64,000 bases of DNA from Oceanospirillales bacterium (GTDB taxonomy: Bacteria; Pseudomonadota; Gammaproteobacteria; Pseudomonadales; Balneatricaceae), in the NCBI GenBank assembly GCA_018223185.1, contig JAAEYW010000005.1, positions 124,001-188,000 of the forward strand, in the 5' to 3' direction. Each line of letters begins with the position of its first letter. Positions within the stretch are counted from its first letter, which is position 1. Shown piece after piece: positions 1 through 64,000 of the stretch. The notes under the pieces are model-generated. The model did not search any database. It was not told where the DNA came from and saw only the letters and a list, made by a program, of their open reading frames with translations. The translations under genes and the position numbers were made by a program.

Positions 1-34
1 AAACACCATCATCGTTAGATAGTAATAATCTCAT
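1..34 (-). CDS. surE: 5'/3'-nucleotidase SurE, first 11 codons only
   Basis: Only the start of the gene lies in the window. Reading the minus strand from 34, the ATG gives MRLLLSNDDGV, which matches the N-terminus of SurE nucleotidases, including the metal-binding NDDG motif. The ATG shares one base with the truD stop (TGATG), a translational-coupling arrangement. The order ftsB-truD-surE fits the gammaproteobacterial cluster that normally continues to pcm, nlpD and rpoS. SurE dephosphorylates nucleoside monophosphates under stress (family knowledge). The rest lies before position 1, so integrity cannot be judged. Confidence 0.85.
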   Translation of the reverse strand, partial: MRLLLSNDDGV

Positions 35-1086
35 CACTCTGACTCCGGTTCCTGCTGCCCTGAAGCTGATGACACCTGCGCCAGCTCTCGCAGCACACTG
101 GTGGCAAAGCTGCCTGCAGGCAGATTAAAGGCCAGGACAAACTGATCATCGGCTTCCTGATCAATGGTCAGATCAGCCGGTACCAGCCGGGTTGACCGAC
201 GTTCCTGATTCAGCCCCAGCCGCTCCAGCCCTTCCAGTTGCTCCTGCCATGGTGTTAACTGTTCAGCTTCCCAGGCGGCCGCAACCTCTGTACAGATTGA
301 GCGCCCCCGGCCCCACATCGCCGCCGTCAGGTGCAGATCACCTGATTGCAGACGTGTCAGAATAGTCTCATCCGCGGCGTCAAACTGAAAACAGCTCTGG
401 CTGCCATTGATCATCAGCACATCACCCGGCATCGGCTGAGAAAAAAGAGACTGTCCAATTCGCTCAGATACCAGCTGATTAAACATATAGGAGCGCACGG
501 CTGAGATATAAAGACCTTTCTTGTGCCGCTGCCGTTCTTTCAGCTTGCCTGCGATCAACAGAGCACCCTTATGCAGATTTCCATGATGGTGCCCGAACCG
601 CTGCTCACCAAAATAGTTGGGAACGCCAGCAACAATCTGTTGCGCACGACTCAGCAACGCCTCAGGTTCAGTCACCTGGCGCAGACGGATCTGAAACCGG
701 TTCCCGTTCAAACTCCCAAGCCTGAGCTTGCGGGTATGTTTAACCGCTTTGAGCACTTTGATGGTATCAGTTTCAAACAGTGACCAGGTCAGCGGAGAGC
801 GACCCGGCAGATGCACACTGAACCACTGTTCGGTTTCCGCATGACGATCTTTCTTTCCGGCGTAGCCAACCTCTTTAGGGCTTACCTGACAAAAATGCGC
901 CAGTTGCCGGGCTACCCAGTCAGTATTTTCACCGGTTTTGCGGATATAGAGAAATACATGGTCGCCGCTGCCTTCGGGTTCAAAAGAGAGATCTTCTGTC
1001 ACCCTGAAATCATCGGCTTCGGTTCGGATAACCGCACGACTGGCAGGTTCACCGTAGAGATAGTTTAACGCGATTGGAAAGTTCAT
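34..1086 (-). CDS. truD: tRNA pseudouridine(13) synthase TruD
   Basis: TruD converts U13 of certain tRNAs, notably tRNA-Glu, to pseudouridine. The 350-residue product is normal length. The catalytic-aspartate motif GKKDRHA is visible near residue 80, followed by a family-typical FGEQRFG motif around residue 165. The start is the ATG at 1086, which gives the usual MNFPIALNYLYGEP beginning. It lies 17 bases downstream of ftsB on the same strand and overlaps surE by one base. In most gammaproteobacteria ispD and ispF sit between ftsB and truD; both are missing here (see findings). No terminator separates it from ftsB or surE, so the three are probably co-transcribed. Confidence 0.95.
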   Translation of the reverse strand: MNFPIALNYLYGEPASRAVIRTEADDFRVTEDLSFEPEGSGDHVFLYIRKTGENTDWVARQLAHFCQVSPKEVGYAGKKDRHAETEQWFSVHLPGRSPLTWSLFETDTIKVLKAVKHTRKLRLGSLNGNRFQIRLRQVTEPEALLSRAQQIVAGVPNYFGEQRFGHHHGNLHKGALLIAGKLKERQRHKKGLYISAVRSYMFNQLVSERIGQSLFSQPMPGDVLMINGSQSCFQFDAADETILTRLQSGDLHLTAAMWGRGRSICTEVAAAWEAEQLTPWQEQLEGLERLGLNQERRSTRLVPADLTIDQEADDQFVLAFNLPAGSFATSVLRELAQVSSASGQQEPESE

Positions 1087-1103
1087 TAACGCTAGGGGTT
1101 CCG

Positions 1104-1427
1104 TTACTGACCGGTATCGGCCGGTGGCTTACCTGGCAACGCCGGAACAAGCTGAAAGAAAGATTCACCCTCTTTCACCATTCCCAGCTGATTCCGGGCC
1201 CGCTCTTCCAGTGCATCCAGTCCCTGCTTGAGGTCTTTTACCTCAGCATCTAACTGATGGTTACGATTTACCAGAAGGTCATTTTCGGCCCGTTGCCGCT
1301 CAATCTCCTGCTGCAATGCCTGCACTTCAGCCAGATTCGCTTCGCCAAACCATAGCCGGTACTGCAGCCCGATCAGACAGATCAGCAGCAACAACATAAT
1401 CGAACGAAATAAACTCAGGCGAAACAC
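1104..1427 (-). CDS. ftsB: Cell division protein FtsB
   Basis: FtsB is a small bitopic inner-membrane protein that links FtsL and FtsQ in the divisome. The 107-residue product shows the family layout: a short cytoplasmic end, one membrane segment (about residues 8-22) ending in LQYRLWFG, a coiled coil (about 28-75) and the EERARNQLGMVKEGE motif close to the E. coli protein. The chosen start is a GTG at 1427; an in-frame ATG ten codons later would match the E. coli length better at the N-terminus, so the start is uncertain. It follows eno, but a strong terminator stands between them, so expression needs read-through or a promoter in the roughly 30 bases between terminator and start. Confidence 0.92.
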   Translation of the reverse strand: MFRLSLFRSIMLLLLICLIGLQYRLWFGEANLAEVQALQQEIERQRAENDLLVNRNHQLDAEVKDLKQGLDALEERARNQLGMVKEGESFFQLVPALPGKPPADTGQ

Positions 1428-1460
1428 AGTCCGACAGCACTCTTACTCTTTCATATAGTC

Positions 1461-1485
1461 AAAAAAGGGGGCGTTAAGCCCCCTT
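1461..1485 (-). terminator. Rho-independent terminator after eno
   Basis: On the minus strand a GGGGGC/GCCCCC stem with a five-base TTAAC loop is followed by six T residues. It lies 25 bases past the eno stop and ends the pyrG-eno transcript, just upstream of ftsB. Confidence 0.9.
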
Positions 1486-1509
1486 AGTATTTCACAGATC
1501 GGTTAAAAA

Positions 1510-2808
<1,299 letters not shown>

Positions 2809-2834
2809 CTAAACTCCAAAAGTATAAGTATTCT

Positions 2835-4517
<1,683 letters not shown>

Positions 4518-4532
4518 CTACTAGAGATGGGG

Positions 4533-5852
4533 CTACAGGGTATCAGAATCGCCCCGTACAGACAATGCAGTTGGCAGCCATTTCAGTGCAAATCCACTGC
4601 CTTTTTTTTCACTTTGCCAACCTTCGCAGATGCAGATCCCTGGCAATGCCACAATCTCATCACCGACAACACACACCGGCCATGAACTTCGTTGCCAGGC
4701 TGGGACATTATGTTCCTGAAATAACTTCTTCAGACTGCATGATCCACCCCGACCGACTGGTTTACAACGATCTCCGTCATAACGATTACGCAGTGTCACT
4801 CCGGTAAGGGATTTCAACCCGACAAGGCCAGCACCATGAACCACATCCAAACGTCCCTGAGCCGTCTGCTCCCCCTGCTCAGTGAGCGGCCGGTTACCCC
4901 ACTCAAGCAGCTTCTCTTCAGGCTGTAATACCAGCGTTCCCTGATAACGACGTAACTGAAGCCCCCCGAGCTGAACAACCGGCTGCCGATCATCCGCAGC
5001 AGCGATCAGTTTTATTACGCTCTGAATGTGCCGTTCACCTATGGATAGTCCAGCCTTAAGAAACCAGAATCGCAGCAAATTAGCTCTTCGCGGCGCACTC
5101 AACGCCATCAGGGCATTACAATCCAGCCCGGCACCGGCTCCAACCCCCTGCAAATCAATTTCAGCAAGATCTTTATGTAACTGCTCAGCCTCTCTGAAAT
5201 ATCTCGCCGTATCGGACCAACGGCGGGCAAAACCGGGCCAGCGAGCCTGCAGCAGGGGCAATACTTTATGCCTGAGATAATTGCGGTCATAACTCAGATC
5301 GGCGTTACTGGGGTCTTCAATCCACTCAAGCTGTTCCGCCCGGGCCCAGCTCTGCAGCTCTTGCCGAGTGATGCTCAGTAATGGCCTGTAGAGTTCGGCC
5401 TGGCCCAGCATCCGGCTATCGGGTATTCCTGCAAGCCCACGCACACCGGTCCCCCGCAACAACCGAAATAACATGGTCTCGGCCTGGTCATCCAGATGGT
5501 GGGCCAGCAACAGACAATCACCAGGCTGAAGCAACTCTTCAAACACCTGGTACCGGGCTTTACGGGCAGCCTGCTCCAGACTGGCGCCCGTATCGACACA
5601 CACTTTCTGACTAATAAAGGAAAGATTGAGAGATCCGGCCAGGCGACCACAAAAGCCACTCCAGTGTGCCGACTGAGCCTGCAACTGATGATCAATATTA
5701 ACCACCAGTAATTTCCCGGCAGGCAGGAACCGGGCTGCCAGATGAAGCAACACAACCGAATCCAGCCCGCCACTCAGACCAATCACCCAGCGGGTTACCC
5801 TGTCGGCCCGGCTTTTAAGTTTTTGATTGAAGTAAGACTGTAGATCTTTCAT
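4533..5852 (-). CDS. tilS: tRNA(Ile)-lysidine synthetase TilS
   Basis: TilS attaches lysine to C34 of the CAU-anticodon tRNA-Ile, changing both its amino-acid identity and its codon reading; it is essential. The 439-residue product has the PP-loop ATPase signature SGGLDS at about residues 29-34, the LLAHHLDDQAET motif of the catalytic domain, and the substrate-binding and C-terminal domains ending in the LKKLFQEHNVP motif typical of proteobacterial TilS. It follows accA, from which a clear terminator separates it, so it should have its own promoter in the short region near 5853-5892. Confidence 0.95.
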   Translation of the reverse strand: MKDLQSYFNQKLKSRADRVTRWVIGLSGGLDSVVLLHLAARFLPAGKLLVVNIDHQLQAQSAHWSGFCGRLAGSLNLSFISQKVCVDTGASLEQAARKARYQVFEELLQPGDCLLLAHHLDDQAETMLFRLLRGTGVRGLAGIPDSRMLGQAELYRPLLSITRQELQSWARAEQLEWIEDPSNADLSYDRNYLRHKVLPLLQARWPGFARRWSDTARYFREAEQLHKDLAEIDLQGVGAGAGLDCNALMALSAPRRANLLRFWFLKAGLSIGERHIQSVIKLIAAADDRQPVVQLGGLQLRRYQGTLVLQPEEKLLEWGNRPLTEQGEQTAQGRLDVVHGAGLVGLKSLTGVTLRNRYDGDRCKPVGRGGSCSLKKLFQEHNVPAWQRSSWPVCVVGDEIVALPGICICEGWQSEKKGSGFALKWLPTALSVRGDSDTL

Positions 5853-5892
5853 AAGGATTATCTATAGCAGCCTTATCACTCGAGTGACAGGC

Positions 5893-5921
5893 AAAAAAAA
5901 CCGCCGGAGTAACCGACGGTT
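5893..5921 (-). terminator. Rho-independent terminator after accA
   Basis: The minus strand forms AACCGTCGG/CCGGCGGTT (one G-U pair) around a TTACT loop and continues into an unbroken T run. It lies seven bases past the accA stop and ends the long lpx-dnaE-accA transcript. Confidence 0.9.
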
Positions 5922-5927
5922 GCTGTG

Positions 5928-6881
5928 TTACTGGCTGATGCCGTAGGACATAAGACGCTGGTAGCGTCGTTCCAGCAACGCATCCTGTTCGATCTCTGAG
6001 AGTCTGTCGAGTGTTTCTAGCAGGTGTTTCTTCAGGTTTGCAGCCATCAGAGCATGATCCCGGTGAGCACCACCAAGCGGTTCATCAACAATCTGATCCA
6101 CCAGCCCCAGCGCATGCAATCGATCAGAAGTCAGCCCCATCGCCCGGGCGGCATCCGGCGCACGATCTGCACTCTTCCACAAAATAGACGCACAACCTTC
6201 CGGAGAGATCACCGAGTAAGTTGAGTATTGCAACATCATCAGCTCATCACAGACACCGATCGCCAGCGCACCACCGGAACCGCCCTCACCCACAACCGTA
6301 GCAATGATCGGAGTATTCAGGCGGGACATCGCCGCCAGATTGAAAGCGATCGCCTCAGACTGTCCACGTTCCTCTGCATCAATACCCGGATACGCCCCCG
6401 GAGTATCAATAAAGGTAAGGATCGGCATCTTAAAACGCTCAGCCATCTCCATAAGACGCAACGCTTTACGATAACCTTCCGGACGCGGCATACCAAAGTT
6501 GCGGCGCACTTTCTCTTTAACTTCACGGCCTTTCTGATGACCAATCACCATTACCGGACGACCTTCCAGACGGGCAATACCGCCGACCAGCGCACGGTCA
6601 TCGGCAAAATGACGGTCGCCATGAATCTCTTCAAACTCGTCAAAAATCAGCTTTACGTAATCCAGAGTATAGGGACGCCGCGGGTGACGGGCAATCTGGG
6701 AGATCTGCCACTCACTCAGATCACTGAACAGTGATTTGGTCAGCGTACGGCTCTTAGCCTGCAGCTTTGTGATCTCTTCCTCAATGTTCAGCTCATTGTC
6801 ATCACCCACCAGACGCAGCTCTTCAATCTTGGCTTCCAGGTCTGCAATTGGCTGTTCAAAATCCAGATAATTGGGATTCAT
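5928..6881 (-). CDS. accA: Acetyl-CoA carboxylase carboxyltransferase, alpha subunit
   Basis: AccA pairs with AccD to move the carboxyl group from biotin-BCCP to acetyl-CoA, making malonyl-CoA for fatty acid synthesis in the cytoplasm. The 317-residue product begins with the typical [19 protein letters not shown] helix and contains the crotonase-fold core motifs [24 protein letters not shown] and [14 protein letters not shown]. It starts with ATG at 6881. The dnaE-accA-tilS order is conserved across gammaproteobacteria. The 115 bases upstream hold no evident terminator, so accA may be read from dnaE or from its own promoter. Confidence 0.97.
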
Positions 6882-6996
6882 GTATTGATATTCCGTAAGT
6901 TTGCTTCGTTCCGGCCGTGATACAGTAACAACAGAGATCAGCCGACGATAAAATTGGCCTAATTCTACCCTGTGTGAGGACTAAGAACCACCCTGA

Positions 6997-9900
6997 TCAG
7001 TAGCGAATTCTGACCGCATCTCCGCCAAACTGGTCTTTAAGCCGGAGCAACAGTTCATCGGTCGGCTTCACCTGCCACGCCTCGCCAAGACAGAGCGTCG
7101 CGGAGGCATTATCACTGCGATAACGCAGGGCTACCGGCATATTAACATCGCCTTTGTGGGCATGAAGAAGCTCGCCAAACAACTTTAAAGGCCGTTCTTT
7201 TAACTGTCCGTTTTCACAGTCGATCTCTATATGGCGACCATACCGGGCGCGGCACTGGGTTATATCAGTAACCTTATTACCCCGCACTTTCAGTTTATCG
7301 GTGCCGGAATAACTATCGATCGTGATTTCACCCTCAATCAGCAGTATCGAATCTTTATTCAGCATCGTGCGATATTCGTCATATGCCTCACCAAACAGTG
7401 AAACCTCTATTCTTGAAGTGCGGTCATCAAGGGTGACAAAACAGAGCGAATCCCCTTTCTTGGTTTTCTTAACACGCACATCCACTACCAGCCCGAGCAT
7501 TTTCTGTTGCTGTCCCCGCTGAGGCACCAGCTCAGCGATTCTTCGGGTGATAAAGTTAGGTAGCTCAGCTTCATACTCATCAATCGGATGCCCGGTAACA
7601 TAAAGACCCAGAGTATCTTTCTCGCCCTGCAACCGCTCTTTATCGGTCCATTGGCGCAGTTTCATATACTCTGCATAGGGGTCACGGGGCTGCTCTGCTT
7701 CCACATCACCGAACAGATCAAACATCCCGGCACTTTTATTGCGCTCAGACTGGTCTGCCGCTTTCAGCGCTTCACCTATGGATGCCCATAACTGGGCGCG
7801 ATCCGGCCCCAGATGATCCAGCGCGCCGGAACGCACCAGCGCTTCGAGCACCCGTTTATTGAGCTTCTTACTGCCGACACGCTTACAGAAATCGAATATA
7901 TCCTTGAAATGACCGCCCTGATTACGGGCTTCTACAATCGCTTCGATCGGACCTTCGCCCACCCCTTTGATTGCCCCCAGGCCGTATACAATTTCACCCT
8001 TATCATTCACGGTGAACATATACTCGCCCCAGTTAACATCCGGCAGCACCAGCGGCAGTTTCATGGTGCGACACTCTTCGATAAAGATCACCACCTTATC
8101 GGTGTTCTGCATATCGGAAGAGAGCACTGCAGCCATAAACGGCGCCGGGTAGTGCGCTTTCAGCCAGGCGGTCTGATAGGACACCAGCGCATAAGCGGCA
8201 GAGTGCGATTTGTTAAAACCGTAGCCCGCGAATTTTTCCACCAGGTCAAAGATGTTACCTGCCAGATCCCGGTCAATTCCGTTTGTTTCACAACCATCGA
8301 GGAATACCGCCCGTTGCTTCGCCATCTCCTCGGGCTTTTTCTTACCCATCGCGCGGCGCAGCATATCGGCACCACCGAGGGTATAGCCAGCCATCACCTG
8401 AGCGATCTGCATGACCTGTTCCTGATACAGGATAATACCGTAGGTAGGCTCCAGTACCGGCTGCAGACTATCCAGCTGATAGTCTGCATGAGGGTAAGCC
8501 AGCTCTGCCTGTCCGTGCTTACGCAGGATGAAGTCATCCACCATGCCTGACTGCAGCGGTCCGGGACGAAACAGTGCCACCAGAGCGACAATATCTTCAA
8601 AACGGTCAGGTTTAAGGCGACGAACCAGATCTTTCATACCACTGGATTCAAGCTGGAATACCGCTGTGGTTTCTGCCGACTGCAGCAGATTAAAGGTCGC
8701 TCTGTCCTCCAGATCAATCAATGCGATATCCAGAGGCTCTTCACCGTTCCGGGCCCGGATCCGATCGATCGTTTTCACCGCCCAGTCAACGATAGTCAGG
8801 GTCCGCAGACCCAGAAAGTCGAACTTAACCAGTCCGGCTTCCTCAACATCATTCTTATCAAACTGAGTCACCAGACCATGACCAAACTCATCACAGTAGG
8901 TTGCCGAGAAATCGGTCAGTTTGGTTGGGGCAATTACCACCCCGCCCGCATGTTTACCCACATTTCGGGTCAGGCCCTCCAGCTTCAGGGCCATCTCCAT
9001 GATCTCCTGAGCCTCTTCACTGGAGTCGACAAACTCCTTCATCAGGGGCTCTTCCGCCATCGCCCGGCTCAGGGTGATACCTACCTCAAAGGGAATCAGC
9101 TTAGACAACCGGTCGGCCAGACCAAAGGCTTTACCCTGCACCCGTGCAACGTCCCGTACCACCGCTTTTGCCGCCATGGTACCGAAAGTCACGATCTGAG
9201 AAACTGCATCCCGACCGTAGGTCTCTGCCACATAGTCGATAACCCGGTCCCGGTTATCCATACAGAAGTCGATATCGAAGTCGGGCATCGATACCCGCTC
9301 AGGGTTGAGGAAACGTTCGAACAGCAGATCATATTCCAGTGGATCAAGATCGGTAATCTTCTGCGCATAAGCGACCAGCGAACCGGCACCTGAACCCCGG
9401 CCGGGTCCCACCGGCACACCGTTATCCTTACCCCACTGAATAAAGTCCATTACGATCAGGAAGTAACCAGGGAAACCCATCTGGGTAATGATATCCAGCT
9501 CGAACCGCAGTCGCTCTTCGTAAGGCCTGCGCTTCTCCGCGTAATCAGGGTCATCCTTGTCCAGCAGAATCGCCAGACGGTCTTCCAGACCCTTCCAGGA
9601 GACCTCAGCGAAAAACTGATCCATGGTCATTCCGGCCGGAATAGGATATTTCGGCAGGTAGTAGGTTCCCAGATCCAGCTCAACATTACACCGCTTGGCA
9701 ATCTCTACGGTATTTTCAACAGCTGAAGGAATATCACTGAATAATTCGGCCATCTCTTCGGCCGTACGCAGATACTGCTGCTCGGTATAATTCTTCGGCC
9801 GGTGAGGGTCTTCAAGCGTACGCCCCTGGTTGATACAGACCCGCACCTCATGAGCTTCAAAGTCCTCTGGCTTGAGAAACATCACCTCATTGGTGGCGAC

Positions 9901-10491
9901 CAGCGGGCAGCCAGTTTCGTGCGCCAACTGAACCGAGGCATGAACACAGCTTTCATCACCCGGACGTCCGGTGCGCTGAATTTCAAGATAAAAGCGGTCA
10001 GGAAATATTGTTTGCCACTGCTCCAGAACCGCCCGGGCTGAATCATTGTCCGCCAGCGCCCGTCCGATCTCTCCATCTTTGGCACCGGACAGTGCGATCA
10101 ACCCCTCAGAGCGCTCTGCGATCCAGCGCTTTTGCAGCAATGCCCTTTCTGGCTGGATATTCTGACCTTTCTCGTACGCCAGTGAAATCAGCTCCATCAG
10201 ATTGCGATAGCCCTTCTCATTCATTGAGAGCAGCGTCATTCGATGGGGTGTAGCTTCCGGATCAGTATCATTCTCGATCCAGATATCTGCGCCGAAAATC
10301 GGCTTAATACCCGCCCCCGTAGTGGCTTTGAAGAACTTAACCAGGGCAAACAGATTTACCTGATCGGTAATCGCGATGGCCGGGATCTGCTGATCTTTAG
10401 CAACGTTAACCAGCTCTTTAATACGCACCAGCCCATCAACCAGTGAAAACTCAGTATGCAAACGAAGATGTACAAATGCCGGATCAGTCAT
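6997..10491 (-). CDS. dnaE: DNA polymerase III alpha subunit
   Basis: DnaE is the catalytic polymerase of the replicative holoenzyme. The 1164-residue product has an N-terminal PHP domain (about 5-275, opening with HLRLHTEFSLVDG), the palm with the catalytic aspartates in PDFDIDF, the GRGSGAGSLVAY motif, fingers, helix-hairpin-helix segments, and a C-terminal OB-fold with the beta-clamp and tau-binding regions. Length agrees with E. coli DnaE (1160). It starts with ATG at 10491, 29 bases after rnhB, and belongs to the lpxA-lpxB-rnhB-dnaE-accA run found in E. coli and Pseudomonas. Confidence 0.98.
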   Translation of the reverse strand: MTDPAFVHLRLHTEFSLVDGLVRIKELVNVAKDQQIPAIAITDQVNLFALVKFFKATTGAGIKPIFGADIWIENDTDPEATPHRMTLLSMNEKGYRNLMELISLAYEKGQNIQPERALLQKRWIAERSEGLIALSGAKDGEIGRALADNDSARAVLEQWQTIFPDRFYLEIQRTGRPGDESCVHASVQLAHETGCPLVATNEVMFLKPEDFEAHEVRVCINQGRTLEDPHRPKNYTEQQYLRTAEEMAELFSDIPSAVENTVEIAKRCNVELDLGTYYLPKYPIPAGMTMDQFFAEVSWKGLEDRLAILLDKDDPDYAEKRRPYEERLRFELDIITQMGFPGYFLIVMDFIQWGKDNGVPVGPGRGSGAGSLVAYAQKITDLDPLEYDLLFERFLNPERVSMPDFDIDFCMDNRDRVIDYVAETYGRDAVSQIVTFGTMAAKAVVRDVARVQGKAFGLADRLSKLIPFEVGITLSRAMAEEPLMKEFVDSSEEAQEIMEMALKLEGLTRNVGKHAGGVVIAPTKLTDFSATYCDEFGHGLVTQFDKNDVEEAGLVKFDFLGLRTLTIVDWAVKTIDRIRARNGEEPLDIALIDLEDRATFNLLQSAETTAVFQLESSGMKDLVRRLKPDRFEDIVALVALFRPGPLQSGMVDDFILRKHGQAELAYPHADYQLDSLQPVLEPTYGIILYQEQVMQIAQVMAGYTLGGADMLRRAMGKKKPEEMAKQRAVFLDGCETNGIDRDLAGNIFDLVEKFAGYGFNKSHSAAYALVSYQTAWLKAHYPAPFMAAVLSSDMQNTDKVVIFIEECRTMKLPLVLPDVNWGEYMFTVNDKGEIVYGLGAIKGVGEGPIEAIVEARNQGGHFKDIFDFCKRVGSKKLNKRVLEALVRSGALDHLGPDRAQLWASIGEALKAADQSERNKSAGMFDLFGDVEAEQPRDPYAEYMKLRQWTDKERLQGEKDTLGLYVTGHPIDEYEAELPNFITRRIAELVPQRGQQQKMLGLVVDVRVKKTKKGDSLCFVTLDDRTSRIEVSLFGEAYDEYRTMLNKDSILLIEGEITIDSYSGTDKLKVRGNKVTDITQCRARYGRHIEIDCENGQLKERPLKLFGELLHAHKGDVNMPVALRYRSDNASATLCLGEAWQVKPTDELLLRLKDQFGGDAVRIRY

Positions 10492-10520
10492 TTCAGCTCG
10501 TGTATTCAGTTAAATGGTGT

Positions 10521-11117
10521 TTAAAGCAGCAGTTCTGCGACAGGTCGGAAGCTGCGCCGATGCTCCGGCAATGGTCCCAGCAGACGCAACCGTTCCATAT
10601 GGAAGGCGGTTGGATATCCTTTATGACGGGCAAAGCCGTAATCCGGGTAACGAAGATCAAGTTCCGCCATCTCACGGTCACGGTAAACTTTTGCCAGGAT
10701 AGATGCCGCACTGATCGCTGGCTCTTTGAGGTCGCCTTTAACAATCGCCTCAGCCGGACAGGGCAGACCCGGCGGACAACGATTACCATCTATCAGAGCA
10801 AATTCAGGCACTACGCTCAGCTGACTGACAGCCCGCTGCATTGCCAGCATGGTCGCGTGGAGGATGTTCAGCTCATCAATCTCCTGCGGAGATGCCCAGG
10901 CAATTGACCAGGCCAGCGCCCGCTCCTGGATCAGCGGAAACAGTTGTTCACGCTTCTTTTCGCTGAGTTTCTTAGAATCAGTCAGTCCGGGCACAGGTTT
11001 AGCCGGATCGAGTATAACCGCCGCGGCCACAACATTACCAATCAACGGACCACGCCCCACCTCATCAACGCCCGCTATAAGTCGCTCCGCAGAAAAATTA
11101 AATCCCAGCGTTTCCAC
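10521..11117 (-). CDS. rnhB: Ribonuclease HII
   Basis: RNase HII cuts RNA in RNA-DNA hybrids and removes misincorporated ribonucleotides. The 198-residue product has the [10 protein letters not shown] motif with two catalytic acidic residues at the N-terminus, the [11 protein letters not shown] motif near residue 45 and the conserved FALIDGN aspartate. The start is a GTG at 11117 with a good GGGAGG ribosome-binding site four bases upstream. It lies inside the lpxB 3' end, overlapping it by 20 bases, which suggests translational coupling. Confidence 0.96.
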
Positions 11118-12270
11118 TCAGCCTCCCACGGGATTGCAGTAACCGGACAATTGCATCGGCCGCTTTTTTACTCGCATCCTGACGTAACTGAAGGTGGATC
11201 TCATAAAATTTCTGTTTCAATGCACTTTGCTCATCACTATCGACAAGCGCCTGCTCAATTGCCGGGCCGAGTATTTCAGGACGAACATCATTCTGAAGAA
11301 TCTCAGGCACCAGAGGCGCATCAGCCAGAAGATTAGGCAGAGAGATATACTTACTGCTAACCAGGCGGGAAAGAATCATATAGGTGACCGGTGCCATCCG
11401 ATACGCGACCACCATTGGTTTTTTCAGCAGTAACGCTTCCAGCGTCGCAGTGCCCGAAGCGATCAGCACAGCATCGGCAGCGGTCAGAACCTCTCTGGAG
11501 CGTTTAAGCACCAGTTTGATTGGCAGATCACTGTAACTTCGGTCGATCAGGGCACTTAGATGATCGAAGCGTTCCTGGTTGGCCGCAGGCATCACAAAGA
11601 CAAGGTCAGCGTTACGTTTAAGCAGCCAGCGCGCAGTATCAAGAAAGGGCTCAGCCAGATACTTCAGCTCCCCACCGCGACTGCCGGGCATCAGTGCAAC
11701 GATTTTTTGTTCATAAGGCAGATTGAGATCAGCCCTGGCGGACGCCTGATCCGGCTCGACAGGAATCATATTCGCCAACGGATGTCCGACAAATTCAACC
11801 GGCATAGCATGTTGCTGATAAAACTTAGCTTCAAACGGAAACAGGGTCAGCATCAGGTCGGTCGTTTTGAGGATTTTAAGCACCCGCTTACTGCGCCATG
11901 CCCAGACAGAGGGACTGACATAATGCACAGTTGGTATACCGGCCAGGCGTAGTTTACCTTCCAGATTCAGGGTGAAATCAGGGGAATCGATTCCGATAAA
12001 AAGATCGGGGTGCTGCTCAGTGAAGTGCTTCACCAGCGATCTGCGAATTCCCATCAGCTCCCGTAACCGGCCAAGCACTTCAACCAGCCCCATCACAGAC
12101 AGACGTTCCATAGGATAGAGACTATTACAACCTTCGGACTGCATCAGTTCACCACCGATGCCCTCGATCTCTATATCGGGAAAACGTTGCTTAAGCTCCG
12201 CTAACAGTCCGGCACCAAGAATATCTCCTGATGCCTCGCCTGCTACGATACCGATGCGCAGGGTACTCAT
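11098..12270 (-). CDS. lpxB: Lipid-A-disaccharide synthase
   Basis: LpxB condenses UDP-2,3-diacylglucosamine with lipid X to form the lipid A disaccharide at the inner face of the inner membrane. The 390-residue product is a GT-B glycosyltransferase of family length. The N-terminal [17 protein letters not shown] motif, the [13 protein letters not shown] segment, [10 protein letters not shown] and the UDP-sugar-binding MPGSRGGE and SGTATLE motifs are visible. It starts with ATG at 12270, three bases after lpxA, and overlaps rnhB by 20 bases. It is part of the fabZ-lpxA-lpxB operon. Confidence 0.97.
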
Positions 12271-12273
12271 ACC

Positions 12274-13044
12274 CTAACGAATGATGCCCCGGCTGGAAGC
12301 CTTGAGTGAGTCCGACAGCAACTGAAGCTCAGGTGTTTCATTCACCAGAGGCTCTAGCTGAGATATAGCCTCGTCAAGCTTCAGCCCCTGACGGTAGATA
12401 ATCTTATAAGCACGCTTAATATTCTGAATGGCAGCGGCAGAGAATCCTCGCCGCCTCAGACCTTCGGCATTAATGCCATGAGGCTGAGCGCTATTACCAT
12501 TCGACATAACGAATGCAGGAATATCCTTAAGCACCACACTACCGGCGCCACACATACTGTGGGAGCCGATCAGACAAAACTGATGTACTGCGGTAAAGCC
12601 ACCCAGAATAATAAAGTCTCCCAGATGAACATGTCCGGCCAGAGCACAGTTATTCGCCAGAATATTGTTATCGCCAACAACACAATCGTGAGCAACGTGA
12701 ACATTCGCCATAAACAAGTTATGACTGCCGATTATAGTGATACTGTTATCCTGGACTGTGCCCCGATGAACAGTACAACCTTCGCGGAAAACATTACTGT
12801 CTCCAATCAGAAGCTCGGTTGGCTCGCCGTTATACTTCTTATCCTGACAATCTTCGCCAATACTCGCGAACTGATAAATATGGTTATTTGAACCGATTTT
12901 AGTCGGCCCCTTGATAACGACGTGAGAATGAATTTTAGTCCCGGGACCGACCTCTACATCGGGGCCGATAATGGTCCAGGGACCCACCTCAACATCATCA
13001 GCCAGGCGGGCGGACGGGTCTATAATGGCGCTGGAGTGGATCAA
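12274..13044 (-). CDS. lpxA: UDP-N-acetylglucosamine acyltransferase LpxA
   Basis: LpxA moves a 3-hydroxyacyl chain from ACP to the 3-OH of UDP-GlcNAc, the first step of lipid A synthesis. The product folds as a left-handed beta helix: hexapeptide repeats fill residues 1-190 and a helical C-terminus follows. The catalytic histidine lies in the VHVAHDCVVG segment. There is no suitable ATG. I chose the TTG at 13044 (256 residues), which gives the family N-terminus LIHSSAIIDPSA, has an AAAGG site about eight bases upstream and lies two bases past the fabZ stop. A TTG at 13068 would add eight residues inside fabZ. Confidence 0.95.
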   Translation of the reverse strand: MIHSSAIIDPSARLADDVEVGPWTIIGPDVEVGPGTKIHSHVVIKGPTKIGSNNHIYQFASIGEDCQDKKYNGEPTELLIGDSNVFREGCTVHRGTVQDNSITIIGSHNLFMANVHVAHDCVVGDNNILANNCALAGHVHLGDFIILGGFTAVHQFCLIGSHSMCGAGSVVLKDIPAFVMSNGNSAQPHGINAEGLRRRGFSAAAIQNIKRAYKIIYRQGLKLDEAISQLEPLVNETPELQLLSDSLKASSRGIIR

Positions 13045-13046
13045 CT

Positions 13047-13487
13047 TTAAACCTTTCTGTCTGCACAAAGAATAGTTGCTGAGCTGGCAAGCTCTCCGTC
13101 AACTGTAGCACGAACATCGAATTTCCAGATACCCCGTTTTTCAGAAACAATGCGGGCTTCCAGCTGTAGCCGGTCTCCTGGGACAACCGGACGCTTAAAG
13201 CGCACTTTATCAGAACCGACGAAATAGTATATAGAACCATCCTGAGGGGTTTTATCCATGGTTTTGAAGCCGAGTATTCCGGCAGCCTGTGCCATCGCTT
13301 CAACGATCAGAACACCCGGCATCACCGGATGGTCAGGAAAGTGACCATTAAAAAAGTCTTCATTCACGGAGACATTTTTATAAGCGACGATCGACTCACC
13401 CGGCACCAACTCAACCACCCGGTCTACCAGGAGAAAAGGGTAACGGTGAGGTAAATATTTGCGGATCTCTTTTACATCCATCATCAT
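13047..13487 (-). CDS. fabZ: 3-hydroxyacyl-ACP dehydratase FabZ
   Basis: FabZ dehydrates beta-hydroxyacyl-ACPs in fatty acid elongation. It competes with LpxA and LpxD for hydroxymyristoyl-ACP, which makes its place between those genes meaningful. The 146-residue hotdog-fold product has the catalytic histidine in [13 protein letters not shown] and the glutamate in [15 protein letters not shown]. The start overlaps the lpxD stop by four bases (ATGA), and lpxA begins two bases after its own stop, so all three are likely translated from one message. The protein opens with three consecutive methionines or near, so the exact start is uncertain by one or two codons. Confidence 0.97.
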
Positions 13488-14530
13488 TCAGGCTGACCTT
13501 CAGTATGCTGCTTTACGATATTTTCTAAACACTTAACCCGACGAGACAGTTCATCCAACTGACGAAATCTCACCACATTACGTTTCCATTGCCGATTCGG
13601 TTCCATGACCGTTCCGGAAGAGAAAACTCCCGGCTGCAATATAGATTTACTGACCATTGTCATCGCTGTGACATGAGTACCAGCAGCGATAGTCAGATGA
13701 CCGGCAATTCCGACACCGCCGGCGATAGTACAATTTTTCCCTATCCGGGCGCTACCAGCAATAGCAGTACAGGCAGCGATTGCCGTATTATCATCAATAT
13801 TTACGTTATGGCCGACCTGTATCTGGTTATCCAGTATAACGCCATCACCGATCACCGTATCATCCAGCGCCCCCCGGTCGATGGTAGTGCCCGCACCAAC
13901 CTCTACCCGGTCGCCAATTCTGACACTACCCAGCTGATGGATTTTCAACCACTTACCGCCATCATTAGCAAAACCAAAGCCATCAGCCCCGATCACTGCA
14001 CTGCTGTGGATAATGCATAACGCGCCAATCCGGACGCGGTTATACAACGTCACATTAGCAGCAATACGGGTATTTTCACCGATTGAACACCCAGAGCCGA
14101 TAACACTGTTAGCGCCGATAGTTACCCCGGAGGCAATGCTGACATCATCACCGATCACAGCATTGGCCCCGATGGTTACATTCTTCCCAAGCCGTGCCGA
14201 TGCACTGACCTCAGCTGCCGGGCTGATAGAGGTAACGTCTGCGCCCGGCTGTTCACAAAATAACGCCGTTGCCCTTGCATAAGCAATGTAGGGGTCGGCA
14301 ACAACCAACGCAACAGACGCGACAGCATCACGATGCTCTGCCCTCACCAGCACAGCTCCCGCTCTGGAAGCAGGCAACTGCGACTGATAACGTGCATTGT
14401 GTAAAAATGACAACTGCGACCCGGTAGCTGACTGCAGTGTACCTATCCCTTCGATAAGCCGATCGGAAACAACGGCTTCAGCGCCAAGCAGACGTGCCAG
14501 TTCCGACACTGTAAATGCAGGTGTATCCAT
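13484..14530 (-). CDS. lpxD: UDP-3-O-(3-hydroxyacyl)glucosamine N-acyltransferase LpxD
   Basis: LpxD adds the second hydroxyacyl chain, on the amino group, during lipid A synthesis. The 348-residue product has an N-terminal uridine-binding domain (about 1-100), a long left-handed beta helix of hexapeptide repeats (about 105-300) and a C-terminal helix that includes [15 protein letters not shown]. The catalytic histidine is in the QVGHNVNI segment. It starts with ATG at 14530, seven bases after skp, and overlaps fabZ by four bases. Order and length match E. coli and Pseudomonas. Confidence 0.97.
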
Positions 14531-14537
14531 CTGTCGC

Positions 14538-15029
14538 TTACTGCTTATTCAGCAGTTCAACAACTTTGGCGGTGATATCCAGCTCAGGCTTTACATAGAT
14601 GGTAGCCTGCTTGTTAACCACCAGATCATAACCTTCCGAGTCGATCAGACCACGAATTACGGTATCAAGCTTAGGCCGCATCTCTTTCAGGAACTCATCT
14701 TCACGCTGACGCTGCTTCTGCTGCAACTCCTGCCCCAGACGCTGATATTCGCCATAAGCTTTCTGGAACTGTACCCGTTGCTGATCCTGCACCTCTTTAG
14801 ACTGAGTGCCCTGACCTTTTTTAATCTCTTCCTGAATCTTTTTCACCTGAGCTTCAAGATCCGACAACTGTTTCTGCTCACCACTAAGCTCCGACTTCAG
14901 CTTTACACGAAAAGCATCTGCCGCTTCACTGGTCAGGAGAGCCTGCTGCACACTGAGGGTAGCAACTTTTTCAGCCATGGCATTCAAGCTGAACAACAGC
15001 CCTACGATAATTATCAGTGATCGAAACAT
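14538..15029 (-). CDS. skp: Periplasmic chaperone Skp (OmpH)
   Basis: Skp is a trimeric periplasmic chaperone that holds unfolded outer-membrane proteins on their way to the Bam complex. The 163-residue product begins with a signal peptide (MFRSLIIIVGLLFSLNAMA, probable cleavage after AMA), followed by the family VATLSVQQALLTSEAA segment and a long charged coiled coil (about 45-120) that forms the tentacles. The start is the ATG at 15029, preceded by a good AAGGAG site; an upstream in-frame start would add residues that do not belong to the family. It lies directly after bamA, its functional partner. Confidence 0.93.
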   Translation of the reverse strand: MFRSLIIIVGLLFSLNAMAEKVATLSVQQALLTSEAADAFRVKLKSELSGEQKQLSDLEAQVKKIQEEIKKGQGTQSKEVQDQQRVQFQKAYGEYQRLGQELQQKQRQREDEFLKEMRPKLDTVIRGLIDSEGYDLVVNKQATIYVKPELDITAKVVELLNKQ

Positions 15030-15039
15030 AGTTTTCTCC

Positions 15040-17343
15040 TTAGAAAGTTCGTCCAAGAGCAAATTCGAAGAATCGCTCCTCGTCGGTGTCCTCGGCTTTT
15101 AATGCCTTGGATAGCGCAATTGAGATTGGTCCGATCGGCGTCAGCCAGCTGAATCCAAAACCGGCAGAGTAACGCAACTCATCCAGTTTAATACCGCTAT
15201 CACAACTATTATTGGTAGGACACTCAGTTAAAAAAACATTACCAGCGTCGGCAAATAAAAGAGTACGCATTGAGCTGGAATCTTTAATGAACGGCACTGG
15301 AAAAATCAGCTCCGCGCTCATATCAATGGCAATATTGCCACCGAATGGATCATTTTCAGAGTCACGGGGTCCCAGCGAGTTGGACTGAAATCCACGCACC
15401 GAGCTCAGGCCACCACTGTAATAGTTCTTAAAGAACGGATAAGCGTTGTCACCGAGTTTGCCGGCAAAAGCGAGACGACCACGCAGCGAGCCTATCAGCC
15501 CTTCCTTATCTTTGGTCAGAGGATAGTAAATACGGCCCTTATACTGCTCCTTATGATAGGACAGGTCGCTACCGGGAATACCTATCTCAACAGAAGCACT
15601 CTGAGAGTATCCTTGAGTCGGGAAAATCTTCCGGTTCAGATGATTATCACTCCAACCAAGCTGCACGTTGAAAATATTAAAGCTGTCGCCTTCCTGATCG
15701 ATATAGCCTTGTACTTCTGTTGAGGCATCATTAGAAGGTTTAACCTTTAACCCTTCATAGTTAAAACCAAAGTTCAGGCGCTGATAATCATCCATTGGAT
15801 AGCCAAAATTAACACCCGCACCCAGCGTGTCGGTGGAATAGTTACTAACGTTCTCCTCGTCATAATGAGTTTCGCGGGAATAGATGTTATAGCCACGACT
15901 AACCCCATCAACGGTATAGTAAGGCTCAACATAACTAAACTTGTATTCAGTAATGGTGTCACTTTGCGTCACACCAAAACCAACACTATTGCCTGAACCC
16001 AGAAAGTTATCCTGTTCGACGCTCAGATTGAAAATTGCACCACTGGTCTGAGAAAACCCTACGCTGGCGGAAAAGTTACCTGTGTTATCTTCAATAACAC
16101 TGTATTCAAGATCAACCTGATCATCGGTACCCGGTACCGCAGCGGTTTCGACATTCACATCTTTAAAGTAACCGGTCTGAGCAATACGCTGCTTAGAACG
16201 CTCAATGGCAGCAGACGAAACAAGTCCGCCTTCCATTTGTGACATTGAGCGCCTGGCTACCACATCCGCTGTTTTAGTATTGCCTTTTATCAAGATACGC
16301 CGCACATAGGTCAGTTTACCCGGCGCAATAAAGAATTGCAGATTAACTGTATTGTCATCGTTAATCTGGGGCACCGGACTGACATTAGCAAACAAGTAGC
16401 CCTTATCGCCAAGCTTACGAATCAGCGCGTCCTGAGATTCGGTCATCTCCCTGCGGGAAAAAGTGGCACCTTTTGCGACAGTAACCGCACTCAGCAACGC
16501 CTGCTCATCAATCACCAGGTCCCCGGCGACAGTGACACTGCCGACTGTGAACTTTTCACCCTCGGTAACGCTTACAGTAATATAAACATGTTTTTTATCC
16601 GGAGAGAGTGAAACCTGAGATGAATCGATCGTAAAATTGATATACCCCCGGTCAAGATAGTAGGAGCGCAGGCGTTCCAGATCACCCGCCAGTTTTTCTC
16701 TGGCATATTTATCAGAATCGCTGAAGAAGTCCCAGAAACCAGGCAGCTTAAGTGAGAATTCCTCTTTCAGTTCTTCGTCATTGAATACATTATTACCGAC
16801 AATATTGACATGCTGGATGGTAGCAACTTTACCTTCCTTGATATCGATATTCAGTGCAACCCGGTTTTCCGACAGCGGCTCCACCTCCGCTTCAATTGCA
16901 GCGCTGTACCGCCCCTGTCCCGCATACAGACGCAAAAGGTCCTGACGAATTTTTTCCAGCGTGGCCCGCTTAAAAACATCACCTTCACGTAAACCATTCT
17001 GTTTCAGACCATCCAGCAGAGCTTCATCCTCAAGCACCTTATTACCTTCAAGGCGAATCAGACTGACAGCTGGACGTTCCTGAACCCTGACGATCAGCAC
17101 ATTACCATCACGGGCAATGCGGATATCATCAAAATAACCGGTGCGGAATACCCTGCGAGTTGCCTCAGCGATTTCGCCCTGACCAACACTCTGGCCCGAG
17201 TCGATATCAAGGTTTCGTAGCACCAGGCCTGGTTCCACCCGCTGCAGCCCTTCCAGGCGCACATCTTCCACCGTAAATGATTGTGCACCAACAACTGCTG
17301 AAAACAGCGTCAGGGAAAAGAGAAGTCCGATTCTGATCTTCAT
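15040..17343 (-). CDS. bamA: Outer membrane protein assembly factor BamA
   Basis: BamA is the core of the complex that inserts beta-barrel proteins into the outer membrane. The 767-residue product has a signal peptide ending near residue 20 (VVGAQS), five POTRA domains (about 22-420) and a C-terminal 16-strand barrel. The barrel carries the conserved VRGF motif of the lock loop and a C-terminal phenylalanine (FALGRTF) as expected for a Bam substrate. It starts with ATG at 17343, 29 bases after rseP, and is followed by skp. Confidence 0.98.
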   Translation of the reverse strand: MKIRIGLLFSLTLFSAVVGAQSFTVEDVRLEGLQRVEPGLVLRNLDIDSGQSVGQGEIAEATRRVFRTGYFDDIRIARDGNVLIVRVQERPAVSLIRLEGNKVLEDEALLDGLKQNGLREGDVFKRATLEKIRQDLLRLYAGQGRYSAAIEAEVEPLSENRVALNIDIKEGKVATIQHVNIVGNNVFNDEELKEEFSLKLPGFWDFFSDSDKYAREKLAGDLERLRSYYLDRGYINFTIDSSQVSLSPDKKHVYITVSVTEGEKFTVGSVTVAGDLVIDEQALLSAVTVAKGATFSRREMTESQDALIRKLGDKGYLFANVSPVPQINDDNTVNLQFFIAPGKLTYVRRILIKGNTKTADVVARRSMSQMEGGLVSSAAIERSKQRIAQTGYFKDVNVETAAVPGTDDQVDLEYSVIEDNTGNFSASVGFSQTSGAIFNLSVEQDNFLGSGNSVGFGVTQSDTITEYKFSYVEPYYTVDGVSRGYNIYSRETHYDEENVSNYSTDTLGAGVNFGYPMDDYQRLNFGFNYEGLKVKPSNDASTEVQGYIDQEGDSFNIFNVQLGWSDNHLNRKIFPTQGYSQSASVEIGIPGSDLSYHKEQYKGRIYYPLTKDKEGLIGSLRGRLAFAGKLGDNAYPFFKNYYSGGLSSVRGFQSNSLGPRDSENDPFGGNIAIDMSAELIFPVPFIKDSSSMRTLLFADAGNVFLTECPTNNSCDSGIKLDELRYSAGFGFSWLTPIGPISIALSKALKAEDTDEERFFEFALGRTF

Positions 17344-17372
17344 GAACTGGTTCTTATATTGAGATAGAAAAT

Positions 17373-18725
17373 TTAAAGTCGCATTAGATCATTAAAAATA
17401 GCGACGCCCATAAGCGAAAACAAAATTGCCATCCCGATTCTTAAACCAATCATCTGTACCTTTTCAGATACCGGCCGCCCCCTCAGTAGCTCTACTGTAT
17501 AATACAGCAGATGCCCACCATCCAGCATAGGGATCGGCAACAGGTTAAGAATACCGAGACTGATACTCAGATATGCAAGAAATCCGGCAAAGGCCTCGAC
17601 GCCCGAAGCAGCAGAAGCGCCTGCCACTTTAGCAATGGTTATCGGCCCACTCAAGTTTTTTACCGACAATACGCCTTCAAGCATTTTCCAGATAGAATCA
17701 AGGGTCAGGCTTATCATCTGCCAGGTTTTTGCAAACGCTCCGCCAATTGACTCAAAAACACCGTAGCGCACATGGCGCAACATTTCAGGCGGCCATTCAA
17801 CCGGTTCAACACCCGCCCCGACATATCCGACTACACCATCCTCATCAGACTTTTCATCCGGCGTAACCAATAAGATAAGTTGCTGACTATTGCGCAGCAC
17901 CTCCACCTTAAGCACCCGGCCAGGATTCTGACGGATAGTGTGTACCAGTTGCCCCCAGTCTTCAACCGGCTGATTATCTATTGCGGTAATCCGGTCACCG
18001 GCAAGCAAACCCGCTTCAGCCGCGGCACCGCCATCCACTACCTGCCCTATCACAGCCGGATAAACCGGTCTGAAGGGCTGAATTCCCAGCGCCGATAAAG
18101 GACTTTCAGTTTCAGGATTAAAGTGCCAGCCTGTCAGACTCAACTGATAATCCCGTTTCTGACCGTTAAGCCCCTGCCGCACCGTTAGCGGAACCACTGC
18201 CGATTCACCGATATAGGTGGCCATCGCCAGATTCACATCATCCCATGAGTGGGTTTCCCGACCGGCAACAGAGAGTATCTCATAGCCCGGTTGCAGCCCG
18301 GACCGCTCAGCAACACTATCCGCTGAAATACTGCCGATCACTGGCACCACTTTTTCGACACCTGAAACCAGCATCGCCCAGTATACCAACACCGCAAACA
18401 GAAGGTTGACCACAGGTCCGGCAGCAACAATCGCGATCCGCTGCAATACGGGTTTACGGTTGAATGCCTGATTAACCAATCCTGGATCAACGTCACCTTC
18501 CCGCTCATCAAGCATCGAAACATATCCACCGAGAGGAATCATGGCAATGACATATTCGGTATCAAACCGGTCACGCCAGCGAATCAACGGCTTACCAAAA
18601 CCAACAGAGAAACGTAAAACTTTGACACCACAGCGCCGGGCCACCCAGAAGTGACCATATTCGTGAATCGTTACCAGAATGCCCAGGGTAACAATCAGTG
18701 CCAATACGGTATTTAGAATTTCCAT
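17373..18725 (-). CDS. rseP: Site-2 metalloprotease RseP
   Basis: RseP is the inner-membrane zinc protease that makes the second cut in anti-sigma-E factor RseA, activating the envelope stress response. The 450-residue product shows the zinc ligands HEYGH in the first membrane helix, two tandem PDZ domains in the periplasmic part (about 115-305), and the NLLPIPMLDGGH motif with the third metal ligand near residue 395, plus the final membrane helix. It starts with ATG at 18725, only 12 bases after cdsA. In Pseudomonas dxr occupies that junction; here it is absent. Nearness to bamA links it to outer-membrane quality control. Confidence 0.97.
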   Translation of the reverse strand: MEILNTVLALIVTLGILVTIHEYGHFWVARRCGVKVLRFSVGFGKPLIRWRDRFDTEYVIAMIPLGGYVSMLDEREGDVDPGLVNQAFNRKPVLQRIAIVAAGPVVNLLFAVLVYWAMLVSGVEKVVPVIGSISADSVAERSGLQPGYEILSVAGRETHSWDDVNLAMATYIGESAVVPLTVRQGLNGQKRDYQLSLTGWHFNPETESPLSALGIQPFRPVYPAVIGQVVDGGAAAEAGLLAGDRITAIDNQPVEDWGQLVHTIRQNPGRVLKVEVLRNSQQLILLVTPDEKSDEDGVVGYVGAGVEPVEWPPEMLRHVRYGVFESIGGAFAKTWQMISLTLDSIWKMLEGVLSVKNLSGPITIAKVAGASAASGVEAFAGFLAYLSISLGILNLLPIPMLDGGHLLYYTVELLRGRPVSEKVQMIGLRIGMAILFSLMGVAIFNDLMRL

Positions 18726-18737
18726 CTTTCCTCAGAA

Positions 18738-19550
18738 TCAGCTAATCGATAACAGCTGCACACCCACAACAAACACCGGAGCTGCCGCTGTAATACTGTC
18801 TATCCGATCCAGAATTCCACCATGACCGGGAAGCAACCGACTACTATCTTTTATGCCGCGATGACGCTTGAGCATACTTTCAAAAAGATCACCCAACACC
18901 GAAGCAAGCCCGGCAATCATCGCCGTTAGCAACAGATAGACTCCGCTAAGCAGATCTAGTTCAAGATAGAAAACAAAACAAAGAGAGATCAGCGCACAAG
19001 AGGCAAGCCCCCCCCAGAGCCCGGCACGGGTTTTGCCCGGACTCACATTTGGCGCCAGCTTAGCACGCCCCCATCGCTTACCCGCGAAATATGCACCAAT
19101 ATCAGCCCCCCAGACCAGCAGCAACAGCATCAGTAACAATACCCCGCCATCTGGAAGGTGGCGCAGACTTACCAGCGCCATCCAGGTTGAGGTCAGCACC
19201 AGAACACCAACCAGCCCCCGCTGCCAGCCTTTTTGCCAGCCATTAATCGAGGGATAACGCACCACCCAGAAGGCAGCCAGGCCCCAGAAGGCCACAGCTA
19301 CCAGAAGAAACCCATCGAACACTGCATCCGGGGAGTAATAGTTAAGTGCAGCAATAAGAGCCGCCACAAGGGAGGTATATGCAAAGCGGACAGCGAATGC
19401 ACTCAGAGAGGACAGATTAGCCCACTCCCAGGCACCCAACAGCACAATAGCGGCGAGAAACAGTTTAAACACTTCAAAGCCGGAGAGGAAAAGCCCCGCC
19501 AAAACTAACGGAGCTAACAGGACAGCGGTCCAGACCCTCTCTTTAAGCAT
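18738..19550 (-). CDS. cdsA: Phosphatidate cytidylyltransferase CdsA
   Basis: CdsA makes CDP-diacylglycerol from phosphatidic acid and CTP, the branch point for all phospholipids. The 270-residue product is a polytopic membrane protein with about eight hydrophobic segments. Near its C-terminus is the CdsA signature, a run of KR-RGIKDSS followed by LPGHGGILDRIDS, with the metal-binding aspartates. It starts with ATG at 19550, overlapping the uppS 3' end by eight bases, which suggests coupled translation. Confidence 0.96.
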   Translation of the reverse strand: MLKERVWTAVLLAPLVLAGLFLSGFEVFKLFLAAIVLLGAWEWANLSSLSAFAVRFAYTSLVAALIAALNYYSPDAVFDGFLLVAVAFWGLAAFWVVRYPSINGWQKGWQRGLVGVLVLTSTWMALVSLRHLPDGGVLLLMLLLLVWGADIGAYFAGKRWGRAKLAPNVSPGKTRAGLWGGLASCALISLCFVFYLELDLLSGVYLLLTAMIAGLASVLGDLFESMLKRHRGIKDSSRLLPGHGGILDRIDSITAAAPVFVVGVQLLSIS

Positions 19551-20304
19551 TATCAGCCTCTATCTGTTCACTGGTTTTACCAAAACGGCGCTCACGGGTA
19601 GCATAGCTCTGAATCGCGGCACCCAGCGCGTACTTATCGAAGTCAGGCCACAACAGGTCACTGAAAAAATACTCACTATAGGCCATCTGCCAGATCAGAA
19701 AATTACTGATACGCTGCTCACCGGCCGTACGAATACACAGGTCCGGCGATGGCAGATCACTCAGACACACCATAGAGCCAAGCAGCTCTTCATCCAGCTG
19801 ATCCGGGGTATACTGCCCTTCCAGGCAGCCCTGAGCAAAGCGCTGAGCCGCCTGAACAATATCCCACCGGCCGCCGTAGTTTGCCGCCACATTAACCATC
19901 AGCCCGGTATTGGCCGCAGTCAGAGCTTCCGCCTTATCAATCTTTCTCTGTAATGAGCTGCTAAAGCGGCTCTTATCACCAATAACGCGCAAACGAATAT
20001 TATGTTTGTGAAGTTTTTTCACCTCACGGTCCAGCGCCAGCGCAAACAGCTCCATCAGCCCTTTAACCTCAAGAGGTGGCCGCTGCCAGTTCTCGCTGCT
20101 GAAAGCAAACAGTGTCAGGACTTCAACACCCAGTTCCGCACAGCCCTGCACCACACTGCGAACGCTGTCGACACCCGCACGATGGCCTGCAAGACTGCCC
20201 TTTCCATGTTTTTTCGCCCAGCGGTTATTGCCATCCATAATAATCGCAATATGGCGTGGTACAGATTTTCCCGCAGGCAGGCTGAGCTGTAATTTTTCAG
20301 ACAT
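19543..20304 (-). CDS. uppS: Undecaprenyl diphosphate synthase
   Basis: UppS adds eight isopentenyl units to farnesyl diphosphate, giving the C55 carrier for peptidoglycan and O-antigen. Motifs of the cis-prenyltransferase family are present: HIAIIMDGNNRWA with the catalytic aspartate near residue 25, the GHRAG segment, LTLFAFSSENW, and near the C-terminus RTAGEQRISNFLIWQ and the SEYFFSDLLWPDF motif. The ATG at 20304 gives 253 residues, the E. coli length; a TTG at 20322 would add six. The enzyme shows isoprenoids are made here although dxr, ispD and ispF are missing from their usual sites. Confidence 0.96.
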   Translation of the reverse strand: MSEKLQLSLPAGKSVPRHIAIIMDGNNRWAKKHGKGSLAGHRAGVDSVRSVVQGCAELGVEVLTLFAFSSENWQRPPLEVKGLMELFALALDREVKKLHKHNIRLRVIGDKSRFSSSLQRKIDKAEALTAANTGLMVNVAANYGGRWDIVQAAQRFAQGCLEGQYTPDQLDEELLGSMVCLSDLPSPDLCIRTAGEQRISNFLIWQMAYSEYFFSDLLWPDFDKYALGAAIQSYATRERRFGKTSEQIEADNA

Positions 20305-20350
20305 ATCAGACGCCGGTAACAAGAGTGAACGCGCTACCGGCTATTCCCTA

Positions 20351-20908
20351 TTAAATTTCCATCAGATCCGTTTCTTTATCCTGAAGCAGCTGATCCACTT
20401 CAGCAATGAACTTATCCGTCAGCTTCTGAATCTGGTCTTCACCGCGACGCGCATCGTCTTCAGTGATTTCCTTCTCTTTCAGCAGATCTTTAATATCGCC
20501 ATTAGCATCCCGACGAATATTACGAATAGACACGCGACCGTTTTCAGCTTCCTGACGTGCCTGACGGATATACCCTTTACGGGTTTCTTCGGTCAGAGCA
20601 GGCATAGGCACACGAATCACAGCACCCGCTGTCGAGGGGTTCAGCCCCAGGTCAGACTTCATAATGGCCTTTTCGATATCAGGGACAAGATTAGACTCCC
20701 ATGGAGAGATCGACAGGGTACGGCCATCCTCTACACTGATGTTTGCCACCTGGCTCAGCGGTACAGCAGAACCATAATAGTTCACATGTACGGTTTCCAG
20801 AATACTTGGATGAGCCCGGCCGGTACGAATCTTTTTCAGGTTCGTCGCCAGAGCTTCCAGACTTTTACCCATGCGTTCCTGGGTATCCTGAGCGATCTCA
20901 TTCAGCAT
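20351..20908 (-). CDS. frr: Ribosome recycling factor
   Basis: RRF splits post-termination ribosomes together with EF-G. The 185-residue product has the expected two-domain make-up: a three-helix bundle formed by both termini and a small beta domain with [20 protein letters not shown]. The C-terminus has the conserved [15 protein letters not shown] stretch. The ATG at 20908, preceded by a TAGGAG site, lies inside the pyrH 3' end, overlapping by 11 bases, so the two are translationally coupled. It is 28 to 46 bases upstream of uppS, depending on the uppS start. Confidence 0.98.
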
Positions 20909-21653
20909 ATATATCTCCTACCGCCTCATTATTATCAATGACGGTTCCTTCGTCGCTACCAACAATCAGGTTGGCAAGCGCACCTGGTTTGTTCATATTG
21001 AAAACCCGGACCGGCATATCATGATCACGGGCCAGACAGATTGCAGTCAGATCCATAACGCCCAGCTGCTTATCCAGCGCCTCATCAAATGTCAGATGCA
21101 GATAACGCTTGGCAGACGGGTCTTTCATTGGATCTGCGGTATACACACCATCTACTTTGGTGGCTTTTATTACTACATCAGCATCGATTTCGATACCCCG
21201 CAGACATGCGGCTGAGTCAGTAGTAAAAAACGGGTTACCGGTACCCGCGGAAAAAATCACAACGTCACCCTGGCTCAGGTAACGGACCGCATTACGGCGA
21301 TCATAATCGTCTACAACACCGCGCATCGGTATAGCAGACATAACCCGGGTTGCAATATTACAACGCTCAAGTGCATCACGCATCGCCAGAGCATTCATAA
21401 CAGTTGCCAGCATACCCATATGGTCACCGGTCACGCGATCAAGGCCTGCAGCACTAAGGGCAGCACCACGGAACAGGTTACCACCACCAATAACCATACC
21501 GACCTGAACACCTATACCCACCAGCTGACCAATTTCCAGCGCCATCCGGTTCAGCACCTTAGGATCGATGCCGAAATTTGCTTCACCCATCAGGGCTTCG
21601 CCACTTAACTTGAGAAGTATACGTTTGTATTTGGAATGCTTATTTGAGGCAGG
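20898..21653 (-). CDS. pyrH: UMP kinase
   Basis: PyrH phosphorylates UMP to UDP and is the hexameric, allosterically controlled bacterial enzyme of the amino-acid kinase fold. Motifs: [15 protein letters not shown] at the N-terminus, [33 protein letters not shown] and the [16 protein letters not shown] nucleotide-binding segment. The chosen start, ATG at 21653 (251 residues), has a GGAG site about nine bases upstream; an in-frame start at 21719 would run into the tsf terminator and is unlikely. It overlaps frr by 11 bases. Confidence 0.97.
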
Positions 21654-21697
21654 CATTGGTATCGTCTCCACCCGGACTGAGTTCGCACCAGTGTAAC

Positions 21698-21739
21698 AAG
21701 AAAGAAATAGATTGCGCACCCAGAACAGGTGCGCAATCT
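21698..21739 (-). terminator. Terminator after tsf
   Basis: The minus strand forms a perfect 12-bp AGATTGCGCACC stem with a seven-base loop, followed by a U-rich ATTTCTTTCTT tract. It lies 15 bases past the tsf stop and separates rpsB-tsf from the pyrH operon. The U tract is interrupted, so some read-through is plausible. Confidence 0.8.
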
Positions 21740-21754
21740 GCGCAGGATCAGTTT

Positions 21755-22615
21755 TTAACCTTTCAACTGCTCAGCAACTTCAGCAGCGAAATCTTTATGC
21801 TCGACTTCGATACCTTCGCCTACTTCAATGCGGATAAATGATGCAACAGAAGCGCCTGCATCTTTAACCAGCTGACCGACTTTAACATCAGGGTTTTTAA
21901 CGAATGGCTGTTCAACCAGACTGTTTTCAGCCAGGAACTTGTTGATACGACCAACAACCATTTTTTCTGCGATTTCTGCAGGCTTGCTAGCCATATCAGG
22001 CTGAGCCAGAATGATCTCTTTCTCTTTCGCAACAACGTCAGCAGGCATATCATCTTTGCTAACCACCTGAGGGTTAACAGCCGTTACATGCATAGCGATG
22101 TCTTTAGCCAGCTCAGCGTCACCGCCGTTCAGAGCAACAATTGCTGCCAGAGTACCGGTTCCGTGAACATAAGCAGAAACCGTTTCGCCTTCAACAACCA
22201 ATACACGACGAACACTGATATTCTCGCCGATTTTCTGCACCAGAGCATCACGAACTTCAGTCAGCTCACCAGCCATCAGCGCTGCAACATCGGCCTGCTT
22301 TTCAGCAAACGCCTTTTCCAGCACAGTGGCAGCAAAAGTAGTGAAGTTAGCATCACGGGCAGCAAAGTCAGTTTCAGAGTTTATTTCTACTGCAACAGCA
22401 TAGCTGTTGTCATCAGCGACTTTAACTACAACAATACCTTCAGCAGCAGTACGACCGGCTTTCTTAGCAGCCTTCATACCAGACGCTTTACGCAGCTCTT
22501 CAATCGCCTTATCCACATCGCCATCAGCAGCAGCCAGCGCTTTCTTACACTCCATCATACCCAGACCGGTACGATCGCGCAGTTCTTTTACCTGCTTAGC
22601 GGAGAAGTTTGCCAT
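21755..22615 (-). CDS. tsf: Elongation factor Ts
   Basis: EF-Ts exchanges GDP for GTP on EF-Tu. The 286-residue product has the N-terminal UBA-like domain (about 1-55) with [19 protein letters not shown], the core with the TDFAARD segment that contacts EF-Tu, and the C-terminal subdomain with the conserved LVEQPFVK stretch. Length is as in E. coli (283). It starts with ATG at 22615, 110 bases after rpsB, with a terminator-like hairpin in between that probably acts as an attenuator, as in E. coli. Confidence 0.98.
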
Positions 22616-22653
22616 TTGGATTTACCCCATTAACAATCTATTGATTCAAATTC

Positions 22654-22680
22654 AAAAAAAGGGGAGCAACTCAGCTCCCC
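22654..22680 (-). terminator. Intercistronic terminator/attenuator between rpsB and tsf
   Basis: The minus strand gives GGGGAGC/GCTCCCC around a six-base loop and then seven T residues, a textbook intrinsic terminator. Because tsf follows within 40 bases with no clear promoter of its own, it probably works as a partial terminator that sets the S2 to EF-Ts ratio (inference). Confidence 0.88.
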
Positions 22681-22725
22681 CTCCCGCGTGTCTGAATAGT
22701 TTATCCAAACCGCTTGACAGTCTGA

Positions 22726-23463
22726 TTACTCAGCAGAAGCGTCGTTTTCAACTTCAACGAATTCGCTCTTGTCACCAGCGTTAACTTCAGCGCCTTCAGT
22801 GCAGGCATCAGCTACGGCTTTAACGTAGATCTGAATTGCACGCAGTGCGTCATCATTACCTGGAATTACGTAGTCAACACCATCAGGGTTGCTGTTAGTA
22901 TCAACGATACCGATTACAGGGATACCCAGCTTGTTTGCTTCGTTAATTGCGATACGCTCGTGATCAACGTCAACAACAAACAGTGCATCAGGCAGACCGC
23001 CCATCTCTTTGATACCGCCGATAGACAGTTCCAGCTTTTCCATCTCACGCTGACGCATCAGAGCTTCTTTCTTGGTCAGCTGAGCGAAAGTACCATCCTG
23101 GCTCTGCGCTTCCAGATCGCGGAAACGACGGATAGACTGACGGATAGTCTTGTAGTTAGTCAGCATACCACCCAACCAGCGGTGGTTAACGTACGGCATA
23201 TTCGCACGAGATGCTTCTTCTTTGATGGTCTTGCTGGCAGCACGCTTAGTACCAACGAACAGAATTTTGTTCTTGTTGACAGCCATGCCTTTAACAACAT
23301 CCAGGGCACCGTTCAGTGCAGGCAGGGTGTGTTCCAGGTTGATGATATGAATCTTGTTACGAGCACCGAAAATGTACTTACCCATTTTCGGATTCCAGTA
23401 ACGGGTCTGGTGACCGAAGTGAACACCTGCTTTCAGCAGGTCACGCATTGTAACTTTTGCCAT
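22726..23463 (-). CDS. rpsB: 30S ribosomal protein S2
   Basis: S2 is a late-assembling protein of the small subunit that helps recruit S1. The 245-residue product starts with [21 protein letters not shown] and contains the conserved [27 protein letters not shown] and VVDVDHE segments. The ATG at 23463 has an AGGA site eight bases upstream. A longer in-frame reading up to 23583 is not family sequence and is the leader. The C-terminal acidic tail is typical of gammaproteobacterial S2. Confidence 0.98.
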
Positions 23464-23609
23464 TATATTTTTCCTAAGTATAGGGTTAGACGTCCATGCA
23501 CCCCAGCTCCCAACCGCAAGCGGCACCCAAGGAGATGTGTCGGTAACATGTGTGGATTTATGAAATCTGTGTTTTAAATACATAAAGATTCAGAAACACA
23601 AATTTCGAG
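23464..23609 (-). promoter_or_regulatory. rpsB 5' leader, possible S2 autoregulatory RNA
   Basis: Between the predicted promoter and the rpsB start lie about 145 transcribed bases. They contain a small CCGC-TTG-CGG stem near 23515 and a G-rich TTGGGAGCTGGGGTG stretch shortly before the ribosome-binding site. Gammaproteobacterial rpsB is known to be repressed by S2 through its leader. I cannot fold or align this one, so the assignment rests on position and length. Confidence 0.35.
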
Positions 23610-23615
23610 CGCGAT

Positions 23616-23644
23616 TTTATACCATAAACGCCCTTTGTTTTGAA
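23616..23644 (-). promoter_or_regulatory. Sigma-70 promoter of rpsB-tsf
   Basis: On the minus strand TTCAAA (23639-23644) and TATAAA (23616-23621) are separated by 17 bases and followed by a GC-rich ATCGCGC discriminator, the pattern of growth-rate-controlled ribosomal promoters. Predicted transcription starts near 23609. Confidence 0.6.
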
Positions 23645-23676
23645 GTATGAATTACAATCTATTTATTCGCAGTATT

Positions 23677-23705
23677 TTGTTCTTAGCCGGTAAATTCGCT
23701 ACAAT
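23677..23705 (+). promoter_or_regulatory. Possible sigma-70 promoter of map-glnD
   Basis: TTGTTC (23677-23682), a 17-base spacer and TACAAT (23700-23705) stand 49 bases before the map start codon. The minus 35 box is weak; position and spacing are the main support. Confidence 0.4.
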
Positions 23706-23754
23706 CGACTAATATCTTCTTACGCCCCAAAGGCTTACAAATTTAAGGGTTTAT

Positions 23755-24525
23755 ATGAGCATCACTATCAAAACGCCAGAAGAGATCGAAAAAATGCGAG
23801 TCGCAGGGCGACTGGCTGCGGAAGTACTGGAAATGATCGCCCCCTTCGTCAAGCCAGGCGTTACCACAGAAGAGCTCAACACCATCTGTCACGACTATAT
23901 GGTCAATGAGCAGAACGTTATTCCTGCGCCGCTGAACTACCATGGTTTTCCCAAATCGATCTGCACATCGGTCAACCATGTAGTCTGCCATGGCATTCCT
24001 AATGACAAGCCACTTAAGAACGGTGACATCATCAATATCGATATCACCGTGATCAAAGATGATTACCACGGCGATACAAGTCAGATGTTCTATGTCGGTA
24101 ACGTCCCTGCCCATGCTCAACGACTGTGTGAAATCACTCAAGAATGTCTTTATAAAGGGATGGCCCTGGTAAAGCCTGGCACACGTCTGGGCGATATAGG
24201 ACATGTTATCCAGCAACACGCCGAATCCAACCACTATTCGGTGGTACGCGAATACTGCGGCCACGGCATCGGCATCGGATTTCACGAAGATCCACAGGTC
24301 GTGCATTATGGCAAACCCGGCACCGGAGTTGAGCTACAGGAAGGCATGTGTTTTACCATTGAGCCGATGATCAATGCCGGCAAACGGCACGTTAAGCTGC
24401 TGAAACGCGATGGCTGGACAGTCGAAACTGTCGACAAACGACTCTCGGCACAATGGGAACATACTATTCTGGTGACAGCTGACGGCTATGAAGCGCTGAC
24501 CAGGCGCAAGGATGAAACATTCTAA
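23755..24525 (+). CDS. map: Methionine aminopeptidase type I
   Basis: Map removes the initiator methionine from nascent proteins whose second residue is small. The 256-residue product has the pita-bread fold markers: the substrate-binding histidine in NYHGFPKSICTSVN, metal ligands in the DIINIDITV and GDTSQMF segments, the GHGIGIGFHEDP histidine and the glutamates in FTIEPMI and QWEHTIL. It starts with ATG at 23755 after an AAGGG site. It is divergent from rpsB, as usual in this group, and glnD follows 23 bases downstream. Confidence 0.98.
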   Translation: MSITIKTPEEIEKMRVAGRLAAEVLEMIAPFVKPGVTTEELNTICHDYMVNEQNVIPAPLNYHGFPKSICTSVNHVVCHGIPNDKPLKNGDIINIDITVIKDDYHGDTSQMFYVGNVPAHAQRLCEITQECLYKGMALVKPGTRLGDIGHVIQQHAESNHYSVVREYCGHGIGIGFHEDPQVVHYGKPGTGVELQEGMCFTIEPMINAGKRHVKLLKRDGWTVETVDKRLSAQWEHTILVTADGYEALTRRKDETF

Positions 24526-24548
24526 CCTACCGCTGACGGGGGCAATCC

Positions 24549-27239
24549 ATGTCGCACACTGCTTTTGCTGCTGATGAAACGCTCTTTTCAGCCAGTGACT
24601 TTACCGCCGCACTGGCGGAATCAAAATCACCTATACCGGTGTTTAAAAAAACCCTGAAAGCAGCACAGGAAACCATGGATGCCCGTTTCAGGGATGGGGA
24701 AGATATTCGCAAGCTGATCTACGGCCGGGCCTGGCTGATTGATCAGCTGCTGCTCCAGGCCTGGAACCTGTTTGACTGGCCTGAGTATAAACATATCTGT
24801 CTGATGGCTGTCGGCGGATATGGCCGGGGCGAACTCCACCCCCGCTCCGATGTCGACATTCTTATTCTGCTGGACAATATCAGTGACAGCGAAGTTCAGG
24901 ACAGTATCAGTGGTTTTCTCACCCTGCTATGGGATATCAACCTGGACATTGGCTCCAGCGTTCGCACTCTGGACGAATGCTATGACGAGGCAAAAAACGA
25001 TATCACCATCGCGACCAACCTGATCGAATCTCGTCCACTGGTGGGTAATGCCGATCTGCATATTCAGATGTACCTGCGGGTAACCTCTGAAGGTGCATGG
25101 ACTGATAAAGAGTTCTTCCTTGCCAAGGTCAATGAACAGAACAGCCGCCACGATAAAACCAACGATACAGAATACAATCTTGAACCGAATCTGAAAAACT
25201 CCCCCGGGGGACTGAGGGATCTTCAGACTATCGGCTGGGTGGCAAAGCGCCACTTCGGCGCAACCTACATACGCGACCTGGTCGACCACGGTTTCCTTAC
25301 CGAACTAGAGCTGGACACACTGAATAAAGGCGAACTCTATCTCTGGACGGTGCGCTACGCCCTTCACATGCTCTGCCAGCGCCGCGAAGACCGTCTACTA
25401 TTCGATCACCAGCGCAGCCTCGCCGACCTGTTTGGCTATACTGATCAGAACGGTGCACTGGCCGTTGAACAGTTTATGAGCAAATACTACCGGGTTGCCA
25501 AGGCGATGTCCGAGTTCAACGGTATGCTGCTGCAGTACTTTGACGAAGTCATTCTGCGACACGAAGAAGAGCAGGTTATCGAACCACTGAATAACCGCTT
25601 CAACCTGCACAACGGCTTTATCCGCGTTGCCTACGAATCCGTCTTTGAACACCACCCGTTTGCAATGCTGGAGATGTTTGTACTTCTGGCGCAACATCCT
25701 GAAATAAAGGGAGTCCGGGCTTCCACCATCCGCCTGATCAGAAACAACCGACACCGGATCGACGACGAATTCCGCAACGATATTCGCAATACATCCCTGT
25801 TTATGGAGTTACTAAAACAGGAAAACGGCGTCTCCACCGAACTGAAACGAATGAACCGGTTCGGCATACTCGGCCTCTATCTACCCGAATTTGGCGATAT
25901 AGTCGGGCAGATGCAGCACGACCTGTTCCATATCTATACTGTCGATGCACACACCCTGAAAGTGATCCAGAAAGTCCGCAAGTTTCGTCATAAGAATCAG
26001 CGGGAAAAGTTCCCGATCGCCTACCGCATTATCAATCAGTTACCCAAACTGGAACTGATCTACATTGCCGGACTTTATCACGATATCGCTAAAGGACGCG
26101 GCGGCGATCACTCAGAACTCGGTGCCGAAGACGCGATAGCATTCTGTTTGCGTCACCATCTGGGCAAATGGGACACTCATCTGGTGCAGTGGCTGGTGCG
26201 CAACCACCTGCTGATGTCGATGACTGCGCAGCGCAAAGATATCTCTGATCCGGATGTAATCCTGCATTTTGCCAAGCAGGTACGGGATATCATCCATCTG
26301 GATTATCTCTATATTCTGACGGTCGCCGATATTAACGCGACCAACCATAGCCTCTGGAACAGCTGGCGGGCAACCCTGATGCGCCAACTGTATACAGAAA
26401 CCAAACGCGCATTACGCCGCGGATTGGAAAACCCCGTCAATAAAGACGACCTTGTCGAGCAGATTCAGAACGAATCGCTGGCTATTATGCAGCGCAAAGG
26501 CTTCAACGAGCAGGAGGTAAAGGAGTTCTGGAATCTCCTTGGCGACGACTACTTCCTGCGCGAACAACCACAACATATCGCCTGGCAAACCCAGGCAATA
26601 CTTGAACACGGAGATTCCGATCAGCCGCTGGTGATGATTCGCAAAACCTCTTACCGGGCATTCGAAGGGGCCACCGAGATATTTATCTACATGCCCGACC
26701 TGCCCAGCCTGTTTGCCGCTGCCGCCTCGGCACTGGATCAGCTCAACCTGAACATCCAGGATGCACGGATTATGGTGGCCGATAATAATCAGGCACTGAA
26801 TACCTATACTGTGCTGACAGAAGACAATATGCCACTGCCGGATGATGATGCGTTTCTGGAACAGATTCGCAACCACCTGGTTGAAGAACTTGATGACCCG
26901 GATGACTTCCCCGCCATCATTCAACGCCGCATTCCCCGACAGATGAAGCTGTTCGCTTACCCGACACAGGTCAACATGAGTACCGATCCGGCAACCCAAC
27001 TGACCACACTGGAGATCATTACCCCCGACCGCCCCGGACTACTGGCACGGCTGGGCGGTATCTTTGTGGATTTCGGCATCTCTGTTCGCAAGGCAAAGAT
27101 CGCCAGTATCGGCGAACGGGTAGAAGACTTTTTCTTCATCAGCGACGATCAGGGCCAGCCTATCAGCGACCCGGATATCTGTATGAAGCTGCAACAAACT
27201 ATCTGCCAGCAACTGGATGAGTACAGTAAGTCAGCCTGA
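24549..27239 (+). CDS. glnD: [Protein-PII] uridylyltransferase / uridylyl-removing enzyme
   Basis: GlnD is the glutamine sensor that uridylylates PII proteins when nitrogen is short and removes UMP when glutamine is high, controlling glutamine synthetase and NtrB. The 896-residue product has the nucleotidyltransferase motif GGYGRGELHPRSDVDIL (about 85-105), a helical region, the HD hydrolase domain with LYHDIAKGRGGDHSELG (about 505-525) and two C-terminal ACT domains (from about 705 and 820; the second includes TPDRPGLLARLGGIF). All active-site motifs look intact. It is probably in an operon with map. Confidence 0.98.
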   Translation: MSHTAFAADETLFSASDFTAALAESKSPIPVFKKTLKAAQETMDARFRDGEDIRKLIYGRAWLIDQLLLQAWNLFDWPEYKHICLMAVGGYGRGELHPRSDVDILILLDNISDSEVQDSISGFLTLLWDINLDIGSSVRTLDECYDEAKNDITIATNLIESRPLVGNADLHIQMYLRVTSEGAWTDKEFFLAKVNEQNSRHDKTNDTEYNLEPNLKNSPGGLRDLQTIGWVAKRHFGATYIRDLVDHGFLTELELDTLNKGELYLWTVRYALHMLCQRREDRLLFDHQRSLADLFGYTDQNGALAVEQFMSKYYRVAKAMSEFNGMLLQYFDEVILRHEEEQVIEPLNNRFNLHNGFIRVAYESVFEHHPFAMLEMFVLLAQHPEIKGVRASTIRLIRNNRHRIDDEFRNDIRNTSLFMELLKQENGVSTELKRMNRFGILGLYLPEFGDIVGQMQHDLFHIYTVDAHTLKVIQKVRKFRHKNQREKFPIAYRIINQLPKLELIYIAGLYHDIAKGRGGDHSELGAEDAIAFCLRHHLGKWDTHLVQWLVRNHLLMSMTAQRKDISDPDVILHFAKQVRDIIHLDYLYILTVADINATNHSLWNSWRATLMRQLYTETKRALRRGLENPVNKDDLVEQIQNESLAIMQRKGFNEQEVKEFWNLLGDDYFLREQPQHIAWQTQAILEHGDSDQPLVMIRKTSYRAFEGATEIFIYMPDLPSLFAAAASALDQLNLNIQDARIMVADNNQALNTYTVLTEDNMPLPDDDAFLEQIRNHLVEELDDPDDFPAIIQRRIPRQMKLFAYPTQVNMSTDPATQLTTLEIITPDRPGLLARLGGIFVDFGISVRKAKIASIGERVEDFFFISDDQGQPISDPDICMKLQQTICQQLDEYSKSA

Positions 27240-27272
27240 CATCCGGCAGACTTACCGATATAAGGAACAATT

Positions 27273-27572
27273 ATGAATAAACAGACACAGACCGAACTTG
27301 AAGCAGCAGCTTTTCGCCGCCTGGTAAAACACCTGGATGAACGAAAAGATGTCCAGAATATCGACCTGATGATTCTGGCGGGATTCTGTCGCAACTGCCT
27401 GTCAAAATGGTATAAAGCCGCGGCCGACGAACAGGGTATTGAGCTGAGTTACGAAGCAGCCTGTGAACAGGTGTACGGCATGCCTTACGCAGAATGGAAA
27501 GAAAAGCATCAGAAGAAAGCCACCCCGGAACAGCTGGCAGCCTTTGAAGCGACCCAAAAACCGAAGCAGTAA
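27273..27572 (+). CDS. DUF1244 family protein
   Basis: A 99-residue soluble protein that I recognise as the DUF1244 (SMc04008-like) family, small helical proteins of unknown role common in proteobacteria. The family core NIDLMILAGFCRNCLSKWY with its Cys-x2-Cys pair and the GMPYAEWKEKHQ motif are present, while the lysine-rich C-terminus is variable. It has a good AAGGA site and starts 33 bases after glnD, so it may share the map-glnD transcript. A bidirectional terminator follows. No function can be given from the sequence. Confidence 0.85.
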   Translation: MNKQTQTELEAAAFRRLVKHLDERKDVQNIDLMILAGFCRNCLSKWYKAAADEQGIELSYEAACEQVYGMPYAEWKEKHQKKATPEQLAAFEATQKPKQ

Positions 27573-27591
27573 AGCGCACTGACCCGGACAT

Positions 27592-27619
27592 AAAAAAACG
27601 CATGACCTGCGTTTTTTTA
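27592..27619. terminator. Bidirectional terminator between the DUF1244 gene and flgP
   Basis: AAAAAAACGCA, a five-base loop and TGCGTTTTTTT form a stem with T runs on both strands. It serves the convergent DUF1244 gene and flgO-flgP. Confidence 0.9.
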
Positions 27620-27643
27620 TGTCTCAATACATCGCTGTCGCAC

Positions 27644-28144
27644 TTATTTGCTACTGGCTTGCCAGGCCCGCTGCACCTGATTCAGATCAATCTCCAGAAT
27701 CGTGGCGTAAACATCCGTCTGCACCGGGTAACTCTTCACTACCCGGGCTCCCCGGACGATACCGGCCACCGCCCCCTGAAACTGATTGTTCTTTAACACC
27801 ATATCCTTCACCGAAGTCGTACCCGCAAGGTATTGGCCATGAACCAGCACAGTCAGCTCCCGGTATGCATCCAGCTTTGACGCTTTCATCGCCATCAGCA
27901 TCTTGTGCTGCTGAGTCTGACCTTCCTGCAGACTGATCGGCGCGTAACCGGTAACCTGAACCCAGTTGGGCTCTATCGGCGTATTATCGACACTGGGCGG
28001 CAGATCAGGCAGCGCAGAAACAATATCTTTAGTCGACTCTACAAAGGTTTCACAGCCTCCCAGCGATATAACCAGCAACATCGCCATAAGACCCCGGGTT
28101 AGCTTTACCAGACCTGTTTTTGTCAGCAAAAGTTGCGCCTTCAT
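27644..28144 (-). CDS. flgP: Flagellar outer-membrane lipoprotein FlgP
   Basis: FlgP is an outer-membrane lipoprotein needed for stable flagellar motors in Vibrio, and in Campylobacter it builds the basal disk. The 166-residue product has a lipobox (ISLGGC, Cys about 30) after a rather long N-terminal region, so a later start is possible. An LPP20-like domain follows, with WVQVTGYAPISLQEGQTQ and a helix rich in MKASKLDAYRELT. The start overlaps the flgO stop by four bases, and pairing with flgO and flgT supports the call. Confidence 0.87.
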   Translation of the reverse strand: MKAQLLLTKTGLVKLTRGLMAMLLVISLGGCETFVESTKDIVSALPDLPPSVDNTPIEPNWVQVTGYAPISLQEGQTQQHKMLMAMKASKLDAYRELTVLVHGQYLAGTTSVKDMVLKNNQFQGAVAGIVRGARVVKSYPVQTDVYATILEIDLNQVQRAWQASSK

Positions 28145-28842
28145 TGATCACTCTCCGAAGCCGTTTGACGTGTACCATTCTCAATAATCATGCCGTCATC
28201 CATTGCTTTTATCGGATCATAACCCGGCAGCGCACCTTCCAGGCGAACCGAAGGGATATTGGTTTGCGATGCAGCCAGAATCTGACGACTGGTGGTGTCC
28301 AGTACCCGTGCATTGATGATTATGCCGTCCGGATGCTGACTATAGGTGCCGGTCAGCACAAAATGGATGCGATAACGGTTGCGGATGCCGGAAAGATTGT
28401 CGGTGGACAGAGGATCTTTAACGGTGGTGTTCAGGCTCACCGCACGAAAATCAACCAGGTTATAACCATGCTGCTGTAACTGAAAGATGAAATTCTCACT
28501 GAGCCGCTCACCGGTCGGTGTTCCCGAGGCCTTACTGCCGAGCTGAACAAATGGCAGAATAGCGATAGGCAACCGCTTAACACGGCTTTCAGTCAGACCA
28601 ACATTGAGCTGAACAGCCATCTGAGCCACCGCTTCGCTCAGCGGATCCGCACCGGAAGGCTGATCGCCAACGACCCGGACCTCACGCTTTGCCAACTCAC
28701 GTTGTGCTTCAAGATTAGCGGCTTCCGCTTCACGCATCTGCGCCAGCGCCTGTGGATCAACACTTTGCACCGTCACAGGAACCGGCTCATTCAGCGCACA
28801 CCCGGCCAGCAGAAGAGGCCAAAGCAGTAAAGAATATCTCAT
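28141..28842 (-). CDS. flgO: Flagellar outer-membrane lipoprotein FlgO
   Basis: FlgO is an outer-membrane protein required with FlgP for normal motility in Vibrio. The 233-residue product has a lipoprotein signal (LLAGC, Cys about 15), a short coiled segment (about 25-50) and the FlgO domain with the typical SENFIFQLQQHGYNLVDFRA and FVLTGTYSQHPDGIIINARVLD stretches. I use the ATG at 28842 rather than the GTG two codons earlier. It heads the flgO-flgP operon and is divergent from flgT, with a sigma-28-like promoter in between. Confidence 0.9.
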   Translation of the reverse strand: MRYSLLLWPLLLAGCALNEPVPVTVQSVDPQALAQMREAEAANLEAQRELAKREVRVVGDQPSGADPLSEAVAQMAVQLNVGLTESRVKRLPIAILPFVQLGSKASGTPTGERLSENFIFQLQQHGYNLVDFRAVSLNTTVKDPLSTDNLSGIRNRYRIHFVLTGTYSQHPDGIIINARVLDTTSRQILAASQTNIPSVRLEGALPGYDPIKAMDDGMIIENGTRQTASESDQ

Positions 28843-28950
28843 CGACACCCGACACCCAGAAGTAAGTATTCGTTTAAACTAACATAAATCAGGTACTTAA
28901 ACAGTCCCTGCCGTATTGCAACAAATCAATAATTTGCATACCTTAGTGTA

Positions 28951-28977
28951 TTATCGGTCAGCCAGAAAGTATGTTTA
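28951..28977 (-). promoter_or_regulatory. Sigma-28 (FliA) type promoter of flgO-flgP
   Basis: On the minus strand TAAACATA (28970-28977), exactly 11 bases, then ACCGATAA (28951-28958) match the FliA consensus TAAAGTTT-N11-GCCGATAA in both cores. Predicted transcription starts near 28944, about 100 bases before flgO. The minus 35 element reaches into the first codons of flgT. Confidence 0.6.
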
Positions 28978-30191
28978 ACCCTATGATGCGTATCGCAGCA
29001 GCACTATTGTTCAGCCTTCTCAGCCTGTCACTGCATGCCGTTACGATGGAAGCAGAAGGGCGCGCACTGATATTCGACAAGGATATCGACTCAGCGCGCC
29101 AGGCCGCGATAAAAAACGCCACCCAGCAAGCCTCTCTTCAGGCCAGCGCCATTGTCAGCAGTACCCAGAGCATTAATCAGGGGGTGCTGAGCATCGACAA
29201 TATGCAGGTCAGCACCCTTGGTATGGTAAGCCACATTGAGATTCTGGATGAGAAAATTCAGGGCAGGATGCTCTGGGTTAAAGTCAGGGCTGATATCGAC
29301 TTTGAAGAGGGCTGCGCTGCTGGCATCTCCGGACATGGATACCAGAAGTCGGTCGCCGTGAGTGCGTTTCCACTACTCTACCCGCAACAGGCCAGCCTGG
29401 GCTCTCTCAGTAACATTCAGACAGAGCTGAGTAATATTCTAAGCAACCGCATCAACCAGACCAGCAACCTGCGGGCACTGAATGCCGGAATGCTCAACGT
29501 CCTTGAAACTGCAGCCACGGCGCCCACCCGCCAGCTGAGTGCTGGTGCGCTGACCACGGTACTGGATTATACCCGGCAGCTGGATGTGCAATATATCGTC
29601 TCCGGCGTCATCCGCGATATGACCATGTACGACTCGTCCGTGATCGACCCGAACCGAAACATCCTGGCAGATCTGTATAACAGGCTGGATTATCGCAGCA
29701 AACGCCACCTGCGCGCACTGATACTGGATCTCTATATTCACGATGGATTTTCCGGTGCTCTGCTATTCAGTAAGCAGTATGCGACCGCCGGACGCTGGAA
29801 TCTGGAACCCGAAGCCAGACCCGGCTTTGCCAGTGCTGAATTCTGGCGTCAGGACTATGGCAAACAAACCCGTGAGCTGCTGAATCAGATCGCTGTCGAT
29901 CTCAATGATGAACTGCGCTGCATGCCCTTTTCTGCCCGCATCACCAAAAGCGAAGATAACCTGCTCTGGTTCAATGCCGGGGCACTCGCAGGCATAAAGG
30001 CCGGCGACAAACTCACGGTTTACCGCAAGTCGAACTTTTTTACCGACGATATGCGCAGCCATGTGCAACTGACCAACACCCGCAAAACCCTCACCGTAAC
30101 AGAAGTACAACCGATGTTCGCCATCGGCCGGCTGGCAGAGGACGGCACTATCTTTAATATACAGCCGGACGATGTTGTGATTTCCTGGTAA
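28971..30191 (+). CDS. flgT: Flagellar assembly protein FlgT (H-ring component)
   Basis: FlgT forms the H ring around the LP ring in Vibrio-type motors and helps recruit the MotX/MotY T ring. The 406-residue product has a signal peptide (cleavage probably after SLHA near residue 24), an N-terminal domain (MEAEGRALIFDKDIDSARQ onward, to about 115), a middle domain with the ALTTVLDYTRQLDVQYIVSG segment, and a C-terminal SH3-like domain from about 320. ATGs at 28983 and 28986 are alternative starts. It is divergent from flgO-flgP. The stop codon lies inside a perfect hairpin, and a decayed copy of its 3' end occurs at 32453-32652. Confidence 0.9.
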   Translation: MFNPMMRIAAALLFSLLSLSLHAVTMEAEGRALIFDKDIDSARQAAIKNATQQASLQASAIVSSTQSINQGVLSIDNMQVSTLGMVSHIEILDEKIQGRMLWVKVRADIDFEEGCAAGISGHGYQKSVAVSAFPLLYPQQASLGSLSNIQTELSNILSNRINQTSNLRALNAGMLNVLETAATAPTRQLSAGALTTVLDYTRQLDVQYIVSGVIRDMTMYDSSVIDPNRNILADLYNRLDYRSKRHLRALILDLYIHDGFSGALLFSKQYATAGRWNLEPEARPGFASAEFWRQDYGKQTRELLNQIAVDLNDELRCMPFSARITKSEDNLLWFNAGALAGIKAGDKLTVYRKSNFFTDDMRSHVQLTNTRKTLTVTEVQPMFAIGRLAEDGTIFNIQPDDVVISW

Positions 30192-30211
30192 GCGCGAAAG
30201 CGCTTACCAGG
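30184..30211 (+). other. Perfect 12-bp hairpin with GAAA loop at the flgT stop codon
   Basis: CCTGGTAAGCGC, GAAA, GCGCTTACCAGG pair without a mismatch. The left arm contains the flgT stop codon. No T run follows, so it is not a classical terminator; a role in 3'-end protection is an inference. The second flgT tail copy keeps only the left end of this arm. Confidence 0.8.
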
Positions 30212-30217
30212 CAGACC

Positions 30218-30298
30218 GCCGCTGCGCGGCTCGCCAGACGTGACTGCGTCACTTGCTAGTAGTGGCTAGACGGAAAGCTTTGCTTCCCTTGCTAGAAC
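30218..30298 (+). repeat. Three-hairpin repeat element E1
   Basis: Hairpin 1 is GCCGC-TGC-GCGGC (30218-30230). Then come linker TCGCCAGACG, hairpin 2 GTGAC-TGC-GTCAC (30240-30252), linker TTGCTAGTAGTGGCTAGACGG, and hairpin 3 GGAAAGC-TTT-GCTTCC (30272-30287, one bulge), ending in CTTGCTAGAAC. It lies right after flgT in the sense orientation, and the stop codon of the converging oxidase gene falls in its last linker. Its reverse complement lines up base by base with E3. Confidence 0.85.
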
Positions 30299-32262
30299 GG
30301 GCCCGGACCTACGTGAAACGGTCGCATCATTTCGTGGTCTTCGTGCGATAGAATATGGCAGTGCCAAACAAAGCGCCCCGGCTTGTCGAATTTCATTTTG
30401 ATACGGGTAACCTCGCCCGGTAATGCAGTGACCACATCACGGCGTGTCTGCTCCTGTGCTGTCGGGCCCCATACCTGCCCCTGTAACCGGATTTTTTCCA
30501 GCCGGTAGCCTACCCCTTCGCTGCCATCGTTCTGCAGAACCGGCTGCTCTACCAATTTCGCATGGAAACCCTGCCGATTCACGATTTCAAAATAAACCAG
30601 ATGAAGATGGATCGGATGGGCATCGCCGGTCGCATTATAGATCTCCCACAGTTCGGTGGCCCCCAGCTGCGGATTCTCGGTAACCGGTTCGTGCCAGGCC
30701 AATGTGCCATTAACGTTGTTTCCAAGCACATCTTTGACCGGTTCAGCTGTGCCCAGCAACGGCTGTAATCGCCCGTACTGATCCTGACCTTCGAACAGCG
30801 CCAGTTTGCGTACCCGCGTTACTTCGCCAACGGATACTCCTCCACCCAGCAGATAACCATCAGTGATAAGGGAGTCAGGGGTATCGGATAATGGCAGCGA
30901 GACATCAAAGGCCATGACCCTGTCTGTTCGCCGGTCCGGGAACAGCTCATTAGCATCCGGCTCTTCACCTCCGAAGGGGGCATCGCCAAGCAGGTTAGTT
31001 AATATCAAACGACTGCCAGGCGCCACCTCCTTGAAGTCAATGACCAGATCCACCCGTTCGCCGGGCGCAAAGTCGATCGCTTCCACCTGCACTGCCGAAG
31101 CCCTGAGGCTCTGATCGGAGCCGATGACATAAAAAGGGATTCGAACGCCGTGTTCCGGATCGGTTTCATAATCGGCCACCAGGTTAAGGCACAGCCTCAT
31201 AAACCGGCTGTCACAGCCGTTCAGCAGGCGTACCCGATACTGGCGAGGCTCGACATTGTACCTGGGCCAAAGCATTCCGTTGACCAGCATGTGGTCGCCG
31301 AAGAATTCAGCCAGCGCCGTCGGACCTCCGTCCGGAAAAACATCAGGTGGCAGTTCAACGTCTTCATCATCAATGAAGTCACGGTAGAAGGGATCGCCCG
31401 GGAAGGCGGGATAGAACAGCTGACCACTACTCTTGAACATCCGATCCTGCACCGCAAAGCCCAACTCATAAGGATCGGAGGGTAACCCCAGTGGATTGTC
31501 CGGCAAACCGGTGTCTGAACCGTCCCGAATGATGAAAAATCCCGCCAGGCCCGCATAAACATTGAGCCGGGTAATCCCCAGTGCATGGTCATGGTACCAG
31601 CAGGTACCCGCCACATCATTCCAGTCCGGACCGCCATAGAGATAGTTTTTTAACACCCAGCGAGGGCCCTTAACTTTGTAGCCTGGTGAAAAGAAAAACT
31701 CGGGGTTGCCATCGTATGGACTGTCGTTATGGCCACCATGAACATGGGGAACAACCGGTATTCCGTCCTGTTCAATAGTATTGTGCTCGAAGCCATATAA
31801 CGAATAAGCCCAGTGTAAACTGCTATCAACCGGTATCAGGTGCTGCAGGACTAATCCCTGATCGATAAGATCGTTTTCCCAGACAACCTCAAGAGGATCG
31901 TCATTGACGTTGCGCTCAAGTGTACGCCCAGGCCAGGTGACAGAACCGTTTTTCGGTCCATAACCCCAGATGACTGTTGGCACAGGGGTAACACCGTTAG
32001 CACCCAGCAATCCGGTCATCTGTATCGCACGCGCCATCCGAATTTGTAGTTTCCCGGCATGCGGTACATATTTGAAACTGGCAGCCAGGGCGTTGGGTGC
32101 CGGATTAACAAACAGAGGCTGCATTGCCGGATCGGATAAGCCCGCAGCCAGTATGTCAGCATGTGTATTATACGAGCGCAGCAGAACTGCCGGAATGGAG
32201 GCGGTCATACCTGCAGCCATTGCGGCTCTCATCCAAAGAGTTAATAATTCACGACGTTTCAT
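30292..32262 (-). CDS. CotA-like multicopper oxidase
   Basis: A 656-residue multicopper oxidase of the CotA laccase/bilirubin oxidase type, which oxidises phenols, metals or tetrapyrroles with oxygen. All four copper motifs are present: HVHGG (173-177), WYHDH (222-226), HPIHLH (549-554) and HCHILSHEDHEMM (634-646), with the type 1 cysteine at 635. The N-terminus has twin arginines (MKRRELL) and a hydrophobic stretch, suggesting Tat export. A GGAAGG site precedes the ATG at 32262. It is not in an operon; it stands alone between flgT and a broken copy of the flgT tail and is bounded by repeats E1 and E2, so it looks acquired. The natural substrate cannot be inferred. Confidence 0.9.
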   Translation of the reverse strand: MKRRELLTLWMRAAMAAGMTASIPAVLLRSYNTHADILAAGLSDPAMQPLFVNPAPNALAASFKYVPHAGKLQIRMARAIQMTGLLGANGVTPVPTVIWGYGPKNGSVTWPGRTLERNVNDDPLEVVWENDLIDQGLVLQHLIPVDSSLHWAYSLYGFEHNTIEQDGIPVVPHVHGGHNDSPYDGNPEFFFSPGYKVKGPRWVLKNYLYGGPDWNDVAGTCWYHDHALGITRLNVYAGLAGFFIIRDGSDTGLPDNPLGLPSDPYELGFAVQDRMFKSSGQLFYPAFPGDPFYRDFIDDEDVELPPDVFPDGGPTALAEFFGDHMLVNGMLWPRYNVEPRQYRVRLLNGCDSRFMRLCLNLVADYETDPEHGVRIPFYVIGSDQSLRASAVQVEAIDFAPGERVDLVIDFKEVAPGSRLILTNLLGDAPFGGEEPDANELFPDRRTDRVMAFDVSLPLSDTPDSLITDGYLLGGGVSVGEVTRVRKLALFEGQDQYGRLQPLLGTAEPVKDVLGNNVNGTLAWHEPVTENPQLGATELWEIYNATGDAHPIHLHLVYFEIVNRQGFHAKLVEQPVLQNDGSEGVGYRLEKIRLQGQVWGPTAQEQTRRDVVTALPGEVTRIKMKFDKPGRFVWHCHILSHEDHEMMRPFHVGPGPF

Positions 32263-32452
32263 TTGACCTGCCTTCCCTGCTGTTACTTATATTTTTTCCA
32301 GCAAAAAGCGCACCCAATTTATTATTTTCTTTGGGAAACAGATGATTAATTAAGAATCATAAAAGGGGGAGTCAGGAGACGAACGCACAAGTGTAAAGCA
32401 GGCATAACACCGGAAATCATCGCTTTACAGCTGTCAGCCTAAACGAGGAAAT

Positions 32453-32652
32453 GCATTCCCTGCCCGTATCACCAAAAGTGAAGATAATCTGCTCTGGTTC
32501 AATACCCGGGAACTAGCAGGCATATTCAACTGACCAACACCCACAAAACACTCTCCGTAACAGAAGTACAACTGATGTTCGCCATCGGCCGGCTGGCAGA
32601 GGACAGCACTATCTATAATATACAGCCGGACGATGTTGTTATTTCCTGGTAA
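32453..32652 (+). pseudogene. Decayed second copy of the flgT 3' end
   Basis: This stretch repeats the last part of flgT (29920-30191). From CCCGTATCACCAAAAG to the identical TTTCCTGGTAA ending it differs at roughly 14 of about 190 aligned bases by my count. About 67 net bases are missing in the middle, after GCAGGCATA, which breaks the frame. It has no start. Copy and original are in the same orientation with the oxidase gene between them. Confidence 0.9.
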
Positions 32653-32655
32653 CAA

Positions 32656-32717
32656 CTCGCTTAGCGAGCGTGGCCAGAACGGAGCCTTCGGCTCCAGCTC
32701 GTCGCTCGATGGAAAAC
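32656..32717 (+). repeat. Three-hairpin repeat element E2 (partial)
   Basis: It starts four bases after the stop of the flgT tail copy. Hairpin 1 is CTCGC-TTA-GCGAG (32656-32668), then linker CGTGGCCAGAAC, hairpin 2 GGAGCC-TTC-GGCTCC (32681-32695), linker AGCTCGTCGCTCGATGG, and an AAAAC that would start hairpin 3 but has no partner arm. Layout and linkers match E1, E3 and E4; the stem sequences differ. Confidence 0.75.
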
Positions 32718-33061
32718 GCAGCATTGTAGAAGCAGGAATGCGCTTCCTCTCCAATAATCAGAAGAAGGTCCGCAGTGAGATCTGTTTCAGCGATAAAGAA
32801 CTACTCATATTCTGCACAATAATTAATCTATCACCTTTACTTCTCTCAATTTAAACGAAATGATTGTGTGATGCGGTTAGCTCTATTCTTTAGTTCAGTC
32901 TCACATGACAGTACTGCAGCCAACGCCTGTAAAAATTAGCGTATAGTTGTTAAGGATAACCGATACCCCTGATTAACACCGTAGCTGATGATAGCCAGAC
33001 TGCCCGAATATCATCGGAGAAGTGTGTATTAAAAGCGCTTCTCCCGGGAGAATTGACAGAG
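32718..33061. other. Intergenic region before the CHASE4 diguanylate cyclase
   Basis: About 340 AT-rich bases with no convincing reading frame. Just before the cyclase is the palindrome-like AAGCGCTTCTCCCGGGAG and a GGGAG ribosome-binding site. The stretch 32263-32452 on the other side of the flgT tail copy is the upstream region of the oxidase gene; I could not fix a promoter there. Confidence 0.5.
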
Positions 33062-34453
33062 ATGTACAAATTAAAACAGATTCAAGTTAACCAGACAGAA
33101 GATGTTAATTATATTTTAAGTAAGTCTTTACCATCACGGCCTGTAATTCCTCTGATTTTAATTCTGTTTGGCGTGAGTCTGATTTCGATCACGGGTTTAA
33201 TGTTAATGACATTCATGAGCATGGACAATCTGACCCAGGATAACTTCAGACAGCGTGTCACTACTGCATTCAATGTCGAAATAAAGCGGCAGCAAGAACT
33301 TCTTCAGGAATATTCCTATTGGGATGAAGCCCATCTCAATGTGATAACTGAGCAAGATCAAGACTGGAGTAATGACCATCTGGGAGAATACCTTCTGGAC
33401 AGTTACGGCATAGATCTATCCTGGGCATTCAACGGGGATAGCATACCTACAGTCGCATATCTGGATGGCAAACTGGAAACCATTAATCCGATAGCATTGA
33501 AAAGCAGTTATATTGAGAACCTTGCAAAGGCCGCCACAACTGCGCCGATGCCACACATTGTAAGCGGATATCACGAATACTCTGGAGTTCCTTATCTGGT
33601 CAGTATCGGTTTATTTCTTGACGAAACAACCGAACAGCCCAAAGGCGATGGATCTTTTCTAATGTTTGCACAACGCCTGGATGATGAAAAAATAGCTGAT
33701 ATAAGCAAAACCTACAATCTACCCGGTTTACATCTCACCTCAGTTAAAAGTGATACTGATATAACCCCATTGTCTTTGTTCGGACCAACGGGCGATCCGC
33801 TAGTAAATTTAACCTGGAACAAAGTATCTCCAAACAAAGAATATTTTCTACAACTATTGTTGCCCGTTGTACTCATTTTTGCACTTATGACCGGACTTAC
33901 ATATTGGTTACTGGTGCGTGAATATAAAAACAGACGCCTTTATTCCTCTCGTCTGGTTGAGCTTGCCAGTAAAGATTTTCTTACCAACACCAGTAATCGC
34001 AGAGAGTTTTATTTTTTGGCAAACCAGGCAATAACCCGAAGCAATCGCGACCGGACCCCTCTGACGCTACTGATAATGGATCTCGATCATTTTAAAAAAA
34101 TAAATGACTCGCTGGGCCATAGCGCAGGTGATGAGGTGCTTGCAGAATTTGCCCGGCTAGTTAAGGATAATCTGAGGGAGATTGATGTCTTCGCCCGGAT
34201 CGGTGGCGAAGAATTTGCCGCTCTGCTGATCGCGTCTGACCAGACAATAGCACTAGAGGTTGCTAAACGAATCTGCCAGGTTATCAGCGAGCATTCATTC
34301 CACAATGTAGTGGAGCACACGATCAATTGTACGGTAAGTATCGGACTGTCAGCATGGAATGGAAACGAAACGCTGGATCATCTGATAAGCCGGACAGATA
34401 AAGAACTTTATACCGCAAAGCGCAATGGACGTAACCAGGTCAGCATTGGATAA
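33062..34453 (+). CDS. Membrane diguanylate cyclase with CHASE4 sensor domain
   Basis: It probably makes cyclic di-GMP from two GTP in answer to a periplasmic signal. The product of about 463 residues has membrane helix 1 (about 27-50), a periplasmic CHASE4-type domain (about 55-255, with the EYSYWDEAHLN motif), membrane helix 2 (about 260-285) and a GGDEF domain (about 300-460). The active-site signature is GGEEF, and the inhibitory I-site RxxD (REID) lies five residues before it, so it should be active and feedback-controlled. Two starts are possible: a TTG at 33053 lies too close to the GGGAG site, so I use the ATG at 33062. Base composition is more AT-rich than the housekeeping neighbours. 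It sits between repeats E2 and E3. Confidence 0.9.
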   Translation: MYKLKQIQVNQTEDVNYILSKSLPSRPVIPLILILFGVSLISITGLMLMTFMSMDNLTQDNFRQRVTTAFNVEIKRQQELLQEYSYWDEAHLNVITEQDQDWSNDHLGEYLLDSYGIDLSWAFNGDSIPTVAYLDGKLETINPIALKSSYIENLAKAATTAPMPHIVSGYHEYSGVPYLVSIGLFLDETTEQPKGDGSFLMFAQRLDDEKIADISKTYNLPGLHLTSVKSDTDITPLSLFGPTGDPLVNLTWNKVSPNKEYFLQLLLPVVLIFALMTGLTYWLLVREYKNRRLYSSRLVELASKDFLTNTSNRREFYFLANQAITRSNRDRTPLTLLIMDLDHFKKINDSLGHSAGDEVLAEFARLVKDNLREIDVFARIGGEEFAALLIASDQTIALEVAKRICQVISEHSFHNVVEHTINCTVSIGLSAWNGNETLDHLISRTDKELYTAKRNGRNQVSIG

Positions 34454-34462
34454 ATTCCCAAG

Positions 34463-34557
34463 TAAGCGCAACAGCGTTTATAAGAAATGCCGGACATAGG
34501 AGGTATCGAAGTAAAGGACTCTTTTATGGCCAAGTCATCGCTTCTGATTAGAAGCGA
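34463..34557 (+). other. Two hairpins in the 3' region of the cyclase gene
   Basis: TAAGCGC-AACA-GCGTTTA (34463-34480, one G-U pair) resembles the flgT stop-codon hairpin. TCGCTTCT-GATT-AGAAGCGA (34538-34557) is a perfect 8-bp stem. Neither is followed by a T run. The gap 34454-34727 otherwise holds the terminator and element E3. Confidence 0.55.
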
Positions 34558-34588
34558 CATATGTCTATGACCTTAGAGCAACCAGACC

Positions 34589-34613
34589 AAAAAAAACCGC
34601 CAATCGGCGGTTC
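34589..34613 (-). terminator. Terminator after the OmpA-like gene and element E3
   Basis: AACCGCC-AATC-GGCGGTT has eight T residues on the minus-strand exit side and a weaker TTCTTATTT on the plus side. It may therefore stop both the OmpA-family gene (after passing through E3) and the cyclase gene. Confidence 0.8.
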
Positions 34614-34635
34614 TTATTTATGTTTTTTCGAGCAA

Positions 34636-34703
34636 GGAAAACGAAGTTTTCCATCTAGCTACTAGCAAGTGACGAGTCACGTTCTAGCGAGCCGCGAAGC
34701 GGC
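34636..34703 (-). repeat. Three-hairpin repeat element E3
   Basis: Read on the minus strand: hairpin 1 GCCGC-TTC-GCGGC (34691-34703), linker TCGCTAGAAC, hairpin 2 GTGAC-TC-GTCAC (34669-34680), linker TTGCTAGTAGCTAGAT, hairpin 3 GGAAAAC-TTC-GTTTTCC (34636-34652), then TTGCTCG. It follows the stop of the OmpA-like gene in the sense direction. A further hairpin TAATTGC-GGA-GCAATTA (34714-34730) contains that stop codon. Confidence 0.85.
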
Positions 34704-34727
34704 GTTCTGAAACTAATTGCTCCGCAA

Positions 34728-35381
34728 TTACTTCTGCGTACCGCGAATATTAACCTCCACCCGACGGTTCATTGCCCGACCACCTGCCGTATCATTACTG
34801 GCAACAGGGTAGCGTTCACCATACCCCCGGGATTGAAGCCGCAATGGAGCTACGCCACTACCGGCCAGGTACTGAGCAACGCTGGCTGCACGTCGTTCGG
34901 ACAGTGTCTGATTGGATTCAAATGACCCGGTGCTGTCGGTAAAACCATCTACATTCACAACAGTCTTATCAAACTTAACCAGCACTTTGGCAACTGAATT
35001 GAGGGTTGGATAAAAACCCTGATCAACTACGTATGAACCGGTCGGGAATGTCACATTACCCGGCATAATCAGGCGAATCGAATCACCAATACGCTCAACC
35101 CGGACACCCGTGCCTTCCAGCTCCTGACGCAACAGCATCTCCTGCTGATCCATGTAATAACCAATACCGCCACCTACTGCGCCGCCCAGCAGTGCGCCGG
35201 CAATAGCACCTTCAGTCCGGTTACCCTTACCCGCCACCGCATTACCCAGAACTGCACCGGCGACTGCACCGATGCCTGCTCCTGTCGTTGCATTGCTGGT
35301 TTTAGCTTCCTGGGTATATGGATCCAGGGTCTGGCATCCGGCCAGCGCGATAGCACCGGCTAAAACAATAACTCTTTTCAT
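34728..35381 (-). CDS. OmpA-family outer-membrane lipoprotein (YiaD-like)
   Basis: The 217-residue product has a lipobox (IALAGC, Cys about 17), a glycine-rich GAGIGAVAGAVLGNAV segment of the glycine-zipper type (about 35-80), and a C-terminal OmpA domain (about 105-215) with the peptidoglycan-binding motif NVDGFTDSTGSFESNQTLSE and RGYGERYPVASNDT. The protein probably ties the outer membrane to peptidoglycan. The ATG at 35381 has a GGAG site five bases upstream; a GTG two codons earlier is less likely. It is a single gene, divergent from fabY, with its stop codon inside a hairpin and E3 behind it. Confidence 0.88.
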   Translation of the reverse strand: MKRVIVLAGAIALAGCQTLDPYTQEAKTSNATTGAGIGAVAGAVLGNAVAGKGNRTEGAIAGALLGGAVGGGIGYYMDQQEMLLRQELEGTGVRVERIGDSIRLIMPGNVTFPTGSYVVDQGFYPTLNSVAKVLVKFDKTVVNVDGFTDSTGSFESNQTLSERRAASVAQYLAGSGVAPLRLQSRGYGERYPVASNDTAGGRAMNRRVEVNIRGTQK

Positions 35382-35679
35382 TATCACTCCTTTGGAATCG
35401 GTGAAAAAATTCAGCCTGATTCAGGTGCTGCTGTGTACTGACATAAACCGGTGACGACTACACTCACCTCAACCGGAATTAGTTGCTATTCTGCCAACTA
35501 AGTTCCCCCTTAGCTAATCCAGTTAGTAAATTATCGTTTTTTAAGCTGAATATCACCTTAGCGAGGCATTTTTCCCGATATAGATCTGGCCTCAGGTTAC
35601 AACAACTTATAGAATCTCTTTTAACACATAAGTAAGACCTTTGTATTGCGATCGAATCATTCTGCCCGAGGATTATCAC

Positions 35680-37587
35680 TTGTCTCAGCTACCAGTCATC
35701 GTGGGGTTCGGCGGCATCAGCCCAGCCGGACGTAGTTCATTTCACCATGGCTATCGGCGCCTGATACTCGATAAACTCAATAGCGAAAAGCGCAGTGAGA
35801 CGTTGCTTGACCTGGCCACTCTGATGGGACTGGCAGGTTACAGAGACAACAGCTACATTGATCAGCAGGGCACTCCCACAGCGATCAGTGAACTTCTGGA
35901 AGTGATCACGCCTCAGGTATGCAACAACACGCTGATTCGCCGTATCGAAAAAGAATGTTTTGACGTTCATCGCGTCACCTTCAATAAACCCGCTACCATA
36001 AACGCAGAAGAACCGATCACCTTTACCCTGCGCAAGCGACAACTGCCGCAGAACATTCCTTCAAACTGGTCGGTTAAGCCGCTGTCTGCCACCCAGATCG
36101 AAGTGACTCTGAAGGGCGATCTTGAGGTTATTTTCCCCGACTTCAAAGAAGCTCAGGTGCAATCCGCGGGACAGCTGCCCAGCGGCTTCCAGCCCGGCAA
36201 GCTGTACCAGTCACGCAACCATCCACGCAATATCCAGATGACCGTTTTCGGTGCCTCCGATGCCCTTAACTCTGCCGGAATTCCGTGGGATAAAATTGCA
36301 GCGGCTGTCAGCCCTGATCAGATCGGCGTCTATGCCAGCAACTCAATCGGCCAGCTTGATGATCTGGGATTTGGCGGTCTGACTAAATATCCGTCAATCG
36401 GCAAGCGCACCACCTCAAAACAGATGCCCCTGGGTTACGCTCAGATGCCGGCTGACTTTGTTAACGCCTATATTCTGGGAAGCGTGGGTGTCACGGGAGG
36501 CTCACTGGGCGCCTGCGCTACCTTTCTATACAACCTGCGCAGCGCAGTGAACGATATCCGTTCGGGACGCCGTAAGGTCGTTTTAGTGGGTGGCAGCGAC
36601 GCTCCTGTGACTCAGGAAATAATTGAAGGGTTTCGTTCAATGGGTGCACTGGCAGAAGATAAGGATCTGCTGGCACTGGATAATCTTACTGAGTTGTGTG
36701 CCGATGATTATCGCAAAGCCTGTCGCCCCTTTGGAAATAACTGCGGCTTTACCATCGCCGAGTCCTCACAGTTCACCCTGTTGATGAGCGATGATCTGGC
36801 CCTTGAACTGGGTGCCGACATCTACGGCGCCGTACCTGAAGTGTTCGTCAACGCGGATGGCCATAAGAAGTCAATCTCCGCTCCCGGTATCGGCAACTAT
36901 ATCACCATGGGCAAGGCTGCCTCTCTGGTACAGAGCATGCTCGGACAAACCTCGCTGCATCAACGCAGCTTCGTTCAGGCCCACGGCACCAGCACACCGC
37001 AGAACAGAGTCACCGAATCCCACGTCATCAATGAAACCGCCAAGGTATTTGGCATTCAGAACTGGACCGTCGCAGCACTGAAATGCTTCATCGGCCATTC
37101 ACAGGGAACCGCCGGCGGCGATCAGATGAACCTCTCGCTGGGCGTGTGGGAGTATGGTTACATTCCGGGCATCATCACCACACCGGAGTTCGCCAGCGAT
37201 ATCCATAACAGCAACCTTCACCTGAGTAACCAGCATATTGAAGTCGGCCCACAGGGGATGGACTCAATGATTCTTAACTCAAAAGGGTTTGGTGGTAATA
37301 ACGCGAGTGCCGTTGTGCTGGCACCCCATATTACCCGCCAGATGTTGCTGAAGCGTCACGGACAGGAAAGCATCAACCGTTATCAGGATAAGCTTGTCGC
37401 AACCCGGGAAGCTGCAACCGCGTATGATCAGAACAGCATCAAGGGGCTGACCCGGCCAATCTATCTGTATGATCACAATGTTCTGGCGGGTGAAGACCTT
37501 GAAATCAGTAACCGGGAGATCCGCCTGCCTGGCTACGTCCAGCCAGTCAGCCTGGATATTGACAACCCGTTCGACGATATGAACTGA
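35680..37587 (+). CDS. fabY: Beta-ketoacyl-ACP synthase FabY (initiating condensing enzyme)
   Basis: A 635-residue thiolase-fold condensing enzyme much longer than FabB/FabF (about 410). Size and sequence recall FabY (PA5174) of Pseudomonas aeruginosa, which condenses acetyl-CoA with malonyl-ACP to start fatty acid synthesis in place of FabH. The Cys-His-His triad is visible: Cys279 in GGSLGACATF, His435 in QAHGTSTPQN and His473 in FIGHSQGTAGG. There is no ATG. The TTG at 35680 has a GAGGA site and gives the family N-terminus LSQLPVIVGFGG; a TTG at 35641 is less likely. It is monocistronic. Confidence 0.87.
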   Translation: MSQLPVIVGFGGISPAGRSSFHHGYRRLILDKLNSEKRSETLLDLATLMGLAGYRDNSYIDQQGTPTAISELLEVITPQVCNNTLIRRIEKECFDVHRVTFNKPATINAEEPITFTLRKRQLPQNIPSNWSVKPLSATQIEVTLKGDLEVIFPDFKEAQVQSAGQLPSGFQPGKLYQSRNHPRNIQMTVFGASDALNSAGIPWDKIAAAVSPDQIGVYASNSIGQLDDLGFGGLTKYPSIGKRTTSKQMPLGYAQMPADFVNAYILGSVGVTGGSLGACATFLYNLRSAVNDIRSGRRKVVLVGGSDAPVTQEIIEGFRSMGALAEDKDLLALDNLTELCADDYRKACRPFGNNCGFTIAESSQFTLLMSDDLALELGADIYGAVPEVFVNADGHKKSISAPGIGNYITMGKAASLVQSMLGQTSLHQRSFVQAHGTSTPQNRVTESHVINETAKVFGIQNWTVAALKCFIGHSQGTAGGDQMNLSLGVWEYGYIPGIITTPEFASDIHNSNLHLSNQHIEVGPQGMDSMILNSKGFGGNNASAVVLAPHITRQMLLKRHGQESINRYQDKLVATREAATAYDQNSIKGLTRPIYLYDHNVLAGEDLEISNREIRLPGYVQPVSLDIDNPFDDMN

Positions 37588-37680
37588 GATTCAAACCCGA
37601 ACAGACAGTCCGTGTGTAGTGCAAAGCTGAGTCAACACAAGGACTGCAACAACGTAAACAAACCACTATCAGGAACTATC

Positions 37681-38094
37681 ATGCTCAGAGTTATCACTGC
37701 TACATTTATAACACTGACACTGACCGGATGCATGGACAGCATCACCAAGCTGTCCGAACCGGTGGACACCAGCTACTACACCGTAGACCTGAAGGATTAC
37801 AGTTACTGCCGGGAAAGCAGCTCGAACTGTCAAAACCTCACTTCAATTGTCAGCGGCACTCAGTACGCCGGACCGGTTGAGGATATTTACGGCAGCAAAA
37901 TCAGTGGGCCGAACTATCGCGGCAGCCTGCTACGAATGATTCTCGAGCCTCAGGGGGCGTCCTATAAAGCGGAGAAAATCAGCGCAAACGGTCGGTTTTA
38001 CCGCGTTCCCGCCAATGAATATACCGATACCGTGTGGAAAGTTCTCGGCGATATCAATGAGTCACTCTATAACAACAAGATCATTACCGACTGA
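37681..38094 (+). CDS. Small lipoprotein of unknown function
   Basis: A 137-residue protein I do not recognise. It has a clear lipoprotein signal: MLRVITATFITLTLTGC, with Cys17 after LTG, followed by Met, which in E. coli rules would favour the outer membrane. The mature part has two more cysteines (CRESSSNC) that could form a disulfide and no repeats. I chose the ATG at 37681 because it gives a normal signal peptide; an in-frame start at 37612 would put 23 polar residues before it. It starts about 95 bases after fabY. Its 3' end overlaps the convergent TatD gene by 28 bases. Confidence 0.75.
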   Translation: MLRVITATFITLTLTGCMDSITKLSEPVDTSYYTVDLKDYSYCRESSSNCQNLTSIVSGTQYAGPVEDIYGSKISGPNYRGSLLRMILEPQGASYKAEKISANGRFYRVPANEYTDTVWKVLGDINESLYNNKIITD

Positions 38095-38834
38095 GCGGCG
38101 GTTACTTCGATAACCTCTTTCAGCGGCTGCTGCCGGAGCTTCGCCACAACCGCGGCAACCTTCGACACCCGTTCGGGATAATTCACCTGCCCCTGATAGC
38201 CGAGCAGCGGCATATCCGGACTGTCAGTCTCCAGGACAAAACTCTCTAGCGGTAACTCAGTCACCAGTCGTCGCAGCTTTATCGCGCGATCATAGGTCAC
38301 AGCGCCACCGATCCCCAGCTTAAATCCCAGTTTCAGATACTCCCGAGCCTGCTGCTCACTGCCCGAAAAGGCGTGTACCAGCCCCGCCCGTTGCAGCTTT
38401 ATCTGACGTAACTGTCTCAGCACCTGGTCATGAGCTTTGCGAACGTGCAGCAATACCGGCTTATCAAACTGTTGCGCCAGTCTTAGTTGAGGTAAAAAGA
38501 TGTCCAGTTGCTGTTGCAGGTCGGCCTGTGGAATAAACAGATCCAGCCCTATCTCTCCCACGGCCACCAGCTCCGGACGGTTATGTAACTCCTGTTCCAG
38601 CCGACGCAGGTCACTGTCAGCATGGGGGTGGTTAAAACAGGGGTGTAAACCCAGCGCAGGATAAAGACCTGAATGTGCAGCACAGAGTGCCAGTAAGCGA
38701 CTCCAGTGCGGCTCAGATACACCCGGCACCACAAACCGGGCCACGCCCTTGTCCCGGGCACACTTAAGCACGGTATCTATGTCGTCTGCCAGCTCTGGGA
38801 AATCCAGATGGCAGTGGGTATCGATCAGCTGCAT
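38067..38834 (-). CDS. TatD-family metal-dependent hydrolase
   Basis: A 255-residue TIM-barrel hydrolase of the TatD family (YjjV/YcfH type), metal-dependent DNases or phosphoesterases. Metal-binding motifs in order: DTHCHLDFP at 5-13, GEIGLD near 95, HVRKAHDQ, HAFSGS and ETDSPDMPLL near 205. The ATG is at 38834. The gene is convergent with the small lipoprotein gene and overlaps its coding end by 28 bases, with no terminator between them. It stands about 130 bases past prfC, behind a terminator. The exact substrate is unknown. Confidence 0.92.
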   Translation of the reverse strand: MQLIDTHCHLDFPELADDIDTVLKCARDKGVARFVVPGVSEPHWSRLLALCAAHSGLYPALGLHPCFNHPHADSDLRRLEQELHNRPELVAVGEIGLDLFIPQADLQQQLDIFLPQLRLAQQFDKPVLLHVRKAHDQVLRQLRQIKLQRAGLVHAFSGSEQQAREYLKLGFKLGIGGAVTYDRAIKLRRLVTELPLESFVLETDSPDMPLLGYQGQVNYPERVSKVAAVVAKLRQQPLKEVIEVTAAQSVMILLL

Positions 38835-38936
38835 AGGGGATAGTATAGGTCAGTGAATAAGTCTTAGCTCATGCAAAACTGCCACCGGCAAAGCCCACAG
38901 TGCCGCCAGGGCAGTATGACAAGGTTATCCGGCCAT

Positions 38937-38960
38937 AAAAAAGCGCCCGATAAAGGACGC
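38937..38960 (-). terminator. Rho-independent terminator after prfC
   Basis: The minus strand has GCGTCC/GGGCGC (one G-U pair) around TTTATC, followed by six T residues, seven bases past the prfC stop. Confidence 0.85.
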
Positions 38961-38967
38961 ATTTTTT

Positions 38968-40548
38968 TCAGTGCTCGCGGGTTGCCCGGAAGTGCATATC
39001 CGGCCATCGCTCTTCAGTCAGGCTAAGATTGACCCGGGTCGGCGCCAGATAGGTGAGCAAGCCTCCGCCATCCAGAGCAAGGTTATCCCCTCCCTTGCGG
39101 CGGAACTCTTCCAGTTTACGGACATCATCGCACTCAACCCAGCGGGCGGTTGCTATCGTGACCGGCTCGTACAAGCATTCAACCTTGTACTCATCTTTGA
39201 GACGATAGACCACCACCTCAAACTGCAGCTGACCCACCGCACCAAGAATCAGATCGTTCTTATTGATCGGCTGAAACAGCTGTACCGCACCCTCTTCTGA
39301 AAGCTGCTGCAAACCTTTCTGCAACTGCTTCATTTTCAGCGGATCCTTAGCCCGCACCCGGCGGAACATCTCCGGCGCGAAGTGAGGGATACCGGTAAAC
39401 TTCAGGTCCTCTCCTTCGGTAAAGGTATCACCAATCTGAATAGTGCCGTGGTTGTGCAACCCGATAATATCACCGGACCAGGCTTCCTCAACATTGGAGC
39501 GATCCCCTGCCAGGAAGGTCACCGCATCGGCAATTTTCACATCTTTTTTGATCCTTACATGACGCATCTTCATGCCACGGGTATAACTCCCTGAACAGAC
39601 CCGCATAAAGGCGATCCGGTCACGGTGTTTAGGGTCCATATTGGCCTGAATTTTAAATACAAAACCGGAAAAGGCCTCTTCATCTGCCGCTACCGTGCGG
39701 GTAATGGTTTCCCGGGCAATCGGTGACGGTGCAAACTCAACAAAACCGTCAAGCATTTCTCGAACACCGAAGTTCGACAACGCGGTACCAAAATAAACAG
39801 GCGTCTGTCGACCCGCAAGATATTCATCCTGATCATATTCATGACTTGCCCCCTTTACCAGATCGATTTCATCAACAAAATCTTCATAGAGGTTACCCAG
39901 CAACTCCCGGGCTTCATCGCTTTCCAGCCCCTGAACCTGAACATCATCGGGAATAATGCTGCCCTGCCCTGGCTTAAACACATGGATAATATCGGTGTAG
40001 AGGTTATACACACCGCGAAAATCCTTACCCATGCTGATCGGCCAGGTAATCGGCGCTGCCGCGATTTTCAGCACCTCTTCGATCTCATCCAGCAGTTCAA
40101 TCGGATCACGGATATCCCGGTCCATCTTGTTTACAAAAGAGAGAATCGGCGTATCACGCAGACGACAAACCTCCATCAGTTTAATCGTCCGGTCCTCGAC
40201 ACCCTTGGCACCATCAACCACCATCAATGCCGAATCTACCGCGGTCAGTGTGCGATAGGTATCTTCCGAAAAGTCCTCGTGTCCCGGCGTATCCAGCAGG
40301 TTAACGATACGGCCTTTATGCGGGAACTGCATCACCGATGAGGTAACCGAGATACCCCGCTCCTGCTCCATGCTCATCCAGTCGGACGTAGCATGACGGT
40401 CAGACTTTTTACCCTTAACGGTACCGGCTTTCTGAATCAGGTTTCCGAACAGCAACAGCTTTTCGGTAATCGTGGTCTTACCCGCATCCGGGTGGGAAAT
40501 AATAGCGAAAGTACGACGAATCGACACTTCCTTAGAGATACTAGACAT
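38968..40548 (-). CDS. prfC: Peptide chain release factor 3
   Basis: RF3 is a translational GTPase that recycles RF1 and RF2 after termination and takes part in post-peptidyl-transfer quality control. The 526-residue product has the G motifs SHPDAGKTT (P-loop), [16 protein letters not shown] and NKMDRD, followed by the beta-barrel and C-terminal domains of the RF3 type. The ATG at 40548 gives [25 protein letters not shown] as in E. coli; an in-frame reading to 40599 adds 17 unrelated residues. It is a single gene with its own terminator. Confidence 0.97.
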
Positions 40549-40894
40549 AGAGATCCGGTTATTTTGGAAACGGCCCTGCACACTAACCTGCAGAAGCAAG
40601 AAAATATAATTGGGCGCTATTTTCGCCGATCAGCCCCAAATCCACAACCGAAAGCTATTGACCCGGCCCAGATTCCTGAAAAAACGACAGGATAAAGCGA
40701 AGAATCTGCACCTCATTCACACAGCTCCGGCTATCGCCGTGTCTCACCTGTCATCCCGGATTGTATTATGCAACACGAAAATCATCAGACAGTGCGCTTT
40801 CAGACCCGTTGCACTCGGTCACCCGACTCTTTCAGGGGTTTTATACCTGTTTTTCTGATACAGAAACCTTATTCTAAGAACTTATTTCAAGAAC
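40549..40894. other. Intergenic region upstream of prfC
   Basis: About 345 bases between two minus-strand genes. No convincing reading frame, RNA or terminator was seen. An AT-rich stretch with TATATT near 40600 could belong to the prfC promoter. Near 40875-40905 there are three imperfect copies of AAGAACTTATT. Confidence 0.5.
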
Positions 40895-41551
40895 TTATTC
40901 TGAGAATTTCCACGGTTTGTCCTCGGGAACATAGAGCGCCTCTTTTCTGATACAGCGCTGGCTTATATCGGTCGCTTCAGAAAACAGAATGTCACGTCCC
41001 TCTGCGATTTTTCGGGTATAGAGCGCAACAGGCCAGCCATAAAAAACCGCTTCACAGCGCTGATTTTTCTGTATTCCGGCAATATCCTCTTCACTCCAGC
41101 CACACTGATAACCCGCGACAGTTCTCACAGGGTTATTCCCGGACGGCAAGCGATAGGGGGTAACGTTTTTTTCAATCAGCGGATGCATCCGGACTCTGGC
41201 GATATTACCGACAGAGAGATAGGTATATACCGCATCAGGAGTTTCCCACCGCTGTTTGCTGTAGGGGGTATATGTTGTTTCTCCCCGCAACCGGGCAGGC
41301 ATCGTCAGCATTTCTCCGGTTTCGGCATAATACCGGGTATCCGCTGTTGCGGTGACCGTCTGATGGGCTTTCTTATCTGCCCGGTCATCAATCAAACGGC
41401 TAACAACCTGATCATAAGTGATCACATACGCCGGTGTTTCATCAGCCCCACACTGCAATGATGGCAAACCATCTGCATAGCTGCCTGAAGCAGCCACAAA
41501 CAGCATTAATGCTAATAATCGGGTAAAGATCCTGTTGCGCGCCATAATCAT
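40895..41551 (-). CDS. Exported protein of unknown function
   Basis: A 218-residue protein I do not recognise. It has a Sec signal peptide (about residues 1-26, LLALMLFVAASGSYADG, cleavage likely after SYA). The mature part is soluble and rather aromatic, with four cysteines (in LQCGAD, YQCGWS, QRCEAV and QRCIRK), compatible with two disulfide bonds in the periplasm. No lipobox, repeats or catalytic motif was found. A second in-frame ATG lies two codons after the chosen start. It is divergent from roxS, with about 210 bases between, and has no clear partner gene. Confidence 0.7.
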   Translation of the reverse strand: MIMARNRIFTRLLALMLFVAASGSYADGLPSLQCGADETPAYVITYDQVVSRLIDDRADKKAHQTVTATADTRYYAETGEMLTMPARLRGETTYTPYSKQRWETPDAVYTYLSVGNIARVRMHPLIEKNVTPYRLPSGNNPVRTVAGYQCGWSEEDIAGIQKNQRCEAVFYGWPVALYTRKIAEGRDILFSEATDISQRCIRKEALYVPEDKPWKFSE

Positions 41552-41734
41552 ATCTGTTTTATTTTCACCTAATAGACCAGAACTTAATTGCCCCCTGACT
41601 CATCTGGCAGCATTAACACGCCACCAGCGGGATAATACAAGACAGCAAAATAGCAAAGACAACGTCCAGTTTACAGGTACCGGTTAAAAAAACAGTGCGA
41701 CAATCTGACACATCCATGACTCAGGGCTATTGGT

Positions 41735-41740
41735 TATAAT
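41735..41740 (+). promoter_or_regulatory. Candidate minus 10 box of roxS-roxR
   Basis: A perfect TATAAT stands 24 bases before the roxS start codon. No good minus 35 hexamer lies at the right distance, so activation by a regulator would be needed if this box is real. Confidence 0.3.
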
Positions 41741-41764
41741 TTCGCTTTCTGCCAAGCTAGCGCT

Positions 41765-43039
41765 ATGAATTACACCAGCAATACCCGCCATCAGCTACTA
41801 CAGCTCAGTTATATCCGCACGGTCACTATCTTTGGCCAGAGCGGACTTTTGCTATACCTTTTTTTTGGCCTGCATGTCACGCTTAATTTCTGGCTGATCG
41901 CGTTTGCGCTGCTGGCGATGGCACTGCTCAATATGCTGTCCCTGTTGCGGCTTCATTCACCTATGCCACTAACGCAACTGGAATTTTTCTTCCAGCTGGT
42001 TGCCGATATCGCTTTTTATGTCTGCCTGTTATATCAGATGGGCGGGGTGGGTAATCCATTCTCAGCACTGTTGCTTATCCCTCTGATTATCAGTGCAACC
42101 TCACTGCCCCGCTATTACACCTGGCTGACAGCCGTGTTAGTTATCATCAGCTACTCTCTGCTGATGCACTTTTTTATCCCGATCAACCTGCCGGATACCG
42201 GGCACCGGCATCAGGCGGCGGCGCTGTTGAATCTGCACCTTGCCGGGATGTGGGTTAACTTTATCCTGACCGCGATACTGATCACCTGGTTTGTCGTCAA
42301 TATCCGCGAGAATCTGCAGCGACAGGAGCTGAAACTGAACCGCGCCCGGGCATCCAGCCTGCGCAATCAGCAGCTGCTGTCACTGGCCACCATGGCAGCC
42401 GGTACGGCTCATGAGATGGGTACGCCGCTGGCAACCATGCGGGTACTGTTACATGAGATTAAACTTGATCACAGTGACGATGAGGAACTGCTTGAGGATA
42501 TAGGGATATTACAGGCGCAGGTGGAAAACTGCTCCGACCGTCTGAAGCATCTGGCCGACTCAGTCAGTCAGGAGCAGAAAGAATCACGCCCTTTGCCTGC
42601 CCGGCAGTTTTTCGATGAAATTATGGACCGCTGGCTGCTGATGCGTCCCACGGCAAACTTTAGCCCTGCGGTTATGAATTTCAGTGGCGAACCCACCATA
42701 TACAGCTCTATCCCGCTTCAGCAGGCGTTTATTAATCTGCTGAACAATGCTGCCGATGCTTCAGATAAACCACTTCAGATTGAGGTGTCATCGGACTCAC
42801 AGCAGATACTCTTTACCATCCTGGATCAGGGGCCGGGGATTCCACTTGAACAGGTGGAAACACTGGGCAGCCCCTTTATCACCACCAAAGGCAAGGGGCT
42901 GGGAATCGGACTGTTTCTGACGGCCAGCGCGCTGGACAGCTATGGCGGTGAAGTCCGGCTGTTTAACCATCCCGAAGGCGGGACACTGACTGAAGTCAGA
43001 CTTCCCGTCATAAAAGAGAAGCAGAAAAATGGACACTAA
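41765..43039 (+). CDS. roxS: Redox sensor histidine kinase, RegB/PrrB/RoxS type
   Basis: RegB-type kinases sense the redox state of the quinone pool and control respiratory genes. The 424-residue product has six membrane helices (about 15-180). The quinone-binding motif is GGVGNPF (93-99), the phospho-accepting histidine is His216 in AAGTAHEMGTPLAT, and Cys256 in QVENCSDRL matches the redox-active cysteine of RegB by position. The ATPase domain follows (about 300-420) with the N box NLLNNAADAS, LDQGPGIP and GKGLGIGLFL. It overlaps roxR by 11 bases. The Pseudomonas name is used; orthology is inferred from motifs. Confidence 0.9.
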   Translation: MNYTSNTRHQLLQLSYIRTVTIFGQSGLLLYLFFGLHVTLNFWLIAFALLAMALLNMLSLLRLHSPMPLTQLEFFFQLVADIAFYVCLLYQMGGVGNPFSALLLIPLIISATSLPRYYTWLTAVLVIISYSLLMHFFIPINLPDTGHRHQAAALLNLHLAGMWVNFILTAILITWFVVNIRENLQRQELKLNRARASSLRNQQLLSLATMAAGTAHEMGTPLATMRVLLHEIKLDHSDDEELLEDIGILQAQVENCSDRLKHLADSVSQEQKESRPLPARQFFDEIMDRWLLMRPTANFSPAVMNFSGEPTIYSSIPLQQAFINLLNNAADASDKPLQIEVSSDSQQILFTILDQGPGIPLEQVETLGSPFITTKGKGLGIGLFLTASALDSYGGEVRLFNHPEGGTLTEVRLPVIKEKQKNGH

Positions 43040-43580
43040 TTCGAAAGCTTTACGTTTTCTGATTGTTGATGATGACGAGACGTTCTCACGGGTTTTAAGC
43101 CGGGCAATTAACCGACGTGGTTATGATACTGCGGTTGCCGGCTCAGCAGAGCAGGCACTGGAGGTACTGAATGAGTTTACCCCGGATCTTGCGACTCTGG
43201 ATCTGAAGATGGATGGTGCTTCCGGCATCACACTGATCCCCCGGCTGAAAGCGCTCAACCCCGAGATCAGAATTCTGATCCTGACCGGCTATGCCAGTAT
43301 ATCTACCGCCGTTGAGGCGATTAAGCTGGGAGCCACCGATTATCTCGCCAAACCGGCCGATACCGACCAGATTCTGGCGAAACTAAAAGGTGCTGAGCCG
43401 GACCCCGATGTGGAGATCGCCGACAAACCGATGTCGGTCGGACGACTGGAGTGGGAGCATATTCAGAAAGTGCTGACCGAACATGACGGCAATGTTTCCG
43501 CCACGGCCAGAGCGCTGGGCATGCACCGGCGCACACTGCAACGTAAACTGCAAAAGCGCCCCGTCAGAGAGGAGCACTAA
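43029..43580 (+). CDS. roxR: Redox response regulator, RegA/PrrA/RoxR type
   Basis: Partner of RoxS. The 183-residue product has a receiver domain (about 8-120) with acidic pocket VDDDE, phospho-acceptor Asp58 in ATLDLKMDG and Lys in LAKPAD. A proline- and acid-rich linker follows, and then a C-terminal Fis-type helix-turn-helix (about 137-178, HDGNVSATARALGMHRRTLQRKL) characteristic of RegA. The start overlaps the kinase gene by 11 bases, so the pair is translationally coupled. Likely targets are terminal oxidase and other energy genes elsewhere; none is visible next to it. Confidence 0.92.
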   Translation: MDTNSKALRFLIVDDDETFSRVLSRAINRRGYDTAVAGSAEQALEVLNEFTPDLATLDLKMDGASGITLIPRLKALNPEIRILILTGYASISTAVEAIKLGATDYLAKPADTDQILAKLKGAEPDPDVEIADKPMSVGRLEWEHIQKVLTEHDGNVSATARALGMHRRTLQRKLQKRPVREEH

Positions 43581-43648
43581 CGCTCTTTTTTAGCTCTGTT
43601 ATAGCCAGGTTATTTACGTTCGGGTATTTAACTGCTGTTTAAGCCAGG

Positions 43649-44317
43649 CTACTGGTCATCAATATATTTTTTTGCGTCAAAGGTCCGAATCCAGTCCGGA
43701 TAGAACACCATCATACCGGTCATTATGATGCCGTTAAGCAACCCCTCAGGAAACACGATAAGTGGCAATATCTGAATATATTCGCTGTAGATTTTATCCG
43801 TGCTATAAACGTCACTGATCCACAACAGAAAGCCCATACTCAGCCCGCCGGTGAGGGTCGCCGCCCCGCCCCCCAGAAAAGCACAGAGAAAAAGATAGAT
43901 AAAGAAATTGGGTGGCAGACGCGCTTCAACCAGTCGCAGAATAAAATAGCTCACCAGCACCGGGATTACGATGGTACAAAGCCCATTCACGGTAAACCCG
44001 TTCCAGCCCTCCTGCCCCATCAGGGTAGAACCCAGCAATGCCACACTGGCTGACAGGATCGCCAGATCCCAGCCAAACATCAGAGTAAGCACCGTCACCC
44101 CGAGAAAATGAATCCCCAGTCCGGGTGAGATCCCCGCCCGCATCTGCCACAACACCAGCAGCCCCACAGTAGTACCCAGAAACAGATGCTGCAGCTGCCG
44201 ATTGCGCACCAGTGTCGACCAGGGGGCAGACCAGATCGCCAATCCAAGCGACAGAAAATAGCCGGCCTGAGCAAACCAGAACCAGAAGCCGCTAATCAGA
44301 TCTGTGGTTAAATTCAT
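43649..44317 (-). CDS. COG3235-type integral membrane protein (CbiM-related)
   Basis: A 222-residue protein with about six membrane helices. It resembles COG3235 proteins, distant relatives of the CbiM/NikM substrate-binding components of energy-coupling-factor transporters. Conserved-looking features are GIHFLGVTVLTLMFGWDLAIL and GGGAATLTGGLSMGFL. The N-terminal Met-His-x-x-Glu metal site of CbiM is not seen, and no ECF ATPase or T component lies nearby. Transport of a metal or other solute is only a guess from the superfamily. The ATG is at 44317; the gene is convergent with roxR, about 70 bases apart. Confidence 0.7.
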   Translation of the reverse strand: MNLTTDLISGFWFWFAQAGYFLSLGLAIWSAPWSTLVRNRQLQHLFLGTTVGLLVLWQMRAGISPGLGIHFLGVTVLTLMFGWDLAILSASVALLGSTLMGQEGWNGFTVNGLCTIVIPVLVSYFILRLVEARLPPNFFIYLFLCAFLGGGAATLTGGLSMGFLLWISDVYSTDKIYSEYIQILPLIVFPEGLLNGIIMTGMMVFYPDWIRTFDAKKYIDDQ

Positions 44318-44367
44318 ATCCGTGCCGTATCCCTTCAGTGAGCGCTCTCTGGCGCGTTCTGTCGAGT

Positions 44368-44838
44368 TTAACGCTCTGACGGTAAAGTAAGATTGTTACA
44401 GCTCATTAAAATTGCATCTTCCCGGCCGCTGTCGGTCGGATAATAGCCTTTACGGATACCATCCTCCTGATAACCCAGACCAACATAGAGTTTACGGGCA
44501 GCTTCATTTGAGCTGCGAACCTCCAGCATATTCCGGTTAACACCACAGTTCTGCAGCTCTTCATGAACATAGTGCATCAGTTCACTGGCCAGCCCCTGCC
44601 CACGACAGTCCGGTCGAACGCCAATCTGCAGCAACTCAGCTTCGTCCAGAACCGTTGATAGCAGGGCAAAACCGTTCAGCCTACCCGCCTGCCATATGCC
44701 GTAACATAGATACCGCTTACCAGACAGATACGAAAGTAACTGAGCATCAGACCATGGGGGAGTAAAACAACAGGTTTCAAGTTCAGACAGCCGCGGCAGC
44801 TCGGCGGCCGTAAGCGGTCGCAGGCGATTATTGTTCAT
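44368..44838 (-). CDS. rimI: Ribosomal protein S18 alanine N-acetyltransferase RimI
   Basis: RimI acetylates the N-terminus of S18. The 156-residue product is a GNAT-fold enzyme, with motif A QIGVRPDCRGQGLASELM as acetyl-CoA site and the RSSNEAARKLYVGLGYQEDGIRKGYY motif at the C-terminus typical of RimI. The ATG at 44838 gives MNNNRLRPLTAAEL and overlaps the end of holD by 11 bases; an upstream in-frame extension would run through holD. The holD-rimI pair is the same as in E. coli. Confidence 0.93.
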   Translation of the reverse strand: MNNNRLRPLTAAELPRLSELETCCFTPPWSDAQLLSYLSGKRYLCYGIWQAGRLNGFALLSTVLDEAELLQIGVRPDCRGQGLASELMHYVHEELQNCGVNRNMLEVRSSNEAARKLYVGLGYQEDGIRKGYYPTDSGREDAILMSCNNLTLPSER

Positions 44839-45802
44839 CGGTGGCAGATTGCTTTTGCAGGTGATCAAGCAACGGTTGCAGATCACTCCAGACCTCCCGC
44901 TTACATCCGGGCAGCATCATCATCTCGGTAAGGCTGGCAGAGGCCAGTGTTTTAACACTGGAGCGCAGACTGAACAGCATACCGCGCAGCTGATCCAGCG
45001 GTTCAGTCCGTTCAAGCACCATCTGAGCAGCAGACTCGCCCAGCAACAGCACGGTATTGACCGGGAATTTCTGTAAACTTTTCTTCAGCTTATGCTGCAC
45101 CGTAAGGCGGGCCTGTTCAGCCCCCTGATCCAGCGATTTACTGGCAAACATCGGCCAGGGCAGGGTGTAAAATTCAGTGGTACTTCCCCCCTCAAGCCCG
45201 ATAGAGCGCAGAATTTTATCTAACAGTATCTGATGGTGAGCATCCGCCTGACCACTGTTTTGTTGTGCCCGGGCTGAAACGGATACTGGCGGCAGGGAAT
45301 CGATCACCAGGCAATCCTGATAAATCATAAACGCCAGCTTAAACGGTTTTTGTTCGGTCTGCGCAGAGGCGTCCGGCAAATCGATATTCACTGGCAAAGA
45401 CGGGGTTATATCGTCAGACACATATTCTGTCAGCACTGACTCGGGCCGGGGCGCTGAGGATACAGCAGGCTGGTTTGGCCGGTCAGGCTGAGACTGAGGA
45501 GAGGCTGCAGCCGCAGCTGTGACTGAAGCATCACTGACGGTGGCGGTTTTGGGCTGTGCACCGAAGCTGGCACTCAGCTCAGCACGGGCCTGTTTGGCAG
45601 CAATAGCACGATCTGCCGGTTTCAGAATAGGTTTTGCAGCAGAGCCCTGAGCTTCACCCGACGCCCCGGCAGTCTCATTTTCCGACCAGCAGTACTCCCA
45701 CACCCAGTCCGGTGTCGGCCGGGCACCCGGAAGCTGGCGACGGGGCAGCCAGCTGACAATGCCCATCGTTTCCAGATACTGATTGCGCAGTGACTGCTCC
45801 AT
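44828..45802 (-). CDS. holD: DNA polymerase III psi subunit, long form (HolD)
   Basis: Psi links chi to the tau/gamma clamp loader. The 324-residue product is much longer than E. coli HolD (137) but has the psi N-terminal motif (RNQYLETMGIVSWLPRRQLPGA), which in E. coli binds the clamp loader. A low-complexity middle rich in Ala, Ser, Pro and Gln (about 45-150) follows, then a folded C-terminal part with the VLLLGESAAQMVL segment. Pseudomonas also has a long psi encoded next to rimI. Adjacency to rimI with an 11-base overlap supports the call. Confidence 0.75.
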   Translation of the reverse strand: MEQSLRNQYLETMGIVSWLPRRQLPGARPTPDWVWEYCWSENETAGASGEAQGSAAKPILKPADRAIAAKQARAELSASFGAQPKTATVSDASVTAAAAASPQSQPDRPNQPAVSSAPRPESVLTEYVSDDITPSLPVNIDLPDASAQTEQKPFKLAFMIYQDCLVIDSLPPVSVSARAQQNSGQADAHHQILLDKILRSIGLEGGSTTEFYTLPWPMFASKSLDQGAEQARLTVQHKLKKSLQKFPVNTVLLLGESAAQMVLERTEPLDQLRGMLFSLRSSVKTLASASLTEMMMLPGCKREVWSDLQPLLDHLQKQSATDEQ

Positions 45803-45858
45803 ACTTTTTCCTTATACGCTCAAATGCAAACCCTGAAACTGAGAAAAGTCTCAGCGGG

Positions 45859-47397
45859 TTAAACCTGAGGGTGGGCTTTCTCTTCGGTCGATTCCAGCAT
45901 ATTGAGCGCATGGATATAGGCTTTCGCCGAAGCGATAATAATATCGGTGTCAGCCCCCAGACCGTTTACGATACGCCCACCTTTTTCCAGGCGCACCGTC
46001 ACTTCGCCCTGAGAATCGGTGCCGCTGGTGATCGCATTAACTGAATACAGCTCCAGTGATGCGTTTGACTGAACAATTGACTCAATCGCTTTGAACGCAG
46101 CATCGACCGGGCCACTGCCCTCAGCTTCGGCAGTGCGTTCATTATCGCTGACCACCACCGTCACCTTAGCAACAGGCACCTCTCCGGTCTGGGAGGTCAC
46201 CGACAGACTGCTGAGTTTAAACTTCTCATAGTGAGACGCACGGGTATCGCTCACCAGCGCCTGCAGATCCTCATCGAATATCTCATGTTTTTTATCCGCC
46301 AGATCTTTAAACCGGGCAAATGCGGTATTCAGTTCTGCATCCGATTCAAAGGTAGTCCCCAGCTCTTCCAGGCGGGCCCGGAATGCACTCCGGCCAGAGT
46401 GTTTACCCATCACCATCTTATTAGCGTTCCAGCCAACATCCTGAGCGGTCATAATTTCGTAGGTTTCCCGATGTTTCAGGACGCCGTCCTGATGGATACC
46501 GGATTCGTGAGCGAACGCATTTGCCCCGACAATTGCCTTGTTTGGCTGCACCGGAAACCCGGTCACGCTGGAAACCAGTCGTGACGCAGGCACAATTTGC
46601 GTGGTGTCGATACCGGTATGCAGTCCCAGTACATCCTGACGGGTACGCAGCGCCATCACCACTTCCTCCAGTGAAGCATTACCCGCGCGCTCACCCAAGC
46701 CGTTGATGGTACATTCCACCTGCCGGGCTCCCGCGCTGAGCGCTGCCAGAGAGTTCGCTACAGCCAGTCCGAGGTCATTATGACAGTGTACAGAGAAGAC
46801 CGCTTTATCGGCATTGGGTATCCGTTGCAACAACTGCTGGATAGTGTGACCAAACTCTTCCGGTACGGCATAACCCACCGTATCGGGAATATTGATGGTG
46901 CGGGCACCGGCATCGATAACCTTTTCAATGATGCGACACATGAAGTCCAGTTCTGAACGGCTGGCATCCTCCAGCGAGAACTCCACATCACTGATCAGAT
47001 TTCGCGCCCGCTTAACCGCATAGACCGCCTGCTCAACCACCTTATCAGGGTCCATCTGCAACTTATATTTCATATGTATGGGCGAGGTGGCGATAAAGGT
47101 ATGAATACGTCCGGAGTTGGCATTCACCAGCGCTTCGCCGGCCCGGTCAATATCCGCATCCAGAGCCCGGGACAAAGAGCATACAGTACTGTCTTTAATC
47201 GTATCAGCAATCGCTTTAACCGAGGCGAAATCACCCGGTGAGGCGATCGCAAAGCCCGCTTCAATCACATCAACGCGCATCTTTTCCAGCTGCTTGGCAA
47301 TGCGCAGTTTCTCTTCACGGGTCATTGACGCGCCTGGACTCTGCTCACCATCACGCAAAGTGGTATCAAAAATAATTACACGGTTGTTATCGGTCAT
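45859..47397 (-). CDS. leuA: 2-isopropylmalate synthase
   Basis: LeuA condenses 2-oxoisovalerate with acetyl-CoA in the first committed step of leucine synthesis and is inhibited by leucine. The 512-residue type 1 enzyme has the N-terminal [20 protein letters not shown] motif with the catalytic arginine and metal aspartate, the [12 protein letters not shown] metal-binding motif, the [14 protein letters not shown] motif, and a C-terminal LeuA dimer (regulatory) domain (about 390-500). It starts with ATG at 47397, with a good minus 10 box about 33 bases upstream. It is not beside leuB, leuC or leuD. Confidence 0.97.
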
Positions 47398-47429
47398 GAC
47401 CGGACTCCAGAAACTGATTGGCTGACACG

Positions 47430-47435
47430 ATTATA
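47430..47435 (-). promoter_or_regulatory. Minus 10 box of leuA
   Basis: A perfect TATAAT on the minus strand, preceded by GGCAC, gives a leader of only about 25 bases. No leucine-rich leader peptide or attenuator is present. The minus 35 region is poor (AATCAT or a shifted hexamer), which suggests dependence on an activator. Confidence 0.5.
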
Positions 47436-47640
47436 GTGCCGCATTAGCTGTAATGATTAGCCTGAAAAGAGATCGACAGGTGATGTGGCGAAAACATACA
47501 AATAAAAAATTTGCCGGGAAATCAGAGCCACATTCACTATATTATCTGATACCGACTAATATAACTTCCTGTTGGCTATTTGCAACTGAATGACATACAA
47601 ATAGATGCCTGTCAGCCTCTGAATGAAAGGGATTCAACCG

Positions 47641-48831
47641 ATGACCAAGCGCGGTACAAGCAACCAGAATTTCAATACCACTCAACCCTTCGATCAGCCG
47701 GTCGATCGCCAGACGACTTCCAGTCAGAAATGGGAAAAATACCGCGATACCGATATTCTGCCGATGTGGGTGGCGGATACTGACTTTATGGCACCACCCG
47801 CGGTGATCGAAGCATTGCAGGCACGGGTTGATCATGGCATCTTCGGTTATACCAACACTCCGGCTGAACTCAGCCAGCTGATTATTGATCGGATGCAAAA
47901 CCTGTATAACTGGACCATTCAGGAGGAGTGGTTAGTCTGGTTACCGGGACTAGTCTGTGGCCTCAACCTTGCCTGTCGCAGCGTTGGCGTCAGTCAGGAC
48001 GAGGTCGCCACGGCAAAACCGGTCTACCCGCCTTTTATGTCAGCACCACGGTTGTCCGACCGGCGTCTGATCACCATTCCCATGGTAGAGCAACAGCAGC
48101 GCTGGATAATCGATTTCGATGCGCTGGAACGCGCCATTACCGACACCACGTCTCTGTTACTGTTCTGCAACCCGCACAACCCGGGCGGCACCGTTTACCG
48201 TGAGGATGAGTTACAACAGCTGGCCAATATCTGTCTCAAACATGGACTCACCGTATGCTCCGATGAGATCCACTGCGATCTGATTATGGAACCCGGACTG
48301 AAGCATATCCCCCTGGGATCACTGAACAGCGAAATCGCCAGCAAGACAATCACCCTGATGGCCCCCAGCAAAACCTTCAATATTGCCGGGCTGGGCTGTT
48401 CCTTTGCCGTCATTCCCGATGCTCAGTTACGTAAGCAGTTTCAGCAGGTACGCAAAGGGATCGTGCCGGATGTAAACCTGCTGGGTTATACCGCAACGAT
48501 GGCTGCCTATAAGGATGGAGGGGAGTGGCATCAGCAGCAGCTGGATTACCTGAAAGGCAATCGCGACTACCTGATGAAAGAGATCAATCAGATTCCCGGA
48601 CTGCGACTCAACCCCGTCGAAGCCACTTACCTGGCCTGGATCGATGTCTCAGCAGCAAAACTGGAAAACCCCGCCCACTTCTTTGAACAGGCCGGGATCG
48701 GCATGTCACCCGGCCGAGATTTCGGCGATGACCGCTTTATGCGACTCAACTTTGGCTGCACCCGCAGCCTGCTGATTGAAGCGGTAGACCGGATACGCCG
48801 AGCGATGCTCAGCCAGTTGCCCGGAGGATAG
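47641..48831 (+). CDS. PatB/MalY-type PLP-dependent C-S lyase (cystathionine beta-lyase-like aminotransferase)
   Basis: A 396-residue fold type I PLP enzyme of the MalY/PatB subfamily, which cleaves C-S bonds of cystathionine or cysteine conjugates. N-terminal motif DILPMWVADTDFMAPPAV, the CNPHNPGGTVY motif, SDEIHCDLI, and the PLP lysine in MAPSKTFNIAGLGCSF are all present, as is the C-terminal RLNFGCTRSLL. The ATG at 47641 follows a GAAAGGG site; an in-frame start six codons earlier would take in that site. It is divergent from leuA, and repeat E4 follows its stop. True substrate unknown. Confidence 0.9.
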   Translation: MTKRGTSNQNFNTTQPFDQPVDRQTTSSQKWEKYRDTDILPMWVADTDFMAPPAVIEALQARVDHGIFGYTNTPAELSQLIIDRMQNLYNWTIQEEWLVWLPGLVCGLNLACRSVGVSQDEVATAKPVYPPFMSAPRLSDRRLITIPMVEQQQRWIIDFDALERAITDTTSLLLFCNPHNPGGTVYREDELQQLANICLKHGLTVCSDEIHCDLIMEPGLKHIPLGSLNSEIASKTITLMAPSKTFNIAGLGCSFAVIPDAQLRKQFQQVRKGIVPDVNLLGYTATMAAYKDGGEWHQQQLDYLKGNRDYLMKEINQIPGLRLNPVEATYLAWIDVSAAKLENPAHFFEQAGIGMSPGRDFGDDRFMRLNFGCTRSLLIEAVDRIRRAMLSQLPGG

Positions 48832-48902
48832 CTCACTTCGCGAGAGTCGCTGGAACGTCGCTGCGCGACTTACTCATAGCTAGACGTAAAACTTCGTTTT
48901 GC
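48832..48902 (+). repeat. Three-hairpin repeat element E4
   Basis: It starts directly at the stop codon of the C-S lyase gene. Hairpin 1 is CTCAC-TTC-GCGAG (48832-48844, one mismatch), linker AGTCGCTGGAAC, hairpin 2 GTCGC-TGC-GCGAC (48857-48869), linker TTACTCATAGCTAGAC, and hairpin 3 GTAAAAC-TTC-GTTTTGC (48886-48902, one G-U pair). The order is the same as E1, E2 and E3, with different stems that still pair. Confidence 0.82.
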
Positions 48903-49269
48903 ATCCTGAATAGAGATTTCATATACATTACTCACAAGCAAACCGTAAAGAGCGGGCATGGATCTGCGATTTAAAATATATGCTGCCACAGAAATAGGAG
49001 AGGACCGGTTAGTATTTTATAACTCACCCAAAACTTAATTTTTAAATTATTATCGGGTAAATATAAGGATATAACCGTAAAATAGCCTTATTATTCCGGG
49101 GTATATTGCCGAACTGTTTACAAACCGTAGTGCGATTTCACAGATCAAGGCCGCAGTCAAAGTGACATGAAAATATATGCGACAGCATTTAACTTTTCTG
49201 ATGGTCCCGGCAAGGTAAACAATGATCATGGTGCTTGGTTCGCGTTTCAGTACCAGAAGGAAAATTCAG
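48903..49269. other. AT-rich intergenic region upstream of the PhnD-like gene
   Basis: About 365 bases, clearly more AT-rich than the genes to the left. No reading frame was found. It probably holds the promoter of the two-gene signalling unit, but several TATAAT-like strings (for example near 49060-49080) make a choice arbitrary. An AAGGA site precedes the 49270 start. Confidence 0.5.
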
Positions 49270-50112
49270 ATGAAACGTAGTTTATTACAGTTTGTAGTCT
49301 CTGCCTTTTTTACGCTATTCAGTTTGTCCGCCATGCCTGCTCATCTCAACTTGCAGAAGTCTTATACGATAGGCGTCGTGCCGCAATTTGAGCAGCGAAA
49401 GCTGTTTAAAATATGGCAGCCGATACTCAATGAACTAGAGGCACGGACAGGATTCTCCCTGCATTTAATAGGCAGCCCTAAAATCCCGGTATTCGAGCAG
49501 AAATTCATGGCAGGCGAGTATGATTTTGCTTATATGAATCCGTACCATATGCTTAAAGCGTATGTAACCCAAGGATACACTCCTCTTGTAAAAGATGGTT
49601 CTCGTCGTCTTAAAGGGGTACTGGTCGTTCAAAAAGACAGCCCGATTCTATCCTTATCAGAACTTGAAGGTAAGATACTGGCTTTTCCTTCACCTAATGC
49701 TTTGGGGGCATCTCTTTTAATGAGGGCGGAGCTTTCTACTCTTCACGGTATTAGTTTTTCCCCTCGCTATGTACAAACCCATAGCTCAGTTTATCTGAAT
49801 GTAGCACTGGGACAGGCGGTAGCGGGAGGAGGCGTTCTGAGCACCCTGCGGTCACAACCCCAAAACGTCCAGGACAAACTGAGGATTTTGTATGAAACTC
49901 GCTCAGTAGCACCACATCCATTGACTGCTCATGCACGGGTTCCGGAAGCTGATAGATTAATAATGAAGAAAGCATGGCTTGAGTTAGCCGCAACCGACAC
50001 GGGGAGAATGCTCATGGGTAAAATACCTATGAGGGATTCTGTGCCCGCTGAACTCGAAGACTATACGTCAATGCACACATGGGGACTTGACGCGTTCTAT
50101 GTCATCAATTAA
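49270..50112 (+). CDS. PhnD-like periplasmic solute-binding protein
   Basis: A 280-residue protein of the phosphate/phosphite/phosphonate binding family (PhnD-type periplasmic binding fold). It has a Sec signal peptide (about 1-25, cleavage after AMPA), the YTIGVVPQFEQRKLFKIWQP start of the fold, the DFAYMNPYHMLKAY segment that lines the ligand cleft in the family, and the ALGASLLMRAEL motif. No ABC permease or ATPase gene accompanies it. Instead, 30 bases downstream, a HAMP-GGDEF-EAL gene follows, so it more likely hands a ligand signal to that protein than feeds a transporter (inference). The ATG at 49270 has an AAGGA site nine bases upstream; a start at 49222 would add 16 residues before the signal peptide. 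Confidence 0.85.
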   Translation: MKRSLLQFVVSAFFTLFSLSAMPAHLNLQKSYTIGVVPQFEQRKLFKIWQPILNELEARTGFSLHLIGSPKIPVFEQKFMAGEYDFAYMNPYHMLKAYVTQGYTPLVKDGSRRLKGVLVVQKDSPILSLSELEGKILAFPSPNALGASLLMRAELSTLHGISFSPRYVQTHSSVYLNVALGQAVAGGGVLSTLRSQPQNVQDKLRILYETRSVAPHPLTAHARVPEADRLIMKKAWLELAATDTGRMLMGKIPMRDSVPAELEDYTSMHTWGLDAFYVIN

Positions 50113-50142
50113 TTACGCACAGACTCCCAAAGCAGTCGTATT

Positions 50143-52182
50143 ATGAAACTTAGAACGAAGTTATTTGTATTACTGACCCTGTTCGCGACAGCCTTTCTAA
50201 GCTACGTGCATCTCTATTGGTTACCTCAACTTAAAACCACCATTATTGAAATAACCGAGAAAGAGTACGAGTCTCATTTAAGGTCGGTTGCTGAAGGTCT
50301 TGTTCCGTTACTTCTGGAAGGTCAGCTGGCTAATGTGCACGAAACACTGAATGCCCTCTCCGAAGACAATGAGAACTGGATTCAACTCTCTCTGAAAACG
50401 CCACAAGGAGTAAAGCTATACCCACTGGATGACCCCAAACCATATATGGCGTCTGCTACAACAGTATTACAGGAAGTAGAGATAGGATTTATGGACCCTC
50501 CCCTGGCAATATTAACGCTGGTTTCCGACTTATCACACAAAATAAAAGTGGCGCACCAATTAGAGCAACAGCTCAGTATTGCATTATCTTTGCTTATATT
50601 TTTATTCTTTATTGGCATTGCAATCGCATTGGACATTCTGGTTCGGCGACCACTAAGGAAACTTAGCCTTGCCTCAGAAAAGCTTGCCAGTGGAGATTAC
50701 ATGGAGGCATTGCCAAAAGTCCAGAATGATGAGATTGGTTTACTTACTCAAAATTTTTCTGTGATGCGCGAAGCCCTTAAAAATCAAAATATGGATCTGA
50801 GGGGGGAGATCGATAAACACAGGCGGACTTCCGATGCACTGAAAATAGCCAAGCAGACTGCAGACTTCCAGGCGGCCCATGATTCCTTAACGGGTTTAAC
50901 TAACAGGCGGGAATTTGAACGACAGCTCTCAGATACTTTAAGTAATATTGGTAGTTCTGAAGAGATACACACTTTGTTTTATATTGACCTCGATCAGTTC
51001 AAAGTTGTCAATGATACCTGTGGCCACGTTGCAGGAGATGAACTTCTCAAACAGGTAACTGGTTTGCTAAGTCAGCAGATACGAGAACAGGATGTAATTG
51101 CTCGCTTAGGTGGTGATGAGTTCGGAATCCTTTTGAAGTACTGCGCGCGTAATGATGCATTAAAGCTCGGAAATAAAATTTGTACAGCACTCTCGTCATA
51201 TCGATTTAGCTGGAAAGACCGCGTGTTTACAATTGGCGCAAGCATTGGCGGAGTTCAAGTTGACCACAATAGCCATTCGATCGAATTATTGCTGAGTGAA
51301 GCGGACAGTGCCTGTTACATGGCGAAAGAAAAAGGGCGCAACCGGGTCCATTTTTTTTCAGAAACAGATGAAGATCTGACATCCAGAAAAGATGAGATGC
51401 TGTGGAGTAGTAAGCTTACTAAAGCACTTCAGGAGAATGCGTTTCTACTCTACGCCCAACCCATCATACCGTTACAATCCAGAGATGATGAGGGACGTTA
51501 TTCCTATGAAATTCTGCTGCGGCTTAATAATGACGGCGAACTGGTGCTACCAGGCGCATTTATTCCTGCCGCCGAGCGATATGGAATAATCTCTGAGATC
51601 GACCGCTGGGTCTTCGATGCAGTAATATTATTTCTGCTAACGCATCGTACAGAAAGTCAATTACAGTTAAATATCAACCTCTCTGGTTTATCGTTGGGGA
51701 ATATGGCGTTTTTGCGGCATATTGAAACAGTTCTCATCAGCAACCCCAGCCTCGCATCAATGTTGTGCTTTGAAGTAACGGAATCTGAAGCAGTCCGGAA
51801 TTTGACCCATGCGCGTTATTTTATCGACTGTTTAAGGCAACTCGGATGCAGTTTTGCTTTAGATGATTTTGGGACAGGCATGTGCTCTTTCAACTACCTT
51901 AAAAATCTGCCTGTCGATTATCTTAAGATTGATGGTAGTTTTGTGCGAGAAGTGACCGCGGAGACCGTAGATAGGATTACCGTTAAAGCTATCAACGAAA
52001 TAGGCGTTGCTATGGGAATGAAAATCGTTGCCGAATGTGTTGAGAGCGAGGCAGTGAAAATCACCCTGGAAAAGATAGGCATCACTTATGGTCAGGGTTA
52101 TCACTTGGGAAAACCTGCACCACTAACTGAGATTAAGCACTTCATACATGTTGAATCAAACATAGCATTTCTGGATGATTAG
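50143..52182 (+). CDS. Membrane HAMP-GGDEF-EAL protein (cyclic di-GMP synthesis/breakdown)
   Basis: The 679-residue product has membrane helix 1 (about 5-25), a periplasmic domain of about 115 residues, helix 2 (about 143-165), HAMP (about 166-220), GGDEF (about 245-405) and EAL (about 425-670). The GGDEF active site is intact (ARLGGDEFG) with the I-site RxxD (REQD) five residues before it. The EAL signature reads EIL, but the other catalytic residues are present: the N of NINLSG, FEVTES, LDDFGTG, LKIDG, AECVES and YGQGYHLG. It could therefore do both reactions. It is in a probable operon with the PhnD-like gene. Base composition is AT-rich, with E5 some 150 bases past its stop on the opposite strand. 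Confidence 0.92.
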   Translation: MKLRTKLFVLLTLFATAFLSYVHLYWLPQLKTTIIEITEKEYESHLRSVAEGLVPLLLEGQLANVHETLNALSEDNENWIQLSLKTPQGVKLYPLDDPKPYMASATTVLQEVEIGFMDPPLAILTLVSDLSHKIKVAHQLEQQLSIALSLLIFLFFIGIAIALDILVRRPLRKLSLASEKLASGDYMEALPKVQNDEIGLLTQNFSVMREALKNQNMDLRGEIDKHRRTSDALKIAKQTADFQAAHDSLTGLTNRREFERQLSDTLSNIGSSEEIHTLFYIDLDQFKVVNDTCGHVAGDELLKQVTGLLSQQIREQDVIARLGGDEFGILLKYCARNDALKLGNKICTALSSYRFSWKDRVFTIGASIGGVQVDHNSHSIELLLSEADSACYMAKEKGRNRVHFFSETDEDLTSRKDEMLWSSKLTKALQENAFLLYAQPIIPLQSRDDEGRYSYEILLRLNNDGELVLPGAFIPAAERYGIISEIDRWVFDAVILFLLTHRTESQLQLNINLSGLSLGNMAFLRHIETVLISNPSLASMLCFEVTESEAVRNLTHARYFIDCLRQLGCSFALDDFGTGMCSFNYLKNLPVDYLKIDGSFVREVTAETVDRITVKAINEIGVAMGMKIVAECVESEAVKITLEKIGITYGQGYHLGKPAPLTEIKHFIHVESNIAFLDD

Positions 52183-52327
52183 CACAGTTTCTTAAACACC
52201 AATTAAATTATTCTGTATGAGCAACAAGCAGGTCTGATTCTGGCACGAAACAGGCAGACCAGATATTTACTCGCTACAGACTAGCACACACCCTCAGTCA
52301 GCAATTCTTGATTACGGCGTTTCTTTC

Positions 52328-52372
52328 GAGCAACTAGCCAGCCGCGCAGTGGTGATCCAGCCACTGCCCTTA
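52328..52372 (-). repeat. Partial three-hairpin repeat element E5
   Basis: It starts just after the epmA stop codon, on the epmA sense strand. CCAC-TGC-GCGG with flanking GC resembles hairpin 1 of E1, and TGGCTAGTTGCTCG resembles the conserved linkers. An alternative stem, CAGTGG with CCACTG (52362-52367 and 52348-52353), overlaps it. The other hairpins are absent, so it is a remnant or a short form. Confidence 0.5.
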
Positions 52373-53344
52373 TCACGCCCGGTCAAACGGCAGTGCGATC
52401 ACTTCACTAATCCGTTCAGTACCGATAGCCAGCATGACTAATCTGTCCAGTCCCATCGCCACTCCCGCGCACTCAGGCATGCCGTTTTCCAGCGCGTCCA
52501 CCAGCAAGCTGTCTGTAGGCCTGACGGGCAACCCTTCGCTCTGGCGCTGGGCGATATCCTGCTGAAAACGACGCGCCTGTTCCGCCGCATCAGTGAGTTC
52601 ATAGTAACCGTTAGCCAGTTCGACGCCGGCCACAAACAGCTCAAAACGACAAGCGACCGGCACTCCTTCGGCGCTGACTGCAGTGCGAGCCAGAGCCGCC
52701 TGACTGGCGGGATAATCGTAAACAAATACCGCGCCTTTATCGGCCAGCTGCGGTTCGATCAGATGTGACATCAGCAGATTCAGCCAGTTATCCCGGTTTT
52801 CATCCTCCATCTCAACGTCTATGTGCTGGCGGGTTATTGCTGCCAGTTCGGTAACCGTTACCGCTTGCAGGTCAATTTTAAGATAGTGCCGGAAGAGTTC
52901 GGCATAGCTGATGCGCTGAAACCCGCTGATACCGATTACCGGCCCCACCAGCGCTTCAACCTCATCCATCAGCTGATGGTGATCAAAGCCGGGGCGATAC
53001 CACTCCAGCATGGTAAATTCAGGGTTATGGCGGCGGCCACACTCACCGTTGCGGAACGCTTTACAGATCTGATAGATGGCACCGCTGCCTGATGCCAGCA
53101 GACGCTTCATCGCATACTCAGGTGAACTTTGCAGATAACGGATCTGTTCCTGTTGTCCGGGCAGGGGGTGGTAGCGACACTCAATGGTATCGATATAAGG
53201 GTCACTCACCGCCGCCGAAGTCATGAGGGGGGTTTCCACCTCCATCACATTATGTCCGGCAAAAAAACCACGGATCCGGGCAAAAATTTCCGCCCGCTTA
53301 CGCAGATTCTCTATCGGCGCTGTCGCCTGCCACAATTCACTCAT
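52373..53344 (-). CDS. epmA: EF-P--(R)-beta-lysine ligase EpmA
   Basis: EpmA (GenX, PoxA, YjeA) is a lysyl-tRNA synthetase relative that attaches (R)-beta-lysine to Lys34 of EF-P instead of to tRNA. The 323-residue product is the catalytic core alone, without the anticodon-binding domain, as expected. Class II motifs are visible: motif 2 FRNGECGRRHNPEFTMLEWYR, the ELANGYYELTDA region and motif 3 GVAMGLDRLVML. It starts with ATG at 53344. The efp gene lies upstream on the same strand and epmB beyond, so all three modification genes are together. The space before it is filled by a 51-bp tandem repeat. Confidence 0.95.
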   Translation of the reverse strand: MSELWQATAPIENLRKRAEIFARIRGFFAGHNVMEVETPLMTSAAVSDPYIDTIECRYHPLPGQQEQIRYLQSSPEYAMKRLLASGSGAIYQICKAFRNGECGRRHNPEFTMLEWYRPGFDHHQLMDEVEALVGPVIGISGFQRISYAELFRHYLKIDLQAVTVTELAAITRQHIDVEMEDENRDNWLNLLMSHLIEPQLADKGAVFVYDYPASQAALARTAVSAEGVPVACRFELFVAGVELANGYYELTDAAEQARRFQQDIAQRQSEGLPVRPTDSLLVDALENGMPECAGVAMGLDRLVMLAIGTERISEVIALPFDRA

Positions 53345-53390
53345 CAGAGATCACTCGTCAATATAAACCACCGCTCCTGCGCTTTCATAT

Positions 53391-53505
53391 ACGTCCTGTA
53401 CATCGCCACGCCTGTGCATCCCTGCGTTCGCGGCATACCGTACGTCCTGTACATCGCCGCTCCTGTGCATCCCTGCACTCGCGGCATACCGTACGTCCTG
53501 TACAT
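53391..53505. repeat. 51-bp tandem repeat, 2.25 copies
   Basis: Unit 1 (53391-53441) and unit 2 (53442-53492) differ at four positions. A third unit stops after 13 bases, where the efp terminator begins. The bases just before unit 1 (CCGCTCCTG) look like a further degenerate copy. Each unit holds two small inverted repeats, GTAC-GTCCT-GTAC at the junctions and GTGCA-TCCC-TGCAC in unit 2. Because 51 is a multiple of three, frames stay open on both strands, giving chance peptides with a 17-residue period. Confidence 0.9.
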
Positions 53506-53530
53506 AAAAATGACAGCCGAGGCTGTCATT
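53506..53530 (-). terminator. Rho-independent terminator after efp
   Basis: AATGACAGCC and GGCTGTCATT pair around a two-base centre and end in a T run on the minus strand. It lies about 90 bases past the efp stop and directly abuts the tandem repeat. Confidence 0.85.
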
Positions 53531-53553
53531 TATCATCTGAAACTCATTGGAGT

Positions 53554-53588
53554 GCGTTATAAACGCAGTGAGAACCGGTTTATAACGC
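53554..53588. repeat. 11-bp perfect inverted repeat in the efp 3' region
   Basis: GCGTTATAAAC and GTTTATAACGC flank a 13-base loop, 35 bases after the efp stop and before its terminator. It could be a palindromic protein site or an mRNA stem. Confidence 0.7.
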
Positions 53589-53622
53589 AGTTATCACAGG
53601 CGCATTAGCATTCGAACAATGT

Positions 53623-54186
53623 TTAAGCGCGGGACACATACTCGCCACTGCGCGTATCGATCTTCAGCACATCGCCCCGTTCGATAAACAGCGGGACGCG
53701 TACAACAGCACCGGACTGCAGTGTTGCCGGCTTAGAACCGCCCTGCGCAGTATCGCCTTTCAGGCCGGGATCAGTTTCAGTGACTTCCAGCTCAACAAAG
53801 TTTGGCGGTGTCACAGAGATAGGGTTGTTATTCCACAGGGTAACCTGACACTTATCCTGCTCTTTCAGCCACAGGTGAGCATCGCCAATTGCGGTTTTAT
53901 CGGCTGCCACCTGCTCATAGCTTTGCGGGTCCATGAAGTGCCACATCTCACCATCGCAGTAGAGATATTCCATATCGGTATCCATGACATCAGCACTTTC
54001 AGCCGTTTCGTTCGACTTAAAGGTACGTTCCCAGGTGCGCCCGGTCATCAGGTTTTTCAGTTTAACGCGGGTGAAAGCCTGACCTTTACCGGGTTTCACG
54101 AATTCAACATCGACCATTGAGCAAGGATCACCCTCGATCATCACTTTCAGGCCGTTTTTAAACTGGTTGGATGGGTAATTTGCCAT
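53623..54186 (-). CDS. efp: Translation elongation factor P
   Basis: EF-P rescues ribosomes stalled at polyproline. The 187-residue product has the KOW-like domain I and two OB domains. The loop PGKGQAF places the modified residue exactly at Lys34, the E. coli position, and the C-terminal [17 protein letters not shown] is typical. The ATG at 54186 gives [14 protein letters not shown]; the upstream in-frame residues are not family sequence. It is divergent from epmB. With epmA and epmB flanking it, lysylation of Lys34 is strongly expected (inference from gene content). Confidence 0.98.
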
Positions 54187-54244
54187 ATTGATCTCGAAAT
54201 AGATTAGACTCAGGTGAACAGTAGCCACCGCAAAATTGACACAC

Positions 54245-54272
54245 ATTCTACTTGAAAGGAGAATGCGAGCAA
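54245..54272 (-). promoter_or_regulatory. Probable sigma-70 promoter of efp
   Basis: On the minus strand TTGCTC (54267-54272), a 16-base spacer and TAGAAT (54245-54250) give a start near 54238, about 50 bases before efp. The divergent epmB ATG is only 25 bases away on the other side. Confidence 0.45.
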
Positions 54273-54296
54273 ATTTTCCAGCGAAATTATTCTAAT

Positions 54297-55316
54297 ATGA
54301 ACTCATCTATTCAGCTGCCGGATACCTGGCAGACCCTCCTCAGTCAAACACTGGAGAGTCCGGAAGCCTTAATTCGCTATCTCGAGCTGCCTGATTCTTT
54401 GCTGGCAGGTGCTAACCGCGCCAGTCTTGAGTTTGCCATGCGTATCCCCCGCCCCTGGCTGGAGCGCATTGAAAAAGGCAACCCGGATGATCCCCTGCTG
54501 CGTCAGGTTCTGCCACTGAGTGAGGAACTGGATGATGTCCCCGGATTTACGCGGGATCCGCTGGAGGAGATGCACAGCAATCCGGTTGACGGTCTGATTC
54601 ATAAATACAAAGGCCGGGTACTGGTGATTCTGACCGGTGCCTGCGCGATCAACTGCCGCTACTGTTTTCGGCGTCACTTTCCCTACGCTGAAAACCGTCT
54701 TGGGCCACAACAGTGGCAGAAGATTCTCGACTACATTGCGGCAGATACTACAATCACCGAGGTTATCTTCTCCGGTGGCGATCCATTGGTTTCCAGCGAC
54801 TCGCGCTTAAAACAACTGATCACTGACCTTGAGCAGATTCCTCACCTGACCCGTCTGCGTATTCACAGCCGGTTGCCGGTCGTACTGCCCCAGCGAATCA
54901 CCGGCTCTTTCATCAGTGTACTCAGCCAGACGCGCCTTAAGGTGGTGACCGTGATCCACAGTAACCACCCTCAGGAACTGGATAGCCACGTTGCCGCAGC
55001 GATGCAGCGGCTGACACAGGCGGGTATTACAGTGCTGAATCAGGCGGTACTTCTGCGTGGTATTAACGACAGTGTCACCACGTTGAAAAAGCTCAGTGAG
55101 GAGCTATTCAATATCGGTGTGCTTCCCTACTACCTGTTTACCTTTGACCCGGTTAAAGGTGCGGCACATTTTGATCTGCCGGACGATGAAGCCAGACAAC
55201 TGTTACGGCAGCTACAGGATCAGCTACCGGGCTACCTGGTCCCCAGACTGGCCCGTGAAATTCCGGGACGGGGCGCTAAAACGCTGTTGCTTGCCGATCA
55301 GGAATCAAAAATATGA
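54297..55316 (+). CDS. epmB: EF-P-modifying lysine 2,3-aminomutase EpmB
   Basis: EpmB (YjeK) is a radical-SAM, PLP-dependent mutase that turns L-lysine into (R)-beta-lysine for EpmA. The 339-residue product has the cluster motif CAINCRYCFRRHFPYAEN, the EVIFSGGDPL motif, LRIHSRLPVVLP, and the PLP lysine in the C-terminal FDPVKGAAHFDLPD segment. The ATG at 54297 gives the E. coli length (342) but has no evident ribosome-binding site; a TTG at 54252 is an unlikely alternative. It is divergent from efp, and its stop overlaps the next gene by four bases. Confidence 0.95.
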   Translation: MNSSIQLPDTWQTLLSQTLESPEALIRYLELPDSLLAGANRASLEFAMRIPRPWLERIEKGNPDDPLLRQVLPLSEELDDVPGFTRDPLEEMHSNPVDGLIHKYKGRVLVILTGACAINCRYCFRRHFPYAENRLGPQQWQKILDYIAADTTITEVIFSGGDPLVSSDSRLKQLITDLEQIPHLTRLRIHSRLPVVLPQRITGSFISVLSQTRLKVVTVIHSNHPQELDSHVAAAMQRLTQAGITVLNQAVLLRGINDSVTTLKKLSEELFNIGVLPYYLFTFDPVKGAAHFDLPDDEARQLLRQLQDQLPGYLVPRLAREIPGRGAKTLLLADQESKI

Positions 55317-56125
55317 ACGCAGACACAAAACAGGGGCAGCTACAGACGGTATTACTGTTTATCGCTGCTCTGATGTTCGGCTTTGGCGCACTGGTTCAGA
55401 TCGCTGATCAGCGTGATCAGACAGAGACCCCGGTGGTCTACAAGTCCTTACAGACACCCGCAGATATTGTTCATCTGACTAACCCCGTTGAACCCGTAGC
55501 CTACACCTCGGTGGTGTCACTGGCGAAACTGCCGGTGGCTGATAAGAAACAACGCTTTATAGCACTGTTACTGCCTGCCATTCTGATCAGCAAACAACAT
55601 CTGCAACAGCAGAGAGAGAGGCTCGCTCAGTTACTATCAAAATCCAGTCTCACAACCGATGAACAGGCCTGGCTGGATCAGCTAAAGGCGAACTACGATA
55701 CAGACTCTCCCGCAGAACTGCGCAAGCGGATGATCGGCTTGCCAAACAGCCTGATACTGGCCCAGGCAGCCATTGAAACCGGCTGGGGAAGTTCACGTTT
55801 TTTCGTGCAGGCAAACAATGTGTTTGGTGTCTGGTCGTTTGACCCGACAGAAGAGCGCATTATGGCGAGCCAATTGCGGGATGGTAAAGCGGTCTATGTC
55901 AGGCGCTACGGCTCGTTACTCGGTGCGATTGAGGATTATTTTCTGACACTGGGACGCGGCGGCGCTTATGCCGAACTGCGTCAGGCCGCCCGACACACTC
56001 AGGACAGCCTTGAGCTGATACAACACCTGCACCGCTACAGTGAACTCGGAAATGACTACGTAGAACGGTTGAACGCTATGATCCGGCATAATCGCTTAAA
56101 ACAATACGATAGCTATCAGCTGTAA
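55313..56125 (+). CDS. Bax-like glucosaminidase-domain protein
   Basis: A 270-residue protein with one N-terminal membrane anchor (about 12-30) and a C-terminal glucosaminidase domain (about 145-262) of the Bax/FlgJ type, expected to cut the glycan strand of peptidoglycan. The active-site glutamate is in LILAQAAIETGWGSSRF, followed by ANNVFGVWSF and RYGSLLGAIEDYFLTLGRG, as in E. coli Bax. The start codon overlaps the epmB stop (ATGA), so it is translated together with epmB, though no functional link is known to me. The role in wall turnover is inferred from the domain. Confidence 0.88.
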   Translation: MNADTKQGQLQTVLLFIAALMFGFGALVQIADQRDQTETPVVYKSLQTPADIVHLTNPVEPVAYTSVVSLAKLPVADKKQRFIALLLPAILISKQHLQQQRERLAQLLSKSSLTTDEQAWLDQLKANYDTDSPAELRKRMIGLPNSLILAQAAIETGWGSSRFFVQANNVFGVWSFDPTEERIMASQLRDGKAVYVRRYGSLLGAIEDYFLTLGRGGAYAELRQAARHTQDSLELIQHLHRYSELGNDYVERLNAMIRHNRLKQYDSYQL

Positions 56126-56173
56126 ATCCAGACCGTCTCAGCCCCTCAACCGGACAGAGAAAACAGGTGAGTG

Positions 56174-59100
56174 TCAGCGATCATCCTCTCGGCTAACCTG
56201 CTGTAACAGCGTATCCAGAGGCTCAGGCAGACCCAGCCCGTAGCCCTGCCCATAATCGACACCGATCTCACGCAACATCTCACATATCTCATCATTCTCA
56301 ACAAACTCAGCGATAGTGGTTTTGCCCATCACATGGCCAATATCGTTGATCGACTTAACCATCGCCAGATCCAGCTCATCATCCAGAATCCCTTTAACAA
56401 ACAGGCCATCAATCTTGAGATTTTCGACCGGCAGGTTTTTCAGGTACGCAAAGGATGAGAGCCCGCTGCCAAAGTCATCCAGTGAAAACTGACAACCGTA
56501 TGCCTTCAGTGCAGTAATAAACCGCTGGGCTTCAACAAGGTTAGCGATAGCCGAGGTTTCAGTAATCTCAAACTTAACTTTGTATGGCAGTAACGAAGAG
56601 CTTTCCAGATGCTTAATAATGGCCTCTTTAATACGCGGATCGCCCAGACTGCCACCCGACAGATTAATCCCACAGCAACCAAAATACTGACTGAACTGAG
56701 TAAAGTTACGATCCAGCCACTGGAAAGCGTTACTCACCACCCATTCATCAATCCGCCCGGCCAGTTGATAACGTTCAGCCGCGGGCAAAAAAGCCCCCGG
56801 AGGAACGATATTGCCTTCGCGGTCCTTCATCCGTAACAACAGTTCCACATCAGGTTTCAGCTGAGGATTCTGTAACGGCACAATCACCTGCCCATAGAGC
56901 AGAAAACGGTTTTCCTCGAGCGCAGCATTAATCTCTGATACCCAGTGCATCTCGCCTTCACGCCGGACCAGCATCTCATTCTCCGGAGTATATAGATGCA
57001 CCCGGTTACGCCCCGCATCCTTAGCGGTATAGCAGGCAGAGTCGGCCTGTTTAAGGGTTTCAGTTAAATTAACCGAGTGCTCATTAATTGCCACCACACC
57101 GATACTGACACCGATATTGAATGCCTGTTGCTCCCAGCAAAACTTAAACTCGGCGATGCCATCACGGACACTTTCAGCGACAACCTCAGCTTTTTCGAGG
57201 GGACAGTTCTGCAGCAGAATACCAAACTCATCCCCTCCCAGACGGGCAAGTGTATCGTTAGACCTTACCCTGCTCTGCAGTAATGTCGACACCTGCCGCA
57301 ATAGCTCATCACCCGCAACGTGACCGCAGGTATCATTAACGACTTTAAACTGATCCAGATCGAGAAAACAGAAAGCATGCTGACAGCCGGGATGACGCTG
57401 ATTCTGAAACAGAGCTTCCAGACGTATTTCAAATTCACGCCGGTTAATCAGTCCGGTCAGCTGATCATGACTGGCATGGTAGCTGATCTGTTCAGTGAAC
57501 AACCGGTTTTCAGTAATATCCTGCAGGGTGACTACATAGTTTGTCAGCACCCCGTGAACATCATAGATAGGGGCAATGTTAACCTCTGCCCAGTAATGCT
57601 CGTCTGACTTTTTCCGGTTAACAATCTCTCCGCGCCAGTTTGGATTTTTAGCCAGCTCAGGCCATATATCACCATAAGAGACCGCCCCCTCCCGGGCAAA
57701 GTGAAGCATACGAATACTCTGCCCCACGACATCCTCAGGAACAAACCCGGTTTCTTCGGTAAATTTAGGACTGGAATACTCGATCTCGCCATCCGGAAGC
57801 GTAATCAGCACCATATTCGGACTGAACTCTACCGCTTTGGATACTTTAACCAGTGCCTGCTCTGTCCTGCCGCGTTCTTCAACTTCGTACTGCAACGAAG
57901 CCGTTTTTTCCTTTACCAACTGACTGATACGCAAGGTACGACCCGTAAGGGAGAGCAACCAGCCGTCAAGCAGGGCGGCAAACAGCATCCCCCCCAGCAA
58001 AACAATCCAGCTGCTCCACTGAGAAAAATTCGCAAAAAAGCCAGGTTTTGCCCGGTACTCAAACTGATAGACCCTTCCGCCCGACAAATATTCCTTAATC
58101 CAGATCAGAGACTCATAACCATTATTATGATCTAAACCGGAAGCGTATATCTGCTGTTTTTCAGCAGTATCATCAAAAGCCTCAACAGCGATCTGCTCTG
58201 CCAGTTCTGCGCGCTCTTTCAGCACATAATTCATAAAGTCGCCCACCCGGTAAACCGCCGCAACCACCCCTTCATCAGACAATCCCAGGTCAACGCCGCC
58301 ATGCTTAACCTGCAGATATGCAACAATACCTTTCTGCTCTCCCGCTTCCTGAATCAATTTTACCGGGGCAGTAAATGCCACACCGTTTTGTCTGCGTGCC
58401 CGCTGCAGGGCTTCCATTGCCAGCGGATTGCTAATCACATTAAAACCAAAAGCCCGTTCATTCTCGGCAAATGGCTCAACATAGGTAACCGGGTAGTAAA
58501 AGTCTCTCTCAGGTGCCGTTAACAGGACACCATTCTCACCCTGCTCAACAATTCGCAAAGGGACAGCAGAGGTTCTTTCATATTCAGACCGTTTATCGTC
58601 AGGAATCCGGGGAATCCATTCCAGCGCCTGTATTTCAGGATAACGTTGCAGCATATGCTGAGTGAAACTGTAAAAATCAGCTGCATCTATGTGAGAACTG
58701 CTCAGGAACAGACTGCGTAAAGAGTAAAGCACCTCGACTCCGCCATCCAATCGCGCCTCCATATTGGAATGCAATTGCTCCGCCTGCTGATTAAACTTCA
58801 GGGTTCGTTCCTGTGTTTCATAGTTTTTGCTTATTAAAAACAGGACAACAATCACGATCAGTATGCCCGCCATCGGTAGCACGATGGCCCACTTCCGGGT
58901 ATATAAAGTGCTCTTCTGGTTGGCAAACAGGGCCAGCAACATTGGTGCAACAACAATGGCACCGATGCTGTCACCAATCCACCAGGTCAGCCAGCTGACA
59001 AAAAATTGTTGACCGCTAATAATGTCAAATGAAAGGAGTGTAATGATAGCCATCAGGCTCGATCCAAGCGAAGCCAGAGGCCCGATAATAAGCAGAAAAA

Positions 59101-59506
59101 GGGTTATCTGTTTATCATCAACCAGATCGGGCATCCCGCCCAAAAGCCGATGCGTCAGCCAGACAGCTCCGGCAGCTTCCAGAATGGCCGCCATACTGAG
59201 TAAAAACATCAGTCCAAGCGAGCGAAACAGGCCGGCGGTAGTGTCGGTATCAAGCCAGCTGGTCGCATAGAAAACCATCAATGCGATAAACAAGCCAAAA
59301 CAGGCACGATATCCGCGCAGCAGAATTGCGGCAATAGATACACCTGCCGCGGGCCAGACGGCAGATGCATCACTTGGCGGGATCGACAACAACCCTATCG
59401 AAACCTGAGCCAGCAACAGGTAAGCCAGACCAGGTAATACATGCGTGTAAAACAGATCTGAAATACGGGTTTGCGGTAATTTGGCAAGTTGGAAGTTTGA
59501 CGACAT
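56174..59506 (-). CDS. MASE1-CHASE-PAS-GGDEF-EAL cyclic di-GMP protein
   Basis: An 1110-residue sensor. The N-terminal MASE1 membrane domain has about eight helices (about 15-230, including AVWPAAGVSIAAILL). A periplasmic CHASE domain (about 240-490), a further helix (about 495-518), PAS (about 545-665), GGDEF (about 680-840) and EAL (about 855-1100) follow. GGDEF is intact, with an I-site RxxD (RSND). The EAL signature reads ELL; INLSG, FEITET, LDDFGSG, LKIDG, AEFVEN and YGQGYGLG are kept, so breakdown activity is plausible. It is a single gene, convergent with the Bax-like gene. The GGDEF and EAL modules look closely related to those of the 50143 protein, sharing long identical stretches such as FYIDLDQFKVVND/FLDLDQFKVVND. 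Confidence 0.92.
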   Translation of the reverse strand: MSSNFQLAKLPQTRISDLFYTHVLPGLAYLLLAQVSIGLLSIPPSDASAVWPAAGVSIAAILLRGYRACFGLFIALMVFYATSWLDTDTTAGLFRSLGLMFLLSMAAILEAAGAVWLTHRLLGGMPDLVDDKQITLFLLIIGPLASLGSSLMAIITLLSFDIISGQQFFVSWLTWWIGDSIGAIVVAPMLLALFANQKSTLYTRKWAIVLPMAGILIVIVVLFLISKNYETQERTLKFNQQAEQLHSNMEARLDGGVEVLYSLRSLFLSSSHIDAADFYSFTQHMLQRYPEIQALEWIPRIPDDKRSEYERTSAVPLRIVEQGENGVLLTAPERDFYYPVTYVEPFAENERAFGFNVISNPLAMEALQRARRQNGVAFTAPVKLIQEAGEQKGIVAYLQVKHGGVDLGLSDEGVVAAVYRVGDFMNYVLKERAELAEQIAVEAFDDTAEKQQIYASGLDHNNGYESLIWIKEYLSGGRVYQFEYRAKPGFFANFSQWSSWIVLLGGMLFAALLDGWLLSLTGRTLRISQLVKEKTASLQYEVEERGRTEQALVKVSKAVEFSPNMVLITLPDGEIEYSSPKFTEETGFVPEDVVGQSIRMLHFAREGAVSYGDIWPELAKNPNWRGEIVNRKKSDEHYWAEVNIAPIYDVHGVLTNYVVTLQDITENRLFTEQISYHASHDQLTGLINRREFEIRLEALFQNQRHPGCQHAFCFLDLDQFKVVNDTCGHVAGDELLRQVSTLLQSRVRSNDTLARLGGDEFGILLQNCPLEKAEVVAESVRDGIAEFKFCWEQQAFNIGVSIGVVAINEHSVNLTETLKQADSACYTAKDAGRNRVHLYTPENEMLVRREGEMHWVSEINAALEENRFLLYGQVIVPLQNPQLKPDVELLLRMKDREGNIVPPGAFLPAAERYQLAGRIDEWVVSNAFQWLDRNFTQFSQYFGCCGINLSGGSLGDPRIKEAIIKHLESSSLLPYKVKFEITETSAIANLVEAQRFITALKAYGCQFSLDDFGSGLSSFAYLKNLPVENLKIDGLFVKGILDDELDLAMVKSINDIGHVMGKTTIAEFVENDEICEMLREIGVDYGQGYGLGLPEPLDTLLQQVSREDDR

Positions 59507-59874
59507 ACAGCGGCTGTTTCTCTTATATAGGCTGGCTGATTGTAGAATCAGTAAACAATGTACCCTAAATCATTAATGATATTGAGTCTTAACTACTCAA
59601 TCTGCAAAGTAAGCTGAAAATACCGTTTCAGCCTTATTTTAATCCGATAGCTGCAAGAATCTTAGCCCCATCAAATAATCACGGGCTCTATTCTCAGAGA
59701 ATCAACCAGCCTGAACATGACGATCATCAACCCGACAGCTTGATCTTTAATTCTATTTCGCTATCTTAATACCCGCTATTAGACGATACGCACATAAACG
59801 TACGTACGATTCAACCAGAATTACTTAACAGTTTCAGGTTAAGTGGCATGTTCAGATAAAAAAGGACTTTTACA
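59507..59874. other. Intergenic region between the MASE1 gene and the DUF805 gene
   Basis: About 370 AT-rich bases between divergent genes. Seen in it are a perfect hairpin ATTGAGT-CTTAACT-ACTCAAT (59581-59601) and GCTGAAA/TTTCAGC (59613-59632, followed by CTTATTTT). No coding frame or RNA gene was recognised. An AAAGGA site precedes the DUF805 start. Confidence 0.5.
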
Positions 59875-60309
59875 ATGAATACAAATATCTACGCTTCACC
59901 ACAGGCAACGTTAGAGCACGAGTCAGATACCGTCACTCCCTTAACGCTGAAGCAGATTCTGTTTTCATTTCGGGGACGAATTGGCCGAAAGACCTTCTGG
60001 CTTTGTCTACTGGCATCAACGCTGATCACCTGGGTAATTATTGCCGGACTCGCTTTCATAACTTTCGCCCTTTCAAGCGATACAGGCACCAGCTTGTATC
60101 TGTATCTATCCATCATGTATTTACTGTGCATACCGACAGGATGGATCGGCCTGGCCCTACAGGCCAAGCGCTGGCATGACCGTAATAAATCGGCCTGGTG
60201 GATTCTGATAATGTTTGTTCCGGTAATCGGTCCGCTCTGGATGCTGATTGAAGCAGGCTTTATGGCGGGAAGCCCTGCGGCTAACAATTATGGGCCACCC
60301 AGCGCCTGA
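59875..60309 (+). CDS. DUF805 family inner-membrane protein
   Basis: A 144-residue protein with the DUF805 hallmarks: FRGRIGRKTFW near residue 30, four predicted membrane helices, and the QAKRWHDRNKSAWW loop. The polar first 25 residues are cytoplasmic. DUF805 proteins (E. coli YhaH, YhaI) have no settled function. A good AAAAAAGGA site precedes the ATG. It is a single gene ending at a bidirectional terminator, convergent with the DUF1820 gene. Confidence 0.88.
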   Translation: MNTNIYASPQATLEHESDTVTPLTLKQILFSFRGRIGRKTFWLCLLASTLITWVIIAGLAFITFALSSDTGTSLYLYLSIMYLLCIPTGWIGLALQAKRWHDRNKSAWWILIMFVPVIGPLWMLIEAGFMAGSPAANNYGPPSA

Positions 60310-60319
60310 TAAAATAAAA

Positions 60320-60353
60320 AAATGCGCGAAGCTTCAGCAGCTTTGCGCATTTA
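60320..60353. terminator. Bidirectional terminator between DUF805 and DUF1820 genes
   Basis: AATGCGCGAAGCT and AGCTTTGCGCATT pair along 13 bp (one G-U) around a five-base loop. The minus-strand exit is a long T-rich run; the plus side is weaker. Confidence 0.85.
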
Positions 60354-60392
60354 ATCGGTTGTGCCTGCCTCTTTTGCAGACGAAATACGAAA

Positions 60393-60707
60393 TCAGTTTC
60401 TCGGAGGCATCACCGGAAACGGCGTGACGGTCCCTTTCACTTCAGTAATTTTTGCCGGCCCTTCATGCTTCACTTCATCGATGCGGATGATCGCCTGCAT
60501 CGGAATATAGCTACGCTCAACATCTTCAAACTGTTTTTTAAGTTTCTCTTCAGAGGGGTCAACCACCATCGCGCTCTGACTACCAAAAACAATATTTTCT
60601 ACCTCCAGAAACCCCCATAAATCACTTTGGTAGACATTGTGAGCGTAGATCTCATAGATCTCGTTCTGATTAAGAAATTTTATCCGATAGATCGGGTCAC
60701 TGGCCAT
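60393..60707 (-). CDS. DUF1820 family protein
   Basis: A 104-residue soluble protein I recognise as DUF1820, small conserved proteins of gamma- and betaproteobacteria. Typical are the N-terminal YRIKFLNQNEIYEIYAHNVYQSDLWGF and the central VEIENIVFG-like and YIPMQAIIRIDEV stretches; the C-terminus is proline-rich. A role has not been established to my knowledge; the MQAIIRIDEV sheet recalls proteins that bind other proteins. It is divergent from miaB with about 160 bases between. Confidence 0.82.
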   Translation of the reverse strand: MASDPIYRIKFLNQNEIYEIYAHNVYQSDLWGFLEVENIVFGSQSAMVVDPSEEKLKKQFEDVERSYIPMQAIIRIDEVKHEGPAKITEVKGTVTPFPVMPPRN

Positions 60708-60817
60708 GATTCACTACACTCAAAAAAGGGTTAACAGCCGTTATTATGGGGACGCTTTAGCTGATTACAAGTCATTTCCGATACGGTTAAAAACTATGCA
60801 GCCGGATTGCCATAAAG

Positions 60818-60823
60818 TATAAT
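60818..60823 (+). promoter_or_regulatory. Minus 10 box of miaB operon
   Basis: A perfect TATAAT is followed by TCCCGCCC, a GC-rich discriminator, 42 bases before the miaB ATG. The minus 35 hexamer is poor (TATGCA at 17 bases). Confidence 0.45.
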
Positions 60824-60865
60824 TCCCGCCCTTTTAATTTCTCCAAGATGCAGAACAGGTGTGCA

Positions 60866-62224
60866 ATGGCCAAAAAGCTATTCATTAAAACCCACGGTTG
60901 CCAGATGAACGAGTACGATTCCGCACGCATGGCGGATCTGCTGGGCGAAAGTCATGAACTTGAGTTAACCGATAATCAGGACGAGGCGGATGTGCTGCTC
61001 CTGAACACCTGTTCCATTCGCGAAAAAGCGCAGGAGAAGGTGTTCCATCAGCTGGGACGCTGGCGCAAGCTGAAGGCAAAGAACCCTGATCTTAAGATTG
61101 GCGTCGGTGGCTGTGTTGCCTCACAGGAAGGCGAAGCCATTCTTAAACGTGCCCCATATGTGGACATGATCTTCGGTCCGCAGACGCTGCACCGTCTGCC
61201 GGAGATGATCGATCTTACGAACGCTGGCACCCAGAATAAAGGTATTGTCGATATCAGCTTTCCTGAAATCGAAAAGTTTGACCACCTGCCAGCGCCCCGG
61301 GTTGAAGGCGCTGAAGCCTTTGTTTCGGTGATGGAGGGTTGTAGTAAATACTGTACGTTCTGTGTTGTGCCCTATACCCGTGGTGAAGAGGTCAGCCGAC
61401 CGCTGGATGATATCATTACCGAAGCAGTTGAGCTGTCCGAGCAAGGGGTACGTGAGATCCACCTGCTGGGCCAGAACGTTAACGCTTACCGGGGCACGAC
61501 CCATGATGGCGACAGTGCTGATCTGGCGGAACTGATCCGTTGCGTGGCGGCCATCGACGGTATCGATCGCATCCGTTTTACCACCTCCCACCCGGTCGAA
61601 TTCACCGATAGTCTGGTGGAAGTTTACCGTGAAGTGCCTGAACTGGTGAGCTTCCTGCACCTGCCGGTGCAGAGTGGTTCTGACCGGATCCTGATGGCGA
61701 TGAAACGCGGCCATATGGCATTGGAATACAAGTCTCTGATTCGCAGAATTCGTGCGGCACGGCCTGATATCACACTGTCGTCAGACTTTATTATAGGTTT
61801 CCCGGGGGAAACCGATGCGGATTTCGAAGCCACCATGAACCTGATTGCTGAGATCGGCTTTGATAACTCATACAGCTTTATTTACAGCCGTCGTCCGGGA
61901 ACACCTGCTGCGGATCTGCCCGATGATGTATCAGAAGAGACCAAGAAACAGCGTCTGAATATTCTGCAACAGCGCATAACCCAGCAAGCATTGCAGATCA
62001 GCCGCCGGATGGTCGATACGGTACAACGAATTCTGGTGACCGATTATTCCCGCAAAGATCCGGGCATGCTACAGGGTCGCACCGAAAACAACCGGGTGGT
62101 TAACTTCCGCTGTGATAATCCGGACCAGATAGGTCACTTTGCTGATGTCCGTATCGTTGAAGTCTACAGCAACTCACTGCTGGGTGAGTTAGTCGGTTCT
62201 GAACTGGATCAGGCCGGACAATAA
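60866..62224 (+). CDS. miaB: tRNA-2-methylthio-N6-isopentenyladenosine synthase MiaB
   Basis: MiaB is a radical-SAM methylthiotransferase that modifies i6A37 in tRNAs reading UNN codons. The 452-residue product has the N-terminal UPF0004 domain with three cluster cysteines ([27 protein letters not shown]), the radical-SAM motif [17 protein letters not shown] and a C-terminal TRAM domain (about 380-445). The ATG at 60866 gives the family start [15 protein letters not shown]; six upstream in-frame residues are not needed. It heads miaB-ybeZ-ybeY-corC, the same order as in E. coli. Confidence 0.97.
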
Positions 62225-62299
62225 TTTAAAGCACCCGTTATCAGGGCAGTCCGGTATCCTGCTAAACTAAACAGTATCTCTATATTAAAGGATTCGTTT

Positions 62300-63313
62300 T
62301 TGAACACAGCGCAAACCATTCAGCTCACACTGGAGCCGGATAATCCGCAACACCTGTCCAACCTGTGCGGCCAGCTCGATGAGCACCTGCGTCTGATCGA
62401 ACAACGACTCGGCATAGAGATCAGCAATCGCGGCAACAGTTTTAAACTGGCGGGCAGATCTAACGTAGTCCGCGCCGGAGCGAAGATTCTGGAGCAACTC
62501 TACGAAGATGCTCAACAGGGTGAGCAGATCACTCTGGATCAGATACACCTGTTATTGCAACAATCCGGCGTTGAACAGCTGACAGGTGGTGAACCTGCAG
62601 CAACGGTTTATCAGGCAGATATCGCCATACAGACCCGCAAAACACTGATCCGCCCCCGCGGCCCCAATCAGCAGGGATATGTTCGTTCAATCCTGACCCA
62701 TGATATCAATTTCGGTATCGGCCCGGCAGGAACCGGCAAAACCTATCTGGCCGTTGCCTGTGCCTGCGAAGCACTGGAACGCGAAGAGGTCAGCCGTATC
62801 CTGTTAGTCCGCCCCGCTGTTGAAGCCGGAGAAAAACTGGGCTTTCTGCCCGGCGATCTGAGCCAGAAGGTTGATCCTTACCTGCGTCCTCTGTACGACG
62901 CACTCTATGAGATGCTGGGAATTGAACGGGTCAGCAAACTGATCGAACGCAATGTGATCGAAGTAGCCCCGTTAGCCTATATGCGTGGCCGTACCCTCAA
63001 CGGCTCTTTCGTTATCCTCGATGAAAGCCAGAATACCACCCGAGAACAGATGAAAATGTTTCTTACCCGGATTGGCTTTGGCTCTACCGCCGTGATTACC
63101 GGCGACACCACTCAGATCGACCTGCCCAAGGGGGTGCGTTCCGGTCTGATCCATGCCAGCGAAGTACTCAAAGAGGTCAAGGGGATCGGTTTTACCCGTT
63201 TCACCGCCAAAGACGTGGTGCGCCACCCATTGGTGGGTCACATTGTCGAAGCCTATGATGAATACGAAAAGCGCCAGGACACTCAGCAAGACAATCAGCA
63301 GGACAAACGATGA
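62300..63313 (+). CDS. ybeZ: PhoH-like ATPase YbeZ
   Basis: YbeZ is a PhoH-family ATPase that works with YbeY in RNA and ribosome maintenance. The 337-residue product has an N-terminal KH-like region (about 1-95) and the PhoH domain with Walker A GPAGTGKTYLAV near 145, VRPAVEAGEKLGFLPGDL, Walker B FVILDESQNTT near 240 and the TRIGFGSTAVITGD stretch. There is no ATG; the TTG at 62300 follows an AAAGGA site and is accepted. The stop overlaps ybeY by four bases. Confidence 0.93.
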   Translation: MNTAQTIQLTLEPDNPQHLSNLCGQLDEHLRLIEQRLGIEISNRGNSFKLAGRSNVVRAGAKILEQLYEDAQQGEQITLDQIHLLLQQSGVEQLTGGEPAATVYQADIAIQTRKTLIRPRGPNQQGYVRSILTHDINFGIGPAGTGKTYLAVACACEALEREEVSRILLVRPAVEAGEKLGFLPGDLSQKVDPYLRPLYDALYEMLGIERVSKLIERNVIEVAPLAYMRGRTLNGSFVILDESQNTTREQMKMFLTRIGFGSTAVITGDTTQIDLPKGVRSGLIHASEVLKEVKGIGFTRFTAKDVVRHPLVGHIVEAYDEYEKRQDTQQDNQQDKR

Positions 63314-63768
63314 GTTACTTTGTTGACCGCCAGTGCCAGATAGAGGATGAAAACCTCCCCTCTGAAGAACAACTAACCGAATGGGTCAGCGCCGCCCTTA
63401 AAGGCCGTCTTGACGCAGCTGAATTATCCATCCGTATTGTCTCCCCTGAGGAAAGCCGGGAACTCAATCACCAATACCGGGGCAAGGATAGTTCCACCAA
63501 CGTTTTATCCTTCCCTTTTGAGATGCCGGAAGGGATAGAGCTGGAACTTCTCGGCGACCTGGTGGTGTGTGCAGAGGTAGTAGACAGGGAGGCTCGAGAG
63601 CAAAACAAGCCATTATTCAATCATTGGTGCCACATGGTGGTACACGGAGTATTGCATCTGCTTGGATTCGACCATATAAATAACGATGATGCGGAAGAGA
63701 TGGAGCAGCTGGAAAGGGAAATTCTTGCCAGCCTGAACATCCCTGACCCCTATCTGTTAACTGAATAA
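63310..63768 (+). CDS. ybeY: Endoribonuclease YbeY
   Basis: YbeY is a single-strand-specific metallo-endoRNase involved in 16S rRNA 3'-end maturation and late ribosome quality control. The 152-residue product has the zinc-binding motif HGVLHLLGFDH (three histidines) near residue 110-120 and the upstream TNVLSFPFE motif. The ATG overlaps the ybeZ stop (ATGA), so the two are coupled; corC follows 30 bases later. Confidence 0.97.
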   Translation: MSYFVDRQCQIEDENLPSEEQLTEWVSAALKGRLDAAELSIRIVSPEESRELNHQYRGKDSSTNVLSFPFEMPEGIELELLGDLVVCAEVVDREAREQNKPLFNHWCHMVVHGVLHLLGFDHINNDDAEEMEQLEREILASLNIPDPYLLTE

Positions 63769-63798
63769 GCCAGATGCCAAAGAAACGGAGCACCATAT

Positions 63799-64000
63799 GA
63801 GCGAAGAGCGATCGGGAAGTAGCCAGCAGAAATCCTGGCTTGGGAAGCTCGCCCAGATTTTTTCTGATGAACCCAAAACCCGTGAAGATCTGCTGGCAGA
63901 TCTGAAAGACGCCACCGATGAGAACGTTCTTGATCAGGAAGCGTTCAGCATTATTGAAGGGGCGATGCAGGTAGCTGATCAGCAGGTGCGGGACGTCATG
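63799..64000 (+). CDS. corC: CorC/YbeX transporter-associated CBS protein, 5' part
   Basis: The window ends inside this gene. The 67 visible codons read MSEERSGSSQQKSWLGKLAQ and on to QQVRDVM, matching the N-terminus of CorC/YbeX, cytoplasmic CBS-domain proteins linked to magnesium and cobalt efflux and, more recently, ribosome metabolism. The conserved DLLADLKDATDENVLD and IIEGAMQVADQQVRDVM segments come just before the CBS domains. The ATG at 63799 has a CGGAG site. It sits last in miaB-ybeZ-ybeY-corC. Confidence 0.9.

Follow-up and report, generated by a model that had tools for sequence, protein, structure and literature searches.

The stretch of DNA analyzed here, hereafter the window, comprises 64,000 nucleotides (C2:124001-188000) from a 4.6-Mb genome assembled in 43 contigs, which probably belongs to Amphritea. 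A first-pass annotation had described in this window a three-hairpin repeat located only after stop codons and in the sense of the upstream gene, whose stems change while its linkers remain constant, and had proposed that it reflects selection for RNA structure or a mobile element. The locus therefore raises the question of what these hairpin arrays are and what has placed them behind so many genes.

All five of the copies originally reported are present, with E1 to E4 matched by a covariance model of one unit and E5 recovered as a decayed copy only. As read from the sequence, E1 (30218..30299, + strand; model match 30228-30260) lies behind flgT, whose stop codon is at 30189-30191, and carries three hairpins (30218-30230, 30240-30252, and 30272-30288) between heptad linkers. 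E2 (32656..32717, + strand; model match 32668-32702) is located 3′ of a duplicated flgT tail and not of an intact gene; this copy occupies window positions 32518-32649 (C2:156518-156649; 84% identity, residues 363-406). E3 (34628..34715, - strand) has three hairpins (34691-34703, 34669-34680, and 34636-34652) positioned 3′ of an OmpA-like gene and 5′ of a terminator-like hairpin, and three model matches cover 34628-34715, the middle one weak (E 0.58). E4 (48832..48902, + strand; model match 48844-48877) is found 3′ of a C-S lyase-like aminotransferase gene, and E5 (52328..52372, - strand) is a partial array located 3′ of the gene at 52373-53344, with a weak model match at 52333-52366 (E 0.2). 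Three hairpins are not the rule, as hairpin number varies among arrays.

An array consists of GC-rich hairpins of 4-7 bp set among 7-base repeats of the form T-N-G-Y-T-M-G, mostly TNGCTAG. The linker heptads are TTGCTAG, TCGCTAG, TGGCTAG, and TAGCTAG, with CTCG or CCAG variants, followed by A(A)C and then a hairpin. Arrays often end in CTAGAAAA, and a CTAGAAAA-like motif forms the end of 42 of the 67 sense arrays of this genome (see below). The 7-base period also emerges when hairpins are chosen by pairing alone and the linkers are ignored: spacer lengths are 1, 2, or 3 modulo 7 for 106 of 115 distinct neighboring hairpin pairs, with classes of 9-10 (37 pairs), 15-17 (62 pairs), and few others. 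This repeat nature of the linkers had been overlooked in the first-pass annotation.

Because the covariance model was built from units chosen with pairing, its own covariation count is circular and was not used as evidence. Inserts were instead picked by linkers and length alone from 3.04 Mb of loci (with overlaps), which avoids this circularity. Full Watson–Crick pairing is observed for 200 of 255 distinct 13-base inserts, compared to 33.6 after right-arm shuffling, and for 17 of 20 11-mers, 13 of 25 15-mers, and 16 of 30 17-mers. The stems are varied (GTCGC, GCGAC, GCGGC, GTCAC, GTGAC, and GTGGC, among others), and at flgT ends from five species (one sequence each), 98.8% of cells pair and three pairs are changed on both sides. 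Thus, differing stems do still pair between constant linkers, as had been noted. Of the 255 13-mers, 241 have the loop T-N-C, which corresponds to C(GNA)G on the opposite strand, a motif that is very stable in DNA mini-hairpins. This stability would suit single-stranded DNA, and the sense bias described below would suit a transcript.

The family is not limited to a few copies. The covariance search recovered at least 109 units at E≤1 and at least 92 at E≤0.01 in this genome, from 150 scored of 743 candidates, and BLAST with E3 gave 22 matches. A local tandem block of seven units with 127-bp spacing is located at C43:265439-266233. Among 57 genomes searched, matches at E≤0.1 occur in 14 of 17 genus genomes (this one included) and in 1 of 40 relatives outside the genus (E 0.06). 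At the same threshold, the genus genomes carry 0, 0, 0, 2, 2, 4, 4, 36, 41, 50, 60, 97, 97, 98, 99, 106, and 119 units, the high counts being at-least values since 125 candidates were scored per genome. An exact-pattern scan of one genome per species (84,980 species) returned 24 stretches, all from Amphritea. Viral contigs, plasmids, and phages yielded no match to the arrays by exact pattern or with one 103-base array as query, and carriage by such agents was rejected on these grounds.

Within this genome, the upstream gene has the same sense for 67 of 89 arrays, the opposite sense for 17, and an undetermined one for 5 (genes called by our own codon-usage script; duplicate locus L154 dropped). 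The stop codon is no more than 75 nt away from 61 of the 67 sense arrays, with a median distance of 27 nt compared to 263.5 nt to the next gene. In two contiguous blocks of genus genome G015 (1.6 Mb), codirectional gaps hold 8 sense arrays and 1 antisense array, convergent gaps hold 16 and divergent gaps none, and 11 arrays reside inside called genes (6 same sense, 5 opposite). Codirectional gaps of the two genomes taken together hold 31 sense arrays versus 9 (p 7e-4), and the upstream gene has the same sense for 48 of 64 arrays in nine regions of five relatives, picked for density. The sense bias is strong (67 of 84 arrays with a known upstream gene), but the claim that arrays occur only after stop codons and in sense goes too far, given the 17 opposite arrays and the intragenic ones of G015. 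We also asked whether a palindrome spanning the stop codon typifies the family and rejected this, given its presence at 7 of 99 array genes versus 20 of 419 controls, which is no enrichment.

The sense bias and closeness to the stop codon are features that a functional 3′ UTR RNA would display, kept because it shields, processes, or ends the mRNA of the upstream gene, with compensatory mutations accounting for the changes in the stems. Moreover, both position and pairing are conserved at the orthologous ends of valS, the ompA-like gene, and flgT. However, the strand-specific signature of RNA pairing is not seen: single pairing departures on the sense strand of the 13-mers comprise 11 G-U, 13 A-C, and 10 others, and the remaining insert lengths add four A-C and two others. 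As G-U is not in excess over A-C, selection at the RNA level gains no support from this test, and wobble excess was discarded as a sign of it. Likewise, an association with termination was rejected because intrinsic terminators follow 16 of 67 arrays compared to 20 of 113 control genes.

Orthologous loci also argue against a conserved RNA function, because whole species of the genus are array-free at the same genes. At valS, arrays lie between the stop codon and the terminator in 11 of 15 genomes read, whereas the stop is directly followed by the terminator in G001, G003, and G012, and a remnant is present in G007. Hairpin 1 of the valS array is broken in G000, G009, and G015, and thus pairing is not absolute. 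At the OmpA-like gene, arrays orthologous to E3 are found in G008, G009, G011, G013, and G016, and comparison by eye indicates that the six species sharing this array have similar linkers and a similar last hairpin, whereas the middle hairpin differs: GTGAC-TC-GTCAC; GCGACTGCGTCGC; GTGACTTCGTCAC; GGAACCTTCGGCTCC (one mismatch); and GGAGCCTTCGGCTCC (two species). G005 also has an array there, with different hairpins amid similar linkers. Arrays orthologous to E1 are present behind flgT in G008, G009, G013, and G016, and in the last of these hairpin 1 has its loop inverted at the orthologous place. Array positions and linkers are thus inherited, and hairpins are exchanged at orthologous loci. 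On balance, we regard a functional 3′ UTR RNA as unlikely. Between the two causes first proposed, a mobile element fits better, as the number of units ranges from 0 to 119 per genome and tracks a linked gene, and selection for RNA structure is unsupported by the pairing departures.

The previous statement that the elements belong to no named family agrees with our comparisons. Rfam at gathering score yields t44 alone in the window, with nothing at the elements. GTAG REPs carry a GTAG tag at one end of the palindrome, whereas here CTAG, CTCG, or CCAG heptads flank the hairpins; GTAG REPs are present separately in this genome. CGTC REPs, as described in excerpts of PMC3733652, have 8-9 bp stems starting A-T, loops of 4-5 bases, and a CCA tail. 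The units share with them a CGTC beside the stem on the opposite strand, but have 4-7 bp stems starting G-C and 3-base loops, and we rejected this assignment because stem, loop, and tail do not fit.

More generally, the arrays resemble the REP/RAYT system, in the portions of PMC3733652 and PMC8266576 consulted, in comprising dispersed extragenic palindromes with variable stems and a gene flanked by repeats. They differ from it in their protein family, tags, 7-base spacers, head-to-tail arrangement, and sense bias. Spread of a REP-like family through a RAYT/Y1 transposase would account for high-copy extragenic palindromes, some of them clustered, and Y1 matches are found in 12 of the 17 genomes of the genus. 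Yet a unit lies within 1.5 kb at just 1 of 26 Y1 loci, whereas a RAYT gene is flanked by its repeats, and several Y1 genes sit among GTAG REPs of their own. Specifically, the sole Y1 match of this genome is located amid GTAG REPs with no CTAG unit nearby, and G007, with its 36 units, lacks a Y1 match. Considering as well that the arrays run head-to-tail, this explanation is very improbable.

Recognition of the linkers as 7-base repeats led instead to a different linked gene. The densest cluster in this genome (C43:264-290k) encodes, between holC and valS, a 113-residue protein of the S23/IVP four-helix-bundle family (PF05635, 113.6 bits, cut-off 33.8; TIGR02436, 112 bits, cut-off 24). The only solved relative found is the pentameric XCC0516 (PDB 2gsc; 1.3e-16), and a search of phages gave no IVP match. 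According to the excerpted text of PMC10053308, PF05635 resembles Avd of diversity-generating retroelements; the Amphritea IVP reaches 24.9 bits with the Avd model, below its cut-off of 80.

PF05635 is present in 11 of 17 genus genomes. The gene lies near valS in G000, G004, G005, G007 (diverged), G008, G009, G011, G013 (position inferred via a neighbor common to G004), G015, and G016, and is missing from that site in G001, G002, G003, G006, G010, G012, and G014. This division matches copy number, with IVP near valS in 10 of 10 genomes with at least 36 units and in 0 of 7 with 0-4 units (Fisher 5e-5, kinship ignored). Arrays flank the gene on both sides in G000, G008, G009, G011, G015, and G016; variant repeats are seen in G004 and G005, and a degraded unit is found in G007. 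Where IVP is present, the holC-valS gap measures 784, 921, 1001, 1122, or 1465 nt in five genomes, the last being the G016 value, which relies on a short holC stub, compared to 231-285 nt in six genomes that lack IVP (five further genomes were not measurable).

A valS tree of 16 genomes requires three changes of the high-copy label, at least two of them forced by well-supported branches, and 12 of 500 label shuffles match this result. This indicates that the IVP gene and copy number were lost together within the genus, a co-occurrence supported by no more than two or three independent changes. In G006, G010, and G014, arrays remain at valS in the absence of the valS-side IVP, so that copy is not needed for keeping old arrays. 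G014 does carry an IVP paralog together with few units, and copy number therefore agrees with one gene type and not with any IVP. The paralogs in G000, G009, and G014 are bracketed by repeats of a different heptad, TNGTCCG, interspersed with short GC-rich inserts; in G009, the repeats have a GAAAAAGC end.

Tandem heptads also occur beside IVP genes in other bacteria. PF05635 matches were found in 57 of 274 gammaproteobacterial genomes, from which 29 new loci were taken, and a locus passed when 18 or more of 21 positions matched at a given lag in the sequence up to 330 nt from the gene. By this measure, 21 of 29 loci pass at lag 7 and none at lags 4-6 or 8-12. Among 26 control locus ends, one passes at lag 7 and one at lag 10. 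For plasmids (21 records giving 17 loci after a second Calothrix plasmid and three Riemerella records were dropped), 12 of 17 loci pass at lag 7, all from Cyanobacteria, and 1 at lag 8, versus 1 of 17 control ends at lag 7. Tandem heptads therefore adjoin 33 of 46 IVP genes in the joined sets, compared to 2 of 3000 random draws of 330-nt stretch pairs from G015 (2-5 at lags 6, 8, and 9). The other 13 of 46 loci are below threshold; among them, the one locus each from Riemerella, Azospirillum, and Stanieria scores 16 of 21, and those from Gemmatirosa and Picosynechococcus score 12 of 21. The sample spanned four phyla, and the 33 loci above threshold come from Pseudomonadota and Cyanobacteriota.

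The gene often separates functionally linked genes, such as ribonucleotide reductase subunits or an Fe-S accessory gene and sufB. It also occurs in CRISPR-Cas neighborhoods, as cas6-IVP-cas4 at two plasmid loci and between cas10 and a cmr3-family gene at one. Regarding dispersed heptads outside Amphritea, 50 kb of a Nostoc plasmid contain a single array at lag 7, which does not exceed the numbers at lags 5, 8, and 10.

These loci also bear on the possibility that replication errors alone, by heptad slippage and palindrome correction, make and perfect the arrays, with IVP merely inserting at such repeats. Neutral decay plus correction would fit the equal G-U and A-C departures, the inverted loop in the flgT array of G016 would be a product of correction, and local tandem blocks such as the seven units on C43 are likewise in keeping with slippage. 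However, the heptads beside IVP genes of unrelated genomes are unrelated in sequence, and the two flanks share at least three inverted 9-mers at 18 of 29 loci, versus 10 of 29 with as many direct ones. Together with the joint change of IVP gene and copy number in the genus, these observations make slippage and correction a quite unlikely sole origin.

Tandem heptamers and S23 genes have each been described before. Excerpts of PMC4692102 report 186 and 183 GGGAATC heptamers per Xanthomonas genome, 89-93% of them intergenic, with a mean distance of 28 nt from the 5′ ORF; downstream heptamers are mostly less than 50 nt from the stop and on the coding strand. There are 70-75 convergent pairs, and gaps of aligned ORFs show little difference between the strands (30% and 35% in Xcc). 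These and the Nostoc GGGGA(C/T)T repeats have the 7-base tandem period of the arrays. They are G-rich and, in that text, without set-in hairpins, whereas Amphritea arrays have hairpins and TNGCTAG units lack the quadruplex-capable G-tract.

As for the gene, excerpts of PMC4990558 place tandem heptamers directly 5′ of the S23 ORF in the Coxiella intervening sequence. S23/IVP proteins have no function assigned in print. The 23S rRNA intervening sequence encodes the same family inside a 23S rRNA helix, whereas the Amphritea gene lies between holC and valS and, unlike the rRNA ORFs, has about a hundred gene-less relatives. The excerpts of PMC4692102 and PMC4990558 make no connection between heptamer repeats and S23, and searches of the open-access literature (subscription journals and preprints being outside this scope) found no paper linking IVP genes to dispersed heptads.

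We conclude, with a probability of about 0.58, that the arrays are the dispersed copies, without a gene, of an element family that in its gene-bearing form consists of an S23/IVP gene bracketed by the same repeats. The arrays may have been moved by IVP, which may bind single-stranded nucleic acid at heptads or hairpins and may help copy or maintain the arrays. To our knowledge, IVP has no catalytic domain, which counts against its role as a mobilizer, and the chemistry might be supplied by another enzyme. The intermediate is predicted to be single-stranded RNA or DNA, and the sense bias suggests the 3′ end of a transcript as its target or as the intermediate itself. Copies may last chiefly behind stop codons because the gap there would tolerate them, and for the host the arrays would be mostly passengers.

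A broader proposal, which we hold tentatively and to which we give slightly less than even odds, is that S23/IVP proteins are trans-acting partners of widespread selfish elements made of 7-base repeats. Under this proposal, the gene-bearing form would settle in gaps between neighboring genes with inverted heptads on both sides, and gene-less forms, with or without hairpins, would be scattered directly behind stop codons. A single phenomenon would then comprise the arrays of Amphritea, the heptamers of Xanthomonas and Nostoc, and the rRNA intervening sequences that bear S23.

Each component by itself is already known. Nevertheless, the heptads bracketing S23/IVP genes hint at an unrecognized partnership of gene and repeat, and the known families tested each differ from it in a defining feature. 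The result joins heptamer repeats of unexplained origin with S23/IVP proteins lacking an assigned role. If the gene settles in the gaps of operons, this would also explain why IVP is listed, in the excerpts of PMC3936711, as a CRISPR-Cas-associated function. If this interpretation is true, then the arrays and IVP would constitute a second pair of gene and dispersed repeat besides RAYT-REP, with a different protein and a different repeat, and the function of S23 would become testable.

Repeat units composed of 7-base linkers, mostly TNGCTAG, and GC-rich hairpins lie at or near the ends of contigs C1, C9, C10, C19, C27, C34, C38, and C43 of the genome from which the window derives. Assembly is thus probably interrupted at the arrays, whose copy counts may be underestimates. 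Adjoining the S23/IVP gene (PF05635) cluster on C43, a single tandem block (265439-266233) carries seven units at 127-bp spacing.

Within the window, the interval 30292-32649 holds a minus-strand multicopper-oxidase-like gene, which separates flgT from a partial duplicate of the flgT tail. Both flgT and this duplicate have an array of their own behind them. The flgT stop codon is spanned by a long perfect palindrome with 12-bp arms (30184-30211), and that of the OmpA-like gene by a perfect palindrome with 7-bp arms (34714-34730), whose loop is GGA in this genome versus TCC in its relative G011. Long perfect palindromes also cross the stop codons of two further array-associated genes (loci L030 and L189). 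Such palindromes are not enriched in array-associated genes compared to control genes. The sole Rfam match in the window at gathering score is a t44 RNA (23485-23572, minus strand).

A second IVP gene type is present at C17:57434-57742 and as paralogs in the relatives G009 and G014 (three loci in all: L344, L343, and L338). The heptad repeats adjoining this gene type are TNGTCCG, unlike the main array heptad. Also on C17, a Y1/RAYT-like gene (46847-47161; L039) resides amid GTAG REPs and REP tandems at 89-bp spacing, and these GTAG REPs are a repeat family separate from the arrays.
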